From contig JALJCQ010000022.1 in the NCBI GenBank assembly GCA_023091665.1, positions 1,240,001-1,304,000 on the forward strand: a DNA stretch of 64,000 nucleotides, given 5' to 3'. This document shows positions 1 through 64,000 of this stretch, in pieces. A model generated the notes under the pieces. The model saw only the letters and a program-made list of their open reading frames with translations. It had not been told where the DNA came from and did no database searches. The stretch is from Pythium myriotylum. Its lineage: Eukaryota; Oomycota; Peronosporomycetes; Pythiales; Pythiaceae. Position numbers and translations under genes: made by a program. Each line of letters opens with the position of its first letter. The first letter of the stretch is position 1.

Positions 1-1
1 A

Positions 2-1441
2 ACATCGCTGCCGGTGCTCGGTGACATGCTCGATGTTGCACGACACGGCGACACATTCCATGATTGGATCCTTGAGCAGACGTTGCGCGTGAATGGCGAG
101 CCGTGGCGGCTCCAGGTTCCCGGGAAAGCCGACTCGATCATCCTTTGTCTTCCTGAAGCGATCGAGGATGCGACAAGCAGGCATTTCGCCAAATTCCCCA
201 AGGGCGAGTACCAGAACTTGCTGCTCTCGACAATGTTTGGCCACGGCCTGCTCACAGCGGATGGCGAGAGGTGGCACCACCAGCGCAAGACGGCAGTTAA
301 GTTCTTCTCAGCACGCGTACTACGCAGCTTTCTCAACCACGCGATTAAGAAAAGCTTCGAGCGCTTACGTGACACGCTTGAGCAAGCGTCGAGAACAGGA
401 TCGCAGGTCGATCTCAACAAAAAGTTCCACGAATTCACACTGGACACGTTCGTCGAGATGGCTCTCGGCGTGGATCTCGCCTGCCTCAGCTCCACGCAGT
501 CGCACCCATTCCAGAACGCGCTCGATACTGCATCGTCCATAATCTCGCTTCGCTTCCGACGCCCTGCCTGGTTCTGGAAGCTCGAGCAGTGGCTTCGAGT
601 CGGACGCGAAGGCACTCTGGCGCGCAACATGGAAGTCGTTTACGCGTGGCTCAATCAGGTCATCCAGGCGAGCATGGACAAGTGGATGCAGACGCGTGAT
701 GCCAGCACCCCCGCAGAAGACGAAACGGCCGCCGTCAAGAGTGTCGTCGAGCTGTTCTTTGAAAACAGTCGCGATGATCTAGACGGTCTCCAGAAAGAAG
801 ATCTCGTTGATTTCATCCTCACATTCGTGATTGGTGCACGCGACACAACAAGCTCAACGCTCAGCTGGTTCTTTTACGCGCTCGCCAAGAACCCGGAAGT
901 CGAGAAACGGATCCGCGACGAATTTGCGGCAAAGCTCCCGGGGGTCGATCCCAATACGTATCTGACTACGGACCACACGCGCGAACTCGCGTACTTCGAG
1001 GCAACGATCCGAGAGACGATTCGACTTTACCCAGCCGCACCATTCACGTACCGCCATGTCGCGGAAGACGTCACGATCCACGGGGGGATCACGCTGCGGA
1101 AAGACGAGAGTGTCATGATGCCGGCGTACACGATGGCACGCCTGCCTCAAATCTGGGGTGACGACGCTGCCGAGTTCAAACCAGAGCGATGGATTGATGT
1201 TTCCTCCGGCACGATCAAGCAAGTCTCGTCGTTCCAGTTCTTCTCCTTCAGCGCCGGCCCTCGCACGTGCGTCGGCATGAATCTCGCGATGCTCGAGTTG
1301 CGAGTATTGCTGGCCAACATGCTCCACAAGTTCCATTTTGGCGTGGACCTCGAGGCCAATGACGGCAGCTACGACATGTCGGTGACTCTGGCGATGAAGC
1401 ATCCGCTGCTCGTCAGTGTGAACAAGACGCACCACGCATAG
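2..1441 (+). CDS. Cytochrome P450 (CYP86/CYP94-like), 5' end outside window
   Basis: Heme-thiolate monooxygenase; relatives of this clan hydroxylate fatty acids at the omega end and are anchored in the ER. The frame is open from base 2 and begins inside the proline-rich N-terminal region (reads SLPVLGDMLD), so the start codon and membrane anchor lie to the left. Visible motifs in order: helix C W-x3-R (WHHQR), helix I oxygen-binding motif GARDTTS, ExxR as ETIR followed by LYPAAP, PERW, and the heme-binding loop FSAGPRTCVG with the cysteine ligand. No frameshift or stop interrupts it, so it looks functional. The clan assignment rests on motif style only. The last ~480 bp belong to an inverted duplication whose other copy is decayed (15357-15691). 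Confidence 0.93.
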   Translation, partial: TSLPVLGDMLDVARHGDTFHDWILEQTLRVNGEPWRLQVPGKADSIILCLPEAIEDATSRHFAKFPKGEYQNLLLSTMFGHGLLTADGERWHHQRKTAVKFFSARVLRSFLNHAIKKSFERLRDTLEQASRTGSQVDLNKKFHEFTLDTFVEMALGVDLACLSSTQSHPFQNALDTASSIISLRFRRPAWFWKLEQWLRVGREGTLARNMEVVYAWLNQVIQASMDKWMQTRDASTPAEDETAAVKSVVELFFENSRDDLDGLQKEDLVDFILTFVIGARDTTSSTLSWFFYALAKNPEVEKRIRDEFAAKLPGVDPNTYLTTDHTRELAYFEATIRETIRLYPAAPFTYRHVAEDVTIHGGITLRKDESVMMPAYTMARLPQIWGDDAAEFKPERWIDVSSGTIKQVSSFQFFSFSAGPRTCVGMNLAMLELRVLLANMLHKFHFGVDLEANDGSYDMSVTLAMKHPLLVSVNKTHHA

Positions 1442-2988
1442 CATTGCAGTGTGGGCTTTGCAGCAAATATTACGAATATAATATTCCAGTATCGTTCGAC
1501 TAGCAGACAGAACAAGGCGAGATCGAGAGAGCAGCAGCTCGCGCTCCTCGGATACACATAGAAAAACACGACGACATCGAGACGTGTTGGTCAAAGTGTC
1601 AGAAAGTTTCTTCATGACACGCAACTCTCGAGTTCGGTTTTTACACAAAGTGGCTACATGCATCTGTAGCCATGTTGTGTTAAATTCGACTCACTCAATA
1701 CCAAGCCAGCCTAATGAGATACGAAGGAGACATGGCGGGAAACCTTTGACGGTCTCCAATCCGCCTCCGCCGTCAGCGATGGCTGGCCCCCTCGTGCCGA
1801 CGTGCACGCACTGCGACGCCACGTCGCCGACGCCCGCGGTCGTCTGCGCCAAGTGCAACGCCGTCGTCTACTGCAGCGATGCGCATCGGAACGAGGACGC
1901 GACGAGCCACAAGAAGACTTGCAAGACGATCGTCGACGCGCGCAAGCTGCTGGCGACCGAAGAGAGGAAGCTGCGCCGCAAGAAAGGCGACATGTTCATG
2001 CCCGACGACGTCTTCGAGGAATGCATCGGCGAGTTTTGGCTCTTTGACGAGACGCGGCCCTTCATGCGCGCCAAGTACGCGTTGATAGACAAGCTCGCGA
2101 ACGTTGGCACGGCGCTCGCCGTGGAGCAGGCGCTGCAAGAGGCGCGTGAGTGTCTCACACTGAGCGAACAGGACAACTTGGGCGTGCGAGAGGTCGTGCC
2201 GGCGCTCCAATTGATGCTCGGCCAGGTGCAGGAGGCGTACGACTTTGTCCATTGGTGGGCCGGCGACCACGAAAACGACGAGAGCGACAACGACAGCTTC
2301 GTCTCCGACGAGTACGATGGCAGCGAAGAAGACGATGACGAGAAGACGCTCGCGTGGAAGCGCGCCCACCGAGCGCGTCGCATCGCTCGCGAGAACGGCG
2401 AAGAGGACGAGGACGAGGACGAAGACCGCCCACCGCGCATCGTGCCGTGCTTCCGCGTGACCAAGTCGAACGTCACCGAGGGTCTCGACTTGTTTGAGAA
2501 GCCGTACGACGACTCCGTCTTCACTCGCTCGGCGCTCACGTATATTAAGCTGACAACGGCATACGGTCTCAATGGCGCGGTCCAGCAGCTTTCGAATCCA
2601 AACGTCGATGAGGCTTCCAACGAATCGTTGCGACGATTTCTTCACGCCAACAACCTTCCGACAGACGTTGAGCAGCTCAAGACCCTCCACGAGACTGTGC
2701 TTGAGCAGGCGAAACGGTGTTTCGAGATGACGCATACGCGCAACCCGCACTTCTGGAAGAGGGTGGCAGATCCTAAATCACTCTCGATGGGTCCCGTGAT
2801 CTGCACGTTTTCGCACGGGTCCCCAGAAGAAGTGGTCCAGCATCTCAAGCTCTACGCTACTCTCTGGCACATGACGCCGTTCGCGATCGACTTTGTCGCT
2901 AAATCGCTTGAAGCTTAATAAAAGATCTGTAAAACTCAACGTTTGTGTCTATTCTTGCTGAGAGGCGGCTGACACGTGAACTCGTCCG
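958..2988 (+). repeat. Arm 1 of a large inverted duplication (P450 3' end + MYND gene)
   Basis: This 2,031-bp segment recurs in reverse complement at 13809-15691. It carries the 3' third of the P450, the intergenic stretch 1442-1778 and the whole MYND gene. The MYND proteins of the two copies differ at only two residues. Homology stops abruptly after GAACTC(G/A)TCCG on one side and at GTATCTGACTACGG on the other. Copy 2 is shorter mainly because of a 145-bp deletion and a 4-bp deletion in its P450 part. The low divergence implies a recent duplication or ongoing gene conversion. Confidence 0.93.
1779..2918 (+). CDS. MYND-type zinc finger protein, copy 1
   Basis: A 379-residue protein with an N-terminal MYND-like zinc finger at about residues 9-48 (C-x2-C-x10-C-x2-C-x5-C-x3-H, then H-x3-C). 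A histidine sits where the usual YCSxxC motif has its sixth cysteine. MYND fingers are protein-interaction modules; no SET or other catalytic domain is visible, so the role is unknown. The middle holds an acidic stretch of Asp/Glu (about residues 165-225), and the helical C-terminal part is shared with three paralogues in this window. The start at 1779 (MAGPLVP) is preferred to the longer frame from 1584 because the paralogue at 6177-7220 also begins just before its first zinc ligand. It lies 337 bp after the P450 on the same strand. Confidence 0.85.
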   Translation: MAGPLVPTCTHCDATSPTPAVVCAKCNAVVYCSDAHRNEDATSHKKTCKTIVDARKLLATEERKLRRKKGDMFMPDDVFEECIGEFWLFDETRPFMRAKYALIDKLANVGTALAVEQALQEARECLTLSEQDNLGVREVVPALQLMLGQVQEAYDFVHWWAGDHENDESDNDSFVSDEYDGSEEDDDEKTLAWKRAHRARRIARENGEEDEDEDEDRPPRIVPCFRVTKSNVTEGLDLFEKPYDDSVFTRSALTYIKLTTAYGLNGAVQQLSNPNVDEASNESLRRFLHANNLPTDVEQLKTLHETVLEQAKRCFEMTHTRNPHFWKRVADPKSLSMGPVICTFSHGSPEEVVQHLKLYATLWHMTPFAIDFVAKSLEA

Positions 2989-3449
2989 TCCCGATGGCAG
3001 AATTGCCGTCCTATTCCGAGTTGATGGCACACGAAATTCGTCTTCATGATCACTGCTAGTAGTGTCGAGTTTCTTTTCGTTTCGGATCTAATGGTGTGAG
3101 GAATTTGTTGTTGTGAACGAATTGGTGAAGACGAAGGATCTAACAAGGACACTATGAGATAAGCATGTCTACTGTGTTGATGTGTAGTAGCACTATTTAG
3201 CCCACTGACATTCGGCAGAACTTCGCCACTATCGAACAAGCCAAAACAAATTGACATCTGTCAGATGTGGATTTGTGTGGTGGGCCACCACGAAAAACTT
3301 CTCTCCACCACTGATGGAGAGAAGTAGATGTCGAAAGTTCATGATTCGATGTATATCGGTGTCTTGGATACGACATATTCAACAAAAGCGAGTCAACAAT
3401 GAAGTACGATTAACACCAACGACAAGACAGTTTGATGGCGGTAAGCTCA
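2989..3449. other. Intergenic, no gene seen
   Basis: No convincing ORF. It contains two short perfect hairpins near 3277-3330: TGGTGG/CCACCA, and CTTCTCTCCA pairing with TGGAGAGAAG. It is the 3'-3' interval between the MYND gene and the convergent gene at 3450-4208. Confidence 0.5.
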
Positions 3450-4208
3450 CTACTCTTCGTTGGTGCTGAGAATGGACGTCTCGTTCGCGTCGAAAAAATA
3501 CATTTTGCCACCCGCGTGTTGGTACTCTTGTTCTGGGCTTTCAGGTCCATTGCTCAAATCTTCGCTGGTTTCAAGACGGTAGTCTGTATCGCTGTCGCTC
3601 GGGGTACCTTCAAGATCGCCTTCTAGCTCGCGACGCTTTCCTGATTGGGCCACAATCTCTTGCTTCTCGGTCCCCCACTTGTTGATCCACCACTGGATCT
3701 TGTGGTCCCTGTTCGAGTTCTTGGTCGAGCCACTGAAAATAGGACGCATGTACAGCGTCTCCACACGCACTGTCTTTTCGTTGACAATCACCGTTTTAAC
3801 GCACGTGCCTTGCTGCCACAGTGACAGTGACATCTTACCCCAGCGACTGCTCTGACCTGGAGCAATTGTGCGGTGGCCCTTCTTATTGAGTTGCTCCGAT
3901 GTGATCTTGGCGATGCTCATACCGAAACCCGAGACCGTGCCAGCGACTGACGCATAAGTCGAGATAGCGGCGGCGCCAGCCGTGGCTGTGGCCAGAGCAC
4001 TCGTTGAAACCCCAAAAACACTGACGACGCCGTTGGCGGTGAGGGAAGCAGCGAGCGGTGCAGCAGCAGCAGCAGTTCCGATAATTGCAGCGAGAGAGCC
4101 CACAGCGCCGATGACGATACCAGCGATCTTGAGTGCGGCTTCATCCGGGCCGCCTTTGCACTGCCAAGGATCGGGTGTGTCGTTGACGATCGAGAGGTAG
4201 GAGCCCAT
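3450..4208 (-). CDS. Unknown protein, putatively N-myristoylated (MGSYLS family)
   Basis: A 252-residue protein of unknown function. It starts MGSYLS, which fits the N-myristoylation consensus (Gly2, Ser6), so inner-membrane attachment is inferred. Residues ~25-105 form a long Ala/Gly/Ile-rich hydrophobic stretch that could be two membrane helices or an amphipathic hairpin. Residues ~110-180 form a conserved, probably beta-rich module (around HRTIAPGQSSRWGKMSLSLW and IQWWINKWGTE), followed by an acidic Ser-rich tail. The start at 4208 is chosen because the paralogue at 15987-16662 has the same MGSYLS start while sequence upstream diverges. The ORF can be read open to 4457, but that extension is not conserved. 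I do not recognise a named family. Confidence 0.72.
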   Translation of the reverse strand: MGSYLSIVNDTPDPWQCKGGPDEAALKIAGIVIGAVGSLAAIIGTAAAAAPLAASLTANGVVSVFGVSTSALATATAGAAAISTYASVAGTVSGFGMSIAKITSEQLNKKGHRTIAPGQSSRWGKMSLSLWQQGTCVKTVIVNEKTVRVETLYMRPIFSGSTKNSNRDHKIQWWINKWGTEKQEIVAQSGKRRELEGDLEGTPSDSDTDYRLETSEDLSNGPESPEQEYQHAGGKMYFFDANETSILSTNEE

Positions 4209-5271
4209 GGTTGGAAGTCGACTTGGAAAGCGTTGGAAGCAAATTGCAAAGTGAGATTCGGAATGCAGACCCCAATTCTGGAGCTGTCTGGACGGAGGCT
4301 TCATCCCGAAGCATGTAGTGGCGATGATCATGCGATTGCAAGACAAAGACGTGATAGTGATGATCGTGATTCCAGGCGCCGAGAGACGATTGCCGGTTGC
4401 TCTGGTTAACCTCAGAAATGCATTCGCTGGAGAACGTTTCAACATGGCGTTCAACATATCAACAGACAGGCAGCTTCAAGCAACCAGTTGCTTGACCTTG
4501 ACATTATTGACTGGTTTCAGTCCGTTGGTATAACCAGATGCGATCGGTTTGACGTCACTTCTAACCAAACACAGTTGGTCGGTTTACGAGGCAAAGATCA
4601 AGGTGTTCTGCACTTGGTACCACTGGGTCCACACTACAAAGGCTAGCAGAAGCATTGAATATCCACGAATCAACCCATCACAGCAGAAAAGAGACAGCGT
4701 CGCTAGTTCTTGCCCCGCGTAGAACCTGACGACGTGGGCAGCTGTAGCGTGCAGTTTAAGCAGCCAGAATACGTTGGACTGGATGTAGTACACTCGATTC
4801 GGAAGTCTGCGTCAGTACAATCGACCGCGAATAGCAAGTTACTCTATGCACCATTGATCATTGCCAAAATGAACTTATAGTACCTCCAATGACGACACGA
4901 TGTACAGTGAACGCATGATCCCATAGGGTGAACACTCTTCTTCCGACTGCCAAGTTCGATATACTGACAGAATTGGATGCCGCCGCTGAGAATAGGATTG
5001 ATGATGCCTAATAGGTTGCTCAAAGCACTTGTGAGGCACCAGCGACGACCACGGGAAGGAATCTAGAACTTACTATAGTCTGGTTCGATCTCCCACAGGA
5101 AATATTATACGCTAGTGAACACAAACTGCTTTCATCGAAAGATACTGCTGTCCGACAAATCGGACGGGCACCAGAGCGCAAGGAACCCACCCCGTCATAG
5201 TGCTCGCGCTGCTGCCACACGCAAACTAAAGTGGAAGAAACTACGCGAATCCTTCGATCCTGCATCGGCAC
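4209..5271. other. Intergenic, no gene seen
   Basis: About 1.06 kb of AT-richer sequence with only short ORFs on both strands and no recognisable motif. It should contain the promoter of the MGSYLS gene (right side of 4208) and the 3' end of the truncated MYND paralogue. Confidence 0.5.
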
Positions 5272-6063
5272 TTAGCAATTCTTGAGGTTTTCCTTGATGA
5301 AGTCGGCCGAGTCACGCCACAGCAAGGCGTTGGGCATGACCCAGAGCTTGATCTCAAAGCGATCACCCTGTTGGTAGTATCCTGGATCCGGCTCGCGCGC
5401 CAGCGGCATCGGATCGAGCACACTCGTCCAGTAGTGCTTGTTACGCGTGTGGGTTTTCTTGAATGCCTTGAGCGCCTGCTGCTCGAGTTTCTTGTGGAGC
5501 GCCTTAAGCTCATCGAGCGAGCGTTCGAAACCGTTTCCTGCCGGCGCGAGGTACCCGCTGAGCGAATCTGCTATGGATGTTGGAAGTGATGCTTGGTCGG
5601 CCACGATCCTCGCGTTCACAGCACTCTGTACTTCTTTCGCCAGAGTCATCTTAACGTACGTCAAGCCAGCGAGAAAGAAGGGCGAGTGCTCGTCTTCGAA
5701 TGACGCGAGCGACTCGGTCATGTCGACGTCCTTGACGCTCAGGTACGGCAGCTCCATATTGCCCCAGTCGTAGCGGCCGTCGGGGTCGCACGTGGCCCAC
5801 CACTTGCAAAAGTCGCAACATTCCTGGAGCTTCCCGAGTAGCAAGAAAAGTGACGGGATGCGGTCACGCACGCCCATGTTGTCGGAGCGACAGAGCCTCA
5901 GGCAGTCCATGGCCTCAGCGAGCGCCGTCGAGATGGCCGCGTGTGAGTCCATGACTGACATGGTGCGAATGAGCTCAAACTTGGCGCGCATGTACGGGCG
6001 CGTCTCGTGGATGCCCCAGAAGTGGCCCACGCCTTCCTCGAAGACGTTCTCGGGCGTGAACAT
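5272..6063 (-). CDS. MYND-family paralogue lacking its zinc finger (5'-truncated)
   Basis: The 263-residue product aligns with the other MYND-family proteins from the conserved region after the finger (MFTPENVFEEGVG against MFLPENVFEQGVG and MFMPDDVFEE) to the C-terminus. In-frame homology extends upstream of the ATG to about 6130: a HEGLRC stretch matches the last His/Cys zinc ligands of its neighbour (HRKGTC), and the rest of the finger is missing. Only 113 bp separate this ATG from the stop of the full-length gene at 6177, so a tandem duplication that lost its 5' end is likely. It may be a finger-less protein expressed by read-through, or a pseudogene; the rest of the frame is intact. Confidence 0.6.
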   Translation of the reverse strand: MFTPENVFEEGVGHFWGIHETRPYMRAKFELIRTMSVMDSHAAISTALAEAMDCLRLCRSDNMGVRDRIPSLFLLLGKLQECCDFCKWWATCDPDGRYDWGNMELPYLSVKDVDMTESLASFEDEHSPFFLAGLTYVKMTLAKEVQSAVNARIVADQASLPTSIADSLSGYLAPAGNGFERSLDELKALHKKLEQQALKAFKKTHTRNKHYWTSVLDPMPLAREPDPGYYQQGDRFEIKLWVMPNALLWRDSADFIKENLKNC

Positions 6064-6176
6064 GTCGGACTCGGCGTTGCGCAGCTTGCTTTCTTCCCGC
6101 GCAATCAGCTGACAGCGAAGGCCTTCGTGCTGGAGCAGCTGAAAGAGCTGTAAAGGAACAAATGCTCTGCTAGATT

Positions 6177-7220
6177 TTAGCGGTTCACGCGTTCAAGCAC
6201 TGTAGAAAACTCCATGCGATGAACATACTTGACAGCAGCTGAAATGGTCTGGAACATCTCTGTATATGGTGTGAGCCATGCTCGCACTTCCTCTCGAGAG
6301 TTTGGCTCGAAGCTCCCAGAGATCGGCGACTTGAACAGCATCTTGGGCATGGCAATGGGGGCCCAGAGGCACCTGTTCTTGTCGAACGCGAGCAGAAAAG
6401 CTTCATCCGCTTGCTTCTCCATCTCGTCTCGCAGCGACGTCAGCGTCGATCTGTCGGTCGGTAGATTGTTGGCTTCTAGAAACTTCATGACCTCGTCTTT
6501 CGCTCCCTGGTCCTCGCTCGTCTCGAGTTTCTGGATCGCGCCGTTGATGCCGAAATGCAGCAACAGCTTGATGTACGTGAGCGTCGCCAAGTGGAAGGCT
6601 GTGGTCGTTGACGAGTTCTTGTAAACGTCCAGCGACTCAGTCATGACCCCTCCAGTCTTGCGAAAGCACGGCGCGACGCTCAGCTCCTCCTCCATCACCT
6701 CCGCGACGACCTCATCGTCGTCTTCGTCTTCCACAGTCGCCCAGTAGCGAATAAAGTCGTACGCTTCTTGGTACTTGCCCATGAGCACGAGCATGGCCGG
6801 CACGGGGTCCTTAAAGCCCAAGTTGTCCTGCTCGTCGAGCCGCAGCGCCTCGCTCGCGTGCTCGAGCGCCTCGGCCATCGCGCAGTGGGAGCCCACGTCC
6901 GCGAGCGTCACCACCAGCATGAGCTTGGCGCTCATGTACGCACGCGTGTCGTGGATGCTGTAAAAGTCGCCGACGCCTTGCTCGAAGACGTTCTCGGGCA
7001 GGAACATGCCGTCGGGCGGCAGCGCGCGCAGCTTGGCCTCTTCATCGCGCAGCCGCTCGCGCGCCTCGACGACCTGGCGACACGTGCCCTTGCGGTGGCG
7101 CTGCGTGTCGTCCTTCTGGTGGATCTCGCTGCAGTACGCGACCGCGCGGCACCGCGAGCAGACGACGGGTGTCGAGCGGAAGGCGCAGCGCACGCAGTGC
7201 GGCGCGAACGGCGTCGTCAT
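6177..7220 (-). CDS. MYND-type zinc finger protein
   Basis: A 347-codon MYND protein, paralogous to the genes at 1779 and 13879 but clearly diverged. Finger ligands are in CVRC...CSRCRAVAYCSEIHQ...HRKGTC, again with His for the sixth Cys. The acidic insert is reduced to a short EDEDDDEVV stretch. An in-frame ATG 39 bp upstream (7259) exists; 7220 is preferred because it places the finger at the same distance from the N-terminus as in the paralogues. Function is unknown beyond a probable protein-interaction role. The finger-less paralogue follows directly downstream on the same strand. Confidence 0.82.
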   Translation of the reverse strand: MTTPFAPHCVRCAFRSTPVVCSRCRAVAYCSEIHQKDDTQRHRKGTCRQVVEARERLRDEEAKLRALPPDGMFLPENVFEQGVGDFYSIHDTRAYMSAKLMLVVTLADVGSHCAMAEALEHASEALRLDEQDNLGFKDPVPAMLVLMGKYQEAYDFIRYWATVEDEDDDEVVAEVMEEELSVAPCFRKTGGVMTESLDVYKNSSTTTAFHLATLTYIKLLLHFGINGAIQKLETSEDQGAKDEVMKFLEANNLPTDRSTLTSLRDEMEKQADEAFLLAFDKNRCLWAPIAMPKMLFKSPISGSFEPNSREEVRAWLTPYTEMFQTISAAVKYVHRMEFSTVLERVNR

Positions 7221-7580
7221 GAGTGAGGCCGGGGGTGGCGAGTTCCCGCGCAAATCCACGGTGGAAGCTAATTAGTATGATGATGATTAGGATAGGCTGG
7301 TTTATAATTAGCTTTAATTCGATCCTTCTCGAGAGTGATGGTCTGAACCCAATATGTTTGTTGAAGTGAAGAATTATAATCGGACAGAGACAGGGCAGCT
7401 CACTTGACCTGCTCCGGTGGTTCTATCCCGCCATGAATAGGTTCAGGCATGGCTTTTATGCGCTGTGATTGGTCGATTTGCCTCGCCTAATGGCCATTGC
7501 GTCATGACAGAATCCTGCCGAGACCAAGCTCCCACTGACCACTCGCCAGGACCGGCTCACTCTCGAATCTGCTCGCCACC
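7221..7580. promoter_or_regulatory. Divergent intergenic region with initiator-like element
   Basis: A 360-bp interval between a minus-strand MYND gene and the plus-strand elicitin-like gene. About 20 bp before the ATG at 7581 the sequence GGCTCACTCTCGA resembles the oomycete initiator (TCAYTYY). No ORF of interest. Confidence 0.4.
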
Positions 7581-8450
7581 ATGCGAATCTCCTTCGCGAT
7601 CGTCGTCTCGTCGCTGCTCAGTGCAGCGTCGGCGTCCTCCTCGCTGCGGTCGGTAGCGATCACCGAAGACACGCCGCCGCCTGGCACCTCAGCGAGCAGC
7701 TACGCGCTCTGCACCGAGGACGTCGTGACGCCGTTCGGCGACGCGATCCTCGTGGCGTCCAACGAGTGCGCCGCCAAGACGAGTTACGACTGGAACAGCG
7801 TGCTACTGCCGACGACCGCCGAGCGTACCGAGCTCTGCACGTGCACGCAGCTCATCAACAAGCTCAAGACTGTCAAAGTGCCGCATTGCGCCATCTACCG
7901 CAGCGGCGCGCTCTACTCGTACGCGCAGCTCATCCAATACGCATTCGGATTGTGCAACTCGAGCGGCGGCACCTCGTCCACCTCGTCCGCAACAACGACT
8001 ACCACAGCGACGTCGACCCCGACCACGTCCACGCCATTCACTTACACACCCGTCACCTACTCGCCGATCACCTACACGCCGTTCACCTACACGCCGATCG
8101 CGACAAAGTCGTACGACTTTGGCACTTGTGTGTTCAGTCGCTCCGTCCACTTCTCTAGCTACTGGATCTAACCCCTTGTTATTTGCCGTGCAGCGACTTC
8201 ATCCTCGACGCGCAAGTCCAAGAGCAAAGTCGGTCTCATCGTCGGCGTGCTCGCCGGCGTCGTGGGCGTCGGCGGCCTCGCGGGCTTCGTGGTCCACAAA
8301 CGCAAGCAAAGCGCCGAGACCGACGATTGCGAGCCAGCCGCCGGCAAAACAGAAGACCAAGACCAGCTCTCGCCGCTCGGAGAGACCTCGGCGCCTTTCG
8401 CAGCGTCGGCGCCGACGCCCTCGCCGAAGATCGCCAAACAGCTGGCGTGA
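7581..8450 (+). CDS. Elicitin-like single-pass membrane protein without kinase (2 exons)
   Basis: A 267-residue product. Residues 1-19 form a clear signal peptide (MRISFAIVVSSLLSAASAS). The elicitin-like domain has Cys44, 63, 86, 88, 103 and 125; C4-x14-C5 is exactly the elicitin value, while C3 and C4 are one residue apart instead of four. A Thr/Pro-rich stalk follows with repeats of TYTP(V/I/F), then a membrane span (VGLIVGVLAGVVGVGGLAGFVV), a basic stop-transfer and a ~55-residue tail with no kinase. I infer a 66-bp intron at 8128-8193 (GTGTGT...TGCAG): without it the frame stops at 8171 and loses the TM segment, and the neighbour at 8792 has an equivalent phase-1 intron at the same place. 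Likely a kinase-less partner or decoy of that neighbouring receptor. Confidence 0.75.
8128..8193 (+). other. Intron of the elicitin-like gene
   Basis: GTGTGT donor and GCCGTGCAG acceptor, phase 1, 66 bp. Removing it joins the Thr/Pro stalk to the membrane-span exon in frame. It corresponds in position, phase and size to the intron at 9222-9286. Confidence 0.7.
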
Positions 8451-8692
8451 CCGTGACTGATTGCCGTCACGGTCGACGGATAGAACCATTTCTGCTCGGT
8501 GCCTTATAGATTTATAGCCAATTATACTTCGCCACATGAGAGATAAAACCTTATAGTATATGTTTAATCATGGACAGTACCCTGTCTCTACCCCTGTTCA
8601 ACCCGTTGCATTGCTTGAAGCTTGCTGCATTATTGGGTTCACCACTTCAATCGCCACTGGCCCCAAGCCCACCCAGCGACTAACCTTCTCTT

Positions 8693-8779
8693 TTAGACGC
8701 GGTCTAACCTTGCCGTTTAGACGCGGTCTAACCTCGCCGTTTAGACGCCGTCTAACACTCTCTCTTAGACGCCGTCTAA
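8693..8779 (+). repeat. Four palindromes at exact 24-bp period before a receptor-kinase start
   Basis: The 15-mers TTAGACGCGGTCTAA (twice) and TTAGACGCCGTCTAA (twice) begin at 8693, 8717, 8741 and 8765. Each is a palindrome with TTAGAC/GTCTAA arms. The array ends 12 bp before the ATG at 8792, so it is either a promoter array bound by a dimeric factor or a run of small hairpins in the 5' UTR. Nothing like it precedes the neighbouring genes. Confidence 0.9.
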
Positions 8780-8791
8780 CCCACTCTCGAC

Positions 8792-10491
8792 ATGGTCTCC
8801 TCGCCGCCTTCCTCGCTGCGCGTCGTGCCCATCGCCGAGCAGACTCCCTCGCCCGGCGCCTCTTCCTCCTCCTCCTCCTATCCGCTCTGCTCCACCGTCG
8901 ACTCGTCCGCCTTCCAGACCGCGATCCTCGCGACCTCGAACGAGTGCGCCGTCAAGACCTCGTACGACTGGCGCTCGGCCTTGCTCCCGACGGCCGCCGA
9001 GCGCCGCGAGCTCTGCTCCTGCACGGCGCTCATCCAGCAGCTGCAGCACGAGCCCGTGCCGCGCTGCTCGCTTGTGCGCGACGGCACGCTCTACTCGTAC
9101 AAACAGGTCGTCGAGTTCGCCTTTGGGCTCTGCAGCGTCAGCGGAAGCAGCAGCGGAGCCTCCGCCACGACCGCGTCGCCGAGCCTCGAGACGAGCGCCG
9201 CGCCCTCGGCCGATGGCACAGGTGAGTTTTTTGTGATTGCTATCGATCTGAGTATAATGTCGGCTGACTGGTCTTGGTGGCCGTAGGTGTCGAGTCCTCG
9301 GGCAAATCCTCGAGCAACGTCGGGCTCATCGCCGGCGTCGTCGTCGGCGTCGCTCTGGTCGTGGCGATCGCGCTCTTCGTCGCGTTCCGACTCGGTCGGA
9401 AGCGCCGAAATGGCGTGAAGGGCAGTTACGTGGAGGAAGGCGCAGACGTCGTCGACGCGGCGCCGTTGTCGCCACTCGAGACCACGAGTGGCGTCTACAC
9501 TGGAGTGGTCGCGTCGCCCAAGAAGACAGCGACGCGCGAGACTGCGACCCAGCGCACGACAGGCACGACGGCCAGCTACGGCGCCAAGCCCACGGACCTG
9601 GGCATCTGGGACGATCCGGCCGTGCTCGCTGTGCGCATCCCGCACGACGCGATCTTCTTTGGGCCGCTGCTCAGTCGCGGCGGCTACGGTGAGGTCTTCA
9701 AGGGCACGTACAAGGGCCAAACGGTCGCTATCAAGCAACTGCTGCCCGAGAGACGCAAGGACGTCGCACAGATCAATGCGTTCCTCGGTGAAATCAAGCT
9801 CATGTCCACGATGGAGCACGAGCGCATCGTTAGGTTCATCGGCGTCGCGTGGAACTCGCTGAGTGACGCCTGTGTCGTGGTCGAGTACATGGAGAACGGC
9901 GACTTGAGGTCGGTGCTCAACCACTGGGATAGCAACACCGACGGCGAGCTGCGCCCGCAAGGATTCGACTCGGACAAAATCAAGATTGCACTCCACATCG
10001 CTCATGCGCTCACGTACCTCCACTCGCTACAGCCCGTGGTCGTCCACCGCGACCTCAAGTCGAAGAATATCCTACTCAACGCGAGCTACGACGCTAAGCT
10101 CACCGACTTTGGTGTCTCTCGTGAGCGAGCCGACTCGACCATGACTGCTGGCGTCGGTTCGTCGCTTTGGATGGCACCAGAAGTGATGCTGGGCGAACGT
10201 TACGACGAAAAAGCGGACGTATTCTCCTTCGGTGTCGTGCTATCTGAACTGGATACGCACAAGTTGCCGTACTCTCAGGCAAAAGAAGCAAGCTCTGACC
10301 GCTCGATCTCCGATGCAGCTGTGCTTCAGTTGGTCTCGCTCGGGCGCTTGACCGTGTCGTTCTCAGACCATGCGGACCCAGAAATAGTCCAGCTCGGTCG
10401 CGAGTGCGTGGAGTTGGATCCGAAGCAGCGCCCGAACTCGGCCGAGGTCCTCCACCGCGTACACCAGGCCATGCGAGGGCGCTTTTATTAG
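8792..10491 (+). CDS. Elicitin-domain TKL receptor kinase (2 exons)
   Basis: A 544-residue protein, exons 8792-9221 and 9287-10491. Ectodomain cysteines 33, 52, 75, 77, 92 and 114 match the subfamily of the gene at 7581 (C4-x14-C5). The N-terminus is short (MVSSPPSSLR) and has lost the hydrophobic core of the signal peptide seen in the neighbour. A Ser/Ala stalk, a TM span (VGLIAGVVVGVALVVAIALFVAF), a basic stop-transfer and a TKL kinase (from about residue 265) follow. Kinase landmarks: glycine loop SRGGYGEV, VAIK lysine, HRDLKSKN, DFG, WMAPE and DVFSFG, all intact. Predicted to transduce an extracellular lipid or sterol signal by Ser/Thr phosphorylation; the ligand is an inference from the elicitin family. 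Confidence 0.87.
9222..9286 (+). other. Intron of the receptor-kinase gene
   Basis: GTGAGT donor and GGCCGTAG acceptor, phase 1, 65 bp. It contains an in-frame continuation of the first frame that stops, while splicing joins the ectodomain to the TM/kinase frame. Confidence 0.82.
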
Positions 10492-10529
10492 CCTCGATTT
10501 CAAGATCTCTGTGAAGTCGTCAGTTTACC

Positions 10530-10741
10530 TTGGTAGAAGCATCAGTCGAAACCAAACTTCAAATCTCGAACGTGCTCTCGAGATTATATTGCCTACCTTA
10601 CCATCCGAGTGTATACAGGGCTACGTGTAGTCTCCTGTTGGAATCTTCTATCAGAACAAAGCTTTTATCTCGTACGTGTTCACGAGATTATAGATTAGCT
10701 CACTATCCAAATGTATGCAGCGCTGCTTGATGCTCCAACGT
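10530..10741 (+). repeat. Diverged ~106-bp tandem duplication
   Basis: Two imperfect units (10530-10637 and 10638-10741) share in order TTGG.A, a CTCG.ACGTG..C.CGAGATTATA block, AC.ATCC.A.TGTAT.CAG.GCT and a GC-rich end. They lie just after the receptor-kinase stop and may be in its 3' UTR. The rest of 10742-11302 shows no gene. Confidence 0.6.
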
Positions 10742-11302
10742 TCACCATCGTTTCGGTCATCGGGGTCGGGGGTCTTCGACTCAACTACCCTTCACATGAG
10801 GGATCTCCTCCATCGATTCTTTCCTCACATAGCTCATCAACTGTAATGTGTCTTGTCTTGTATACCCCACGCAAGGATGCACATGCGATAATATCATATG
10901 GGGAAAATAGAAAGGATTCGAAACTATTATTGTGACCACAAAGACGCATTTCGTGAGCTTTCTACAAAACGAAAAAGGACAGCTATTCTGTGAGTTGGCC
11001 TCGGGTTTTAGCCGCCGCTCAGTCTATTGGTCGCAAGAAATGTGTCCTAGTAGCCAAAACCCGTCACCTTATCCTTACTGCTCAAAATCCGATCTGTACT
11101 GGAACTCTGGTCAAATAAATTTGATCGTCTTCGCAAGCTTGGGCGGCAGAGAGTGAGAGAGGAGGAAAGAGACCCGGTCAGCTTATCAGACAAGCCGCGG
11201 TTGGGTCTGGTCGCCTCTATGTCGGTTGGTATCTAGCTGGTAACACACTGCGTCAAATGCAAAGCTGAGCTTTAGGGGTTCATGAAATTCTAGGGGAACA
11301 CG
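10742..11302. other. Intergenic, no gene seen
   Basis: Only short ORFs. It lies between the 3' ends of the receptor kinase (+) and the zinc-finger gene (-). Confidence 0.5.
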
Positions 11303-11920
11303 TTACTTGGAGCATTCCTCGTCGCCAAGAAGGAAAGCCAACATGCATACGAGCTCTGAATCTTGCAGCAAGTCATCCGTCCCAAGCTCAACTGAGGGTT
11401 CCGATGGTTGTGGCATCTGAAGTGGCTTCTCATCGAACAGCCGATCGCCCACATTTGCCTGCGGAAACGGCTTCGGCGACACTACTGCCTGTGGGATCGC
11501 CCCCGTTCCTCGCTTATCCTCATCGTGGTTATTGCAAACGTGCCGTCGTAGGTTACCGACAGTGCTAAACATCTTGCCACATCGAGGTGCATCGCACCGA
11601 AACCCGCACGACGTTTCGCCAAAGTGAGACCTCATGTGGCGTTCGAGCTTGGATTCCGAGGCGAAGAAGCACTCACAACCGTCGATGAGACACGGCAACG
11701 GGCGCCCAAGCCACGGGTGAGTACGTCTGTGCCGAGCCAAGTTGCCTGATGTCGCGAAGGCTCGGCGACAGGAAGGCACGGGGCACACGAACGGTTTTGC
11801 GCCAGTGTGCACCTTAATGTGATCGTTTAGAGTGTAGTTTCATTTGAAGCACCGATCACATCCTGAGTACGGACACTTGAATGGATGGTCTACCAAGAAC
11901 ACTGAAGAACTTGACGACAT
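11303..11920 (-). pseudogene. C2H2 zinc-finger gene interrupted by an in-frame TGA
   Basis: The frame from an ATG at 11920 reads MSSSSSVFLVDHPFKCPYSG and enters a C2H2 finger, hits TGA at 11842-11840 inside that finger, and then continues without a frame change through NYTLNDHIKVHTGAKPF into three further fingers (CPVPSCRRAF..., CLIDGCECFF..., CDAPRCGKMF...) and a 60-residue acidic tail. Linkers of the HTGAKPF type and C-x4-C spacings are typical of nucleic-acid-binding C2H2 proteins. The mutation affects one codon only, so it is either a recent nonsense mutation, a sequencing error, or translation restarts at the ATG at 11812 to give a three-finger protein of 169 residues. Confidence 0.75.
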
Positions 11921-13090
11921 GACTTGGGAATTTTCTTGCGCGTTCCCGACTCAACGTGTGCGTAGATACTTCGTCTGTACTGAGGACAATGTGCCGGTAG
12001 GATGTGAAATGAGCAGAAGGCGACTATCGCAAAAAAGTGTTGATTGGAACAAGCCCTGATCTGTCAGATAAGATTTTCATTGCCAGCTCGCAGCGCTGGG
12101 TCTCCCCGCAGTCATCACTTGAACAGGGCTGCACGATTCGGGCAGCTATTGGACGTTTGCAAAACCATACATCGTGGGTGCCGCAAATCACCCAGCCCCA
12201 TGTTCTAGGTTGGGGTGACACACTAGCACATCGCTCGTCCACACGATATAGTTCATCTCTGTTCGTCTTCTTTGTGGCCATCTTAACTTCAAGAAATTGA
12301 GGCAGAAGATTCGATGATTCACCTCCATGATACTGGAAGAAGTAGAAGCCGTTTTGTTGATTATGGCATCTGTCTGTGGGAGGCGTCCAATGACAAACAC
12401 AGCAGCCACTCACACGGCCAAGTTCCCCGCAGAAAAGGTGCTGTGTTGACGATACAGAATGTCGTGACGTGGATGTAGACGTCATTGGTTTCGTGAGATC
12501 AGTCACATGCAGGTGCCGCTGGACTCTTGATCCAAAATGTACTTTATTGTGCAAAGTTGCGTGTGGATGGTCAAGATCGATCGTCTCTTGCACGAGATTG
12601 CACGACCACGGAATCCATTAAGACGAATGGGCGGTCGACCAGTCTATGAGATGAGCGGAGCGTCATTGCGACAAACTTCAGTAATTGTCGAGACTGAGAA
12701 AGAAGTCTCGTCTCACGTGTTCTAATCCGAGGAAGGCAACCCACTCGCGATTGGCAGCTACTGCAGCTAAAGACCCGTTTATACCCTCACTCGGTGATCT
12801 CGACACTGACTGCATGTACATGCACACACCACTTGGGGTTGCTCCAATGGATACTATTCATATCTAGACAATAAGTAAATGATGGAGAACCCCAGGAAGC
12901 GGGGAGGGAGGATTTACGCGCAGCGTGACATACGTGCCCAAACTTCTCGTCGATTACAGGGCATCGCCCCTTGTCCGCCAGAGAATATCGGAATATTTCA
13001 GCATTGGAGTTGTTTGGGATCCTCATGCACACTGGAGTTCATGTCTCACTGGCGTGCAACAACACAACACCAGGTTTGATCTGTCTCCTT
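11921..13090. other. Intergenic with only low-confidence ORFs
   Basis: A 189-codon minus-strand ORF (12024-12593) is rich in Cys/His/Trp but matches nothing I recognise, and a plus-strand ORF covers part of the same bases. I see no motif, promoter or repeat that would support either as a gene. Confidence 0.4.
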
Positions 13091-13123
13091 ATCATTCGAT
13101 TACCTTCTCAACCAGCTCCAACC
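13091..13123 (+). promoter_or_regulatory. Oomycete-type initiator (Inr + pyrimidine-rich leader)
   Basis: ATCATTCGATTACC matches the TCATTYY initiator typical of oomycete genes, followed by a CT-rich leader (CCTTCTCAACC) ending directly at the ATG at 13124. Confidence 0.5.
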
Positions 13124-13444
13124 ATGTTCAAGATCCCGCGACGCCAATTCGATGCGCATCGCATCCCCGTATCACATCCCTCCTTTGCTGAACTGAGCGT
13201 TGCTGCTGCGGTGTTGTTGAATACAGTCACAGCGCAGCAGGCGGTACATATTGGACGTTTCTTGCAAAAATACCCAGTTTCCGCTTTCCGATGTCCAGGT
13301 GCTCTAAACGCAGCTACACAGAGAGAGACAGCATCAACTGAATCTACGATCCCTTTTGCCTTTGAGAAGTGTGAGGTAACGGGGCAACCCGTGATTCTGT
13401 GTGGTGAAGATATCTTCGAGGCGCTGTTGTGTTCTTTCGATTAG
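13124..13444 (+). CDS. Small protein of unknown function
   Basis: A 106-residue ORF beginning MFKIPRRQFDAHRIPV. I recognise no family, TM segment or signal peptide. A hydrophobic stretch lies around residues 30-40 (SVAAAVLLNTV) and four Cys toward the C-terminus. Support comes mainly from the initiator-like element about 30 bp upstream and a plausible context for the ATG; the frame is open for a further 50 codons upstream but that part overlaps the putative promoter. It could still be a chance ORF. Confidence 0.4.
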   Translation: MFKIPRRQFDAHRIPVSHPSFAELSVAAAVLLNTVTAQQAVHIGRFLQKYPVSAFRCPGALNAATQRETASTESTIPFAFEKCEVTGQPVILCGEDIFEALLCSFD

Positions 13445-13808
13445 TTCAATTGTCTAATTGTGTAAGCTCGAGGGAGGGCTAGCACCAAACTGAAATGAAA
13501 TGTTCGTGAGTGGGCCAATCGGCCGGTGTGCTCCCTTATTGTCCGCGAGCATTAGTAAGATGCCAGGCGAATGTGATGCACAGATGTAGGCAGTTGCGAA
13601 TAATAATCGGTGAATTGGACTGTCAGGTTCGCGTCATTTCTCTTTCTATTGCGTCTCTCGCATTCGGCTCGTGAGCTATCGAAACCATTCCACTAGCATC
13701 GCTTTGCTAGTATGTGTCCAGGCCCTGGCTCCACTCGCGCAGTTGAGGACCACCACTTGCAGGCGATAGTAGATTCAATCCACAACTGCTGTCGCTGAAG
13801 CTCGAAAT
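13445..13808. other. Intergenic, no gene seen
   Basis: No ORF or motif of note. Its right edge is the breakpoint of the inverted duplication. Confidence 0.5.
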
Positions 13809-13878
13809 CGGATGAGTTCACGTGTCAGCCGCCTCTCAGCAAGAATAGACACAAACGTTGAGTTTTACAGATCTTTTA

Positions 13879-15018
13879 TTAAGCTTCAAACGATTTAGCG
13901 ACAAAGTCGATCGCGAACGGCGTCATGTGCCAGAGAGTAGCGTAGAGCTTGAGATGCTGGACCACTTCTTCTGGGGACCCGTGCGAAAACGTGCAGATCA
14001 CGGGACCCATCGTGAGCGATTTAGGATCTGCCACCCTCTTCCAGAAGTGCGGGTTGCGCGTATGCGTCATCTCGAAACACCGTTTCGCCTGCTCAAGCAC
14101 AGTCTCGTGGAGGGTCTTGAGCTGCTCAACGTCTGTCGGAAGGTTGTTGGCGTGAAGAAATCGTCGCAACGATTCGTTGGAAGCCTCATCGACGTTCGGA
14201 TTCGACAGCTGCTGGACCGCGCCATTGAGACCGTATGCCGTTGTCAGCTTAATATACGTGAGCGCCGAGCGAGTGAAGACGGAGTCGTCGTACGGCTTCT
14301 CAAACAAGTCGAGACCCTCGGTGACGTTCGACTTGGTCACGCGGAAGCACGGCACGATGCGCGGTGGGCGGTCTTCGTCCTCGTCCTCGTCCTCTTCGCC
14401 GTTCTCGCGAGCGATGCGACGCGCTCGGTGGGCGCGCTTCCACGCGAGCGTCTTCTCGTCATCGTCTTCTTCGCTGCCATCGTACTCGTCGGAGACGAAG
14501 CTGTCGTTGTCGCTCTCGTCGTTTTCGTGGTCGCCGGCCCACCAATGGACAAAGTCGTACGCCTCCTGCACCTGGCCGAGCATCAATTGGAGCGCCGGCA
14601 CGACCTCTCGCACGCCCAAGTTGTCCTGTTCGCTCAGTGTGAGACACTCACGCGCCTCTTGCAGCGCCTGCTCCACGGCGAGCGCCGTGCCAACGTTCGC
14701 GAGCTTGTCTATCAACGCGTACTTGGCGCGCATGAAGGGCCGCGTCTCGTCAAAGAGCCAAAACTCGCCGATGCATTCCTCGAAGACGTCGTCGGGCATG
14801 AACATGTCGCCTTTCTTGCGGCGCAGCTTCCTCTCTTCGGTCGCCAGCAGCTTGCGCGCGTCGACGATCGTCTTGCAAGTCTTCTTGTGGCTCGTCGCGT
14901 CCTCGTTCCGATGCGCATCGCTGCAGTAGACGACGGCGTTGCACTTGGCGCAGACGACCGCGGGCGTCGGCGACGTGGCGTCGCAGTGCGTGCACGTCGG
15001 CACGAGCGGGCCAGCCAT
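13879..15018 (-). CDS. MYND-type zinc finger protein, copy 2
   Basis: A 379-residue protein identical to copy 1 (1779-2918) except for two conservative changes near the C-terminus (SLT for SLS, and SFEA for SLEA); a few synonymous differences are also visible. All finger ligands, the acidic insert and the C-terminal domain are intact, so both copies are probably functional. The upstream ~340 bp, hence the presumed promoter, is duplicated too. Confidence 0.85.
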   Translation of the reverse strand: MAGPLVPTCTHCDATSPTPAVVCAKCNAVVYCSDAHRNEDATSHKKTCKTIVDARKLLATEERKLRRKKGDMFMPDDVFEECIGEFWLFDETRPFMRAKYALIDKLANVGTALAVEQALQEARECLTLSEQDNLGVREVVPALQLMLGQVQEAYDFVHWWAGDHENDESDNDSFVSDEYDGSEEDDDEKTLAWKRAHRARRIARENGEEDEDEDEDRPPRIVPCFRVTKSNVTEGLDLFEKPYDDSVFTRSALTYIKLTTAYGLNGAVQQLSNPNVDEASNESLRRFLHANNLPTDVEQLKTLHETVLEQAKRCFEMTHTRNPHFWKRVADPKSLTMGPVICTFSHGSPEEVVQHLKLYATLWHMTPFAIDFVAKSFEA

Positions 15019-15356
15019 CGCTGACGGCGGAGGCGGATTGGAGACCGTCAAAGGTTTCCCGCCATGTCTCCTTCGTATCTCATTAGGCTGGCTTGGTATT
15101 GAGTGAGTCGAATTTAACACAACATGGCTACAGATGCATGTAGCCACTTTTGTGTAAAAACCGAACTCGAGAGTTGCGTGTCATGAAGAAACTTTCTGAC
15201 ACTTTGACCAACACGTCTCGATGTCGTCGTGTTTTTCTATGTGTATCCGAGGAGCGCGAGCTGCTGCTCTCTCGATCTCGCCTTGTTCTGTCTGCTAGTC
15301 GAACGATACTGGAATATTATATTCGTAATATTTGCTGCAAAGCCCACACTGCAATG

Positions 15357-15691
15357 CTATGCGTGGTGCGTCTTGTTCACACTGACGAGCAGCGGATGCT
15401 TCATCGCCAGAGTCACCGACATGTCGTAGCTGCCGTCGTTGGCCTCGAGGTCCACGCCAAAATGGAACTTGTGGAGCATGTTGGCCAGCAATACTCGCAA
15501 CTCGAGCATCGCGAGATTCATGCCGACGCACGTGCGAGGGCCGGCGCTGAAGGAGAAGAACTGGAACGACGAGACTTGATCGTGCCGGAGGAAACATCAA
15601 TCCATCGCTCTGGTTTGAGCTCGGCAGCGTCGTCTCTCGGATCGTTGCCTCAAAGTACACGAGTTCGCGCGTATTGTCCGTAGTCAGATAC
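15357..15691 (-). pseudogene. Cytochrome P450 3'-end fragment, decayed
   Basis: Copy of the P450 segment 958-1441 carried along with MYND copy 2. It keeps the heme-loop and C-terminal region down to the same TAG stop but has a 145-bp deletion removing the ETIR/PERW interval, a 4-bp frameshifting deletion upstream of the heme loop, and no 5' two-thirds. It cannot encode a P450. Confidence 0.88.
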
Positions 15692-15986
15692 ACAGCCCGC
15701 TGATAAAAAAAGAAATATGCCGTAGCTGCAGGATTTTTTGTCGGGTTTGTTATCGATACAGCGGTATCTCGGCTTTTCAGGAGCTACTTTCTTCTTGAAT
15801 GGACTTCTAAGATAAAAACATGTTTAAGGCGGGAAAGGAGCGCCGACCAAATCATCTCCGTATTCAGTTAGGTTTGAGAATGGATAATGCGACTGCGATT
15901 ACGTGCATCTTCTCGATCAATTCACATGCAATGGGCGATCCAGCTGCGGTCTAGCAGCTCCTTTCTGGACCTAATTAATTGAGTCC

Positions 15987-16662
15987 CTAGCGCAACGACT
16001 TGTTCTTCCGACGGCGGTTGGCACTGTTCGCGGTCTGCCTAGACTTTTTCTGCCGACGGCGTCCCTGTTTCGCATTGCTTCGCTCGTCTTCGCGGTCCTG
16101 TTCCGGCTTCTGACGATTCCCAGGTTGGCCCACGATCACCTCCTCCTCGGTCCCCCACTTGTTGATCCACCACTGGATCTTGTGGTCCCTGTTCGAATTC
16201 TTCGCCGAACCACTGAAAATAGGACGCATGTACAACTTTTCAAGGTTGACCGTGTTCTCGTCGACGATCACGGTCTTGACACACGTGCCTTGCTGCCATA
16301 GCGACAGTGACATCTTACCCCAGCGGCTGCTCTGACCGGGAGCAATAGTGCGGTAGCCCTTCTTCGCAAGATAGTCTGACGCAGATTGAGAGACGCTCAT
16401 GCCGAAGTCCGAGACCGTGCCCGCCACTGATGCGTGTGTCGAGATGGCGGCGGTGTCAGCCGTGGCTGTGGCCAAAGCACTGGCTACACCGTTGGGGGCG
16501 GGTGAAGCGGCGAGCGGCGCAGTGGCTCCACGCGTGGCAACGGCTACTGCGAGAGAGCTGGCGATACCGAGAACATTTCCAGCGATCTTGAGCGCGGCCT
16601 CATCCGACTTTGCACTGCCACTGATCAGGAGTGTCGTTGACGATCGAGAGGTAGGAACCCAT
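15987..16662 (-). pseudogene. Frameshifted paralogue of the MGSYLS unknown protein
   Basis: Begins MGSYLSIVNDTPDQWQCK (ATG at 16662), matching the protein at 3450-4208. Five bases are then missing relative to that gene (AAAGTCGGATGAGG against AAAGGCGGCCCGGATGAAG), putting a TGA in frame within 20 codons. Homology continues in the other frame (DEAALKIAGNVLG... to the conserved SRWGKMSLSLWQQGTCVKTV and IQWWINKWGTEE blocks) to a divergent, strongly basic Arg/Lys/Gln-rich C-terminus instead of the acidic tail. The downstream ORF stays open, so the lesion may be recent, or an unrecognised splice may bypass it. Confidence 0.75.
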
Positions 16663-17002
16663 GCTTGAAGCCGTCTTGTTATCTGTCGAGAGCAAATTGT
16701 GGAGTGAGAAGTCAAGTGCGGATCCCTATGGAAGCAATTCCACCGCAGAAAGCTTCGGCACGTACGGCGGGACTCGATAGCAGGTATCATGGCATCGTCA
16801 ATGCCATGGTACTTGCTTTCGACTCTTCGCGTTGCGCGTCGGATAGTGAAGATCGTCATTCGAGGCCCGCTCCCAAAACTTCCCGCTTCGTTTGGTGTAT
16901 CAGTCAGCCGCCTTCGGATACGTCTACCAGAACTCCTGCGGGTCTTTTGGTGGGACCGTAACTGTCTTACAAGTTCAGAGACACTTGAAGCTTGCGACTA
17001 TA

Positions 17003-17095
17003 TGTCTTCAACGTTGTTGTTGTGGCCCATAACAACAACGTTGAAGACACGCCGCTTAGCTGAGCCACAAGTTGTGGCTTAGCTAAGCGGCGTGT
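17003..17095. repeat. Two abutting long hairpins
   Basis: Hairpin 1 (17003-17049): arm TGTCTTCAACGTTGTTGTT, perfect 19-bp stem with a 9-nt loop. Hairpin 2 (17047-17095): 24-bp arms (start ACACGCCGCTTAGCT) with one mismatch around a single central base. They overlap by 3 nt, as if two foldback elements or cruciform sites inserted side by side. Confidence 0.9.
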
Positions 17096-17190
17096 ACTAA
17101 CGTGCGCTTCTCGCATGTACACAACATCTCAGTCTCCAGACGACACCTCGGTGCAGTTTGAGGCATTGTGTGGTAGGTTTCCGAAAGCAA

Positions 17191-17236
17191 CGTGATGATG
17201 ATGGTGATGCAAGTGAAGTCTATTGAGTTCAACTCA
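17191..17236 (-). repeat. LINE 3'-terminus signature
   Basis: On the minus strand reads GAACTCAATAGACTTCAC followed by a CATCAC/CATCATCAT tail. The same terminus is seen at 62150-62191 and, varied, at 17728-17778, 34429-34460 and 63583-63610. Confidence 0.55.
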
Positions 17237-17529
17237 AAGAGTTGATCCATAAGCAAAGCGGTTGGCCAACAAGGCCCCTCCCTCCGGTTTGCGCACCCCT
17301 CGTGAGCCAGTTCCTGCACGAGTGTCGCATGCTCTCATCGACAATTTGTGTCGATTGGTACGACGGCACGCGCCCAGCGGAGGTGGACGCCGATGCACGG
17401 CTCCAATCGGATAGGAGTCACGGGATAGATTTGAGGCGGACCAAACCAGCCATTTGCCTCAGGAAAGTTTTTTTTGGTATGAACCTGGGCGCTGGCGAGA
17501 GGAAATTTTCTATGAAGACTTTGCCTGGA

Positions 17530-17545
17530 GGGGGGGGGGGGGGGG
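17530..17545 (+). repeat. Homopolymer G run (16 G)
   Basis: Uninterrupted run of 16 G. It could form a G-quadruplex and is also a typical place for sequencing length errors. Confidence 0.9.
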
Positions 17546-17727
17546 CTACGCCGCCCTTCTTCCTCTTGTTCGCTCTAGAACATTCTCTCACCTCGCCATA
17601 GTCTTCGTGGCTGCCTCTTGGACACATCTCCTCCTTGCAATTCAATCCGAGCGCCGAGCCACAAGTTTGGACTTTGCAGATGCCTTGACGTCAGGCTCTG
17701 ACTTCCCTCGGTCTGATGATGATGAAC

Positions 17728-17778
17728 GTGAAGTCTGTTGAACGCAATTTTAAATTGATTGCGTTCAACAGACTTCAC
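17728..17778. repeat. Perfect 21-bp inverted repeat at a LINE 3' end
   Basis: Arms GTGAAGTCTGTTGAACGCAAT (17728-17748) and its exact complement (17758-17778) around a 9-nt AT loop, flanked on the left by GATGATGATG. The arm is the LINE 3'-terminus signature, so two termini face each other. Confidence 0.85.
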
Positions 17779-18130
17779 CTTACTCAGGAACGCATACAGC
17801 TCCAGCTATATGTTCCTTAGCTATCGTGGGTAACCTTGGCTGTACAACGAGGTTTGTAAATCGGAGGCGATGAGCTGGGGTAGGTCTGGCAGGACCTGCT
17901 GGTAGGACCTGAGGCAAGTGTTTATCACGTGGTTGGCCAGGGCCTCGGCCGTGGTGTTGTGAGCCCTCATTTGGAGATGCCCGCGACGCACGCCGAATAG
18001 ATCGGCCAAACGTCGCAAAAGCAAACTGGGTAGTACTCGTTGATAGATGGATTTCTGGCTTGGAAATGAGTTGTTACCAGCGTCATAAACAGCGACAAGG
18101 GAGTGCACAATTGAGCGATATCGAGCGTCG
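17731..18130 (-). mobile_element. 5'-truncated LINE (non-LTR retrotransposon) fragment
   Basis: A minus-strand ORF (17821-18108) ends with LRMRAHN-type RNase H C-terminal sequence (RAHNTTAEALANHV) and DLPQLIASDL, the same decamer found at the end of the LINE at 62461-63610. Beyond the stop comes the shared 3' UTR terminus with a CATCATCAT tail. Only the last ~100 codons remain. I cannot place the 5' breakpoint or a target-site duplication with confidence. Confidence 0.7.
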
Positions 18131-18268
18131 TCACCTCTCTTGCGGCGACTAGTACTGATTGTCGACCGCCCAGAGATTACATTTGTGACGATCTAAACGC
18201 GAGATGAGCCACGCAAATCGATTGGATGAGCTATAACTGTCTCCGAGGCGACAGGCCAAAACTCAAAC

Positions 18269-18328
18269 GATGATCAGTAACGGGAAGCAGCGGCATATTT
18301 TGCCGCTTGCTTCCTGTTACTGATTATC
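18269..18328. repeat. Long imperfect hairpin
   Basis: About 27-bp arms (left starts GATGATCAGTAACGGGAAGC, right ends GTTACTGATTATC) with three differences and a short AT loop. Confidence 0.85.
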
Positions 18329-18603
18329 TTTGACTTATGGTGTCAGTACTCGTGGAGATCATTGGCCACTGTTGTCACCGAGAGCCGTCTCTAAGATCCG
18401 TGGTTGTGCGTAGGCAATCGTGTTTTGCCAATCACCTTAGCACTCGAGTCCATCGTAAATCAATCAAGCTTCACAACAGCGAAACTTGATGCCAGCGTGT
18501 CCGATGGAGACACTCAAGACCTGCTGGCGGATACAATCAAACACTGTGAGTCCGCACCATCCTTTGTAGATCCAGCTGTCTTTCCACGTGAGACCCAGAC
18601 TCT

Positions 18604-18663
18604 GTGGTCACATTGTGACCACCACGCTCGTTCGGATCTGATGTGACGGTCACATCGGATCCG
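18604..18663. repeat. Two adjacent palindromes
   Basis: GTGGTCACATTGTGACCAC (18604-18622), and an inverted repeat with arms CGGATC(T/C)GATGTGAC at 18633-18663. Both share the GTCACA core. Confidence 0.8.
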
Positions 18664-19156
18664 ACGGAGCGCCCATCTCAGGCTTTGCCTTTCGCGGCTT
18701 GGGTGCGTGATAAGGATACGATCGCTCGGGCCTCGCGAACATGAAACCTACAGTGTGCCGGCGAATGGATAAGTCGAGCCGTGTTGTAATGATACCAATG
18801 TCCGTTTGTTGTCGACTCGAATGCTCTCCCAGTCCACCAGACGCTCCCGGGACATTCGTGGAGAGCACGGATTAGTCTCCTTCTCGACCTTGACCATATG
18901 GGGCTCTGCGTCCTTTGATTCAGTAACCAGTTGCCCTCGTCGTCGTGGGAATCACCCACTTCGCATCGAGATAGGACAGCTGCGCTGACATGGCGCATAG
19001 AGAGAGTCCTCGGTGGTGGCTGCCATTCCGCACAATTGGATGCCTGCATGCGAATGTCCCAGCCGATCCCGGTCGCCACTTCTTTACTAGTCAGAACCAA
19101 GCCAGCGACTTGGTCTCTCTCTCCTCGTGCTGCCCTCGAACTCGAAAGAGAGAGAA

Positions 19157-20689
19157 ATGGCGCCGGTCGACGCGTGCACGGCGACGAGCCTGATCGCCGA
19201 GATCGATGCCTCGACCGTCGCGCTCATGATCACGTGTCAGACGACAGCCAACTACACGCTGCTGCCGCCCACGCAGCAACCGGACGAGGCCACCGTCAAG
19301 CGCATTTGCACCAACTGCACCGACTTCGTGGCCGCCGCCAACTCGACCGTGTTCCCGAGCTGCACGGTCTCCTTTAACAATGGCACAGACAACTCGAGCG
19401 ACACGTCGGCCGCGACGTTCTTCGCCAACCTCCTCCAGCCGTGTATGCCCAAGTCGAGCGGAGTGCCATCGCCGGCGCCCGTTGTTCTGATCACATCGGG
19501 TGGCTCCTCGACAAATATCGGACTCATCGTGGGCGTCGTCGCCGGTGTCGTGGCACTGGCTATCATCGTGTTCATTGCGTTTCGATGCGGCCAGCGCCGT
19601 CGCCGTCAAGAGAAATCCGTCGACGAGAACACGCAGGACAAAGACGTCGTCGAGCCGCCGCCCATCGATTACATCGGTCTTAACAAAACCCCGCGGCCGT
19701 CGCTGAGACGAACTGACCAGGAGAGCAGCACGAAATCGACAGAGCGATCATCCAACGACTCGGAAGTCCTGGCACTACGAATGCGAAGCAACTCACAGGG
19801 ACTGATGAATGATCCCTCGATCCTCACGGTTCGTATCCCATACGACGCGATCCGATTCGACGAGCTCGTGAGCCGCGGTAGCTATGGAGAAGTCTACCGA
19901 GGCTCTTACAAAGGTGAGACCGTCGCGATCAAGCAGCTTCTTCCGGAAAAGCGCAAGGATTTGTCGCAAATCAACGCGTTCATCAGCGAGATCAAGCTCA
20001 TGGCTAGCATGGAACACGCGCGCATCGTTCGGTTCATCGGCGTCTCCTGGACTTCGCTCAGTGATGCCTGTGTTATCGTCGAGTTCATGGAGAACGGAGA
20101 CCTCCGGTCAGTCCTCGCGAGATGGAACGACGAAAACGAGCGGCGGCCACAGGGGTTTGACTCGGACAAGATAAAGATCTCACTCTACATCGCTCACGCA
20201 CTCACTTACCTCCACTCGTTGCAGCCCGTGGTCCTTCACCGTGATCTCAAGTCGAAGAATATTCTTCTAAATGACGATTTCGACGCGAAGCTCACAGATT
20301 TTGGTGTCTCTCGCGAGCGTGCCGACTCGACAATGACAGCGGGCGTCGGATCTTCGCTTTGGATGGCACCAGAGGTTATGCTTGGGGAGCGCTACAACGA
20401 AAGTGCTGACGTGTTCTCGTTCGGCGTCGTCCTCTCTGAGCTCGACACGCAGAAACTGCCCTATTCCCACGCAAAGCAGCCTGGGACGGATCGTCCGCTT
20501 CCAGCAACTGCAATTCTCCAACTGGTCTCGCTCGGCCGACTGACAGTGGAATTCACGGAGCATGCTGACCCGGTTCTCGTTCAGCTAGGGCGAGATTGCG
20601 TGGCCCATGATCCAAATAATCGTCCAAATGCTGCCGAAGTGCTCCACCGAGTCCACCAAGTGATGTACAGAAAGTCGCCGTCATCCTAA
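19157..20689 (+). CDS. Elicitin-domain TKL receptor kinase
   Basis: A 510-residue protein. Ectodomain cysteines 7, 27, 51, 54, 69 and 96: C2-x23-C3 and C4-x14-C5 match elicitins, but C3 and C4 are two residues apart. Several N-x-S/T sequons are present. TM span at ~120-142 (NIGLIVGVVAGVVALAIIVFIAF) followed by RCGQRRRRQ. The kinase begins near residue 233: SRGSYGEV loop, VAIK, HRDLKSKN, DFG, WMAPE, DVFSFG, all intact. The ATG at 19157 (MAPVDAC) is preferred to 19127 because starts a few residues before the first Cys are the rule in this family; either way there is no signal peptide. Sequence is closest to the kinase at 8792. Confidence 0.85.
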   Translation: MAPVDACTATSLIAEIDASTVALMITCQTTANYTLLPPTQQPDEATVKRICTNCTDFVAAANSTVFPSCTVSFNNGTDNSSDTSAATFFANLLQPCMPKSSGVPSPAPVVLITSGGSSTNIGLIVGVVAGVVALAIIVFIAFRCGQRRRRQEKSVDENTQDKDVVEPPPIDYIGLNKTPRPSLRRTDQESSTKSTERSSNDSEVLALRMRSNSQGLMNDPSILTVRIPYDAIRFDELVSRGSYGEVYRGSYKGETVAIKQLLPEKRKDLSQINAFISEIKLMASMEHARIVRFIGVSWTSLSDACVIVEFMENGDLRSVLARWNDENERRPQGFDSDKIKISLYIAHALTYLHSLQPVVLHRDLKSKNILLNDDFDAKLTDFGVSRERADSTMTAGVGSSLWMAPEVMLGERYNESADVFSFGVVLSELDTQKLPYSHAKQPGTDRPLPATAILQLVSLGRLTVEFTEHADPVLVQLGRDCVAHDPNNRPNAAEVLHRVHQVMYRKSPSS

Positions 20690-20784
20690 CGAAATGCTGT
20701 TCTTATTCCACCAACACATAGCCTAGCGTCAAGTCCAATAACAAACAAACGTGAAGTACTTCTAGTAGCAATCCCACCAAGGAC

Positions 20785-22548
20785 CTAGATGAGTCCTGTG
20801 TAATGTCGATAGATGTGGTGCATCCGACGCAGCAGATCGTTCGCCGACGGACGCTGCCGAGGATCCAACGACACACACGCCAACCCCGTCTCCACCATGT
20901 CCGAGTCCGCACCGTCCGTGAATGCCACCGACAACCGACCCGCCGACACCATGTTCAACATCGCCATCTCCGGGATCTTCCGGTCCGTGCCCGGCTCCAC
21001 AGCGTGCGCGTACGGGAGCTTCTGCGTGTCCAGCTCCGACAGCACGACGCCGAACGAAAAGATATCGGCCTTCTCATCGTACCGCTCGCCGATCATCACC
21101 TCCGGAGCCATCCACATGCTCGAGCCCACGCCCGCCGTCATCGTCTTCTCGGCTCGCTCGCGAGACACGCCAAAGTCGGTCAGCTTGGCGTCCAGATCTC
21201 TCGTCAACAGCACGTTCTTCGACTTGAGATCGCGATGCATCACGGCCGGCTTGAGACCGTGCAAGTACGCGAGTCCGTGGACGATGTGGAGCGCGATCTT
21301 GACCTTGTCGGCGCTGAAGCCCGTGGGCTCGTTCATGGCGTCCGCGTGTGCCAGCATGGACCGCAGGTCGCCGCCATCCATGAACTCGGACACGATGCAG
21401 AGATCGGTGAGCGAGTCCCATGCGACGCCGATGAACCGTACGATGCGCTGGTGTCGTAGCGTGGTGAGCAGTTTGGCTTCTTCGAGGAACGACTCGATCT
21501 CTTTCATGTCTTTGCGTCGTGCTGGGAGCAGTCTTTTGATGGCGACCGTCTCGGAGTTGAAGGATCCACGTAAGACTTCTCCGAAGGCTCCTTGGCTGAG
21601 GATGTCGCCGATCATGATTTCTTCTAGCGGGATGCGCGCGTTTTGGATCTCTCGGTCGCTCCACAAGCCGATGGCACCGGCTCCTCCGTCGCTGGAATTG
21701 GTGTTGGAGTTGAACGATGCGGCGGCAGGACCAGTGGAGTTTGCGCCTGTTGCTGGAGACTTGATGTAGGTTCCTTGGGTCCCACGACTGTGGTCGTGAG
21801 AATTGTTAGTTGTACTAGTCGCCATCACCGCGTATGTCTCTGCTCCATCGTCTTTGGGTTTGTTCTTGTTTCTACCCACTCGGAAAGCGATGAAAGCCAC
21901 GAGCGCGACAACGATGACACCTCCTGCGATCAGGGCGATGACCAAACTCGAACTCATGCCACTACTGCCTGATTGAGCCGACGTGTTGTTCACCGATGGA
22001 CTTGTCGTCGTGGAGGAAGGTGCAAGAGACGTCGTCACCATTGGTGTCCACTCCACACTCGTCTCACTTGAACTCGATCCATTTCCTGGCGTCGACGAAG
22101 GCGCTGTCGTCGTGCCAGGAGCAGTTGTTGTTATTGTCACAGGCGAAGAAGTCGTCGTAGTCGTTGGAGGTGGTGGAGCAGATGTGGTCGTCGCTGGTGG
22201 GGGAGGAGGCGCCGGAGTGGTCGTCGCAGGTGGCGGGGCTGGGGTCGTCGTGGCCGGCGGAACCGTCGTCGTCGCAGGTGGAGTGGCCGAGCACCCGCTC
22301 TGGATGGGGTTGAGCACCTGAGCGTAGAGAGCGATCCCCCACGGGCTCTCGCACTCGCTGGGCTGCGCACCCTTGATGGCCTGGATCACTTTCTGGCATC
22401 GGCTGCTCGCACAGAGCTGCTTGATCTGGTCGTTCGTGGGCGCAGATGAGATCACGAAGAGACTGAAGCCGCCAGCGTCGCTCGAGCACGAGGCCGTGAG
22501 GCCTGTGGCAAAGCCCGCGTCAGTCGCAGACTCGGGGCAGCGGCCCAT
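20785..22548 (-). CDS. Elicitin-domain TKL receptor kinase, tandem copy A
   Basis: A 587-residue protein from MGRCPESATDAGF. Cysteines 4, 21, 46, 51, 66 and 86 give C3-x4-C4-x14-C5, the elicitin signature. A long stalk with PPATTT and APPP repeats follows, then a TM span (SLVIALIAGGVIVVALVAFIAF), a basic stop-transfer, a Gly/Ser/Asn linker and a kinase with SQGAFGEV, VAIK, HRDLKSKN, DFG, WMAPE and DIFSFG intact. The frame is open upstream to 22809, but that extension has no signal peptide or conservation. The cytoplasmic 971 bp (20805-21775) are identical to copy B at 22901-23871, whereas ectodomain and TM differ. Confidence 0.86.
   Translation of the reverse strand: MGRCPESATDAGFATGLTASCSSDAGGFSLFVISSAPTNDQIKQLCASSRCQKVIQAIKGAQPSECESPWGIALYAQVLNPIQSGCSATPPATTTVPPATTTPAPPPATTTPAPPPPPATTTSAPPPPTTTTTSSPVTITTTAPGTTTAPSSTPGNGSSSSETSVEWTPMVTTSLAPSSTTTSPSVNNTSAQSGSSGMSSSLVIALIAGGVIVVALVAFIAFRVGRNKNKPKDDGAETYAVMATSTTNNSHDHSRGTQGTYIKSPATGANSTGPAAASFNSNTNSSDGGAGAIGLWSDREIQNARIPLEEIMIGDILSQGAFGEVLRGSFNSETVAIKRLLPARRKDMKEIESFLEEAKLLTTLRHQRIVRFIGVAWDSLTDLCIVSEFMDGGDLRSMLAHADAMNEPTGFSADKVKIALHIVHGLAYLHGLKPAVMHRDLKSKNVLLTRDLDAKLTDFGVSRERAEKTMTAGVGSSMWMAPEVMIGERYDEKADIFSFGVVLSELDTQKLPYAHAVEPGTDRKIPEMAMLNMVSAGRLSVAFTDGADSDMVETGLACVSLDPRQRPSANDLLRRMHHIYRHYTGLI
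20805..21775 (-). repeat. 971-bp identical kinase segment, copy A
   Basis: Identical base for base, as far as I can read, to 22901-23871. It covers the whole kinase domain and the linker back to IKSPATGANSTG, and ends 16 bp beyond the stop-proximal codons. Sequence on both sides differs between the genes, which marks a conversion or recombination tract. Confidence 0.9.
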
Positions 22549-22883
22549 TATTGGCCTTGTGTCTTCAGATCGAGACGCCAAGTGAGACCGTGAGTCGGGA
22601 TGGCACTTACACCTGCAAGGCTCGTTTCTACTCCGGGGTAGGGGGTTTGAAGACATTGGGAACAGATGACCCTGGCTATGAACAGATAGTCGAAAAGATT
22701 GGTCTAGAGGTGATTCGCAAAACAGGGTGGTGGAACGTTGCAAGGGAACACTGACTGTAACCACCCCCAGACTCACAGGCGTGAAGCAATGTATTACACA
22801 TGCGTCCATGAATCCAATGCATCCTAATCTTCATTCGATGCCTTTTCCATTACAATACCCCAGATCGTCCATTACTCGCTGCA
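22549..22883. other. Intergenic between tandem receptor kinases
   Basis: About 335 bp; no ORF with support. It should contain the promoter of copy A (transcribed leftward) and the 3' end of copy B. Confidence 0.5.
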
Positions 22884-24713
22884 CTATTGCACCTTGTATC
22901 GTCGATAGATGTGGTGCATCCGACGCAGCAGATCGTTCGCCGACGGACGCTGCCGAGGATCCAACGACACACACGCCAACCCCGTCTCCACCATGTCCGA
23001 GTCCGCACCGTCCGTGAATGCCACCGACAACCGACCCGCCGACACCATGTTCAACATCGCCATCTCCGGGATCTTCCGGTCCGTGCCCGGCTCCACAGCG
23101 TGCGCGTACGGGAGCTTCTGCGTGTCCAGCTCCGACAGCACGACGCCGAACGAAAAGATATCGGCCTTCTCATCGTACCGCTCGCCGATCATCACCTCCG
23201 GAGCCATCCACATGCTCGAGCCCACGCCCGCCGTCATCGTCTTCTCGGCTCGCTCGCGAGACACGCCAAAGTCGGTCAGCTTGGCGTCCAGATCTCTCGT
23301 CAACAGCACGTTCTTCGACTTGAGATCGCGATGCATCACGGCCGGCTTGAGACCGTGCAAGTACGCGAGTCCGTGGACGATGTGGAGCGCGATCTTGACC
23401 TTGTCGGCGCTGAAGCCCGTGGGCTCGTTCATGGCGTCCGCGTGTGCCAGCATGGACCGCAGGTCGCCGCCATCCATGAACTCGGACACGATGCAGAGAT
23501 CGGTGAGCGAGTCCCATGCGACGCCGATGAACCGTACGATGCGCTGGTGTCGTAGCGTGGTGAGCAGTTTGGCTTCTTCGAGGAACGACTCGATCTCTTT
23601 CATGTCTTTGCGTCGTGCTGGGAGCAGTCTTTTGATGGCGACCGTCTCGGAGTTGAAGGATCCACGTAAGACTTCTCCGAAGGCTCCTTGGCTGAGGATG
23701 TCGCCGATCATGATTTCTTCTAGCGGGATGCGCGCGTTTTGGATCTCTCGGTCGCTCCACAAGCCGATGGCACCGGCTCCTCCGTCGCTGGAATTGGTGT
23801 TGGAGTTGAACGATGCGGCGGCAGGACCAGTGGAGTTTGCGCCTGTTGCTGGAGACTTGATGTAGGTTCCGCGCGTCCCGCGACTTCGGTTGTTGGAGTT
23901 ATTGGTGCGGCTAGCCGTCACCACTACGTAGGATGCTTCTTCTGGAGTTCGTTTCTTGTTTCTGCCCATGCGGAAGGCGACGAATGCCACGATTGTGACG
24001 AGAAGAACGCCGCCAACTACAAGGCCGATGATCAGATTCGAGCTCGTGCCGCTGCCAGACTGGGGCGTCGTGTTGATGGTCGAAGAGCTATTGCTGCTCG
24101 GACCTCCCGTTACTTGTGCTGGGGCCAGCGTATTAGTTGAGTTCACAGTCTGAGTTCCTTCACCCGATCCTGAAGATTGATGTGATGCCGAGCCTTCGCT
24201 TGAGCCTGTCCCTTGATTTAAGCTACCACTTGGGGACGAAGTTGTGCTGGCTGGCGACGTGGTCGTCGTCGTCGGCGACGTCGTGGTCGACGCCACAGAA
24301 GCCGCGGTCGTCGCTGGAGGAGCTGCTGTTGTCGTCGCAGGTGGAGCTGGCGTGGCCGCTGGCGTTGTTGGCGGCGGTGCGGGGGCAGGCGTCGTGGTCG
24401 CAGGTGGCGGCGCTGGCGTGGTCGTCGCCGGCGGTGTGGCTGAGCAGCCCGCCTGGATGGGGTTCAGGATGTCTTTGTAGATGTAAAAGTCCCATGCGGG
24501 CCCGCCCGTGTTGCACTCGGTGGGCTGCGCTCTCTTGATGGCCTGGATCACTTGCTGGCAGGACGAGCTCGCGCAGATTTTCTGGATCTGCGAGGCCGAG
24601 GGCGCGGCCGTGATCACGAAGAAGCTGTAGTTGTCGGCGTCGCGCGAGCACTGGTACTCGGCCGAGCTGATCGCGAAGACCGCATCGGAGAACGCCGTGC
24701 CGCAGGTCGGCAT
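22884..24713 (-). CDS. Elicitin-domain TKL receptor kinase, tandem copy B
   Basis: A 609-residue protein from MPTCGTAFSDAVF. Cysteines 4, 22, 47, 52, 67 and 90 (C3-x4-C4-x14-C5). The stalk is Pro/Ala/Thr-rich (PPATTTPAP repeats) and then Ser/Gly-rich. TM span NLIIGLVVGGVLLVTIVAFVAF, basic stop-transfer GRNKKR, then the linker and an intact kinase identical to copy A. The open frame upstream to 24974 includes a pyrimidine-rich TTCTTCCTTCCAG that looks like a splice acceptor, so an unseen first exon is possible, but I could not build an in-frame signal-peptide exon. C-termini differ (RRYKVQ here, RHYTGLI in copy A). Confidence 0.86.
   Translation of the reverse strand: MPTCGTAFSDAVFAISSAEYQCSRDADNYSFFVITAAPSASQIQKICASSSCQQVIQAIKRAQPTECNTGGPAWDFYIYKDILNPIQAGCSATPPATTTPAPPPATTTPAPAPPPTTPAATPAPPATTTAAPPATTAASVASTTTSPTTTTTSPASTTSSPSGSLNQGTGSSEGSASHQSSGSGEGTQTVNSTNTLAPAQVTGGPSSNSSSTINTTPQSGSGTSSNLIIGLVVGGVLLVTIVAFVAFRMGRNKKRTPEEASYVVVTASRTNNSNNRSRGTRGTYIKSPATGANSTGPAAASFNSNTNSSDGGAGAIGLWSDREIQNARIPLEEIMIGDILSQGAFGEVLRGSFNSETVAIKRLLPARRKDMKEIESFLEEAKLLTTLRHQRIVRFIGVAWDSLTDLCIVSEFMDGGDLRSMLAHADAMNEPTGFSADKVKIALHIVHGLAYLHGLKPAVMHRDLKSKNVLLTRDLDAKLTDFGVSRERAEKTMTAGVGSSMWMAPEVMIGERYDEKADIFSFGVVLSELDTQKLPYAHAVEPGTDRKIPEMAMLNMVSAGRLSVAFTDGADSDMVETGLACVSLDPRQRPSANDLLRRMHHIYRRYKVQ
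22901..23871 (-). repeat. 971-bp identical kinase segment, copy B
   Basis: Partner of 20805-21775. Identity begins at GTCGATAGATGTGG near the stop codon and ends at GATGTAGGTTCC in the juxtamembrane linker. Confidence 0.9.
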
Positions 24714-24948
24714 CGCGTGGACGGGCAGCGAACGGATGCGGAAATGTCTGGAAGGAAGAAAAAGCCCGGCCGGGGCAGTTGACGCGATACACCTACTTTT
24801 GTCGTGTGGGACTGTTTCTGCCCCACCAGCTGGCTTGACGCCCATCATCGATGAGTGACATATGGGTGAGTGATGGTCTGTTCGATTCCCAAAACACGGT
24901 ATGTTTGTACCCATTAGCACGCGTGTGTAACCTCTCGCGTAACCTTCT

Positions 24949-25437
24949 TCACGCGAGCGAGAGGAAGGCTGCAACGGCCGCGACCGCGAGCCTCGCGACG
25001 CGCACGCGTCTTGCGTGGCTCTTGGTGGGCGTCGGTGCTGTCGTCGTGGTCCTCGTGGCGTTTCTTGGCGTCGGCGTCACTGTGGACGCGGCTGGCGCGA
25101 CCGTGTCGACGGTCTCAGCTCGCGATGCTTCGGAGCCGTCGCTCTTGTGGGAGCCAGCAGAGATGCTCGCTGCTGGGAGCGACTTCTGGTTGCACGCGGC
25201 GTCGATCGGGTCGAGGATTTGCCTGTAGAGGTCCATTGACGAGCCGACCTGGCACTCGCTGGGCACGGCCGCGCGGATGGCCTTGAGGAGTTTCGAGCAG
25301 TTTGGGTTTGAGCAGATGCGCGCGATCTGCGGCGGCGTCGGCGGCGCGGAGATCGCTGCGAAAGAGAAGCCCGAGGCCGCAGCGCACGAGGACGCGTCGG
25401 CGACCGCTGTCGAGAACGCGCTTCCACAGAGCACCAT
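24949..25437 (-). CDS. Elicitin-like protein with C-terminal hydrophobic anchor, no kinase
   Basis: A 162-residue protein from MVLCGSAFSTAV. Cysteines 4, 18, 42, 47, 62 and 82 give C2-x23-C3-x4-C4-x14-C5, the canonical elicitin spacing. A Ser/Thr/Pro stalk leads to a terminal hydrophobic segment (RLAVAAVAAFLSLA) preceded by Arg residues and with no cytoplasmic tail, suggesting a GPI-attachment signal or a tail anchor. Elicitin-like proteins are often GPI-anchored. No N-terminal signal peptide is visible. It is divergently arranged with the receptor kinase at 25910, and the two share 472 bp of upstream sequence. Confidence 0.75.
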   Translation of the reverse strand: MVLCGSAFSTAVADASSCAAASGFSFAAISAPPTPPQIARICSNPNCSKLLKAIRAAVPSECQVGSSMDLYRQILDPIDAACNQKSLPAASISAGSHKSDGSEASRAETVDTVAPAASTVTPTPRNATRTTTTAPTPTKSHARRVRVARLAVAAVAAFLSLA

Positions 25438-25909
25438 TTGAGGGGGGCAAGACTGTCAAGTCGATGAGTGACAGACAGCCTTGACACGTGCGATGACATG
25501 GAACTGGACCTCTCGACGAACCAGATGATGCATATGTTCAGACGGTGGTATTTGGATGGGAGGTTTGCCATTGTTATTGTGGCTCGCTGCAGTGGGCTTT
25601 TGGAGATCTTGGAGATTGCTCTGCACGTTGCAGCCTTTGACCTCTGTGTGCATGGTCACACAAGACTCGAAGCTCCCGGTAGAATGCTTTGAGGGGAGCG
25701 GATTCGTCGTCTTGGTAATGCCATGTCCATCACAACGCAATTTTCGTTTGGGTTCAATCGAGTCCACGGCCCATCTCAGCTGGTTCAAGAATGAGCCCAA
25801 ACAGCAGAAACAGCAGTGCCAGCCGCTCCCAACAGTTCCACTCCATTCGTCAGGCTGGCTCTCGACTCACCGCAGCCAAAGCATCGATCCAGCATCGATC
25901 GTTTGAAGA
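25438..25909. promoter_or_regulatory. Divergent promoter region of an elicitin pair
   Basis: A 472-bp head-to-head interval between the kinase-less gene (-) and the receptor kinase (+). No gene. The ATG at 25910 is preceded by a short direct repeat, GCATCGATC. I see no clear initiator on the plus strand. Confidence 0.4.
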
Positions 25910-27589
25910 ATGGCGACCCCGAGCTTCATGAACCCACGGGCGGGCGCCAAGTGCGTCGCTAAACTCGAAGATGTGATCTTCGACGGCCCTGAGTTCGAGT
26001 GCGAAGGCGATTCAGGCTACTCGTTCTGGATGATCGAGACGCCGCCGACGGCCGCGGAGATCTCGGGCATCTGCACAAGCACGCGCTGCAAGACGTTGAT
26101 CGATGCGATGCGCAGCGTGGCGCCCACCGAGTGCGTCATGCGCGATGGCTTCTTCCTCTACGCCGAGATCCTCAACCCGATCATCCGGCAATGCGCGGCC
26201 TCCTCGCCGTCGAATTCAAGCGCCACCTCTTCGCCGTCGTCGTCAAACACCTCCACGGGTACGGGCGAATCTCCGGTCAATGCAAACTGGACTGTGCCGT
26301 CCGCCACGACACTGTCTCCTACTCCAGTGACAACAAAGCCACACACAACGGCACCGACCTCGGGATCCAGCAGCACGAGCTCCAGTGGCTCCGATTCGGG
26401 CCCACCAGTGTTTACAATTGTTGCGTGTGCAATTGGTGCCTTCATACTCGTCATGATCGTTCGGTTCATCCGACAGTACACCATGCGCGGACGGCGCGTT
26501 CAACGGAACCAGCATCTCGACTACGGCCACGAAGGAGAGTTCGATACAGCAGCTCCAACACGTGCCGCATACGCGGCTCTCAAAGCTGGAACTCCGATGG
26601 AACAATCCCCATCAGCGCCTACAGAATCCTCTCAGTCAAGTTCACTCTCGAGCGCTCCAACTCGCAACCTTCATGACTCACGTGTCGACCCATCTCAACT
26701 ACCGCTTCTCCTCGACCAAGAGATCACGGCTGTTCGTGTTCCCTTCGACAAGGTCACTCTGGGTGAGTGCATCAGCAGAGGCGGCTACGGGGAGGTGTAT
26801 CGGGGCAACTACAAGGAAGACGCCGTCGCCATCAAGAAACTGCTGCCTGAGCACCGTAAGAACGTGCGCCTGCTCAACTGCTTTCTCGGGGAAGTCAAGC
26901 TCATGGCATCCTTAGAGCATGAGCGGATCGTGAAGTTTGTCGGAGTTGCATGGGACTCAGTTTCCGATCTCTGTGTACTGTCCGAGCTTATGACTGGTGG
27001 AGATCTGCGATCTATGCTCGAGCGACTTGATGCAGCGAGCGCACCGCAGGGATTCGACCGAACCAAGCTCAAGATCGCACTCCATGTCGCCCACGCACTG
27101 ACGTACATGCACTCACTTGAAACGGTTGTGCTGCACCGCGACCTCAAGTCGAGCAATATCCTCCTAACTGAAGCGCTGGACGCCAAGGTCACAGACTTTG
27201 GTGTGTCGAGAGAACGCATCGACGCGACGATGACTCGAGGCGTCGGCACGTCGTTATGGATGGCGCCTGAGATAATGATGGGCGGGCGATATGACGAGAA
27301 AGCTGATGTCTTCTCCTTCGGAGTCGTGCTGTCGGAGCTCGACAGCAATAAGTTGCCTTACGGCAACCAGATCAATCTCGCGAACCCCAATATCGGGGAG
27401 ATTATGCAAAGGATTGCCCAAGGACGACTCATGGTCGAGTTCTCCTACGAGTCAGACCCAGATATTGTGGCTCTCGGTCGAGACTGTGTATCGATCGACC
27501 CGACAGAACGCCCGACAGCAGCCCAGGCACTTCACCGTATCCACCAGGTTCTGCGTCAGTACAACCAGCAATCGTACACGATTGTCTAG
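25910..27589 (+). CDS. Elicitin-domain TKL receptor kinase
   Basis: A 559-residue protein. Cysteines 15, 31, 55, 60, 75 and 95 give C2-x23-C3-x4-C4-x14-C5 exactly as in classical elicitins. Ser/Thr stalk; TM at about 165-187 (FTIVACAIGAFILVMIVRFI), juxtamembrane RNQHLDYGHEGEFDT, shared with the genes at 29925 and 31638. Kinase from about residue 275: SRGGYGEV, VAIK, HRDLKSSN, DFG, WMAPE, DVFSFG, all intact. No signal peptide (MATPSFMNPRAG). Positive charge on the C-terminal side of the TM supports an N-out, kinase-in topology. It belongs to the same subfamily as 31638. Confidence 0.88.
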   Translation: MATPSFMNPRAGAKCVAKLEDVIFDGPEFECEGDSGYSFWMIETPPTAAEISGICTSTRCKTLIDAMRSVAPTECVMRDGFFLYAEILNPIIRQCAASSPSNSSATSSPSSSNTSTGTGESPVNANWTVPSATTLSPTPVTTKPHTTAPTSGSSSTSSSGSDSGPPVFTIVACAIGAFILVMIVRFIRQYTMRGRRVQRNQHLDYGHEGEFDTAAPTRAAYAALKAGTPMEQSPSAPTESSQSSSLSSAPTRNLHDSRVDPSQLPLLLDQEITAVRVPFDKVTLGECISRGGYGEVYRGNYKEDAVAIKKLLPEHRKNVRLLNCFLGEVKLMASLEHERIVKFVGVAWDSVSDLCVLSELMTGGDLRSMLERLDAASAPQGFDRTKLKIALHVAHALTYMHSLETVVLHRDLKSSNILLTEALDAKVTDFGVSRERIDATMTRGVGTSLWMAPEIMMGGRYDEKADVFSFGVVLSELDSNKLPYGNQINLANPNIGEIMQRIAQGRLMVEFSYESDPDIVALGRDCVSIDPTERPTAAQALHRIHQVLRQYNQQSYTIV

Positions 27590-27929
27590 TTCAGTCCCTC
27601 CAATGACAACTTCACATCAAGTAAGATCCAGTGCCAACAGCACAGACACTCAAACCTGAACGGCTGAGTTCTTCTCGTCCTCGTTTGAATCAGGTTCCAA
27701 TCACATCCCCATCGGATCAATATCGCAGCCCGCATCCCCAACACATGTAGTGCTAAACAAAGCCCCGATTAATCTCACTTTTGTAGTATCCCAACTGTCG
27801 ACTAGACACGCCGCAGCCTGCGATGTACGCACTTATCCTATTCGCATGACTTGGTCGCAGGGAAGACTTTGTGGCACAAAGAGAGGCAGTTGTTGTTCGC
27901 GATTACCTGTCATCAGATCCACTCAATCC
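27590..27929. other. Intergenic, no gene seen
   Basis: The phosphatase frame is open through part of this stretch but carries no signal peptide or homology before 27930. It presumably holds the phosphatase promoter. Confidence 0.5.
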
Positions 27930-29444
27930 ATGAAAGTCTCTTCCTACGCGTTCGCTGCTGTCGCCGTGTTCACGTCCCCGTTGACAAGGATTGCTCGTGC
28001 GGATGTAAACGGCAGTCTTTGCAGCTACAACGCGGCGACTTCTCAGTGTTTGCCTGCTGCACTTTGCGATTTGCAGACGTCCACGTCGTGCCGAGTCAAG
28101 CCCAACGCAGCCAAGCTACCGCAACAGATCCACCTCGCATATGCTGGCACATCCACTGGAACAGCTATGGCGATCTCGTGGGTGACCTTCGAGCACGTCT
28201 TCGACTCTGCCGTGTGGGTCGGCTCGTCAGCGGACACACTTGAGCTCCGCGCAGAAGCCAAGGTCTCCAGTACCTCGTACTATTCTGACAATGACTATTC
28301 CTTGTATCAGAACCACGCCGTCGTCACAGGGCTTGCCCCTGGAACGAAGTATTACTACAGAGTGGGTAGTCAAGGAGACCCTTTACTTGTGAGCGAAGTC
28401 TCGTCATTCTCCACGGCACGACTGCCGTCCGACCCAACAGCATTCGACGTAATCGTCTATGGTGACCTGGGATTTGGCTACCGAGGAGAACGCTCCGCCG
28501 AGTACATCAATTCACTGGCCAGCATGTCGGCGTTCGTGTACCACATCGGAGATATCAGCTATGCTGACGACGACTACTACGTCACGTCACAGGCCAACGG
28601 TTTCTTCTACGAGAAGGTCTACAATAAGTGGATGAACTCACTCACGCCGACAATGGGCACGATCCCGTATATGGTCACTGTGGGCAACCACGAGGCTGAG
28701 TGCAACTCGCCTGCGTGCAAGAAATCACCCGAGAAGCTCGAGTCGCTGCGGAACTACACGGCGTATAATGCGCGCTTCCGGATGCCATCTCACGAGTCGA
28801 ACGGTGTGCTCAACATGTGGTATTCGTTCGAGTACGGGCCGATCCACTTCACATCCATCTCGTCCGAGACCGACTACCCTCAGGCACCGACCAACACTGG
28901 TGCTGGTCAGCGAAATGGGGACTTTGGTAATCAGCTATCGTGGCTTGAGAACGATCTCCAGAAGGCCGTAGCCAACCGGAAGAACGTCCCTTGGATCATC
29001 GTCGGCATGCACAGGCCGATTTACCACCGTTTTGGCTGCGACGCGAGCTTCAACCCTCGAGACGACTCGCTCGCCCTACAGAAAGCGTTTGAGGAACTCT
29101 TTCTCAAGTACAAAGTGGACCTCGTGTTTGCTGGGCATGACCACGCATATGAACGACAGTTTCCGACAGCGCGAGGCTCTGCTGTCATGGATGGCGTGTC
29201 AACCGACGCCAAGACGTACACCAACCCAAAGGCTCCTGTGTACATCGTGACGGGTGGGCCCGGCGGTCCGGAGCAAAATTCGGCGTCGGGAAGAGCTGGA
29301 ACTGTCCCGTGGAACGTGATGGAGACGGCTCGATACGGTATCTCGATCATGCGCGTGACACGAGACTCGATCTGGCTCAAGTACGTCGCATCCACCGAGA
29401 CGCCCCACGACGTACTTGATGACTTCGTCATCACAAAAGCTTAG
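27930..29444 (+). CDS. Purple acid phosphatase, secreted
   Basis: A 504-residue binuclear metallophosphatase that hydrolyses phosphate esters outside the cell or in vacuoles. It starts MKVSSYAFAAVAVFTS, a signal peptide. An N-terminal fibronectin-III-like region (QIHLAYAGTSTGTAMAISWVT) precedes the catalytic domain. Metal-binding motifs in order: GDLGFGYRG (about residue 178), GDISYADDDY (207), VGNHEAEC (252), MHRPIYH and GHDHAYER (about 402), all present. The upstream in-frame ATG at 27750 is rejected because it would bury the signal peptide. It sits as an unrelated gene within the elicitin-receptor cluster; co-regulation is not evident. Confidence 0.94.
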   Translation: MKVSSYAFAAVAVFTSPLTRIARADVNGSLCSYNAATSQCLPAALCDLQTSTSCRVKPNAAKLPQQIHLAYAGTSTGTAMAISWVTFEHVFDSAVWVGSSADTLELRAEAKVSSTSYYSDNDYSLYQNHAVVTGLAPGTKYYYRVGSQGDPLLVSEVSSFSTARLPSDPTAFDVIVYGDLGFGYRGERSAEYINSLASMSAFVYHIGDISYADDDYYVTSQANGFFYEKVYNKWMNSLTPTMGTIPYMVTVGNHEAECNSPACKKSPEKLESLRNYTAYNARFRMPSHESNGVLNMWYSFEYGPIHFTSISSETDYPQAPTNTGAGQRNGDFGNQLSWLENDLQKAVANRKNVPWIIVGMHRPIYHRFGCDASFNPRDDSLALQKAFEELFLKYKVDLVFAGHDHAYERQFPTARGSAVMDGVSTDAKTYTNPKAPVYIVTGGPGGPEQNSASGRAGTVPWNVMETARYGISIMRVTRDSIWLKYVASTETPHDVLDDFVITKA

Positions 29445-29602
29445 CAATCGCAGACATATCAACACAAATCCATGCCCCACGTCGTGCCCTAACGTGATGG
29501 CTTTGTCGCCAAGACAAAATCTTAGCAATCGTAGGGATGTCAATTTTTAAATCGATAACTCTGCGATTGCTAAGATTTTGTCTCGACGATTGCTAAGATT
29601 TT
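29440..29602. repeat. CTTAGCAATCG repeats with a perfect inverted pair
   Basis: GACAAAATCTTAGCAATCG at 29513-29531 and its exact complement at 29564-29582 form a 19-bp stem with a 32-nt loop. A further partial copy follows at 29587-29602, and CTTAGCAATCG also overlaps the phosphatase stop codon at 29440-29450. Probably 3' UTR structure or foldback debris. Confidence 0.85.
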
Positions 29603-29884
29603 CTGCTCCCCTTGCGTTCTCAGATCAATCTCGAAACAGGCTGTTGGTGCCTGTGTGTCTAATAACTCACTAAAAATCGATGAGACTACCAGATGACTTC
29701 CTTGAGATCGAGTTGACTTCGAAAATTCGACTATACCACTGTACCCATTACACCGTTGGAGTGTACTCAGTGCTGCACCACCCACTCCACCCATTTGCGG
29801 CTGATCGAGGAACACCTCGTGGAGAGAGAACGCTCAGTGTCCACCACCACTGAACCCAAATCGTGTGCGGACAATGCCGTCGCG

Positions 29885-29924
29885 CTCTTTCATTTACGAA
29901 TTATCCCTTCGCCACGAACAAGTC
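29885..29924 (+). promoter_or_regulatory. Oomycete-type initiator upstream of elicitin-like gene
   Basis: CTCTTTCATTTACGAATTATCCC, about 35 bp before the ATG at 29925, matches the TCATTY initiator. It argues against the earlier ATG at 29865. Confidence 0.5.
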
Positions 29925-30662
29925 ATGGTTTTCCAGTCGTTATTCAATCCGCCACCCGGAGTCAGATGCCCTCCGACGCTTTCAAACTCGATCTTTCATA
30001 GGAGCCCGAAATGCTCACTGGATTCGGGCTATTCTTTCTGGGTCATCATGGCGCCGCCCACGGAGCTGGAAGTCAAGTCCATTTGCCAGAGCCGTGAGTG
30101 CATGGAGATCGTGGACACTATGCGCAGCGTCTCAGCAACAGAGTGCGTAATGGACGACGGATATTACCTCTACCAGGACATCCTTAATCCAATTCTCAAT
30201 CAGTGTGGCTCGGCGAAGAGTAACGTGGCACCTACGATTCAACCAGCAGCGACCCAGCCACCAGCGGCTCCGCCAGTTATAACGACCCCACAGACGACCG
30301 CGCCTGTGGTCGTTCCGAGGCCGACACCGACTGAGTCGGAGAACTCCACCGCCACTGCCATAGCAGCACCACCGCCAACGACCGCTCTAAGTCCTGTTCC
30401 GTCCTCGAGCGGTGTCGCTGCGACCCCAGAGCTCGCGAAGAACACAAGCTCGAGCAAATCGTCAGACTCGAGCTCGGTTGTGTGGATCGTCGTAGGCTGC
30501 GCAGCAGGACTTATCGTGATTGTCGCGCTCGTGGTTTTTATTCGCCAGCGACGGAAACGCGACCAGTCCGTGGAGCAGAACCAAGAGCTAGTGTACGGAT
30601 ACGAAGGGCAGTTTGACACGGAAGCGCCCATGGCTCGACGCGTCGCAACACGAGACACCTGA
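29925..30662 (+). CDS. Elicitin-domain membrane protein truncated before the kinase
   Basis: A 245-residue protein of the 25910/31638 subfamily: MVFQSLFNPPPGVRC start, six Cys with C3-x4-C4-x14-C5, Thr/Pro stalk, TM span (VVWIVVGCAAGLIVIVALVVFI), basic RQRRKR and the shared juxtamembrane QELVYGYEGQFDTEAP. It then stops 11 codons later (VATRDT), where its relatives continue into a kinase. The next 380 bp hold no kinase remnant, so the truncation is clean. Either a decoy or co-receptor, or a receptor that lost its kinase by deletion. Confidence 0.8.
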   Translation: MVFQSLFNPPPGVRCPPTLSNSIFHRSPKCSLDSGYSFWVIMAPPTELEVKSICQSRECMEIVDTMRSVSATECVMDDGYYLYQDILNPILNQCGSAKSNVAPTIQPAATQPPAAPPVITTPQTTAPVVVPRPTPTESENSTATAIAAPPPTTALSPVPSSSGVAATPELAKNTSSSKSSDSSSVVWIVVGCAAGLIVIVALVVFIRQRRKRDQSVEQNQELVYGYEGQFDTEAPMARRVATRDT

Positions 30663-31044
30663 TGATTTTATCGATATCGTAACACTGTTCATCCAGTTTA
30701 GTCTCCACGTTTCCGTGAATTCTGTGTCCATCCCAGGTAACGTGAGTTGCAGGCGATCGGAACCACAAGCAGAACCCACTTCACCCTGTTCCTGTGGCTG
30801 CGGAACGGCCCCGCCCCATCACCTTGGTGCATGTACAGTACTCACAGCCAAGATACAGTACACAAGATGAACTCACCTGCTCATCAAAGTCGCGATGAGT
30901 TTCTCTTCTCCCTCTCGCCATCCCATGGCCACCAAAGACTTTCCTCGTTTCGTTTTCAACAGCCGCACGCCAGCGTGCGCTCTCGTTCCAAGCAATCCAC
31001 GAGCCGTGTGACGAGGTCTTTCACATTCTCCGCGGTTTATCTGC

Positions 31045-31334
31045 AAGACTACTACCTCAACGACGGGTGGTGTTCACGCTTCAGGGACATCCTTCTTCCG
31101 ATCCTCAAGCAATGCGGACTGGATCAAGCGAATGCAGCAACCACCACGCACGATACAGTAGAAGCCAAGACGTTTCCTCCATCGAGCAGCGAATCCCAAT
31201 CCCTAGCCCCAACGACACCTTCTTTCCCTCTTGGCCTTCGGAGTTGCCATGATGGGCTGCGTTTCTCGCCGGCATCAACGCAAAGTGTCGCCGCGGGACG
31301 GTGCTCGACTGCACCGAGTACTGATTTCTGGTGA
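31045..31334 (+). pseudogene. Elicitin-domain remnant
   Basis: The sequence YYLNDGWCSRFRDILLPILKQCG followed by a Thr/Ser-rich stretch matches the C5-C6 half of the elicitin domain and stalk of the neighbour (DDGYYLYQDILNPILNQCG). C1-C4, the TM and the kinase are missing. It lies between two intact family members, as expected for a decayed tandem copy. Confidence 0.6.
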
Positions 31335-31602
31335 TTAGTCGATTGTGAGTGATGGTGCGTAACCCTCCAAATGATGGTCAAAGGCAAATCCTCCGGGCAA
31401 CTCCGTCTCACCTTGTTTTGCAACTTGCGCTCCTCGGCGTATCAACGTGCACCCATTACACCCAGGCGATCGCCAGCTGAGTGGCCGCCGGAACTGACTG
31501 GCTGCGTCTCTTTCCATGTGCCTCTCGCCCCTCTCTCATCTCCACCCTGGAAATTTTTCACGGCCAGACACTCACACGTCCGTTGGAGACGCTTACTCGC
31601 GT

Positions 31603-31637
31603 CTGGCTCATTCTCTCTCTGGTCTGTCCACGGCGAC
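31603..31637 (+). promoter_or_regulatory. Oomycete-type initiator for receptor kinase
   Basis: GGCTCATTCTCTCTCTGG matches TCATTYY followed by a pyrimidine-rich tract, about 30 bp before the ATG at 31638. If it is the start site, there is no room for an upstream signal-peptide exon. Confidence 0.55.
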
Positions 31638-33350
31638 ATGTCCCTCAGCGACCGCTTCTTCAATCCGCCGCCAGGACCCAAGTGTCCGCAAGCGCTCTCG
31701 GACGCCATCTTTGCTCAGCGACCGAGCGAGTGCTCGCTTGAGTCGGGCTACTCGTTCTGGGTCATCCAGGCGCCGCCGACCAATGACCAGATGACGGGCA
31801 TTTGCCAGAGCCCGCCGTGCAAGAAGGTCATGGACGCCATGCGCGGCGTTGTGGCGAACGAGTGCGTCATGCGCGAAGGCTGGTACTTGTTTGGCGAGAT
31901 CCTCAACCCAATCACCAAGCACTGCGCGGAGCTACCGACACTGCCGCCGACAACAGCGGCTCCAGTCGTGACGGGGGAAGCGCCGATCATCGTGAACTGG
32001 ACTGTGTCCACTCAAGCTCCAACAAGCGCACAAGACTCGCCATCTACACCGTCGGGGGCAACCCCGTCCCCATGGAGAACCGTCGCAACGTCTCCTCCGA
32101 CAAGCGTCGACAACAGCTCAAGCTGGGGCTCCGGTCACGACTTCCCTTACGTGTGGCTCTTTGTCGGGTTCGCATCGTTCGTCGTGCTCGCGGCGTTCGT
32201 TCGGTGGTGCTCGCAGAGCAGGAAGCGTGGAACATACGTCCAGCGCGAGCAGCACTTGGTCTATGGCCATGTGGGGGATTTTGATACGGTCGCTCCCTCG
32301 TCAACAGTGTACACGGCTATTGAGGTGTCAGGGGTCAAGTCCCCCGCTCGAGCGGCCCCTTCCGCCCCGACGAAGAGCAAGAGCAAGAGCGTCAATGTGC
32401 ACAACGAAATCCATCGTCCCGACGAAGAAATCGCGCCGAAGGATCGGGCGGCGGTTGATTTGGATGCCCAGCGCCACCCATTGCTGCAGGACGAACAGAT
32501 TACTGCCGTGCGCGTGCCATTTGACAAAATCAAGATCGGCGCATGTATCAACCGTGGTGGCTACGGCGAAGTCTACAACGGCACCTACAAGGATGAGGTC
32601 GTCGCCATCAAGAAGATGCTCCCGCAACACCGCCAGGACGTGCGGCTCATCAACAGCTTCCTGGGAGAAGTGAAGCTCATGGCTTCACTCGAGCATGAAC
32701 GAATCGTCAAGTTCGTCGGTGTCGCGTGGACCTCGCCGTCAGATATTTGCGTGCTGGCCGAGTTCATGCACGGTGGCGACTTGCGAACATGGCTCAAGCA
32801 GCTAGACGCACTTAGACGTCCGATCGGATTTGACACTGTCAAGTTGCAGATCGCACTCCACGTCGCCCACGCGCTAACTTACATGCACTCGCTCGAGACG
32901 CCGGTTCTCCATCGTGACCTCAAGTCCGGTAACGTGCTTCTCACGGAAGATCTGGATGCTAAGGTCACCGACTTCGGCGTGTCTCGAGAACGAATCGACG
33001 CGACGATGACACGAGGAGTGGGCACCACGTTGTGGATGGCGCCGGAGATCATGATGGGTGGCCGCTACAACGAGAAAGCTGACGTGTTCTCGTTCGGAGT
33101 GGTGCTATCTGAGCTGGATTCCAACAAACCACCGTACGCCTCGCAGCTGGACGAGTCCAAGAACGCCTACAACACGGTCGCAGTGATGCAGAATATCCAA
33201 CAGGGCCGGATGACCGTCGAGTTTTCTTACGAGTCGGACCCAGAGATCGTTGCACTGGGACGAGACTGCGTCGCGCTCGACCCGAACGACCGACCGACAG
33301 CCGCCGAAGCTCTCCACCGCGTCCACCAAGTGCTACGCTACTACTCATAG
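31638..33350 (+). CDS. Elicitin-domain TKL receptor kinase
   Basis: A 570-residue protein from MSLSDRFFNPPPGPKC. Cysteines 16, 32, 56, 61, 76 and 96 have the canonical elicitin spacing (C2-x23-C3-x4-C4-x14-C5). Ser/Thr/Pro stalk; TM span (FPYVWLFVGFASFVVLAAFV); juxtamembrane REQHLVYGHVGDFDT; Lys/Ser linker; kinase with NRGGYGEV, VAIK, HRDLKSGN, DFG, WMAPE, DVFSFG intact. The frame is open upstream to 31371, but the initiator at 31606 supports 31638. The kinase domain is very similar to 25910, including SELDSNK and GRDCVALDP. Confidence 0.88.
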   Translation: MSLSDRFFNPPPGPKCPQALSDAIFAQRPSECSLESGYSFWVIQAPPTNDQMTGICQSPPCKKVMDAMRGVVANECVMREGWYLFGEILNPITKHCAELPTLPPTTAAPVVTGEAPIIVNWTVSTQAPTSAQDSPSTPSGATPSPWRTVATSPPTSVDNSSSWGSGHDFPYVWLFVGFASFVVLAAFVRWCSQSRKRGTYVQREQHLVYGHVGDFDTVAPSSTVYTAIEVSGVKSPARAAPSAPTKSKSKSVNVHNEIHRPDEEIAPKDRAAVDLDAQRHPLLQDEQITAVRVPFDKIKIGACINRGGYGEVYNGTYKDEVVAIKKMLPQHRQDVRLINSFLGEVKLMASLEHERIVKFVGVAWTSPSDICVLAEFMHGGDLRTWLKQLDALRRPIGFDTVKLQIALHVAHALTYMHSLETPVLHRDLKSGNVLLTEDLDAKVTDFGVSRERIDATMTRGVGTTLWMAPEIMMGGRYNEKADVFSFGVVLSELDSNKPPYASQLDESKNAYNTVAVMQNIQQGRMTVEFSYESDPEIVALGRDCVALDPNDRPTAAEALHRVHQVLRYYS

Positions 33351-33476
33351 CTCACCATAGCATTGTAAACAGTCTCTAAATTACTACTTGATTTGGGTGT
33401 CGATTGACCGCGATCGAAGAGAGAAATCCTTGTCTATCTACTTTCCCAAAACGTATCGAACACGTCGGTGGTTCTT

Positions 33477-33899
33477 TTAGAGCGCTATCGCGAGCTGGAG
33501 AATTCCGATTGCAGCAATCGCCACTACTCCAATCCACATTTGACTATTTGAAGCCGAAGCCGTTGTCCCTTGACCATCAAAGCTCGATGAAGGCGGTAGT
33601 GTGGGGGTCTCGACCTTGGCCTCGTCACATGTCTTCAGAATAGGCGTGAGAATGTCCTCGTACAGCAAGTACTTATCACTCGTCACGCATTCGTCCTTGC
33701 CAGCGACCTTTTGCAGTTCCCGCACAAGCAGTAGACACGTCCCCGTGAGGCACACGCTCGTGAGTTGCGCCGAGGTGGGCTTCGTTGGCACAAGCCAGAA
33801 CGAATAGCCCGTTTGGCCTGAGCATAAATTGCCGCTCGTGGAAATGGCCTCGGTGATCTGAGGAAGGCACGGCGTGCTGGTCTTGGCAGTCAGGGGCAT
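33477..33899 (-). CDS. Elicitin-like protein with C-terminal hydrophobic tail, no kinase
   Basis: A 140-residue protein from MPLTAKTSTPC (an ATG 45 bp upstream is also possible). Cysteines 11, 26, 50, 55, 71 and 91: C2-x23-C3-x4-C4 canonical, C4-x15-C5 one longer. Motifs GYSFWL and YLLYEDILTPI are shared with the 25910 and 31638 ectodomains. The C-terminus is a 20-residue hydrophobic segment (WIGVVAIAAIGILQLAIAL) ending the protein, which suggests a GPI signal. It is convergent with the kinase gene at 31638, 126 bp between stops. No signal peptide seen. Confidence 0.75.
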   Translation of the reverse strand: MPLTAKTSTPCLPQITEAISTSGNLCSGQTGYSFWLVPTKPTSAQLTSVCLTGTCLLLVRELQKVAGKDECVTSDKYLLYEDILTPILKTCDEAKVETPTLPPSSSFDGQGTTASASNSQMWIGVVAIAAIGILQLAIAL

Positions 33900-34474
33900 T
33901 TTTGTCTGTCGAAGAGAGCACTGGGTATCAGTTCGTGGATTCAAGAATGGATTAGAGGTCTAATCGAACAGACTGGCCTGTCACTGAAGATTCGAACGAA
34001 TCTTCAAATGCGGGATACACAAGAATTCCAGATGCCAGTTTTGGATGAACTCCGCGGCTTTGTGGTCAAAACCAGATATGGTAGTGTACCACTGCGGCTT
34101 TGAAGCAGAGCCACACACTCCGTGTTTTGTGAGGGCTGTGGCGAGGCAGTCAAAAGCGATTAGTCGACAACGAATCTTGCGTGTTTGGGCCTCGAGTGAG
34201 AACAGACCGAATGCTTTGCTCGTTCTGCGAACAGTGCCCAGTCTTTTTCCTTTGCATGACGTCGCGCCTCGGAGCACCTCTGCAATCTTACAGAATGCTG
34301 TGGCTTCGAAAATCAGTGGTGCAGTTTCATTCTCTCTGGTTATTTTTGAAGTGGTGGGGTTATGCAGTAGCGAAGGCGCGGTCAGACCAATTTCGACATA
34401 ATTGCGTAGTCTAACGGAAGTTCGATTCGTTCAACTGAATAGACTCCACCTATATCACTTGCATATTTATTCAT
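33900..34474. other. Intergenic, with a LINE-like terminus
   Basis: No gene. At 34429-34460, TCAACTGAATAGACTCCACCTATATCAC resembles the LINE 3' terminus seen at 63583-63610. Confidence 0.4.
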
Positions 34475-34866
34475 TCATCGCTTCCGATGGGTAAACTGAC
34501 GCAGAGCGAAACTGAGTTCCATCGCTGATGGTCGTGATTCCGGATTGAAGCTGATACAGCGTTCGGCGATTGCCCTGATCGTCTCTGGACAGCCAGAGGA
34601 GACTGTCGGCCGCAGCTCGCCCGTGCTCACGCCCATAATAAAGTGGGCGTTCTGGAAAACTCCACTGCTTTTTGGCAACACCAAGCCGCTTTGAAGCACT
34701 TCCTCGAAAGGGTGTGCACACCGATCCATTTCCACCAACAGCACCCCAAACGAGTAGATATCCACTTTCTCGCTGTATCGTTCTCCTCGCAGAACCTCTG
34801 GGGCGATCCACGCGCTTGTTCCAACTTCTGCCGTCATCGTCTTGTCGACTTGGAGCTCTCTGCTAA
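34475..34866 (-). pseudogene. C-terminal fragment of a TKL pseudokinase, cut by an LTR retroelement
   Basis: Encodes SRELQVDKTM through WIAPEVLRGERYSEKVDIYSFG to the end of the kinase domain. It is about 85% identical by eye to the C-terminal half of the kinase at 52819. Homology stops exactly at the first base of the LTR (34867), so everything 5' of the activation segment has been separated or lost. The missing half is not found beyond the right end of the element (41984-42486). Confidence 0.85.
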
Positions 34867-35202
34867 TGTAACGGGGTGTGCCCGTTACATGGTACGGACC
34901 CATGTCAATGGTGTCCGATAGGAACGTCGTGAACCCATCTGGTTGCGATGTCTCCTGATTGGATAATATCCCACGATATTATCCCGATTTCCCACCAATC
35001 ACGCTAGGGTCTTGTGATTGAGTGGATGGCAGAAATCCGAGGGCGGATCTGCGAGGTTTTATATACAAAGAGTAGGTTTTTCTAGGTTTCCTAATCCATA
35101 AATTCAGTTTCCCATTTGCCCAACCCAACACAAGTCCCTGTGTTGCGCGCTTCTTACACTGCTCCACAGTGTACGTGACGTAACGAGGTCAGCCTCGTTA
35201 CA
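34867..35202 (+). repeat. 5' LTR (336 bp)
   Basis: Starts TGTAACGGGG and ends CCTCGTTACA, an imperfect 10-bp terminal inverted repeat of the TG...CA type. A TATA-like TTTATATAC lies near 35058. Each end also carries an internal small hairpin (TGTAACGGG/CCCGTTACA and TAACGAGG/CCTCGTTA). The left edge coincides with the break in kinase homology. Confidence 0.78.
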
Positions 35203-35204
35203 CC

Positions 35205-35216
35205 TGGTAGCACTTC
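35205..35216 (+). other. Primer-binding site
   Basis: TGGTAGCAC two bases after the LTR resembles sites complementary to the 3' end of initiator Met-tRNA (TGGTAGC...). Confidence 0.5.
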
Positions 35217-35234
35217 GTAGTCCGCCCAGCGACT

Positions 35235-36350
35235 ATGAATCCCCCTGCGCCAGAAACCCCTGGCGCGCAGGGTCGCCACGCCTCGCGTGAGAACTTCCTC
35301 CACTTGAGTGAGCTCGAGTGGCAGGCTGTTCAGCGCATGGCCGCGACGGTGGGCGAAGCCGCCGTCGGCGCCATGCTCCTCTCGCTCTCGCGTGATGAAC
35401 AGCACGCGAGCATCGCTCAGTTCATCCAGCATGAGCTGAACGAAGCGAGAGGGAGTCTTGCAGCTCTGCGCGAGCAGAGCGCTCAACAAGCAGCGTTGTT
35501 GAGACAGCAGCAGTCTGCTGCTGTGGCGGCAGAGCGGCCTCGACGCGTCGAGCCGTTGAAGATCGAGATCTCCAAGTACAAGGCTGACGGTGACAGCCTG
35601 TTGCGTTGGTTCGTCGAACTCGACGATTCCATTGAAGCCCGTCGCATCGACGACGATGCGATGCGAGTGACCTACGCCATCTCCAACTTGGCAGGTCGTG
35701 CCAAGGTGTGGGCGCTCGGTCTCAAGTTGCACGATCCGTATTGCTTCGGATCGTATGAAGAGTTCAAGGTCAAGATCAAACAAGCGTTTGAGCCGCCTCG
35801 AGCCGAGTTCAGGGCTCGCGCTGAGTTCCTGGATCTCAGGCAAGGTAAGCGTGATATTCACGCTTACGCCCAGCACGCACGATACCTCGTGAGTTGCATC
35901 GTGGAGAATCCCATCGATGATCAAACGCAGGTTGCTGCGTTTAACAAGGGGCTCGAGGACGGGCCGATCAAGACCCAGATGTTCCGCCTCGAGTTTGATA
36001 AACTCGAGGACGCGATCTCGGTTGCTCGCCAAGAGGACTTCAGCCTGCGACAGGCTTATGTCCATTCCGCTGCTTATCGTCCGTCCAGACGACAAGACTC
36101 AAGTGATCCAGAGGCCATGGATCTTTCCTACGCCGAGAGCGAGCAGCGCCCTCGCGTGGACAAACGATTGCAGAAATGCAATCGGTGCCAGAAGACCGGG
36201 CATTACGCTTATGAGTGTAATGCTGCGCGCCCAGTGCCTCGCGGCAATGGACGCGGTCGCCACGTGGACAAGAAGGTCCAGTGGTCGGATCAACACGCTG
36301 CGAAGAAACAGCAGCGTGATGATCAACAAAAAAACGGTCAGGGTCAGTAG
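35235..36350 (+). CDS. Gag of Ty3-type element
   Basis: A 371-residue structural protein that assembles the virus-like particle. An N-terminal helical/coiled part (LREQSAQQAALLRQQQ) precedes a retrotransposon Gag core (SLLRWFVELDDSI... to LRQGKRDIHAYAQHARYL) and a CCHC zinc knuckle CNRCQKTGHYAYEC (about residue 315), then a basic tail. It starts 33 bp after the LTR and ends TAG at 36348-36350. The tail contains an A-AAA-AAC slippery site, so Pol is probably made as a Gag-Pol fusion. Confidence 0.93.
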   Translation: MNPPAPETPGAQGRHASRENFLHLSELEWQAVQRMAATVGEAAVGAMLLSLSRDEQHASIAQFIQHELNEARGSLAALREQSAQQAALLRQQQSAAVAAERPRRVEPLKIEISKYKADGDSLLRWFVELDDSIEARRIDDDAMRVTYAISNLAGRAKVWALGLKLHDPYCFGSYEEFKVKIKQAFEPPRAEFRARAEFLDLRQGKRDIHAYAQHARYLVSCIVENPIDDQTQVAAFNKGLEDGPIKTQMFRLEFDKLEDAISVARQEDFSLRQAYVHSAAYRPSRRQDSSDPEAMDLSYAESEQRPRVDKRLQKCNRCQKTGHYAYECNAARPVPRGNGRGRHVDKKVQWSDQHAAKKQQRDDQQKNGQGQ

Positions 36351-36365
36351 GGGCGGAGCGCCCTT
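36329..36365 (+). promoter_or_regulatory. Probable -1 ribosomal frameshift site between gag and pol
   Basis: In the gag frame, 36329-36335 reads A AAA AAC, the classical X-XXY-YYZ slippery heptamer. A shift of -1 enters the pol frame, which is open from here through the gag stop. Thirteen bases downstream, GGGCG-GAG-CGCCC with extra A-T/G-T pairs (36349-36365) can form a 7-bp hairpin. Confidence 0.65.
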
Positions 36366-39300
36366 CTGATCCAGTCACGTCAAGAGAGTTTGTGGGACTC
36401 TTGACGAAGGCTGCTCCCAAAGCACAGTCTCTGTGCTTCGCCACACCTGGTGATGATGAGGTCCTCATCACCTTGGAGCTCGAAGTCGAAGGAGCTTCGT
36501 CTTCGCTTCGTGCCCTCGTAGACTGTGGGGCGTCGAATAACTTCGTTCGACGACAGTCTATCGAGTCTTTGGGGCTCGACGTAGTCGAGCGAGACATTCC
36601 TCCGACGAGGATGACGGTGCGCCTTGCAACTGGCGCAACGGTGAAGGTTATGAAACGCGTAGTGGGCCTCCACTACACGCTTGAAGGCAATGAGTACGAC
36701 GACGACTTTGTCGTACTCGACCTAGATGACAAGTTCGACGTCATTCTAGGCCTGCCATGGCTCCGTTCACACAAGCCATGGATCAGCTGGCGGCATCGAT
36801 CCGTTACGATGCCCGCCGCTCGGTCATCATGTGGCCACCTGATGTCGGTTCTGGAGCGTCCAGATGCACGTGGACGTGTGGAAGATGAGTGTGATGGCCT
36901 CATCAGTCACTCGGTCGTTAGTACGACTGCCCAAGACTACGACAAAGAGTCGACCTTTGTCGTCGAGCCAGCTGCCGGGGTCTGCGTAGAGTCGCAGACA
37001 GCGCCGAAGACTTCTCGTGCGAGTGAGTCGCACGAGTCAAGTGAGGAAGATCCTCGTGCGAATGAGTCGCACGAGCCAAGAAGACAGTGCTTGCCACAGG
37101 GGCAGCACTATGAGAGGAAGGTCTCGACGTCTGCCGCAAGGAGGCAACGTCGACTCTCCGCCTTGACTAGAACGTCGAGCGATGGAGATCTCGCTGCAGT
37201 TGCGCAACTGCAGCTCGAGGAGTCTGCGCGCATAAGGCCGCAGGAAGAATCTGAGACGATCAACGTCTTAGTCAATGACGGCACGAGAGTGGGTGCAACC
37301 ACTCTCGAGGTCGTTGCGCCTCCGAAGTCAACTTCGGAGATCACCGCACTGCCTACGCTCGAACCCAAGCGGTTCTTGCGAGATCTGCGCCAAGGAAAGA
37401 TTGCGCAGATCTGTATTCTCGTCGCGGAGGACGAATGTGTGACCGATATCCGGTCGGCAGTGGTGTTTGCTGAGAAGGAACGGCTTCTCAGCAGCTCATC
37501 GATGGACGAGAGTGTCCTCGATGAGAAGACTCGGATTGAGCGGTACTCGGCTCAATCCTGGGAGTCGCTCAAGGGAAATCCTCTCTACGAGGATTTGGTC
37601 GAATTCGCGGATGTGTTCCCCGAATCCGTGCCGTGCGAATTGCCGAAGGACAAAGGCATTCGGCACGAGATCGACCTGAAGCCAGGTTCGAAGTACTGTG
37701 TCATGAAGCAGTGGCCACTGCCTCGTGAACAGGTCGAAGCGATCGACAAGTTCTTCGCAGAACGTCTCGCTGCTGGCCATGTGAGGGAGTCTACCTCCCC
37801 TCACAGCTCTCCGACCTTCTGTGTGCGCAAGGCAACAGGAGGGTGGCGGATTGTGCACGCGTTCAACAAGTTGAACGCGGCGACGATACCGGCGCAGACG
37901 CCGATACCGAGGAAGGACGTCATCATCGATGGGATGGCGAAGAGCACCATCTTCTCGTCGATGGATCTGATGGACGGATTCTATCAGATCTTGATGCGTG
38001 AACGGGATATTCCGTTCACGGCCGTCAGCACCCCAAGCGGAATGCTCTGGGAGTGGTTGGTGATGCCTCAGGGCCTCAGCAACGCACCAGCCACATTCAA
38101 TAGATGCGTCTCGCATCTATTGCGCCCAGTGCGATCCTTCGCACCAAGCTACTTCGACGATGTCTTCGTTCATAGCCGAGCTATGGACGGGAAGACTGAC
38201 CTGGAGGTTCACAGACTCCACATCAGAGAGGTTCTCACACTTATGCGAGAGCATAAGCTGTACGCGAACCTGAAGAAGTGTATCTTCGCGGCCAGCGAGA
38301 TACCCGTTCTTGGGTGTATAGTCGGCAAGAACGGCGTGCGCCCTGATCCCGAGAAGATCAGAGCGATCAAGGAGTGGCCGACGCCACTCGACGTCAAGGG
38401 ACTGCGCAAGTTCCTTGGCCTCGCAGCGTACTTGCACAAGTACTCGCGCAACTACGCCGAGATGACTGTCCCTCTTTCTCGATTACTCAAGAAAGACACC
38501 AAGTGGACTTGGAACGCTGAGTGTCAGCGTTCCTTCGAAGGTATCAAGCAAAGCTTGATTGAATCGCCAGTTCTGGCGATCGCGGACCAGGACAAACCAT
38601 TTCACGTGGTTTGTGACGCAAGCGACTTTGCCATCGGCGCAGCGCTGATGCAGTTCGACGACGACGGCGCTGAGCGCGTCGTCTGTTACCAGTCGCGTCA
38701 GCTGCAACCAGCTGAGCGTAATTATCCAGTGCATGACAAGGAGCTCCTTGCCATGAAGTATGCACTGGCCAAGTTCCGCGTCTATCTGCTTGGAGATAGA
38801 CCGTTCAAGGTCTTCACAGACCATGCGTCCTTGCGCACGGCTGTGAACAGCCCACACCTCTCGCAGCGCATGGCGAGGTGGCTGTCTTTCTTCGTGGAGT
38901 ATAACTTCTCCGTCGAGTACAAGCCCGGACGACTCAACGTCGTCGCGGATGCTCTGTCCCGTCGGCCAGACTTTGAGCCGACGGTCGTCGCCCAAGATTC
39001 CCTGAACGCAGCGAGTGCGTTCAGCTCCAGTGTTCCGTCGTCGACCCTGCTCGACGACATTCGTGCTGCAAACGCACACGACCCCGAGGTCGTGCGCTTG
39101 ATGGCCTACCTTGCGGAGCCATCGCCGCAAGCGTTGAAGAGCTTGCCGGCTTCGTATCGATCGAAGGTTCATCGATACACGCAGCGGAACGGCCTGCTGT
39201 TCTACAGCGCCGTTGCCGACGACACTCCGCGTGTCGTCGTGCCAGGAGATCATGATCTGCGCCTGCGGATCATGTACGAGTACCACGATGCTCCCGTGAG

Positions 39301-39799
39301 CGGACATCGTGGACGTGAGAAAACATATCTCACGTTGAGTCGCGATTTTTATTGGCCTCGCCAATTCAAGTTCGTGCGCAAGTACGTCCGTGCTTGCGAG
39401 GTTTGCCAGCGAGTGAAGTCAGGACCTTCACTTCGCGCGCCGCTACAGTCTCTGCCGGTACCGACAGAGTGCTGGGAGTCCGTCTCCATGGACTTCATCT
39501 TCGGGTTTCCCGAAGATGAACAGAAGAACAACGGGATCCTCGTGTTCGTGGATCGTATCAGCAAGATGGTGCATCTTGCTGCAGTTCCAGAGACGATCAC
39601 AGCCGAAACTGCGCTCGCGTCTTCGTCGACACGGTGTTTCGACACCATGGACTGCCACGAGAGCTCGTGTCAGATCGAGACCCACGGTTTACCGCGGAAT
39701 TCTGGCGCGCCGTGTTCCGTTCCCTCGGAACACGAATCAAGATGTCGACCTCTGACCATCCTGAGACCGATGGTCAGACAGAGCGCGCGAACCGCGTGA
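36336..39799 (+). CDS. Pol, 5' part: protease, reverse transcriptase, RNase H, integrase N-terminus
   Basis: Domains in order: retropepsin with active site VDCGASNNF (~36520); RT with TSPHSSPTF, SSMDLMDGFYQI, MPQGLSNAPATF and catalytic YFDD (~38150); RNase H with VVCDASDF, the SRQLQPAERNY region, DKELLA and FTDHASL; integrase HHCC zinc domain (YHDAPVSGHRGR...CEVCQRVK) and the first core Asp (MDFIFGF). After ETALASS the frame shifts: one base is missing near 39617 (ACTGCG-CTCGCGTC), and the real integrase continues in the frame opening at 39634. No ATG of its own is needed if made by frameshifting from gag. Confidence 0.9.
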
Positions 39800-41256
39800 T
39801 CGAAGAGATTCTTCGAGGCTACGTCCACTCGTTCTCGAGTTGGAGTGAGCTTTTGCCGATGGTCGAATTCGCCATCAACAACTCTGTGCATGCGTCGACG
39901 ACGCATACACCGTTCTACGTGAATGGCCTCCGCCATCCACGTATTCCAACCCTTTTGGAGAGTGAGTCTCCTTCAGGGGAGGGAGGGACTCGCTCGAGCG
40001 AGCTCCCGGACCGCTCTCGCTCCTCGGAGATCGACGTAATGGTCGATCCACGTATTCCAACCCTTTTGGAGAGTGAGTCTCCTTCAGGGGAGGGAGGGAC
40101 TCGCTCGAGCGAGCTCCCGGACCGCTCTCGCTCCTCGGAGATCGACGTAATGGTCGATCCTCCCACCGATGACGCTCCAGTCATCGGTCGCGCTCGTGAG
40201 AACGACGACGACGACGACGACGATGAAGCCGACGACGCGCTCGAAGTCGATGATGACGACTTCGACGGCGACGAGAGCGATGGCGCTCTCGTCGAAGAAG
40301 AGATGGACGCAGCAGCGCGCACGTCGCGCGCTGCTGCCAAGCAAACAGAGTCAGCAGAGGACTTCTTGCTGAAGCGCCAAGCGGTTGTCCGCTTTGTACA
40401 GGATTCGATCGCCCACGCGGTCGATCGACAGAAGATGAACGCAGACAAGAATGGAAGAGGAAACACTCTTTCATTTAATGAAGGTGACTTAGTGTTGTTA
40501 TCAACGACTACACTACCTACACATGCAGTTACCAACGTCGGTAGCAACAAGTTGCTACCGAAATTCATCGGTCCGTTCCGCGTGCTCCGCCGCATGGGGC
40601 ACACGTATACGCTTGAGCTTCCTCGTAGGATGCGGACGCATCCTATGTTCTACGTTGGTCGCCTTCGTCCGTACCATCAGTACGACGGCGCTTCCGAGCA
40701 ATCGGAATCCCCGAGCGCTCGAGAGTCCCGAGGAGAAGCTTGTACTCCCGGACAAGCGTGTTCAACTCCGCTTGAACACGGTCGTGCGAGCCCCGCAGCG
40801 TCGCCAGCTGCGCCTCCAGCCGCACTCGCTGCGACCGCTCCTCCGCAAGGTCTGCGCGGAGACGCTCCTGCGCAAGCTGGAGCCGAAGATCGTCCGAGTC
40901 GTCGCGACGAGCCGAGTACGACTCGTCGCGTTGAGGATACGTCGGCGCGGCCGGTGGATAATGTCTTCCCACCGCCGCCGCCCCCACTGGTTGACTCCAG
41001 TGGTGCTGAGCGCTGGATCGTTGAGCGCCTGCTGAATCATAGGGATCAGCAGGGCGGTAATCGAACGAAGTATCTCGTTCGATGGCGCGGCTATCCGCCA
41101 TCTGCGGATAGCTGGGAGCCGCGCGAGGCTCTCCTCGAAGATGTTCCGGGTCTCGTCGCTCAGTACGACGAGATCCACCCGCTGCGTAAGGCAGCGAGGA
41201 AGCAGCACGCTCCTCGATCGCGCGGCGGCGCTCGTAGATTTGCTCGAGGCCTGTAA
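39634..41256 (+). CDS. Pol, 3' part: integrase core and chromodomain (after a 1-nt deletion)
   Basis: Continues integrase with VFRHHGLPRELVSDRDPRFT (second Asp) and TDGQTERANRVIEE (Glu), followed by a perfect 37-residue tandem duplication (39937-40158), an Asp-run acidic spacer, a GPY/F-like region (LPKFIGPFRVLRRMGHTYTL) and, at the C-terminus, a chromodomain (AERWIVERLLNHR, YLVRWRGYPPSADSWEP). Chromodomains in Ty3 elements target integration to marked chromatin. The segment just before the chromodomain is low-complexity Pro/Ala/Ser and overlaps the antisense ORF. The integrase is inactive unless the frameshift is an assembly error. Confidence 0.88.
   Translation: MFRHHGLPRELVSDRDPRFTAEFWRAVFRSLGTRIKMSTSDHPETDGQTERANRVIEEILRGYVHSFSSWSELLPMVEFAINNSVHASTTHTPFYVNGLRHPRIPTLLESESPSGEGGTRSSELPDRSRSSEIDVMVDPRIPTLLESESPSGEGGTRSSELPDRSRSSEIDVMVDPPTDDAPVIGRARENDDDDDDDEADDALEVDDDDFDGDESDGALVEEEMDAAARTSRAAAKQTESAEDFLLKRQAVVRFVQDSIAHAVDRQKMNADKNGRGNTLSFNEGDLVLLSTTTLPTHAVTNVGSNKLLPKFIGPFRVLRRMGHTYTLELPRRMRTHPMFYVGRLRPYHQYDGASEQSESPSARESRGEACTPGQACSTPLEHGRASPAASPAAPPAALAATAPPQGLRGDAPAQAGAEDRPSRRDEPSTTRRVEDTSARPVDNVFPPPPPPLVDSSGAERWIVERLLNHRDQQGGNRTKYLVRWRGYPPSADSWEPREALLEDVPGLVAQYDEIHPLRKAARKQHAPRSRGGARRFARGL
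39937..40158 (+). repeat. Perfect 111-bp tandem duplication in pol
   Basis: Two identical 111-bp units (39937 and 40048) encode PRIPTLLESESPSGEGGTRS... twice, in frame, between the integrase core and the acidic spacer. Confidence 0.93.
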
Positions 41257-41983
41257 TGGCCTCGAGGAGGTCGGCAGGGATCCGACCTCTCCACCCTTCG
41301 CTGAGGTATTCCTCGCGAGTGACGCGATCAGCGTCAGGTGGACAGTGTGAACAGGCTCCTCCCCACACGAAACAAGGCAAGCCATTACGGCGCGAGCGCC
41401 GGTGGACGCGCATTCGTCCACCAGTTTCGGAGAACCCTTCGAACTTCTCTCGTTGCGACTTGAGCGCAACGAGCCAGGTCTTCATGCCTCCCTTGACTTT
41501 GACGTTGTCAAGGAATTGATTCCATCCCTGGATCAACGCAGGGAGGTCGCGATCAGTTGGTCTATCGTTGTGACGATAGAAACGCCGTTCGAAAAAGCAT
41601 TCGATTAAAAATCGACGGCGCATATCGCGGTCGCGATATTGGCGCGCGACGTACGTATCGTCTTCGAGCCAAGCGCAGTCGAAGAGATCGTACGTCCGCA
41701 ATGGATCGTGCGCACCACTCCATCGGCTGATGTCGTAAGCCGATGGAAGCCAGGGTGTGACTTCTGGCACCGAGGATCTCAAGGCTCGATCCTCGGACTC
41801 TTGGGTCGCGTTGGTGATGATCACCTCATGATCATGTCGATCGTGAGGGCTGGGATCTTCCGCGACCTCCCCATCCTCCTTCATCTGCTCGTCCGCCTCG
41901 CTGTACGGCGCCGAGTAGCTGTTCGGCGACCGCTCGGACGGGGCTGCCACTGGCAGCCCCTCCAGAAATCTGTGGGGGAACAA
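40643..41983 (-). CDS. Antisense ORF of the Ty3 element, unknown 446-aa protein
   Basis: A single uninterrupted frame from MFPHRFLEGLPVAAP to RRTDGTDEGDQRRT. The first ~240 residues lie beyond the pol stop and have balanced, protein-like composition rich in Trp, Tyr and Phe (STPWLPSAYDISRW-type region, FLIECFFERRFYRHN, GWNQFLDNVKVKGGMKTWLV), with a Cys cluster CFVWGGACSHC. The remaining ~205 residues overlap pol antisense and include a strong predicted coiled coil (LRLQLAQERLRADLAEERSQ) and a basic RKRRR motif. In that overlap pol encodes low-complexity sequence. Antisense ORFs are known in some plant Ty3 (Tat) elements. I do not recognise this protein; it might be expressed from an antisense promoter or belong to a gene captured by the element. 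Confidence 0.6.
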   Translation of the reverse strand: MFPHRFLEGLPVAAPSERSPNSYSAPYSEADEQMKEDGEVAEDPSPHDRHDHEVIITNATQESEDRALRSSVPEVTPWLPSAYDISRWSGAHDPLRTYDLFDCAWLEDDTYVARQYRDRDMRRRFLIECFFERRFYRHNDRPTDRDLPALIQGWNQFLDNVKVKGGMKTWLVALKSQREKFEGFSETGGRMRVHRRSRRNGLPCFVWGGACSHCPPDADRVTREEYLSEGWRGRIPADLLEAITGLEQIYERRRAIEERAASSLPYAAGGSRRTERRDPEHLRGEPRAAPSYPQMADSRAIERDTSFDYRPADPYDSAGAQRSSAQHHWSQPVGAAAVGRHYPPAAPTYPQRDESYSARRDDSDDLRLQLAQERLRADLAEERSQRVRLEAQLATLRGSHDRVQAELNTLVREYKLLLGTLERSGIPIARKRRRTDGTDEGDQRRT

Positions 41984-42486
41984 CTTCGCTCATTAAGTTA
42001 TATCATCTTGTGATATAGAATATGGACCACTGGATTTCACGTTACATTTTTGTGGGAGCAGCAGCATCACCGTTAAATTGGTGCGCAGCACATTACAGTT
42101 CGCTGAGAACCGGCAGGTTTGCTGTTGAGGTGACAATCTCAACAAACTCTGATTCATGCGAGCTGGACCACTGGATCTAAGAGGACCTTTGTGATGAGCA
42201 TGCTAGCTAATGCTTGGAATCTCCAGACCCCATGCGATGCTTGCGCATCATTTTGTTTGTGGCGTTTTCGAGTGTGTGCGTAGGATGGGTCGAGTTTCCT
42301 CTGCTGTGGACAGTCGAGATATCTGGTTTACCGTTAATTCGGCTTTTATGGTCTATGCTGTCTCCTTCTTACTACGCTAGAATACTGTACCGGATGGAAG
42401 GAATGTAACAAACCACACTTTGCACGCGTTCTCGATCTTGTGCACATGCCGCTCCAGAACAACGTGTAGAAATCACAATGCAATCT
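41984..42486. other. Interval between the two retroelements, no gene seen
   Basis: No LTR copy and no kinase homology. The phrase GGACCACTGGAT occurs at 42028 and 42168. TGTAAC at 42407 follows a purine-rich GGAAGGAA but does not continue like the LTR. Confidence 0.5.
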
Positions 42487-42601
42487 TCAGTCCATCACAG
42501 CGGAAACGACGCCGCTGGCATCCTTGAATCCGTTAACTTTGCTCTTCAGCCAACACGTACCGCCATTGTAGATAGACCACGAAAACCCTTCACATCCATT
42601 T
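42487..42601 (-). pseudogene. 3' end of a PAN/Apple-domain gene, split off by a DIRS element
   Basis: Encodes GCEGFSWSIYNGGTCWLKS...VVSAVMD and a stop. This continues, after the TNG codons, the third PAN domain broken at 48066 (CCGVCRRTNG). Joining at the shared 7-mer AAATGGA restores the phrase expected from the second PAN domain of the same protein (GCFAYSWTNYNGGTCWMKS). Confidence 0.78.
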
Positions 42602-42699
42602 TCACCCGGAGCCACTGTACCTGAGGAACGACCATGATGTGAGGAGATGACACGCATTATCCACGATGTATGGGGGCAAAGCAAAATGAGATTGGAGGC

Positions 42700-44022
42700 T
42701 TACGGATTGAGGAAACGACGGCGCGTCAAGTTATTGGCGCGAACCCCATCGATGTTTTCTTCACTGAAGCCTTCATTCTCGTTGCGGTTGCCGGACATCA
42801 TCGAGGCGAGGTGGTCTCCAATCGATGTGGTGTAACGAGTGTAGCGTTGGAATGCAGAGGAGAGCCAACGACCGTGCAACTTGATTGTTGTGGAGTCGGC
42901 ACCCGCTGCCAGGAGTGCTGTTGCCCCACCACTGCGCAGTGAATGACACGAGTACACACTTGGATCGGCTCCGACCCCGGATGCGGCAGCTTTGATGACT
43001 TTGGACAGATCTTCCGCCTTCAGTGGCTTGGACGGACTCAATGAGCACAGTGGGTCTGTCGGCTGGAGTCGTGTTGCTTCCGCATGCTGTAGGAGTAACA
43101 TCGCACCGAATACTGGGCACACTCGTGGATGTCCCGATCTCTTGAGTTGGCGAACCGTTATGTTGCCGAACTGGCCGTTCTTGCTTCCACGTAACGTGAT
43201 TCTTACAATCTGCGCATCGACTGCGAACTTAGCTGGGGAGTTCGTGATCATGAGGACTTCGACGTCGCGTACTTCGAGTGCATATCCATGGCGCCCACCT
43301 TTGACTCCAAGAAACTCAGAGCTCCTTAGTAGAAAGAAGAAGCCCACAAGCGCAGCCCCAAGAATGAGGCGCTGGTGTGGCTGGTGGAGATCGAGGTTGT
43401 TGCAGAGCCAGCTGAGCATTGAGGTTGTAAATGGTGCTCGTGGTCGTGACGAACCCGTGAGACGACGCATTCCAGTGAGTGCCGCTGCGTGTCCGGTTGT
43501 GAGCTCTGGTGCAAAGCCGGCGTAGACCCGATGATACCACTTGATATGGCTAAGCTTGGCGAGGATGGCATTAGCCGACCCGACCCGACCGGAACTGTTG
43601 ACCGAAGACCAGTGATGAATCGCAAACAGGATAAGCTGAAATGACTGGGCGTGGGCATTGTGCTCTGGTAGCCACGGCGATCGACCGATGTGTCGGCAGA
43701 ACGTACACCAATGGTTCCACGTTGAGCTGTACTGTCGTCGAGACGTGTCAGCGAGGGATCGCTGTTGAAGGGAGAGTAGTTGGCGCTGTAGAGCTTCCTG
43801 TAGCGAGTAGGAACTTGAACCTGCGTCCAAGAATTCGTCAGTGCGTGCCACGTCGTAAGGGACGGTTCGGACCAAGCACGCGAGCCGAGATCGGCGAGAT
43901 AATTGCTTCCACCCGCCAGGTGCTCCGCAGAGACTCGGATGCCCCACACGGCTTCCGCTGCACCGAGAATGCGATTCAGTTCTTGGGCCATCGAGTTTCG
44001 GCTGGAGAACTTGTTGCACCAC
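42700..44022 (-). CDS. Tyrosine recombinase of DIRS-type element
   Basis: A 440-residue protein that would integrate the circular cDNA. After an N-terminal SAM-like domain (LADTSRRQYSSTWNHWCTFC) come the catalytic residues: Arg in FFLLRSSEFLGV, H-x-x-R in CHSLRSGGATALL, second His in LHGRW and the nucleophile Tyr in RYTRYT. All are present, so the enzyme looks intact. The first ~230 codons overlap the 3' end of the RT ORF in another frame, a known DIRS arrangement. Confidence 0.9.
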   Translation of the reverse strand: MVQQVLQPKLDGPRTESHSRCSGSRVGHPSLCGAPGGWKQLSRRSRLACLVRTVPYDVARTDEFLDAGSSSYSLQEALQRQLLSLQQRSLADTSRRQYSSTWNHWCTFCRHIGRSPWLPEHNAHAQSFQLILFAIHHWSSVNSSGRVGSANAILAKLSHIKWYHRVYAGFAPELTTGHAAALTGMRRLTGSSRPRAPFTTSMLSWLCNNLDLHQPHQRLILGAALVGFFFLLRSSEFLGVKGGRHGYALEVRDVEVLMITNSPAKFAVDAQIVRITLRGSKNGQFGNITVRQLKRSGHPRVCPVFGAMLLLQHAEATRLQPTDPLCSLSPSKPLKAEDLSKVIKAAASGVGADPSVYSCHSLRSGGATALLAAGADSTTIKLHGRWLSSAFQRYTRYTTSIGDHLASMMSGNRNENEGFSEENIDGVRANNLTRRRFLNP

Positions 44023-45746
44023 GAGACGGCGGTGGAGTTGTCAATCCAGAATCTGACGTGAACGAGTTCGTGCGGTACTGACGATCTCCATTGTTCGCCC
44101 CAACAAAGGACTGCGAGTGTGGCGCTCAGTTGTTTACGGACGTTGATGCTCAGTTGTCCCGACTGGATCTGACATTGCTCCTCCTCGTCAAACCGGATGC
44201 GGATGTACTGCTCGGCGGCCGGGTGAAGTACACAAAGACCTTCGTTGCTAGCGTCCATGTAGAGATGAACACTAGGATCTGGGAGCGAGTAAAACATTCG
44301 CAGCGGCACTCCGCGTAGTCTTCCGTGCGTGATGATGTGATCAAACCAGACGAGATCAAGCCGTACGTCTTGGTCGATCGTGACTTTGGCGGCTCGAGGC
44401 GTCCGGTGCCACAGGGACGCAAGGCGTTGGAAAAACGGTTTGGCGGGGCGAATGCATGAACACACGTGACGGAGACTGCCGAGAAGTTGGGAGAGGGCGA
44501 CCCGCGTCGTCGAAGCTTTGTCGAGGAGGCACCGAACACGTCCAATGGCCTTGTCGATCTTGGACTCGGGCATTGATACCGTCATATTCACTGTGTCCCA
44601 CTCGAGTCCCAGTGCAGTGAGACGCGTCGACCACGATGTGAACTTGTTCTCATTGATCGCTCTCGGGCCGAGTACTGCGGTCATCGCCAGCCGCAAGGCG
44701 ACATCACAGGATGATAATCTGGTACCGGAATCGACTTCAATAAGAACGTGATCGTCCACCCAGTCGAAGCAGAAGAATGACTCGGCATCGAGATCGCTGG
44801 CGTTGAGACTGCGTGGACTTTCGCGCCGCACAAGGAAGGAGACCGCACCTCCGAACACCCCGTAATGAGCCGGCGAGCCGGTCCAGCCAAATGGCAATGC
44901 AAGGTCGATGACTGCGACGCCAGCTTCAGGGATGACCCCAGCGAACCACGGACTCACGCTCTCGTGAACACGAACGTGCCGGAAGGCCGACTTGACGTCA
45001 CCTTTCATCAACTTGATGTCGAGGGACGGGTGTCGCTCCCGAAGTAGGATAATCCGGCGCGCGATACCGTCGACATGCTCATAAGTCAGCGGCGGGAGAT
45101 CCTGTTGATTCGACCACGCATTGGTGGACGCACCGCTTGGAAAAGACAGGTCGTGGATCACGCGGGCCTCAACCGACGGGTCAACACCTGCTTTGGCCAC
45201 ACAGCCAAAGGGGCTGTAGTGGAGATTCAACCGTTCGCGCGCAACGTCAAGATCAAGGACGAAGTAGGCCCCTGCGCGCTGTCCCTCGGCGATGCTTCGG
45301 CGTAGAGCGACGTGCATCTCATGCGCAGATCGATGGTTGTCACGTGCGGGCAGGCTGCGTACTGGGGCTGGTAGTGTGAAACGGTGTGTAACACCGAATC
45401 GTGCCGCGTGGACAACGGGCTCTGCTGCTGGGTAGCCGTGCAGTAGCCATTCGAGCTGATCAGCGTCGAGCGCCTTGTTGGGTCGTGGATCGGCAACAGA
45501 CTGACCCCTCCATGTGCGAATGATCTCTGTCAGGGACATGGTAGAGTCTGTGACGAGTGCCGTAGCCGCACGTAGGAGCCGGACATCAAGCTCCGACGAG
45601 TCCGTGGTGACCAGTGAGGCTGCCTCGTGGAAATGTTGAGTCCGGGCTTGATCACACTTTGCTTCTGCAACAGCCAACCGATCGTCGAGGATCTGGATGA
45701 TGTGAGCGACAGCGCTTCGGTCGAGCCGTGGGTGCAGTTGGCGCAA
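43326..45746 (-). CDS. Reverse transcriptase / RNase H of DIRS-type element
   Basis: An 806-codon ORF. RT motifs: ARVIHDLSFP, LMKGDVKSAFRHV, LPFGWTGSPAHYG and the catalytic FDWVDDHVLI (VDD in place of YxDD). The RNase H Asp/Glu residues are suggested by VHLYMDASNEG, RFWIDNSTAV and SNYLADLGSR. The last ~230 codons, after the RNase H, are low-complexity and overlap the recombinase. It starts 15 nt after the Gag stop. Confidence 0.88.
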   Translation of the reverse strand: MRQLHPRLDRSAVAHIIQILDDRLAVAEAKCDQARTQHFHEAASLVTTDSSELDVRLLRAATALVTDSTMSLTEIIRTWRGQSVADPRPNKALDADQLEWLLHGYPAAEPVVHAARFGVTHRFTLPAPVRSLPARDNHRSAHEMHVALRRSIAEGQRAGAYFVLDLDVARERLNLHYSPFGCVAKAGVDPSVEARVIHDLSFPSGASTNAWSNQQDLPPLTYEHVDGIARRIILLRERHPSLDIKLMKGDVKSAFRHVRVHESVSPWFAGVIPEAGVAVIDLALPFGWTGSPAHYGVFGGAVSFLVRRESPRSLNASDLDAESFFCFDWVDDHVLIEVDSGTRLSSCDVALRLAMTAVLGPRAINENKFTSWSTRLTALGLEWDTVNMTVSMPESKIDKAIGRVRCLLDKASTTRVALSQLLGSLRHVCSCIRPAKPFFQRLASLWHRTPRAAKVTIDQDVRLDLVWFDHIITHGRLRGVPLRMFYSLPDPSVHLYMDASNEGLCVLHPAAEQYIRIRFDEEEQCQIQSGQLSINVRKQLSATLAVLCWGEQWRSSVPHELVHVRFWIDNSTAVSWCNKFSSRNSMAQELNRILGAAEAVWGIRVSAEHLAGGSNYLADLGSRAWSEPSLTTWHALTNSWTQVQVPTRYRKLYSANYSPFNSDPSLTRLDDSTAQRGTIGVRSADTSVDRRGYQSTMPTPSHFSLSCLRFITGLRSTVPVGSGRLMPSSPSLAISSGIIGSTPALHQSSQPDTQRHSLECVVSRVRHDHEHHLQPQCSAGSATTSISTSHTSASFLGLRLWASSFY

Positions 45747-45761
45747 CGACGGCCGTAGGAT

Positions 45762-47837
45762 TCATAACGACGCGAACTTCTCGCCGAGCCCACCGAAACG
45801 TTGGATGATGTACTGGCAGACACTTGGGTGCAGTGTTGGAGGGTCAAAGTGGGCAAGATACGGTTGCATACATTGGTCTGGAGATGTCGATTTGCTGCCA
45901 ACCTTCGAAACGTACTTGAGGCACAATTGACGAGAGCCAGGAGGGTCTTCGAGCGGGATATGAGCAACGATCTCTTGTGGCATCTTGGATAGTCGGCGCT
46001 TGTTCTGATCGCGTGGTTGGATTTGCGGTCGCTCTTGTCCCCTCGCACCGGCGTGATGTCCAGTGGGTGGCCTGTCTGGCAGAGTGGATGGCAGGCGTTG
46101 GTGTCGAAGTTGACGACTCGCCTTCATAATCACACCCGTCAATTCGGCGTCCTGCATGCAAAGGCGATCACGTAAGGCCGTGCGAGTCAGTTCACCGGAA
46201 GCGATGTCATGGACAGTTGCTCGTCGGTACGCTCCGAACACTTTCCCAAACCAAAAGGCGATGCTCTTGACGTCGACAGTCGACCATGGACCAAAGTCGC
46301 TTAACGTAGAACAAAAGCACTGGGCATGCGTGACGAATTGCCGTGTGTGTTCATCGAAGAACTCGTCCGCGTAAATTGAGAGGACCGTGAGTGCATCCTT
46401 GAGGCATTCGAATGGTGGCGTGCTGGGGACCCGTGGCAGCGGCAACGACGCCGAGAAATTCGTCAGATTCGTCGATTGCTCTTCGGCTTCCGCGAGCTGA
46501 CTGTCCAACGTAAATCGACCGAAGTGTAACACCGATAGTGCACATGTGCCGAACTGAAAATCGTAGAGTCGGCTCATCACTGCCGGGTGGGGCAGAAACT
46601 TCACCGCATCCGAGTCGCGTGCATCAGCCATAAATACATCAGGAGTCTTACCTGCATGTTCCAGCGAGGTGATGGCTTGGTGAACTGCCTGTTGCGGCCG
46701 AGTGGGACGAAAGCCGGATGTTCGCTCACTGGGTTCTTCGTATCGCACGAGGTCGGAGACACCGCCATTGGCGGGTACATGAAGTGACTGGGGGACTGGG
46801 GCACACACGTTGTGGATTTGTCGGACGTAACTGGCCAGCGCATGGGGGTAAGAAGCCAAGGCTTGAAGAATAGCTGGATCCAGCACGGCGGGCTGAGTCT
46901 GTGGACTTCCAGCTGCGGGTGTCGGTACACTCGGTGGCGTCGGGGCCGTTGTTGGTGCGTTGGCACGTTGGCGCTTGGACGGCCGCGTCCCTTCGCCAAT
47001 CGAGGCCAAGAGGTCCACAAAACGGGCATCACGCTCATCGTCGATCGAATCATCATCATCCTCGGCCACGTCGCGCGGGTTGGAGGCACTACCATGAGCA
47101 CTCAATGAACGCGTACGCTGCCGGGAGGTGGAAGCACGCTGAACAATTTGACAGTACCACTGCCCGAGTGTTGTACCTGGCGGTGGGGTGCGCTCCCCAT
47201 CCATGTAAAAGGCAAAGTCAATGACCGTACCGACGGGAACGGGCTGGCGAAGACCAGTGCGAGGGCAGGTCCACTCCACCGTGTCACTCGCACGAGGGGT
47301 GCTTGGCTTAGTCGTTAGGTCGCGGAGGATTGTTGGAATCGATCGCGACGCTTGGTGGTCGTTTTGACCGAGGAGTCGGTCAAGGATGGTACTGTGGACG
47401 GTGTCCAGGTCGTCCACAGTGCGCACTTCTTGCAGCAGTGTTGCAGAATGCAGCAGAAAAACTATGGCCGGTGCCACCTCGGTCGCATCGCGGTGGGGAA
47501 CTTGGACTTCGCCATGGTTTGACGAGATCGTGTAGGTCGTATTGTCGTACGCCGTGACTTGACCGTGGATCCATTCGCCATTGCGCTCAGCGACCACTGC
47601 TCGAAAGAGGAGCCAACCGGGGAGACCAGAGTCGACCTCGGCGGCTGGGACCAGACGGTTGTCAACCACCGTTGCTGGTACACGGATCGTGTCACCGCCG
47701 TTACCCTCCGAGTCCTCCAACGTACGGACACTGACTGTCGCGCCACGGCGGCGTGACGTGACCTCAGCGTACCAAGGCGCATCGAGTGGTGCGGTAGGGA
47801 CATCTGAAGGATGGAGAAGGATGATTGAACGTGGCAT
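45762..47837 (-). CDS. Gag-like protein of DIRS-type element
   Basis: A 691-residue protein from MPRSIILLHPSDVP (the frame is open to 48005). No zinc knuckle. A beta-rich N-terminal part is followed by an acidic linker (EDDDDSIDDERD), a basic RPSKRQRA motif and a helical region (FLPHPAVMSRLYDFQFGTCALSV...). Gag identity is inferred from position upstream of the RT; DIRS Gag proteins are poorly conserved in sequence. Confidence 0.72.
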   Translation of the reverse strand: MPRSIILLHPSDVPTAPLDAPWYAEVTSRRRGATVSVRTLEDSEGNGGDTIRVPATVVDNRLVPAAEVDSGLPGWLLFRAVVAERNGEWIHGQVTAYDNTTYTISSNHGEVQVPHRDATEVAPAIVFLLHSATLLQEVRTVDDLDTVHSTILDRLLGQNDHQASRSIPTILRDLTTKPSTPRASDTVEWTCPRTGLRQPVPVGTVIDFAFYMDGERTPPPGTTLGQWYCQIVQRASTSRQRTRSLSAHGSASNPRDVAEDDDDSIDDERDARFVDLLASIGEGTRPSKRQRANAPTTAPTPPSVPTPAAGSPQTQPAVLDPAILQALASYPHALASYVRQIHNVCAPVPQSLHVPANGGVSDLVRYEEPSERTSGFRPTRPQQAVHQAITSLEHAGKTPDVFMADARDSDAVKFLPHPAVMSRLYDFQFGTCALSVLHFGRFTLDSQLAEAEEQSTNLTNFSASLPLPRVPSTPPFECLKDALTVLSIYADEFFDEHTRQFVTHAQCFCSTLSDFGPWSTVDVKSIAFWFGKVFGAYRRATVHDIASGELTRTALRDRLCMQDAELTGVIMKASRQLRHQRLPSTLPDRPPTGHHAGARGQERPQIQPRDQNKRRLSKMPQEIVAHIPLEDPPGSRQLCLKYVSKVGSKSTSPDQCMQPYLAHFDPPTLHPSVCQYIIQRFGGLGEKFASL

Positions 47838-48065
47838 GTTGGTGCGAAAGGTGGCAGGCTCGGGCTTTTGTGTTGTCGGCGGACGATCGCGAACTGATCG
47901 ATCGCCCGGCAACCCTGGTAGAACGGGTGGCTCGTGCACCACTGAGGTCGTCTCTCTCAAACTTGATTGAGGAGAGGCAACCGTTGGATGTGACACGAGA
48001 ATCACCGATGACAGGGACCTCCAGCTGCTCCTGTGAAAACCAGCTTTTCACTTGCAGCCAAAAGC

Positions 48066-48728
48066 TCCATTTGTACGCCGGCAAACACCGCAGCAGTCGA
48101 TCCACTTCCCACGCTGCACAGACGTGAAGTCAACACCGACCACGTCAACGTCGAATCGAGGTGGATGGCACGCGTATACTTCGCCTGAGACGACAGAGGC
48201 GTCTGTGTTGGTCTTTACTGAGTCTGGCTTGCCCGACTTCATCCAACATGTGCCCCCGTTGTAGTTGGTCCAGGAGTATGCGAAGCAACCGAGTGTATCC
48301 TGGCACTTGTAACTGCAGTCTGTTGGGTTGGCTGCTAGCGAATTAGCAATGTCGAGACCTGGGTAGTCGGCACGTTCTTGTGGAGGCAGCAATAGCCTCA
48401 AGTCTGCAGCAGGCATACAGCGTGCTGAAGCGACCCGAGATGAGGGATCGTCTGGATCCTGGTAGTCATGGTTGTATAAGTTCGTCTGCGTGCGGCAAAA
48501 GCCTCCTGGTGTGTCCGGCGTGGTAATGAACACGAAGTTATCACACGTGACGTCGTCGAGACAAAAGCGTTCGCATTCGCTGATTGACGGGATGTCGAAA
48601 CTAGTGATCAATGGAGCGCCTTGCAAATGCAGATTCTTGAAGGGTCGCGTACACTTGCGATTGTAGAGAGCATGAACCGATTGTGGAAGCACAAATGCCA
48701 CGAGCAAAGACGGTGTCCAGAGGAGCAT
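48066..48728 (-). pseudogene. Secreted PAN/Apple-domain protein, 5' part of a gene split by a DIRS element
   Basis: Begins with a signal peptide (MLLWTPSLLVAFVLPQSVHA, start 48728). PAN domain 1: CTRPFKNLHLQGAPL...ECERFCLDDVTCDNFVF...C. PAN domain 2: DIANSLAANPTDCSYKCQDTLGCFAYSWTNYNGGTCWMKS. PAN domain 3: VDVVGVDFTSVQRGKWIDCCGVCRRTNG, where homology ends; the element then adds a few codons to a TGA at 48048. PAN modules bind carbohydrate or protein and are common in secreted oomycete proteins attached to cell-wall polymers. The remainder is at 42487-42601, so the gene is split by 5.4 kb; a protein with two and a half PAN domains could still be made. Confidence 0.82.
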
Positions 48729-48841
48729 GACCCGGGAGAAGAACTGGAAATGGCGAGCTGCTTCTCTTACCTGACTACCTGTATTGCGACAATCAACGGA
48801 TGGTGGACAGATTCTTTTCCTTTGAATCAATTCAACTAAAC

Positions 48842-49115
48842 GTGGGAGATCCACTACCACTCTTCGTATCTGTAAGTACCAGCTGTGTGATATGAAGAGT
48901 GGTAGGATCTCCCACAGGATTCCTGTTAGACTTCGACTGCAATCATACCACTCTTCATTCGTATCGCACGTGAACATCGCGCGATTAATACTGTATCCAA
49001 CGTGGACATGCACAACCTCATACGGTATCTAAAAAAACTCTCGAGGATGTGCCAATGGAGCGCGATAGGCACTACTCTTCATGCATGTAGGTACCACATG
49101 TGTGATATGGTACAG
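48842..49115. repeat. Foldback element and a diverged partial copy
   Basis: 48842-48915 is a hairpin with arms starting GTGGGAGATCC and running through CTACCACTCTTC, two gaps or mismatches, around GTAAGTACCAGCTGTGTGAT. A related sequence (CTCTTCATGCATGTAGGTACC then TGTGTGATATGG) recurs at 49074-49115. No gene lies in 48729-49155. Confidence 0.7.
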
Positions 49116-49155
49116 TAGAATGCAGGACAACTTGTCCTGAGGTTTGAACATTGTC

Positions 49156-49188
49156 CTGTGATTTGTGATTCAGAATCACAAATCACAG
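49156..49188. repeat. Perfect 16-bp-arm palindrome
   Basis: Arms CTGTGATTTGTGATTC and its exact complement around a single A. It lies in the leader of the subtilisin gene, followed by further palindromes such as AGGCCCGAGA/TCTCGGGCCT near 49257-49277. Confidence 0.88.
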
Positions 49189-49314
49189 CCAGAAAAAGGC
49201 ATGAGGTGGATCATGCATATCCACTCGGCTGTGTCTGGTCTCTCGGCGAGAGACCAGGCCCGAGAGTCTCGGGCCTCTGAACTGCACTCGAGATTTGTCT
49301 GCCGACTGGACCCA

Positions 49315-50838
49315 ATGAAGGTTGCCGCGGTTCTTGTTTCTGCGGCCCTCATTCTCTGCGATAATGTCACTGCCTCGATTGGGCCGAGAGTCACTCCACG
49401 TGTCCACCGCAAACTGCAGCATCATGGTGCTGTCAACATTATAGTCACCATGAGAGACCGCCCAAGTCTTGACTTATCCTCATCGTCCCGCCGTCTCGCT
49501 GGCACCGGCAATTCCCGCGGCGCAAAGGTTTCGGAAGTGGTGGAGAGGCTCCTCGCTCATGCAACGGTGAGCCAACAGCAAATCACGAAGCTCATGGCCC
49601 AGGAATCATCGAAACCACTGATGAGCGAGATGCGCAGCTTCTGGATCACCAATCAAGTGTTTTTTCGCGCAGCCACACTCGATCTCGTGGAAAAACTCAT
49701 AACTATGGACAGTATCGCGAGCATTGAAGAGGAAGAGATCCTTTCTCTTCCGACCACTCTGAAGCCGGTGGCACCTGCACGGTCAGAAAATCGCTCGCTC
49801 AGTTCAGTGGAACTGCCATGGGGTATCAAAGCAATCAACGCAACGGATGTATGGGCCAAAGGATACACCGGCCAAGGCGTCATTATCGGCACAATCGATA
49901 CTGGCGTGAGAGCAACGCACGAGGCACTACGAGCGAGTTTCCGTGGTGCCTACGGCTGGTTTGATCCGGAGAAGAAGGCATCACAGCCGTACGACGCGGC
50001 AGGCCACGGTACTTACATTCTGGGCACGATGGTTGGCTCGGGCGGCGTGGGTGTTGCTCCTGGGGAAAAGTGGATGGCATGTAAAGGCTGTCGTGAAGCT
50101 GGGTGCCTGTGGTCAGATTTGTTGAGTTGTGGTGAGTTCATGACATGTCCGACGGATCCAAATGGGAATAACCGAGATTGCACGAAGGCTCCAGACGTGA
50201 TTAACATCTCATGGGCTGGTGAACCGGGCGACCAAACCTACGCCGATATCATCAATACATGGTACCAGCTCGGCATCCTGACAGTCGCAGCAATCGGCAA
50301 TCAGCCTCCCGCCTGTGGCACGGCCAAGAGTCCTGGAGACCTGGCCAATCTTATTAGCGTTGGCACGACTGACCTCTACAACATCATGTCTGGCTCAGCA
50401 ACAGGCCCGTCTTGGAATGGGATGATAAAACCCGAAGTTACCGCTCCTGGGGTCGATATCATCTCCACAGCAGTCGAAGCTGACGGCGAGTACGCAATGG
50501 CTTCAGGCTCATCTATCGCTGCACCGCACGTCACAGGTATCGCGGCGCTGCTCTTGTCCGCAAAGCCGTCGCTGACTGTCGACCAACTCTTCCATCTCAT
50601 CGTGGGAAACACGAACAGAGTGTATCCTTACCACGGGATCGATCTGTTCTGTCCCAACAGGGACTTTCCCAACAACGTGTACGGCTTTGGCAGTGCTAAC
50701 GCTATACTTCCATTCCTTCGGCTTCAGCAGAAGCGTTTTCCAGGAGAATGCACCGGGCTGAATGAGAGTGCCTGTCACGACACCCTTTTGTGTGGGTGGA
50801 GCAACGTCAAACAGCAGTGTGTTCGCTGGTGGGTTTAA
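49315..50838 (+). CDS. Subtilisin-like serine protease (S8), secreted
   Basis: A 507-residue preproprotease. Signal peptide MKVAAVLVSAALILCDNVTA; an inhibitor I9-type propeptide around VNIIVTMRDRP; catalytic domain from about residue 165. Triad by motif: Asp195 (GTIDTGVRATHEA), His231 (AGHGTYILGTMVGSGG), Ser400 (ASGSSIAAPHVTG), with the oxyanion Asn329 (AAIGNQPP). All are intact. A short Cys-rich C-terminal tail (CTGLNESACHDTLLCGWSNVKQQC) may be a PSI-like or adhesion module. The start at 49315 is chosen over 49165 because it begins the signal peptide. Such proteases in oomycetes are mostly extracellular or vacuolar. Confidence 0.94.
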   Translation: MKVAAVLVSAALILCDNVTASIGPRVTPRVHRKLQHHGAVNIIVTMRDRPSLDLSSSSRRLAGTGNSRGAKVSEVVERLLAHATVSQQQITKLMAQESSKPLMSEMRSFWITNQVFFRAATLDLVEKLITMDSIASIEEEEILSLPTTLKPVAPARSENRSLSSVELPWGIKAINATDVWAKGYTGQGVIIGTIDTGVRATHEALRASFRGAYGWFDPEKKASQPYDAAGHGTYILGTMVGSGGVGVAPGEKWMACKGCREAGCLWSDLLSCGEFMTCPTDPNGNNRDCTKAPDVINISWAGEPGDQTYADIINTWYQLGILTVAAIGNQPPACGTAKSPGDLANLISVGTTDLYNIMSGSATGPSWNGMIKPEVTAPGVDIISTAVEADGEYAMASGSSIAAPHVTGIAALLLSAKPSLTVDQLFHLIVGNTNRVYPYHGIDLFCPNRDFPNNVYGFGSANAILPFLRLQQKRFPGECTGLNESACHDTLLCGWSNVKQQCVRWWV

Positions 50839-52150
50839 CAAGGATTGAAAATGGCAAAAGCCCACTCGGTCCTTTCGTGATACGCGATTTCCAAGAAGTA
50901 TTTCTTTTAATAAACGAAGATCCAGACGCGAGTATTTTTCATGCAGCTGACATGTCGCAGCTAATCGCGATGACAAAATCCTCGATCGTGTGAACCAGTT
51001 CCTGAGAATTACTGGTTGTGCGACTGGATTTCTCTTGATGCATCTTGGAAAACCGCCATGTAAAGATACTTTGATTATTATCTCGCTATATATTCTGCGG
51101 TCGCCGAAGAAGGATGAAAAAGCGTGAGATGGCGAGGATCCAATTCCGAGAACCACGCACACTGTAGCGTACAGTACGGTTCTGCTTCAGAACCCCACAC
51201 ACGTTGCAGACAGAATAGCCCACTTCACAACTGGGACGGTCTGGACCAGACCATTCCCCGTCGCCAAGTGTTCAAATTGTTTCGAAAAATATTACTAGAC
51301 CGTCTGGTTATGTTTTTCGAAACAATTTGAACGCTTGGCGACGCAACAGCGCGCAAAGTTGGAGACAAGACCACACCATACACAGTATCTCTACCCACGA
51401 CTGTGTCATTTCTTTGGAACACTTACGCAGTATCTGGATAGCTCCACAATAATCACGTGGAGGCATTCTCACAGCCATCGAGCAAGTCAAATTACTGCTA
51501 GTTCTGAATTCGCACACACCACCGATGCCTCTGCTCGTGCTACCCATGTTATTAGCCTCAGTCACGGAGGCGTCAGGCGTGATCGCGAAAACGTGTGCGC
51601 GCAACAGTACGGAGCCACCAGCCGTTGTGACAGTTATCGCGTCGATAGAAAACCCAAAAACTGAAGTTTGGAGAGTGTATCCCAAGTTCTATCAACGTGG
51701 AGGAGGTCTCTACTGAGCGAGTCTTCGTATGGGTGTCAACCTCGGAAGCTATTGAACGGATTGACAGTGTTCCAAGCGAGCTCCGCACCATGTCAGATAA
51801 GGAAAATCTTCTGTTCTTATCCCTCTACGGCGCTCACATTCGAGTTCCAATATTCTTTACAGCACAATCAAGAACGCTCCGCTCAGTCAGGGCATTGACT
51901 TTACCAGAGCCCCCTTTTTAGATGACATGTACGAATAGTGAGACTGCAAATGGCGAAGCGATTGACTCATCGCTATTACCAGTACACTAGGTGACGTGGG
52001 AGTGTCAATGGACCAAGTCCAGTTTCCGCCCTCGGTATCAAACATGTAAGTAAGAGCTTAAAGCCATTGGCGCGGTACTCGATTGCCCGAGCGTTGTGTG
52101 CTGTTAACATGTTAGTACAATTATCGCCAGGAGTGACGAAAATTCCATCG
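50839..52150. other. Intergenic with a foldback, no intact gene
   Basis: Short ORFs only. 51697-51921 (75 codons, ending RTLRSVRALTLPEPPF) may be a degraded leucine-rich repeat piece belonging with the region at 52160-52760, but this is weak. Confidence 0.4.
51259..51343. repeat. 34-bp-arm foldback
   Basis: Left arm 51259-51292 (starts CGTCGCCAAGTGTTCAAATT) and right arm 51310-51343 are reverse complements with two mismatches around a 17-nt loop. The two mismatches and long arms suggest a MITE-like or foldback element. Confidence 0.9.
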
Positions 52151-52159
52151 GAATTAAGG

Positions 52160-52760
52160 CAATAGAGAAGACTTCGTGGCCTTCAGAGTTGAAGACGCTA
52201 ACAATCTCAGAATACAATCCTCCGCTACCTGATCTCAAGCTCCCAGCGAAGCTGAAGACACTGTCCGTGGTCACTTATCTATTGGCGCGTGTTGAGTATC
52301 TCAAATGCGCTTTGCGCTCTCACTTAGGACGCTGAAGAACCAAACGCTGCCAAAGTTTGCGCGCCAATCACTCCCGGACTCGCTCCAAACGCTGTATGCA
52401 GAGTATCGATATTCACCGATGGTCTGATCAGCTCATGCCGGTGTCTACAAATTAGAATTTTCGACGAAGCCGTAGTTGATTCCGTTTACGGTGCCTTCTG
52501 GCCACCCGGGCTATCGATGTACGCGCAAGTTGCAAAACGCTACTTTTATACATCCTAATTAGTCGTTGTTATGCCCTACAGAGACTTTGGAAATGTGCCG
52601 ATCAAATCGTTCGAAGTTCGACAATCGGATATTGAGGTGTTCACGTCCGTAAAGAAGCTCAATGGAGTCACTTCTCAGAGTTCCTGCTCGCAGCCAACTG
52701 CTTCACTTCAGAGTGTGGGTGGCTTATATCTCTGCGTGATACCGGGTGAGTGACAATGTC
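52160..52760 (+). pseudogene. Degenerate leucine-rich-repeat ectodomain upstream of a pseudokinase
   Basis: In broken frames one reads SWPSELKTLTISEYNPPLPD then LPAKLKTLSV (52180-52275), SLPDSLQTLYAEY (52363-52405) and NVPIKSFEVRQSDIEVFTSVKKLN (52591-52665): LRR-like units of the LP.SL.TL.. type. Stops and frameshifts separate them. They lead directly into the TM-kinase gene at 52819, so I infer that it once had an LRR ectodomain. Individually the units are short, hence moderate confidence. Confidence 0.48.
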
Positions 52761-52818
52761 GCAAATAGCCTGTAGAAAGTGTCCACATGACGATCCCTTG
52801 TAGATGATCTTGTAGACA

Positions 52819-54195
52819 TTGTACGGCATACCAAAGACGATCTCTGAAACTTGGTTTCTAAGGGAGGAACCACAAGATGACATGGCAGATACGACATCAA
52901 ATTCACACGCGTTTGTCATTAGTTCGATGCCTGATAATAGTCGTGACGGAACAAATCTCGTGATTATAGGGCCTCGGTCCGCTGGTCGAACTGCGACGCC
53001 TGAATTCCCATCGACAACTGCAGCAGTCAGAGACGAAGAGCAGACTCGCCGCAGACAACTCACCCAAATTGGCTTAAGTGCTGCAGTGGTGGTTGTTTTA
53101 GCTCTCATGTGCTTGGGACTCCGAGCCTTCCGCTTGTCAAAACGATCCGAAGAAACTGAGACTCACAGTGGCACCAACACCTCTTCTGACGGAACGTCGA
53201 CTTCCAGTTACTCGTTACTCACGAAGGCGACCAAGAAGCGGAAGGTGTCGAAAGCCAACTCTGCACATTTTGGCATCGAAAGCGATGTGCGGAAGGACAA
53301 GACGATGTACCCATTCTTGATTGAGTTCAGCGAAATCGAGCTCGGTGAAGTCATTGCCGCCGGTGGCTATGGTGTTGTCTATCGAGCGACGTTTCAGCAC
53401 CCAATTGTTGCTGTGAAGCAGCTACTCCCGGACTCGTGGCGGGATGAGCAAACGATCACGGGATTCATGGACGAAATTCGTTTGTGCGCGAAGCTCGATC
53501 ATCCTCGAATCCTCGAATTTCACGGCATCACGTGGACTACCCAACGCAATCTGTCTATTGTAGTCGAATTTATGTGCGGAGGTGATCTCCACTCGGTTTT
53601 GCAGAGACATCCTCATCCGTCGCCGCGAGACTGGCTCGATAAGTGGTCGTCTGCGAACTTGAAACGCAAGGCGGCGATTGCGTATGATACATCGGAAGCG
53701 CTCGCGTATTTGCATTTGTTTCGAAGCCCAATCATCCATCGCGACCTCAAAGCTCGAAATATTCTGCTCGACAGAGTCGGCAACACGAAACTCAGCGGCT
53801 TCGCCATTAGTAGAGAAGTTCAAGTCGACAAGACGATGGCGGCAGAAGTTGGAACAAGCGCGTGCATCGCCCCGGAGGTTCTGCGAGGAGAACGATACAG
53901 CGAGAAAGTGGATATCTACTCCTTTGGGGTGCTGTTGGTGGAGATGGATCGGTGCGCACACCCTTTCGAGGAAGTTCTTCGAAGCTTGGTGTTGCCAAAC
54001 AGCAGTGGAGCTTTCCAGAACGCCCACTTTATTAAGGGCGTGAGCACGGGCGAGTTGCGGCCGACAGTCTCCTCTGGCTGTCCAGAGTCGATCAGGGCAA
54101 TCGCCGAACGCTGTGTCGACTTCGATCCGGGATCACGACCATCAGCGACGGAACTCAGTATCGCTCTGCGTCAGTTTACATATTGGAAGCCATGA
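52819..54195 (+). CDS. Membrane TKL pseudokinase (DFG lost)
   Basis: A 458-residue protein. TM span at about 82-103 (IGLSAAVVVVLALMCLGLRAF), basic stop-transfer and Ser/Thr linker, kinase from about residue 165: AAGGYGVV loop, VAVK lysine, HRDLKARN catalytic loop intact, but the DFG motif is replaced by SGF (KLSGFAISRE), removing the Mg-binding Asp. IAPEVLRGERYSEKVDIYSFG and the C-lobe are otherwise conserved. It is likely a catalytically dead or strongly impaired scaffold. The ectodomain is short, without the elicitin Cys pattern or a signal peptide; the degenerate LRR region upstream suggests a truncated LRR receptor. The kinase fragment at 34475 is its closest relative here. Confidence 0.78.
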   Translation: MYGIPKTISETWFLREEPQDDMADTTSNSHAFVISSMPDNSRDGTNLVIIGPRSAGRTATPEFPSTTAAVRDEEQTRRRQLTQIGLSAAVVVVLALMCLGLRAFRLSKRSEETETHSGTNTSSDGTSTSSYSLLTKATKKRKVSKANSAHFGIESDVRKDKTMYPFLIEFSEIELGEVIAAGGYGVVYRATFQHPIVAVKQLLPDSWRDEQTITGFMDEIRLCAKLDHPRILEFHGITWTTQRNLSIVVEFMCGGDLHSVLQRHPHPSPRDWLDKWSSANLKRKAAIAYDTSEALAYLHLFRSPIIHRDLKARNILLDRVGNTKLSGFAISREVQVDKTMAAEVGTSACIAPEVLRGERYSEKVDIYSFGVLLVEMDRCAHPFEEVLRSLVLPNSSGAFQNAHFIKGVSTGELRPTVSSGCPESIRAIAERCVDFDPGSRPSATELSIALRQFTYWKP

Positions 54196-54947
54196 AACAC
54201 AACAAAATTTAGATGCTGACGCACGGATCCAGTGAGCTGACGTTTCATGATCCACAACTTGACTTCCGTTAGCCTTGATATATGCGATGAGTTAACAAAT
54301 AACAAGTCAAAATGCACGCATGTATAAGTCGCGCACTGATCTCAACAACCGAACTTCCCCCTTTTCGATAAATCAATGCGAATGCGTCATTTGCTACCAT
54401 GACCAACTTTAAACGAGAATGCAAAAGCAAACAATGTGGATTAATCTCGTTTTGACTGGGGCTTTTTCTAATGCCAATTGCACTTGCCAGTTGGTCCGCC
54501 TTGTCATGCACCACGACCTCGCGCGTCGAGGGAGACATCGAGCCTAATCGGCTAGAAGATCGATGGGTGCAGGCTCCGGAAAGAACGATTGTAGCGGCTG
54601 GCTTCGGCGAGAATAATCTTGACAAGGAGGCTCGCAGCCAGCATTCAAGACACCATGTTACATGAATGATAGAAACAATGGCTAGTAAGCAATACACTGG
54701 TTCGTACAAGTAATTTCTTCTGACATCAATCACTCTGAATTTCCTTGCATGGAAGTAAGTATTCGAATGTTGACTTGCGATTCTTATGTTCATACGTTTG
54801 ACAATTTGACCCTCAAAAAACAAACTCCGAGAATACCAGGATTGAGGTATTTGTCTACGAGAATATGGCAACCTCACGTATCAGCAGTCAATCTTCTTGT
54901 ATTCCGTTCCTTCGAGAGGTTTACATAAATATTCTCCACAAAAATGG
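54196..54947. other. Intergenic with an unsupported ORF
   Basis: A 202-codon minus-strand ORF (54269-54877) has one hydrophobic stretch (VYCLLAIVSIIHVTW) but no motif, promoter or relative; treated as chance. Confidence 0.4.
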
Positions 54948-55538
54948 TCACAAGTACGCTCGCGCCGTCACGTCGTCGCTGCTAACGCGCCACGTGCGGC
55001 GGTCGTCCCACTCGTAGTGGTCCTCGCAAATGTCGTAAATGAACTCGCTCTGGATCTCCGCGTCGGCGAGTCGTGCGCGCCGCCTTTTCACTTCCATAAA
55101 GATCGCGACAGCAGAGAGAAACACGATGGCCGCGATGCCTGCCACAAGCAGCGCGACTAGCACGCCACTCGTACCGCTATCTGCAATCGTACTAGAAGAC
55201 GTGACCGACGAGCCATTGCGAGACGGAGTCGTCGGCTCACTCGGTTGGCGAGTTGGCGGAGAAGATGTCGACACCTGGGCTGGCCTGGGTGTCGTGACAA
55301 TCGTGGACGAAGCTTGGTCCTCCAACGTCAAGTTTGAAGGCGTGAAGTCCAGTTGATCTGGCGTCGGCGTTGGCGCGGGCGTCTGCTTTGGCGTCGCGAT
55401 TATCAACACGAAATCTTCACTCGACGTCGGCGTCGGTGTGGCCGAGGTGATCCCTCCACCGCTGGTGTGTTGACCATCGTCATGAGCCCACCACACCTCG
55501 GTGACTGCAGGTGTCGCGCTCGCATCAACTGACGCCAT
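54948..55538 (-). CDS. Single-pass membrane protein with Thr/Pro-rich ectodomain, no kinase
   Basis: A 196-residue protein (MASVDASATP; an ATG two codons upstream also exists). About 115 residues of Ser/Thr/Pro-rich sequence, a TM span (SGVLVALLVAGIAAIVFLSAVAIFM), a basic stop-transfer (EVKRRRARL) and a ~45-residue acidic tail (FIYDICEDHYEWDDRRTW). The stalk, TM and stop-transfer look like those of the elicitin receptors here, but the six-Cys domain is absent; an upstream exon could supply it. It lies next to, and in the same orientation as, the receptor kinase at 56006. Confidence 0.6.
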   Translation of the reverse strand: MASVDASATPAVTEVWWAHDDGQHTSGGGITSATPTPTSSEDFVLIIATPKQTPAPTPTPDQLDFTPSNLTLEDQASSTIVTTPRPAQVSTSSPPTRQPSEPTTPSRNGSSVTSSSTIADSGTSGVLVALLVAGIAAIVFLSAVAIFMEVKRRRARLADAEIQSEFIYDICEDHYEWDDRRTWRVSSDDVTARAYL

Positions 55539-56005
55539 GCTCACGTCGTCGCGGTCGACTGGCTGCGTCCGACTGACTCGGAATAATCGAGTGTGCTAGT
55601 CCGCAATTGCGCCATCTCCCTTTTTCTTTCTTCTCTGTTTGGTCAAGATCTTCCTCCCCTCCCTTCTCATGGGTTCATAATGAACCAATGAATTGGTTGG
55701 CCTTCCAGTCGAGCTGGATTCCCAGATGCGAGAAGGATCGTCTAGTTGAACCAGCGACCTCACGCGGGACGAGAAGCCGCGGCCGCCCAATGGGAACCGC
55801 CCACTTCTGGGTGGCGAGCGCCTGTTTTGAACCTACAGCGTCACCATCCAGAATATTTCTGGCGACCCGTCCGCCTCAAGCGAGATGAGCACATCACAGT
55901 GGAAAGCCCGTGCAGTGAACCGAAGTGCTCTCTTTTTTCGAACTCGAGATCTCATTTGAGGGTTGCACTTGGCTTGCATCTCATCTCGTGAGACGGTTGA
56001 CTGCC
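55539..56005. other. Intergenic, no gene seen
   Basis: About 467 bp with short ORFs only. If the gene at 54948 has a missing first exon, it would be here; I could not identify one. Confidence 0.45.
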
Positions 56006-57562
56006 TCACAGAACGACTGGAATGGCGTGCCACAAGGTGTGGAGCTCGTACAACACTTGAGCCGACGTTGGACGCTCGTCCGGATCTCGCAGCAGGCATC
56101 GCTGAGCGAGCTCCACGACTACGGGATCTGCAGCCTCGGAAAAGCGAGCGACCAGTCGGCCTTGTGCCACGCGCTGCAGCACGGCCATCTCGGGCATCAT
56201 CCGCTCGGAGTTGGTCTCTTTCGCGTGCGAGTACGGCAGCTCATGGGTGTCGAGCTCCGAGAGCACGACGCCAAACGAAAACACGTCGGCCTTCTCATTA
56301 TATCGCTCGCCCATCATGACCTCGGGCGACATCCACAGCGACGAGCCGACACCTGCAGTCATGGTCAAGTCTTGCCGCTCGCACGAGACGCCGAAGTCGA
56401 TCAATTTCGCGTCGCCTTGCTCGGTTAGAAGAATATTCCGCGACTTGAGATCGCGATGCACGACCACGGGCTGCAAGCTGTGGAGATAGGTCAGTGCATG
56501 GGCCACGTGGACGGCGATCTGGAGCTTCTCGCGGTCGTATCCGTTTGCGTGGCCGTTGTTGGTGTACTCGTTCAGTAGACTCCTCAAGTCTCCACCAGCT
56601 AGAAACTCGGTGACCAAGCTGACATCGGACAGCGATCCCCAGGCGACCCCGATGAACCTCGCGATGTGTGGGTGGTCGAGCGAGGCCGTGAGCTTGACCT
56701 CCTCGAAGAAGCTGCGGATGTTGTTCATCTCCTTGCGTCGCACCGCCAGTAGTCGCTTGACAGCGACCACTTCTCCTTTGTACGTGCCCTGCAATACCTC
56801 GCCGAAGCCGCCCTGGCTGATCACGCGATGGATCGAAATACTCTCGAACGGGATGCGCACGGCTTTGATCTCCGGGTCGCTCCACGGGCCGTTTTCCTGT
56901 GACACCGAGCCGCGGATGCGCGCGAAAGAAAGCGCGGGCGTCTTCATCATCGCGATCTCGGGCTGCGCGGCTCTTCTCTTCCTCTTGGTGAGAACCAACC
57001 AACTCAACCCGAAGAGCAGCAACGTCAGCACCATCCCGCCGACTGCTGCAAGCAGTAGCGGCAGTGTGGCGGTCTTGAACGAGTCGTCGTCGCCCGACGT
57101 GGCCGACGACGATCCACTCGGGCACACGAGCTTTTGCAAGTACTCAAACGTCGAGCTCGTAAGTGAGACCGTCGCGTTGTTCGTGACGTTGCAGCCCAGG
57201 ACCGCGTCCTTGTCGGTCGCTCTGGCCTGCGAAAGCAGCTCGACGCATAGCGGCACGCTGCAGACGTACGTGCGTTGCGCGCCCGAGTTGGGCAGCGCCA
57301 CGAGGTCGAGCGAGCGCAGTCCCGAGAGGTCGAGACACTTGAGCGCCGCGCTCGTGAGGCGCTCGTACTTGTCCGTGACGCAGCCGCCGGCCGCCGAGAG
57401 CAGCGAGCGCATGGAGCCGGGTGCGCGAGTGTCCTCTGGCCGGTGGATCCAGTCTCCCGTGGCGCTCGCTGACTCTCCTCGCGAGGCACCCGACTCGATT
57501 ATCCCACGTGTGCGCAACGTGTCTACGAGAACCATGATCATCAACTTTATCATATTATCCAA
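56006..57562 (-). CDS. Elicitin-like TKL receptor kinase (divergent ectodomain)
   Basis: A 518-residue protein. The N-terminus (MIKLMIMVLVDTLRTRG) could act as a weak signal peptide if 57562 or the ATG three codons later is used. The ectodomain has six Cys in the elicitin order (GGC, LKC, YVC-x4-C, LGC, LVC), but C4-x17-C5 is longer than usual. TM span (LPLLLAAVGGMVLTLLLFGLSWLVL), KRKRR stop-transfer, kinase from about residue 255: SQGGFGEV, VAVK, HRDLKSRN, DFG, WMSPE (Ser for Ala in APE), DVFSFG. Catalytic residues intact. It is the most divergent elicitin-type receptor in the window. Confidence 0.82.
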   Translation of the reverse strand: MDNMIKLMIMVLVDTLRTRGIIESGASRGESASATGDWIHRPEDTRAPGSMRSLLSAAGGCVTDKYERLTSAALKCLDLSGLRSLDLVALPNSGAQRTYVCSVPLCVELLSQARATDKDAVLGCNVTNNATVSLTSSTFEYLQKLVCPSGSSSATSGDDDSFKTATLPLLLAAVGGMVLTLLLFGLSWLVLTKRKRRAAQPEIAMMKTPALSFARIRGSVSQENGPWSDPEIKAVRIPFESISIHRVISQGGFGEVLQGTYKGEVVAVKRLLAVRRKEMNNIRSFFEEVKLTASLDHPHIARFIGVAWGSLSDVSLVTEFLAGGDLRSLLNEYTNNGHANGYDREKLQIAVHVAHALTYLHSLQPVVVHRDLKSRNILLTEQGDAKLIDFGVSCERQDLTMTAGVGSSLWMSPEVMMGERYNEKADVFSFGVVLSELDTHELPYSHAKETNSERMMPEMAVLQRVAQGRLVARFSEAADPVVVELAQRCLLRDPDERPTSAQVLYELHTLWHAIPVVL

Positions 57563-57861
57563 TTTCAGGATTCATACACACGATGTACAATATAATAAAG
57601 GCATTAGTTTGTGAACAATATGTGTTATCAAGAGTAGTGACCATCATTACGGGTGTGTTCAGCACTATCCCCGAGAGCCACGAGAGAAATTTTTCCTGTT
57701 TCGCAGTGGCTCTTTGCTGCGCTCAAGTAATGCAGCACGCTTTTACGCTGCTTTGCAAGCTCGGCCGGTACTTCTTGGCGATCTCATCGGGGAGAAAGTT
57801 GTAGTTTGGTCGCGGACTCATCGGTTCCTCCGGTTAAAATATTTTCACGATTACAATTCGT
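57563..57861. other. Intergenic, no gene seen
   Basis: About 300 bp with no ORF of note; upstream of the receptor kinase at 56006 and downstream of the kinase-less gene at 57862. Confidence 0.5.
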
Positions 57862-58701
57862 CTACAGACAGATTTGGCCCTGGCTGTTGAGCTTGGCCCA
57901 CATGGGCCGAGGCGAGAAGTGGTCGTAGCTGTCTCGTGGTGTCGTGGGCGGTGCGAGTTGCGTGGAGGCGAACACGGCCACGGAGTCTCGCTGCTCAGGC
58001 TGCTGCTCTCGATTCCGCTTCTGGTCGAAGTAAAAGGCGATGAAGCCGACGATCGCGACGATCGCGACGCCACAAGCGATCACGACGAGCAAAAGGTTCA
58101 CATCCAGGCGTTCATGGTGGGCAGTCGAGGATCCAGTGTTTGCTGTGGGCGAAGGAAGAACGATCGCGGCTTTTGCAGCGGACGGACTTGATGTCAGTAG
58201 AAGCGAGGTCGGCGAGGTCGGTGCGGGTGCCGATGTTGATACAGATGGCAATGGTGGAGGTGAAGCCGTTGAGGGATTCTCGCTGCTTTCAGCATCAGAC
58301 GCTACTATTAGTGAGCCGTCTGAGCTGCCGTCTGTCGAAGGCGCTGGTGGTAATAGTGTGGAGGGCGAGGACTTGGGAGCGACAGTTGAAGGACTCGGAG
58401 TTTTCGACGATGGAGTGGGTATTGAATCTTCAGCACATTCTACCGAGATCGGGTTGATGATATCTCTGTACAGTCGAACACCTTCGGCTGCGGAAACAAC
58501 GCACTCATTTGGCACAGCCTTCTTGAGCGACTTGAGGAACGCGTCGCAGTTCGCACTCGCACAGAACTCGGCGACCACCTTGGTCGAGGGCTTGGCAGTC
58601 GCATTGGTAAACGAATACGCGGTCTCCTTCGTACATTTGACACCCAGTGTCCCCCGGGCCGTCGTGGTTAGAGTGTCTCCGCATTCTGATAGTGTCCCCA
58701 T
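57862..58701 (-). CDS. Elicitin-domain single-pass membrane protein without kinase
   Basis: A 279-residue protein from MGTLSECGDTL. Cysteines 7, 24, 48, 53, 68 and about 92 give C2-x23-C3-x4-C4-x14-C5, canonical elicitin spacing. A ~120-residue Ser/Thr/Pro stalk, TM span (LLLVVIACGVAIVAIVGFIAFYF), basic DQKRNRE and a ~45-residue tail without kinase. The frame is open upstream to 58932, but that part contains no signal peptide. It follows the receptor kinase at 58925-60580 on the same strand, repeating the kinase plus kinase-less pairing seen elsewhere. Confidence 0.8.
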   Translation of the reverse strand: MGTLSECGDTLTTTARGTLGVKCTKETAYSFTNATAKPSTKVVAEFCASANCDAFLKSLKKAVPNECVVSAAEGVRLYRDIINPISVECAEDSIPTPSSKTPSPSTVAPKSSPSTLLPPAPSTDGSSDGSLIVASDAESSENPSTASPPPLPSVSTSAPAPTSPTSLLLTSSPSAAKAAIVLPSPTANTGSSTAHHERLDVNLLLVVIACGVAIVAIVGFIAFYFDQKRNREQQPEQRDSVAVFASTQLAPPTTPRDSYDHFSPRPMWAKLNSQGQICL

Positions 58702-58924
58702 CGCGCAAAATGGAGAATGCTGGTTGGAGGATCTTTTCACACCTGAACCCAGGCCGCTAATGGATACAGGGGGCAGTTGGATCACATCCAAAGTGTGTGG
58801 CTTCACAAACGTCGAGCCAATCGTTGCGCCTGACGTTGGCCCACGGGCTAAATCTCCACATATCGCAAAGATCTCCCCTCTTGAGGTTCTCTCTCGTGTC
58901 GATTCATTAAATACTTTGCAATAA

Positions 58925-60580
58925 CTAGACAAATGCCACGTAACTGCCCATTACCTGGTTCACGCGCTGCATCAATTCGGCGGCCGTCGGTCGCTCACGT
59001 GGCTCTAGCGCCACGCATTCTCGCCCAAGGGCCACCATGTCAGCGTCCGCGCCGTCGGTGAAAGCCACGCTGAGCTTTCCTAATGCCACGAGGCGCAGGA
59101 TCGCTGGTAGAGGAAGTCGTCGGCCGTCGGGCTGTGGCTGCAACATGTCAGCGTACGGTAATCGGTGGGTGTCGATCTCCGACAACATCACGCCAAAAGA
59201 AAAGACATCGGCTTTCTCGTCGTATCGTTCCCCAATCATCACTTCCGGTGCCATCCACAGTGATGTACCGACTTCGGCGGTCATCGTGTTGTTGCTGCGT
59301 TCTCGAGAGACACCAAAGTCGGTCACGAGTGCATCGAGCTCGCTTGTAAGAAGCACGTTTCGGGACTTGAGGTCGCGATGTAGCACGATGGGGCTCAGTG
59401 AATGGAGGTAGTATAGCGCCTCGGCGACGTGGAGTGCGATCTTGACTTTGTCGAAACTGAACCCGACTAATCGTTTATCCTTCTCGTAGGTCTGCAGCAA
59501 GGTACGGAGATCTCCACCGTTGGCAAATTCCGAGACTACCATCGGATTCTGCTCCACGTCGTCCCATGCAACTCCGACAAGACGCACGATGCGCTCGTGA
59601 TGGAGATATGCCATAAGCTTCGCCTCTCCCAAGAACTGCATAACTTCTTTCGCCATCTGACGGCGCTCTGGGAGCAGTTTCTTAATGGCGACGGGGGTTT
59701 TACCGTCGAACGTGCCTCGGTAAACTTCTCCGTAGCCTCCTTGGCTGATCAGCTTGCCGAGTTTGATCTGTGAAATTGGTATCCGAAGCATAGCGATCGA
59801 CGGGTCTTTAAGCGGGGATTCCACGTTATCAGCAACGAAGCTGCCCGAACCGATCGCTTCGTCGCCGTAAGAGCCAATGCTCGGCTTTGAGCTGTGGGCT
59901 GTCGACGCACGAGACTGCTCCGAGCTCACTTTCGACGATACGGCGACCGCTGTAAAGTCGGTGTAGTCACGGCGCGACTCAAATTCGTCCGTCTCGTTGC
60001 CGGGACTCACAGAAGTGCCATTTGAGCGGTAGCGGCGGCTTTCATCGTACTTGCCAACGGAGCTTGCTCGACCGCGCTTCACGCGCACGGCAATGAACGC
60101 GGCGAGTAATCCGCACACGATCGCTCCGAGTATCATCGCCACGATGGGTCCGATTCCGAGCGCACCGTCAGAGTCCCCCGAGCTTTGCGTCACCGCGCTT
60201 CGTCCGCCGTCATCACTGCGAGACGATGCCGGTCCCGACGTCGTCGTTCTTTCTGCGATGACGGCGCCGTTCGATCCTGTCTCGAATCCGCACGCCGCGT
60301 TGACGGGGTCCAGCACGTCCTTGTACAGGTAGAGCTCGGCTTGCTGCGTCGCGAGCTGACACTCGTTCGGCGCGACGCTCTTGATCGACGCCACGACGCT
60401 GCGGCAGGCCTCGACGCTGCACATGCGCTTGACCTGCTCATCGGTCGGGCGCGCGCTGATGACGAAGAACGAAAAGCTCGAGGCGGCGGCGCAGTCGGTG
60501 GCCGCTTGCTCGCCGAAGGTCACGCGTCCGAGCGCGTCGGCGTCGCAGCGCGCCGCCGCCAACCGCCGCATGCGCCGCAT
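58925..60580 (-). CDS. Elicitin-domain TKL receptor kinase
   Basis: A 551-residue protein from MRRMRRLAAARC (the frame is open to 60721, so the start is uncertain). Cysteines 12, 30, 54, 59, 74 and 97: C2-x23-C3-x4-C4-x14-C5. Short stalk, TM span (ALGIGPIVAMILGAIVCGLLAAFIAV), basic RVKRGR, a ~100-residue Ser-rich linker, then a kinase: SQGGYGEV, VAIKK, HRDLKSRN, DFG, WMAPE, DVFSFG intact. A glycan-like NxS/T set is lacking in the ectodomain. It is the last family member in the window. Confidence 0.86.
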   Translation of the reverse strand: MRRMRRLAAARCDADALGRVTFGEQAATDCAAASSFSFFVISARPTDEQVKRMCSVEACRSVVASIKSVAPNECQLATQQAELYLYKDVLDPVNAACGFETGSNGAVIAERTTTSGPASSRSDDGGRSAVTQSSGDSDGALGIGPIVAMILGAIVCGLLAAFIAVRVKRGRASSVGKYDESRRYRSNGTSVSPGNETDEFESRRDYTDFTAVAVSSKVSSEQSRASTAHSSKPSIGSYGDEAIGSGSFVADNVESPLKDPSIAMLRIPISQIKLGKLISQGGYGEVYRGTFDGKTPVAIKKLLPERRQMAKEVMQFLGEAKLMAYLHHERIVRLVGVAWDDVEQNPMVVSEFANGGDLRTLLQTYEKDKRLVGFSFDKVKIALHVAEALYYLHSLSPIVLHRDLKSRNVLLTSELDALVTDFGVSRERSNNTMTAEVGTSLWMAPEVMIGERYDEKADVFSFGVMLSEIDTHRLPYADMLQPQPDGRRLPLPAILRLVALGKLSVAFTDGADADMVALGRECVALEPRERPTAAELMQRVNQVMGSYVAFV

Positions 60581-62443
60581 TTGGCAACTGCGACCCGAAG
60601 AGCCACTCGCGTGGGGATGGGATGGGAAGGGATGGGGCCCAACGCACGCGAGGATTCGCGCCACGGTCGATGTGACCGGTGTGGAGGAAGTCAGCAGCTG
60701 GACCGGAGCAGCTACTCGCAAAATGAGGTGAGCTTGATCTAATTTGGACTAAATAAAGGTGATATTGATCGTAGAGCCATCAAAATGAGGTAGTTACCTA
60801 CGTTTTTCACTCAGTACCTTTTACCGTGTTTTGGTACGAACTGACTACGTGGTACTGACTCCACGTGACACATGTCGCAGATTTCAACCATGGTGTGGAT
60901 AACTCAACAATCGCGTTCCTGCTCGCTCACCCACGAACAACCGAGGCACCGAACGTCTGCAGATTTGGGAAATCATCGTTTGTGGCTGGCGAGGCTCGCA
61001 GCTATCATTCCTTGCGATCGAGAACCTTTACAGATCACCAAGGAGGACCAAGGAAGACGCTCTGATTACAGGATTCTCGTATGTTGCGCGCGCCTCTACT
61101 CGTGGAACAAGCTCGTTGCATTCTGCAACTGCAATGAAGAGGAGTTCGCTGATGGCGTTTCGTTCCAGAGTTATCGCCGAATTGAAGAGAACCGAATGCA
61201 GCTGGGCATGTCGTAGATTGCGTGGAACGAGTTGTGCGGGGTGCAATCAAAGGCAACTACAGCACGCGACATCGAACGTCTTCAAACCACCTAGTGATAC
61301 CATTGTGAAGCAAATCAGGGAGGTATTTCCAAACGACCCGGACTGTGGGATGATGGACCTGGAGCGGTCTCGAGATCATCGCGAGGTTGACGAGAGATTC
61401 TGCCATCTTGTTGCGCTCGCAAGTGCTTTTTCCATTACTGCAGGCCGAGTACGTCCGTCAGCCAGTCGTATGATGCCCGACGGGAATCGTATTTGGCAGT
61501 CGATGATGGCTGCAGAAACACCCGGATGAGACCGAGATACTCAGCTTGGTTGCTGGCCGTCTCTCGTACGACAGGCTCGTTGGTTCAATGCGGCTGATCG
61601 TTTCCGCTTCCATCTATTGGTCCGCTTCGATGAGAACTGCGCCAGCCCCCTTCTGGCCCCGGGTTGCCTCTCAACCCCCCATCGAAGAAAAGGCGGAAAA
61701 CATTCTGTTGTAAATGCACTCAGCGTTGGAAGTGTTGTGCCAACTCCACAAGACTCGCCACTGCGAGAATTAGCTCTAAGGTTTCTCCTTTTATGATGCG
61801 AAATGCTTTTGCGTCTTGACCATTAGATGTTCCACAAATTGAAATTCGACGTGATGGTGTCAAGAGAATCTTGACATTCGACTTTCTAGACAGGAGCTCG
61901 AAACGAAACAGTCGGTGAGTAGGTGACTTGGGGCGCTATTTACACCCTTTCGGGACCCTAAGCTGTTAACCTTACGGTCATTCTCCAGAACGAGGACCTC
62001 TCATTTGCGCAAGTGCACAGATTCGCCCCAAAGGGGCTAAAATGCAGCCACAGGCTCGTGGATATAATGAAATTGTTGTTTGGCCATGTTGTCGGTGATG
62101 CATCATGACACTCGCCGTCTCGTGGAGAGTTTGCGAGTCAGCTACATTCATTGCGCTCAATAGACTTCACCTTCATCATCATCATCATCAGAGTGTGCGA
62201 GTCTTCCCAAAAACTCGTCAATAAAACGGTACCGAAGATTTGGACGAGGCACATTGAAAACCTCATGCCAAGAGGGAAGGAGCACGAGTCCGAGATCTGA
62301 TGAGGTATCATCGAACCATCAACGAGGATCAGAATGAGTCTTGCACATGTTGAGGCGTCATCAGTCGGATTGTTTGCTCGGAAGCAGTCATTCTCTGAGG
62401 ATGTCACGGAAAAAACCACTAGTCGCTTCGGCAGTGTATGCAT
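60581..62443. other. Long intergenic stretch, no gene recognised
   Basis: About 1.9 kb. Several short ORFs, the longest 137 codons (61116-61529), show no motif. A LINE 3' terminus with a CATCATCAT tail lies at 62150-62191. Confidence 0.45.
62150..62191 (+). repeat. LINE 3'-terminus signature with (CAT)n tail
   Basis: CATTGCGCTCAATAGACTTC followed by ACCTT and five CAT units. It matches the terminus of the LINE fragments at 17731 and 62461, so it is probably the end of a severely 5'-truncated copy. Confidence 0.6.
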
Positions 62444-62460
62444 TCATATAGCTATGGAAA
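62444..62460 (+). repeat. Target-site duplication, left copy
   Basis: TCATATAGCTATGGAAA, repeated exactly at 63611-63627 on the other side of the LINE. Confidence 0.88.
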
Positions 62461-63610
62461 ACAGCCGACGGGGCTGCCCTCACTGTGCCGCCGCTGGGAC
62501 CAGCGGTGGTTCAGTCTATCACATCGTCTGGACCTGCAACGAGGCAGCGCGGCTTTGGGCACGGATCAGAGCTCTCTTCACGCGGCTTGGCTTATGGCGA
62601 CAACACGATCAGGCATCTCAAACTGAATTCCTTACGGCAGTCTTCAGCCTCCGGCTTCCACGAGTACCGCACAAAGTCTGGGAACAACCCTCCCTCAGCA
62701 AGTGTCAACCGCACGACGACGACGACACAAGAGGAGGTCTCTACCCAGCCCTACAAGCGGTCTGGCAGCAGTTGGTCTTGGAGACACTTGTCGTCATCAT
62801 CTCGTGGCGCAATGGAGCCGCCGATCCGCAGCGAGCGTGGACACCCACGACCGCCAACGCAATCCACAGTGCCAGGTGCCAACAAGTCCTTGAGACCCTC
62901 TCCTTCAAGTTCGCCAGACGCACGGATCTTCCCCCCTACGCGAGCAACTTAGTTGATGAGGTCCGAGGTCTTCTCCGAGGTCCTCCCGATCAACCAGCTC
63001 TCCCACCTCTACCCAACGCACCAACCCGACTCCTCTTCTTTGCCCGAGACAACCCGGGACCCGGCGGAGCAGGGTCGGTCGTGATCAACCTTGACCGGAC
63101 GAAGAACACCCCAACAGTCCTATGGAGTGCGGCGACGCGCCTCTCAGCGGCTTCAACAACGAACACCTGTGCAGAATACACCGGCCTGATCACCGGGCTC
63201 CAAGCCGCTAAAGAGAACCACTGGACTGGTCTTTCCATTATCGGCGCCAGTGAACTGATTCTACGGCAACTACGTGACCATCGTACGCCCAAGAACCCCA
63301 CCCTTCTTTCCCTGTACCGTCAAGCGCGAACTCTAGCGGATCAGCTCGACGTACGAGAATGGAATCACCACCTTCGAGCGCACAACCGCATGGCAAACTC
63401 GCTCGCCAACCTCGCGGGGGAGGACAACAATACCCACGTCTTCCATCCAACAAGCAGGCCGGGACACACCGACCTGCCCCAGCTCATCGCCTCCGACCTC
63501 CATCCCTGGATTCTCCGCCAGGTTGACCCCTGAACGGCCGACCATAGCACTGCGAGCTGATAGCTATTAGAGTACGTAAATCGAAACTCAATAGACTCCA
63601 CCTTCTCACC
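62461..63610 (+). mobile_element. 5'-truncated LINE with RNase H domain
   Basis: A 1,150-bp insertion bounded by a 17-bp target-site duplication. One ORF (to the stop at 63533) encodes the zinc-binding region after the RT (RGCPHCAAAG...YHIVWTCNEAARLW), a spacer and an RNase H domain (FARDNPGPGGAGSVV, TNTCAEYTGLITGLQAA, IIGASELILRQL, RAHNRMANSLANLA). The usual GDS and AD..AN acidic residues are GAS and AN here, so RNase H is probably inactive. The RT and all 5' parts are missing. The 3' UTR ends CTCAATAGACTCCACCTTCTCACC directly before the duplication. Confidence 0.88.
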
Positions 63611-63627
63611 TCATATAGCTATGGAAA
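63611..63627 (+). repeat. Target-site duplication, right copy
   Basis: TCATATAGCTATGGAAA, identical to 62444-62460. Confidence 0.88.
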
Positions 63628-63798
63628 GGGGACAATCTGATAGCTTCCGAAACACGATGCACTAAATGTAGTTCGAATCTAATTTCAGAGGTCTCAGCAA
63701 ACGTTTGCACCTGTTTGCAATCGTGAACGTCACCATTCCAGTCCTCACATCGCTCCACCGACGCACTTGTCGATTCACCTCAAAGCTCAGACAAGACC

Positions 63799-64000
63799 AT
63801 GACGACCAACTGCTGCAGTCCCAAGTCCGCGACCGAGCCCACTACGACTCGCTTACCCACCAACGTCCACCCACTCAAGGTGACTGAGTCTCCAGTCGAG
63901 ACTGTCTTTCTCACTCTCCGTCTACTCCATCCCACTGATGCACTCCTTGCTCTTTCTAGTACTGGATCGACTACGATGTCATCGACCTCATGAACTTCCG
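63799..64000 (+). CDS. Start of an unidentified gene with one intron, cut by the right edge
   Basis: Exon 1 (63799-63879) encodes MTTNCCSPKSATEPTTTRLP and seven more residues; an 80-bp GT-AG intron (63880-63959, donor GTGACT after AAG, acceptor TGCTCTTTCTAG with a strong pyrimidine tract) is followed by YWIDYDVIDLMNF in phase 0 to the end of the window. The unspliced frame ends at 63993. A GATTCACCTC element lies ~25 bp upstream. Too little is visible to name the product; the Cys pair near the N-terminus could be a lipidation site. Confidence 0.5.

Follow-up and report, generated by a model that had tools for sequence, protein, structure and literature searches.

The elicitin fold is otherwise known as a carrier of sterols and fats. 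As of 2021, sterol sensing in oomycetes and sterol binding by elicitin-like proteins (ELLs) were both open questions (PMC8211186), and one answer has come since for Phytophthora sojae, in which the receptor-like kinase SSRK1 signals sterol together with the elicitin SOJ5, with calcium influx and MAPK activation (PMC12662980). The P. parasitica homologue of SSRK1, PPTG_09207, has been grouped with receptors having extracellular LRRs (PMC12223298). The genes described here are elicitin-kinase fusions found in the window, i.e., the whole stretch of 64,000 nucleotides of Pythium myriotylum DNA that was analysed. They resemble SSRK1 in that they would be receptor kinases signalling sterol with the help of an elicitin. 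However, the elicitin of SSRK1 is a separate secreted protein, whereas here it is the ectodomain itself. No LRR was found in the eight window kinases at Pfam E values up to 1, while those of SSRK1 are inferred from the P. parasitica homologue.

The canonical elicitins cryptogein, cinnamomin and sylvaticin (1beo, 1bxm, 1lri, 1ljp, 2pos) have the six-cysteine pattern and the predicted fold in common with the window ectodomains, but they were solved as proteins of 94–99 residues without span or kinase, and, unlike in them, the C1-C2 and C5-C6 spacings vary across the eight window kinases (14–19 and 19–26, respectively). The oomycete-specific TKL receptor-like kinases of Phytophthora infestans likewise form large membrane-spanning families, often clustered and equipped with a signal peptide or signal anchor; however, the table of non-kinase Pfam domains in that paper has LRR and others, no elicitin, and the word elicitin is absent from its text (PMC3019232). 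ELLs and non-clade-1 elicitins with C-terminal extensions, which the kinase-less neighbours described below resemble, carry the elicitin domain on a stalk but differ from the fusion in having no kinase; for ELI-2 to ELI-4, anchoring at the hyphal surface has been proposed (reviewed in PMC8211186). In Pythium guiyangense, expanded TKL kinases and elicitins were counted as separate families (PMC6502433). We found no description of an elicitin-kinase fusion in the passages of the open-access literature searched (including PMC3681718, PMC6502433, PMC3091767, PMC5795050, PMC10390575 and PMC4742723); Table S9 of PMC3681718 (Saprolegnia domain combinations) could list one.

The eight kinase genes named in the earlier note are all present in the window (Table 1) and share one architecture, a six-cysteine N-terminal domain followed by a single predicted transmembrane segment and then the kinase. 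Gene 8792 is made of ORFs 8792-9286 and 9274-10491, spliced through a 65-nt GT-AG intron (9222-9286) that leaves 544 codons open. The starts of 19157 and 31638 lie within ORFs 19127-20689 and 31371-33350, so that 19127 and 31371 are labels of the same genes. All eight kinases match Pfam PK_Tyr_Ser-Thr. HRDLK and DFG are intact in every one, as had been claimed, and VAIK in seven, 56006 having VAVK; APE is also kept in seven, with SPE in 56006. When the 58925 kinase was compared with solved kinases, the top scorers included TNNI3K, CTR1 and MLK4, which we take to be TKL kinases, and also EGFR and Src-type tyrosine kinases. The cysteine spacings reported earlier were recovered without change: C2-x23-C3, C3-x4-C4 and C4-x14-C5 are exact in 25910, 31638 and 58925, and C4-x14-C5 holds in seven of the eight kinases, with x17 in 56006.

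Table 1. Elicitin-type genes, kinase 56006 and identical tracts in the window (bits are scores against the Pfam elicitin family unless indicated).
Feature	Coordinates	Strand	Remarks
Kinase-less elicitin-like, hydrophobic signal sequence	7581..8171	+	26.4 bits; ectodomain sister of 8792
Elicitin-type receptor kinase 8792	8792..10491	+	exons 8792-9221 and 9287-10491; elicitin 24.0 bits, Pkinase 177.5
Elicitin-type receptor kinase 19157	19157..20689	+	510 aa, N-terminus MAPVDAC; Pfam (27.7 bits), motifs
Elicitin-type receptor kinase 20785	20785..22548	-	587 aa if MGRC start, another in-frame ATG upstream; 43.3 bits
970-base tract A	20805..21774	-	identical to 22901-23870; juxtamembrane region and kinase of 20785
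Elicitin-type receptor kinase 22884	22884..24713	-	609 aa, N-terminus MPTC; Pfam (42.9 bits), motifs
970-base tract B	22901..23870	-	identical to 20805-21774; juxtamembrane region and kinase of 22884
Kinase-less elicitin-like, hydrophobic C-terminal tail	24949..25437	-	45.8 bits; tail by eye
Elicitin-type receptor kinase 25910	25910..27589	+	559 aa; Pfam (45.8 bits), motifs
Elicitin domain, stalk and predicted span, kinase-less	29925..30662	+	44.5 bits; ectodomain sister of 31638
Elicitin-type receptor kinase 31638	31638..33350	+	570 aa; Pfam (38.0 bits), motifs
Kinase-less elicitin-like, hydrophobic C-terminal tail	33477..33899	-	29.8 bits
Kinase 56006, same clade, divergent six-cysteine ectodomain	56006..57412	-	start may be further upstream
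Elicitin domain, stalk and predicted span, kinase-less	57862..58701	-	45.8 bits; adjoins 58925
Elicitin-type receptor kinase 58925	58925..60580	-	551 aa; 52.9 bits; ectodomain modelled

With 56006 set apart, the proposal that the ectodomains are of elicitin type holds up in Pfam searches, in profile matches to solved elicitins and in a structure prediction. Six of the eight window kinases exceed the Pfam elicitin (PF00964) cut-off of 25 bits and 8792 falls slightly below it; a match at E 4e-5 or better, the value of 8792 itself, is found in seven. All 12 window domains keep the six cysteines in elicitin order, 11 of them are recovered by leave-one-out profiles at E 3e-6 or better, and the profile of the 12 matches solved elicitins at E 7e-12. 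Searches of a protein collection with this profile and with the 58925 ectodomain gave no hit; in view of the E 7e-12 match, that collection seems to contain no elicitins of this size, and the null result does not bear on how common the fusion is among species. The 58925 ectodomain is predicted to adopt the elicitin fold (pLDDT 93.8), at 22–25% identity to solved elicitins. A strict six-cysteine pattern was present in 20 of the 55 kinase ORFs of the window and the fetched loci (some counted twice, since loci overlap); when the first 500 residues of these ORFs were shuffled 200 times, it never arose. Of the 19 Pfam elicitin matches, two (C3:1735973 and C23:1470094) align to part of the profile only, and none of the four genes scanned in the C3 cluster reached the cut-off (weak E values of 0.00056, 0.0015 and 0.032, and one gene without a match).

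The elicitin identity that had also been extended to 56006 is not established. Its Pfam score is 12.5 bits (E 0.15, no match), its leave-one-out profile E value is 0.029 and the best Foldseek E value of its ectodomain model (pLDDT 74.7) is 1.2, and we do not accept it as a proven elicitin. Our profile A1 includes 56006, so its hits to this gene are not independent, and a fair judgement has to use the leave-one-out value. An in-frame ATG with a strong hydrophobic run lies 171 nt 5' of the first cysteine, there are spliced candidates too, and the upstream codons are coding-like (0.16 per codon); a signal sequence from an upstream start is a real possibility for this gene.

Five further genes in the window encode elicitin-like proteins without a kinase. 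Those at 24949, 29925, 33477 and 57862 had been left out of the earlier note; 7581, its first coordinate, is the one with the signal sequence. The domain of 7581 is 57% identical to that of 8792, 1.1 kb away and its best match among 42, and the domain of 29925 is 56% identical to that of 31638. What is new here, judging from sequence relatedness, is that the adjacent receptor is the nearest relative, of the same subtype, for five of eight kinase-less elicitins; the other three are closer to something other than their neighbour.

Also new is a 970-base tract, the same base for base in 20785 and 22884, that covers their kinases, while the identity between the two ectodomains is 52%. The receptor genes lie in tandem clusters, and their median identity is 0.24 for ectodomains vs 0.59 for kinases. 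The kinase tree was built from 49 chosen rows. Duplicates from overlapping loci, fragments (L013:2661, window 34478 and two L029 pieces) and a TAG-interrupted copy (C3:2080380) were left out; the two C34 rows and the C13 row hold the first kinase exon only, and the C9 rows carry an insert. A kinase-family search with PF00069 returned chiefly other kinase groups and was excluded from the count.

The sequence itself shows the elicitin match, the stalk, a hydrophobic span, the motifs of an intact kinase, genes clustered in tandem, and kinases that resemble one another far more than the ectodomains do. We consider it plausible, and on the whole rather likely, that the fusion senses sterols or other fats. 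The ectodomain outside the cell would bind a sterol or other lipid, loading it in its cavity, and so likely activate the kinase inside: loading or pairing may alter the assembly of the receptor, and the kinase would signal after this change. The kinase-less neighbours could hand lipid to the adjoining receptor, pair with it or act as its decoys, and with it might form a one-locus counterpart of the pairing of elicitin and SSRK1 in P. sojae. An oxidosqualene cyclase was looked for in the genome and not found, which fits sterol auxotrophy; the organism probably cannot make sterols itself.

By hydropathy and by eye, 13 of the 29 receptor genes have a signal peptide and 15, among them the window's eight, lack a clear one, a point that the earlier note had missed. 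The excess of lysine and arginine lies on the kinase side of the span in 28 of the 29 (by hydropathy), and an N-out topology with the elicitin domain outside the cell is predicted; with the span and the 13 signal peptides, this agrees with the earlier naming of the genes as receptor kinases. Where the signal peptide is absent, the span may insert as a reverse signal anchor, pushing the elicitin domain out. It is also conceivable, though in our estimate less likely than not, that the signal peptides are encoded by 5' exons that went unrecognised or follow in-frame starts further upstream, and that all members are ordinary type I receptors. This explanation concerns topology only and is compatible with a lipid receptor. 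It draws on the one real intron, in 8792, on good acceptor-like stretches 5' of 22884 and 19127, on the upstream features of 56006 and on an in-frame ATG of 20785, 270 nt before the first cysteine and with a hydrophobic run, though the upstream codons there are non-coding in look (-0.45 per codon). However, upstream scans gave no convincing signal-peptide exon for most genes: seven of the ten upstream stretches searched lack an ATG with a hydrophobic run, no donor-acceptor pair links the hydrophobic candidates 5' of 19127, 24949 and 25910 in frame, and the gap between the upstream stop and the ATG is just 223, 235 and 335 nt in 57862, 22884 and 20785, respectively. Besides, 14 of the 15 leaderless genes have an in-frame ATG at most 16 codons (48 nt) before the first cysteine, against two and one of the 15 in the other two frames. 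The consensus of the oomycete initiator motif had an exact match in four of 30 genes scanned, 31–32 nt 5' of the ATG in 31638 and C9_193, 48 nt in C13_202 and more than 140 nt in 58925.

The same bias in ATG frame speaks against the idea that the many copies are debris of tandem duplication, since decay would not produce it. Under this explanation the leaderless, kinase-less and TAG-interrupted genes would be decaying and only members with a signal peptide would work, as the 15 of 29 genes without a clear one, the interrupted copy, a kinase fragment at 34478-34978 and an ectodomain remnant seen by eye at 30747-31334 (no Pfam match) might suggest; but the kinase motifs are intact in all eight window genes, counting the variants of 56006, and the cysteines are kept throughout, and we think it improbable. 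Less remote, although still unlikely in our judgement, is that the ectodomains no longer bind lipid and instead act as protein-protein modules for other elicitins (self- or lipid-loaded) or for host proteins, the receptor reading protein ligands. The far greater divergence of ectodomains than of kinases and the adjoining elicitins of the same subtype would fit this, and SSRK1 itself signals through elicitin binding (PMC12662980). The equivalent of Tyr47 (cinnamomin numbering) is, moreover, missing from all nine receptor domains that can be numbered, which also counts against lipid sensing. This position is presumably the sterol-hydroxyl contact in cryptogein. However, the C1 cluster of this genome (here a cluster label, not a cysteine) contains seven elicitins that could be numbered and that lack the equivalent too, and for this reason Tyr47 was rejected as a marker of receptors vs carriers.

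As a natural fusion, it ties an elicitin fold to signalling within one polypeptide, and it offers a ready single-protein assay in which the ectodomain is swapped, lipid is added and the kinase is read out. With a conserved kinase beside a variable ectodomain, the family is a case in which receptor repertoires can be studied in an organism that is neither plant nor animal. The leaderless members pose a separate question of cell biology. A more elaborate version of lipid sensing, which we hold only tentatively and find rather doubtful as a whole, is that the lipid receptors form a repertoire that is still diversifying: elicitins would have been joined to kinases at least two times, gene conversion would keep the kinase uniform while the elicitin pocket diverges, each receptor would have its counterpart in an elicitin next door, either free or tethered, and half of the family would reach the surface with no signal peptide to direct it, the span pushing the elicitin domain through the membrane. 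If true, this repertoire would give a sterol auxotroph a system that senses lipids in one piece.

The earlier note had proposed that positions 7581 to 60580 encode seven or eight receptor kinases whose ectodomains are of elicitin type, and eight kinases are found there (8792, 19157, 20785, 22884, 25910, 31638, 56006 and 58925, genes being named by window coordinate), with a cysteine spacing that agrees exactly with the one it described. Its account of the kinase motifs holds for HRDLK and DFG, intact in all eight, and for VAIK in seven, the divergent 56006 having VAVK; the same gene has SPE where the other seven have APE. Every protein has a single strong hydrophobic span. A GT-AG intron of 65 nt (9222-9286) interrupts gene 8792, whose joined frame has 544 residues. 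Compared with the kinase domain of 58925, those of the other seven show 50-59% identity, and the only invariant columns in an alignment of 12 ectodomains of the window are the six cysteines.

The assembly holding the window (58.7 Mb, 55 contigs) contains at least 135 elicitin matches at E 1e-3. In a comparison of these places with the results of kinase searches, 19 genes carried a Pfam elicitin and a kinase together, 18 of them in one reading frame and the remaining one being the spliced 8792; two (C3:1735973 and C23:1470094, named by contig) cover just part of the elicitin profile. The ectodomains of fetched relatives brought in 10 more genes that show just the six cysteines, namely 56006, C9:3459, in which the spacing is looser, and eight in a tandem cluster at C3:2.073-2.095 Mb, giving a total of 29. 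Four genes of this cluster were scanned with Pfam, yielding three weak elicitin matches (E 0.00056, 0.0015 and 0.032) and one gene without a match. Within the same clade there are also kinases whose ectodomains are unrelated, being mucin-like, made of repeats or marked by other cysteine patterns.

Mapped onto a 49-row kinase tree, the elicitin label of the 29 genes requires four changes (shuffled mean 15.8), and at least two are forced by well-supported branches. Twenty-four elicitin kinases fall into a supported 33-row clade (99/95) together with nine kinases that have no elicitin; one of the latter, C22:1312, falls inside a weakly supported 17-row subgroup (81/78) otherwise made up of elicitin kinases. 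The other five (on C3 and C23) group apart from these, also with support (100/99). Both two acquisitions and a single one followed by several losses are compatible with this tree.

The two halves of the proteins have diverged to different degrees, with a median identity of 0.24 for the ectodomains vs 0.59 for the kinases (351 pairs, 27 of the 29 genes). Genes 20785 and 22884, whose elicitin domains are 52% identical, share a tract of 970 bases with no mismatch at all, which runs from the juxtamembrane region almost to the stop codon. Such a pattern, seen in this one pair, is what one would expect of recent gene conversion, an assembly error being an alternative.

Kinase-less elicitin genes lie within a few kb of several receptors, and in five of eight cases the neighboring receptor has the closest sequence among 42 other domains: 7581/8792 (57% identity), 24949/22884 (44%, a near-tie with 58925 at 43%), 29865/31638 (56%), C9:196/C9:195 (82%) and C13:204/C13:202 (78%). 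For 57862, 33477 and C9:3463 the closest domain is not that of the adjacent receptor. Other features of the window and of further loci are listed in the table.

Features of the window and of other loci in the genome
Location	Strand	Feature	Remarks
Window 14-1441	+	Cytochrome P450	
Window 8560-8790	+	Short tandem repeat (by eye)	Immediately 5' of 8792; the corresponding place in its sister 7581 holds the signal sequence
Window 27750-29444	+	Purple acid phosphatase	Within receptor cluster
Window 30747-31334	+	Ectodomain-like remnant (by eye)	No Pfam match; probably tandem-duplication debris
Window 34478-34978	-	Kinase fragment	Probably tandem-duplication debris
Window 35235-41256	+	Ty3-type retrotransposon	gag with zinc knuckle, protease-RT-RNaseH-integrase, chromodomain
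Window 42700-48005	-	Large ORFs	Matches to reverse transcriptase and the phage-integrase family, weak and under the cut-off; perhaps a recombinase-type retroelement
Window 48048-49013	-	PAN-domain protein	
Window 49165-50838	+	Subtilase	
Fetched locus L012:3487-5982	-	Same-clade kinase	Outer part a long VNGVAKVVDGT-type repeat instead of elicitin
Fetched locus L018:3362-5110	-	Kinase of the C3 elicitin cluster	Broken by one in-frame TAG; possible pseudogene
Contig C1:2499345-2523963	both	Dense array of elicitin genes	Many identical profile scores
Contig C12:3734843-3759811 and C12:3823785-3825173		Long open frames that match elicitin	Longest 1643 codons; some frames with two to four such domains

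A hydrophobic signal sequence, in frame and upstream of the domain, was seen in 13 of the 29 genes, as judged from hydropathy and by eye, without SignalP (12 at or above a threshold of 2.0, one at 1.96). By the same means no clear one was found in 15, including all eight window kinases; C34_87 was counted in neither class. In 14 of these 15 (the exception being 8792) an in-frame ATG lies at most 48 nt before the first cysteine, against 2/15 and 1/15 in the other two frames. Such an ATG is also present in all four of the window's kinase-less genes that lack a signal peptide (other frames 2/4 and 0/4), and it was absent from all 11 signal-peptide genes compared. For 57862, 22884 and 20785 the upstream-stop spacing is just 223-335 nt. 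In seven gene pairs, identity upstream of the start is 0.57-0.62, as in a shuffled pair (0.59), vs 0.64-0.85 downstream; since it drops likewise in a pair whose two members both have a signal peptide, the drop marks the coding start and not the absence of a leader. Probably, then, about half of the family begins at the elicitin domain. Signal peptides hidden on unrecognized 5' exons or behind upstream in-frame starts are a real possibility, if short of an even chance; 56006 and 20785 do have upstream in-frame ATGs and hydrophobic runs, which makes this explanation slightly more likely and the broader reading set out below slightly less so. Most membrane-spanning kinases in the P. infestans kinome are reported to have a signal peptide or signal anchor (PMC3019232). 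Lysine and arginine are in excess on the kinase side of the span in 28 of the 29 genes (a tie in one), and this charge pattern and the six invariant cysteines argue for an outer elicitin domain, even where a leader is missing; leaderless members would then require reverse signal-anchor insertion.

The nearest known system is SSRK1 of P. sojae, which couples to separate elicitins (PMC12662980). The kinases described here differ from it in architecture, since its P. parasitica homologue is described with LRRs (PMC12223298). They differ also from the P. infestans kinome, among whose accessory domains no elicitin is listed (PMC3019232). We found no description of an elicitin-kinase fusion in the open-access literature searched, and an account elsewhere is possible. 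Elicitins themselves are presented as oomycete-specific (PMC8211186), and it is on this that the assignment of the organism to the oomycetes rests.

As to the ligand, the equivalent of Tyr47 is missing from all nine receptor domains that could be numbered, which counts against an assumed sterol ligand; it is also missing from the seven numbered elicitins of the C1 cluster, and solved sylvaticin has leucine at this position. An exon-by-exon search, which intron-rich genes could escape, matched neither domain of oxidosqualene cyclase and gave one partial match to squalene epoxidase (88 of 276 positions, E 8e-5). Squalene synthase is present, as is a sterol reductase with one in-frame stop or intron. 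Given the missing cyclase match, and because Phytophthora is described as unable to make oxidosqualene (PMC5289490), the genome looks like that of a sterol auxotroph, as in Phytophthora. A lipid-receptor repertoire built from at least two elicitin-kinase fusions, with a uniform kinase kept so by conversion, a diverging pocket, matched neighboring elicitins and half of its members leaderless, is a tentative picture and, taken as a whole, rather unlikely. Most likely the elicitin kinases act as sterol receptors or as receptors for lipids of another kind, although every step past the fold is one that we infer.
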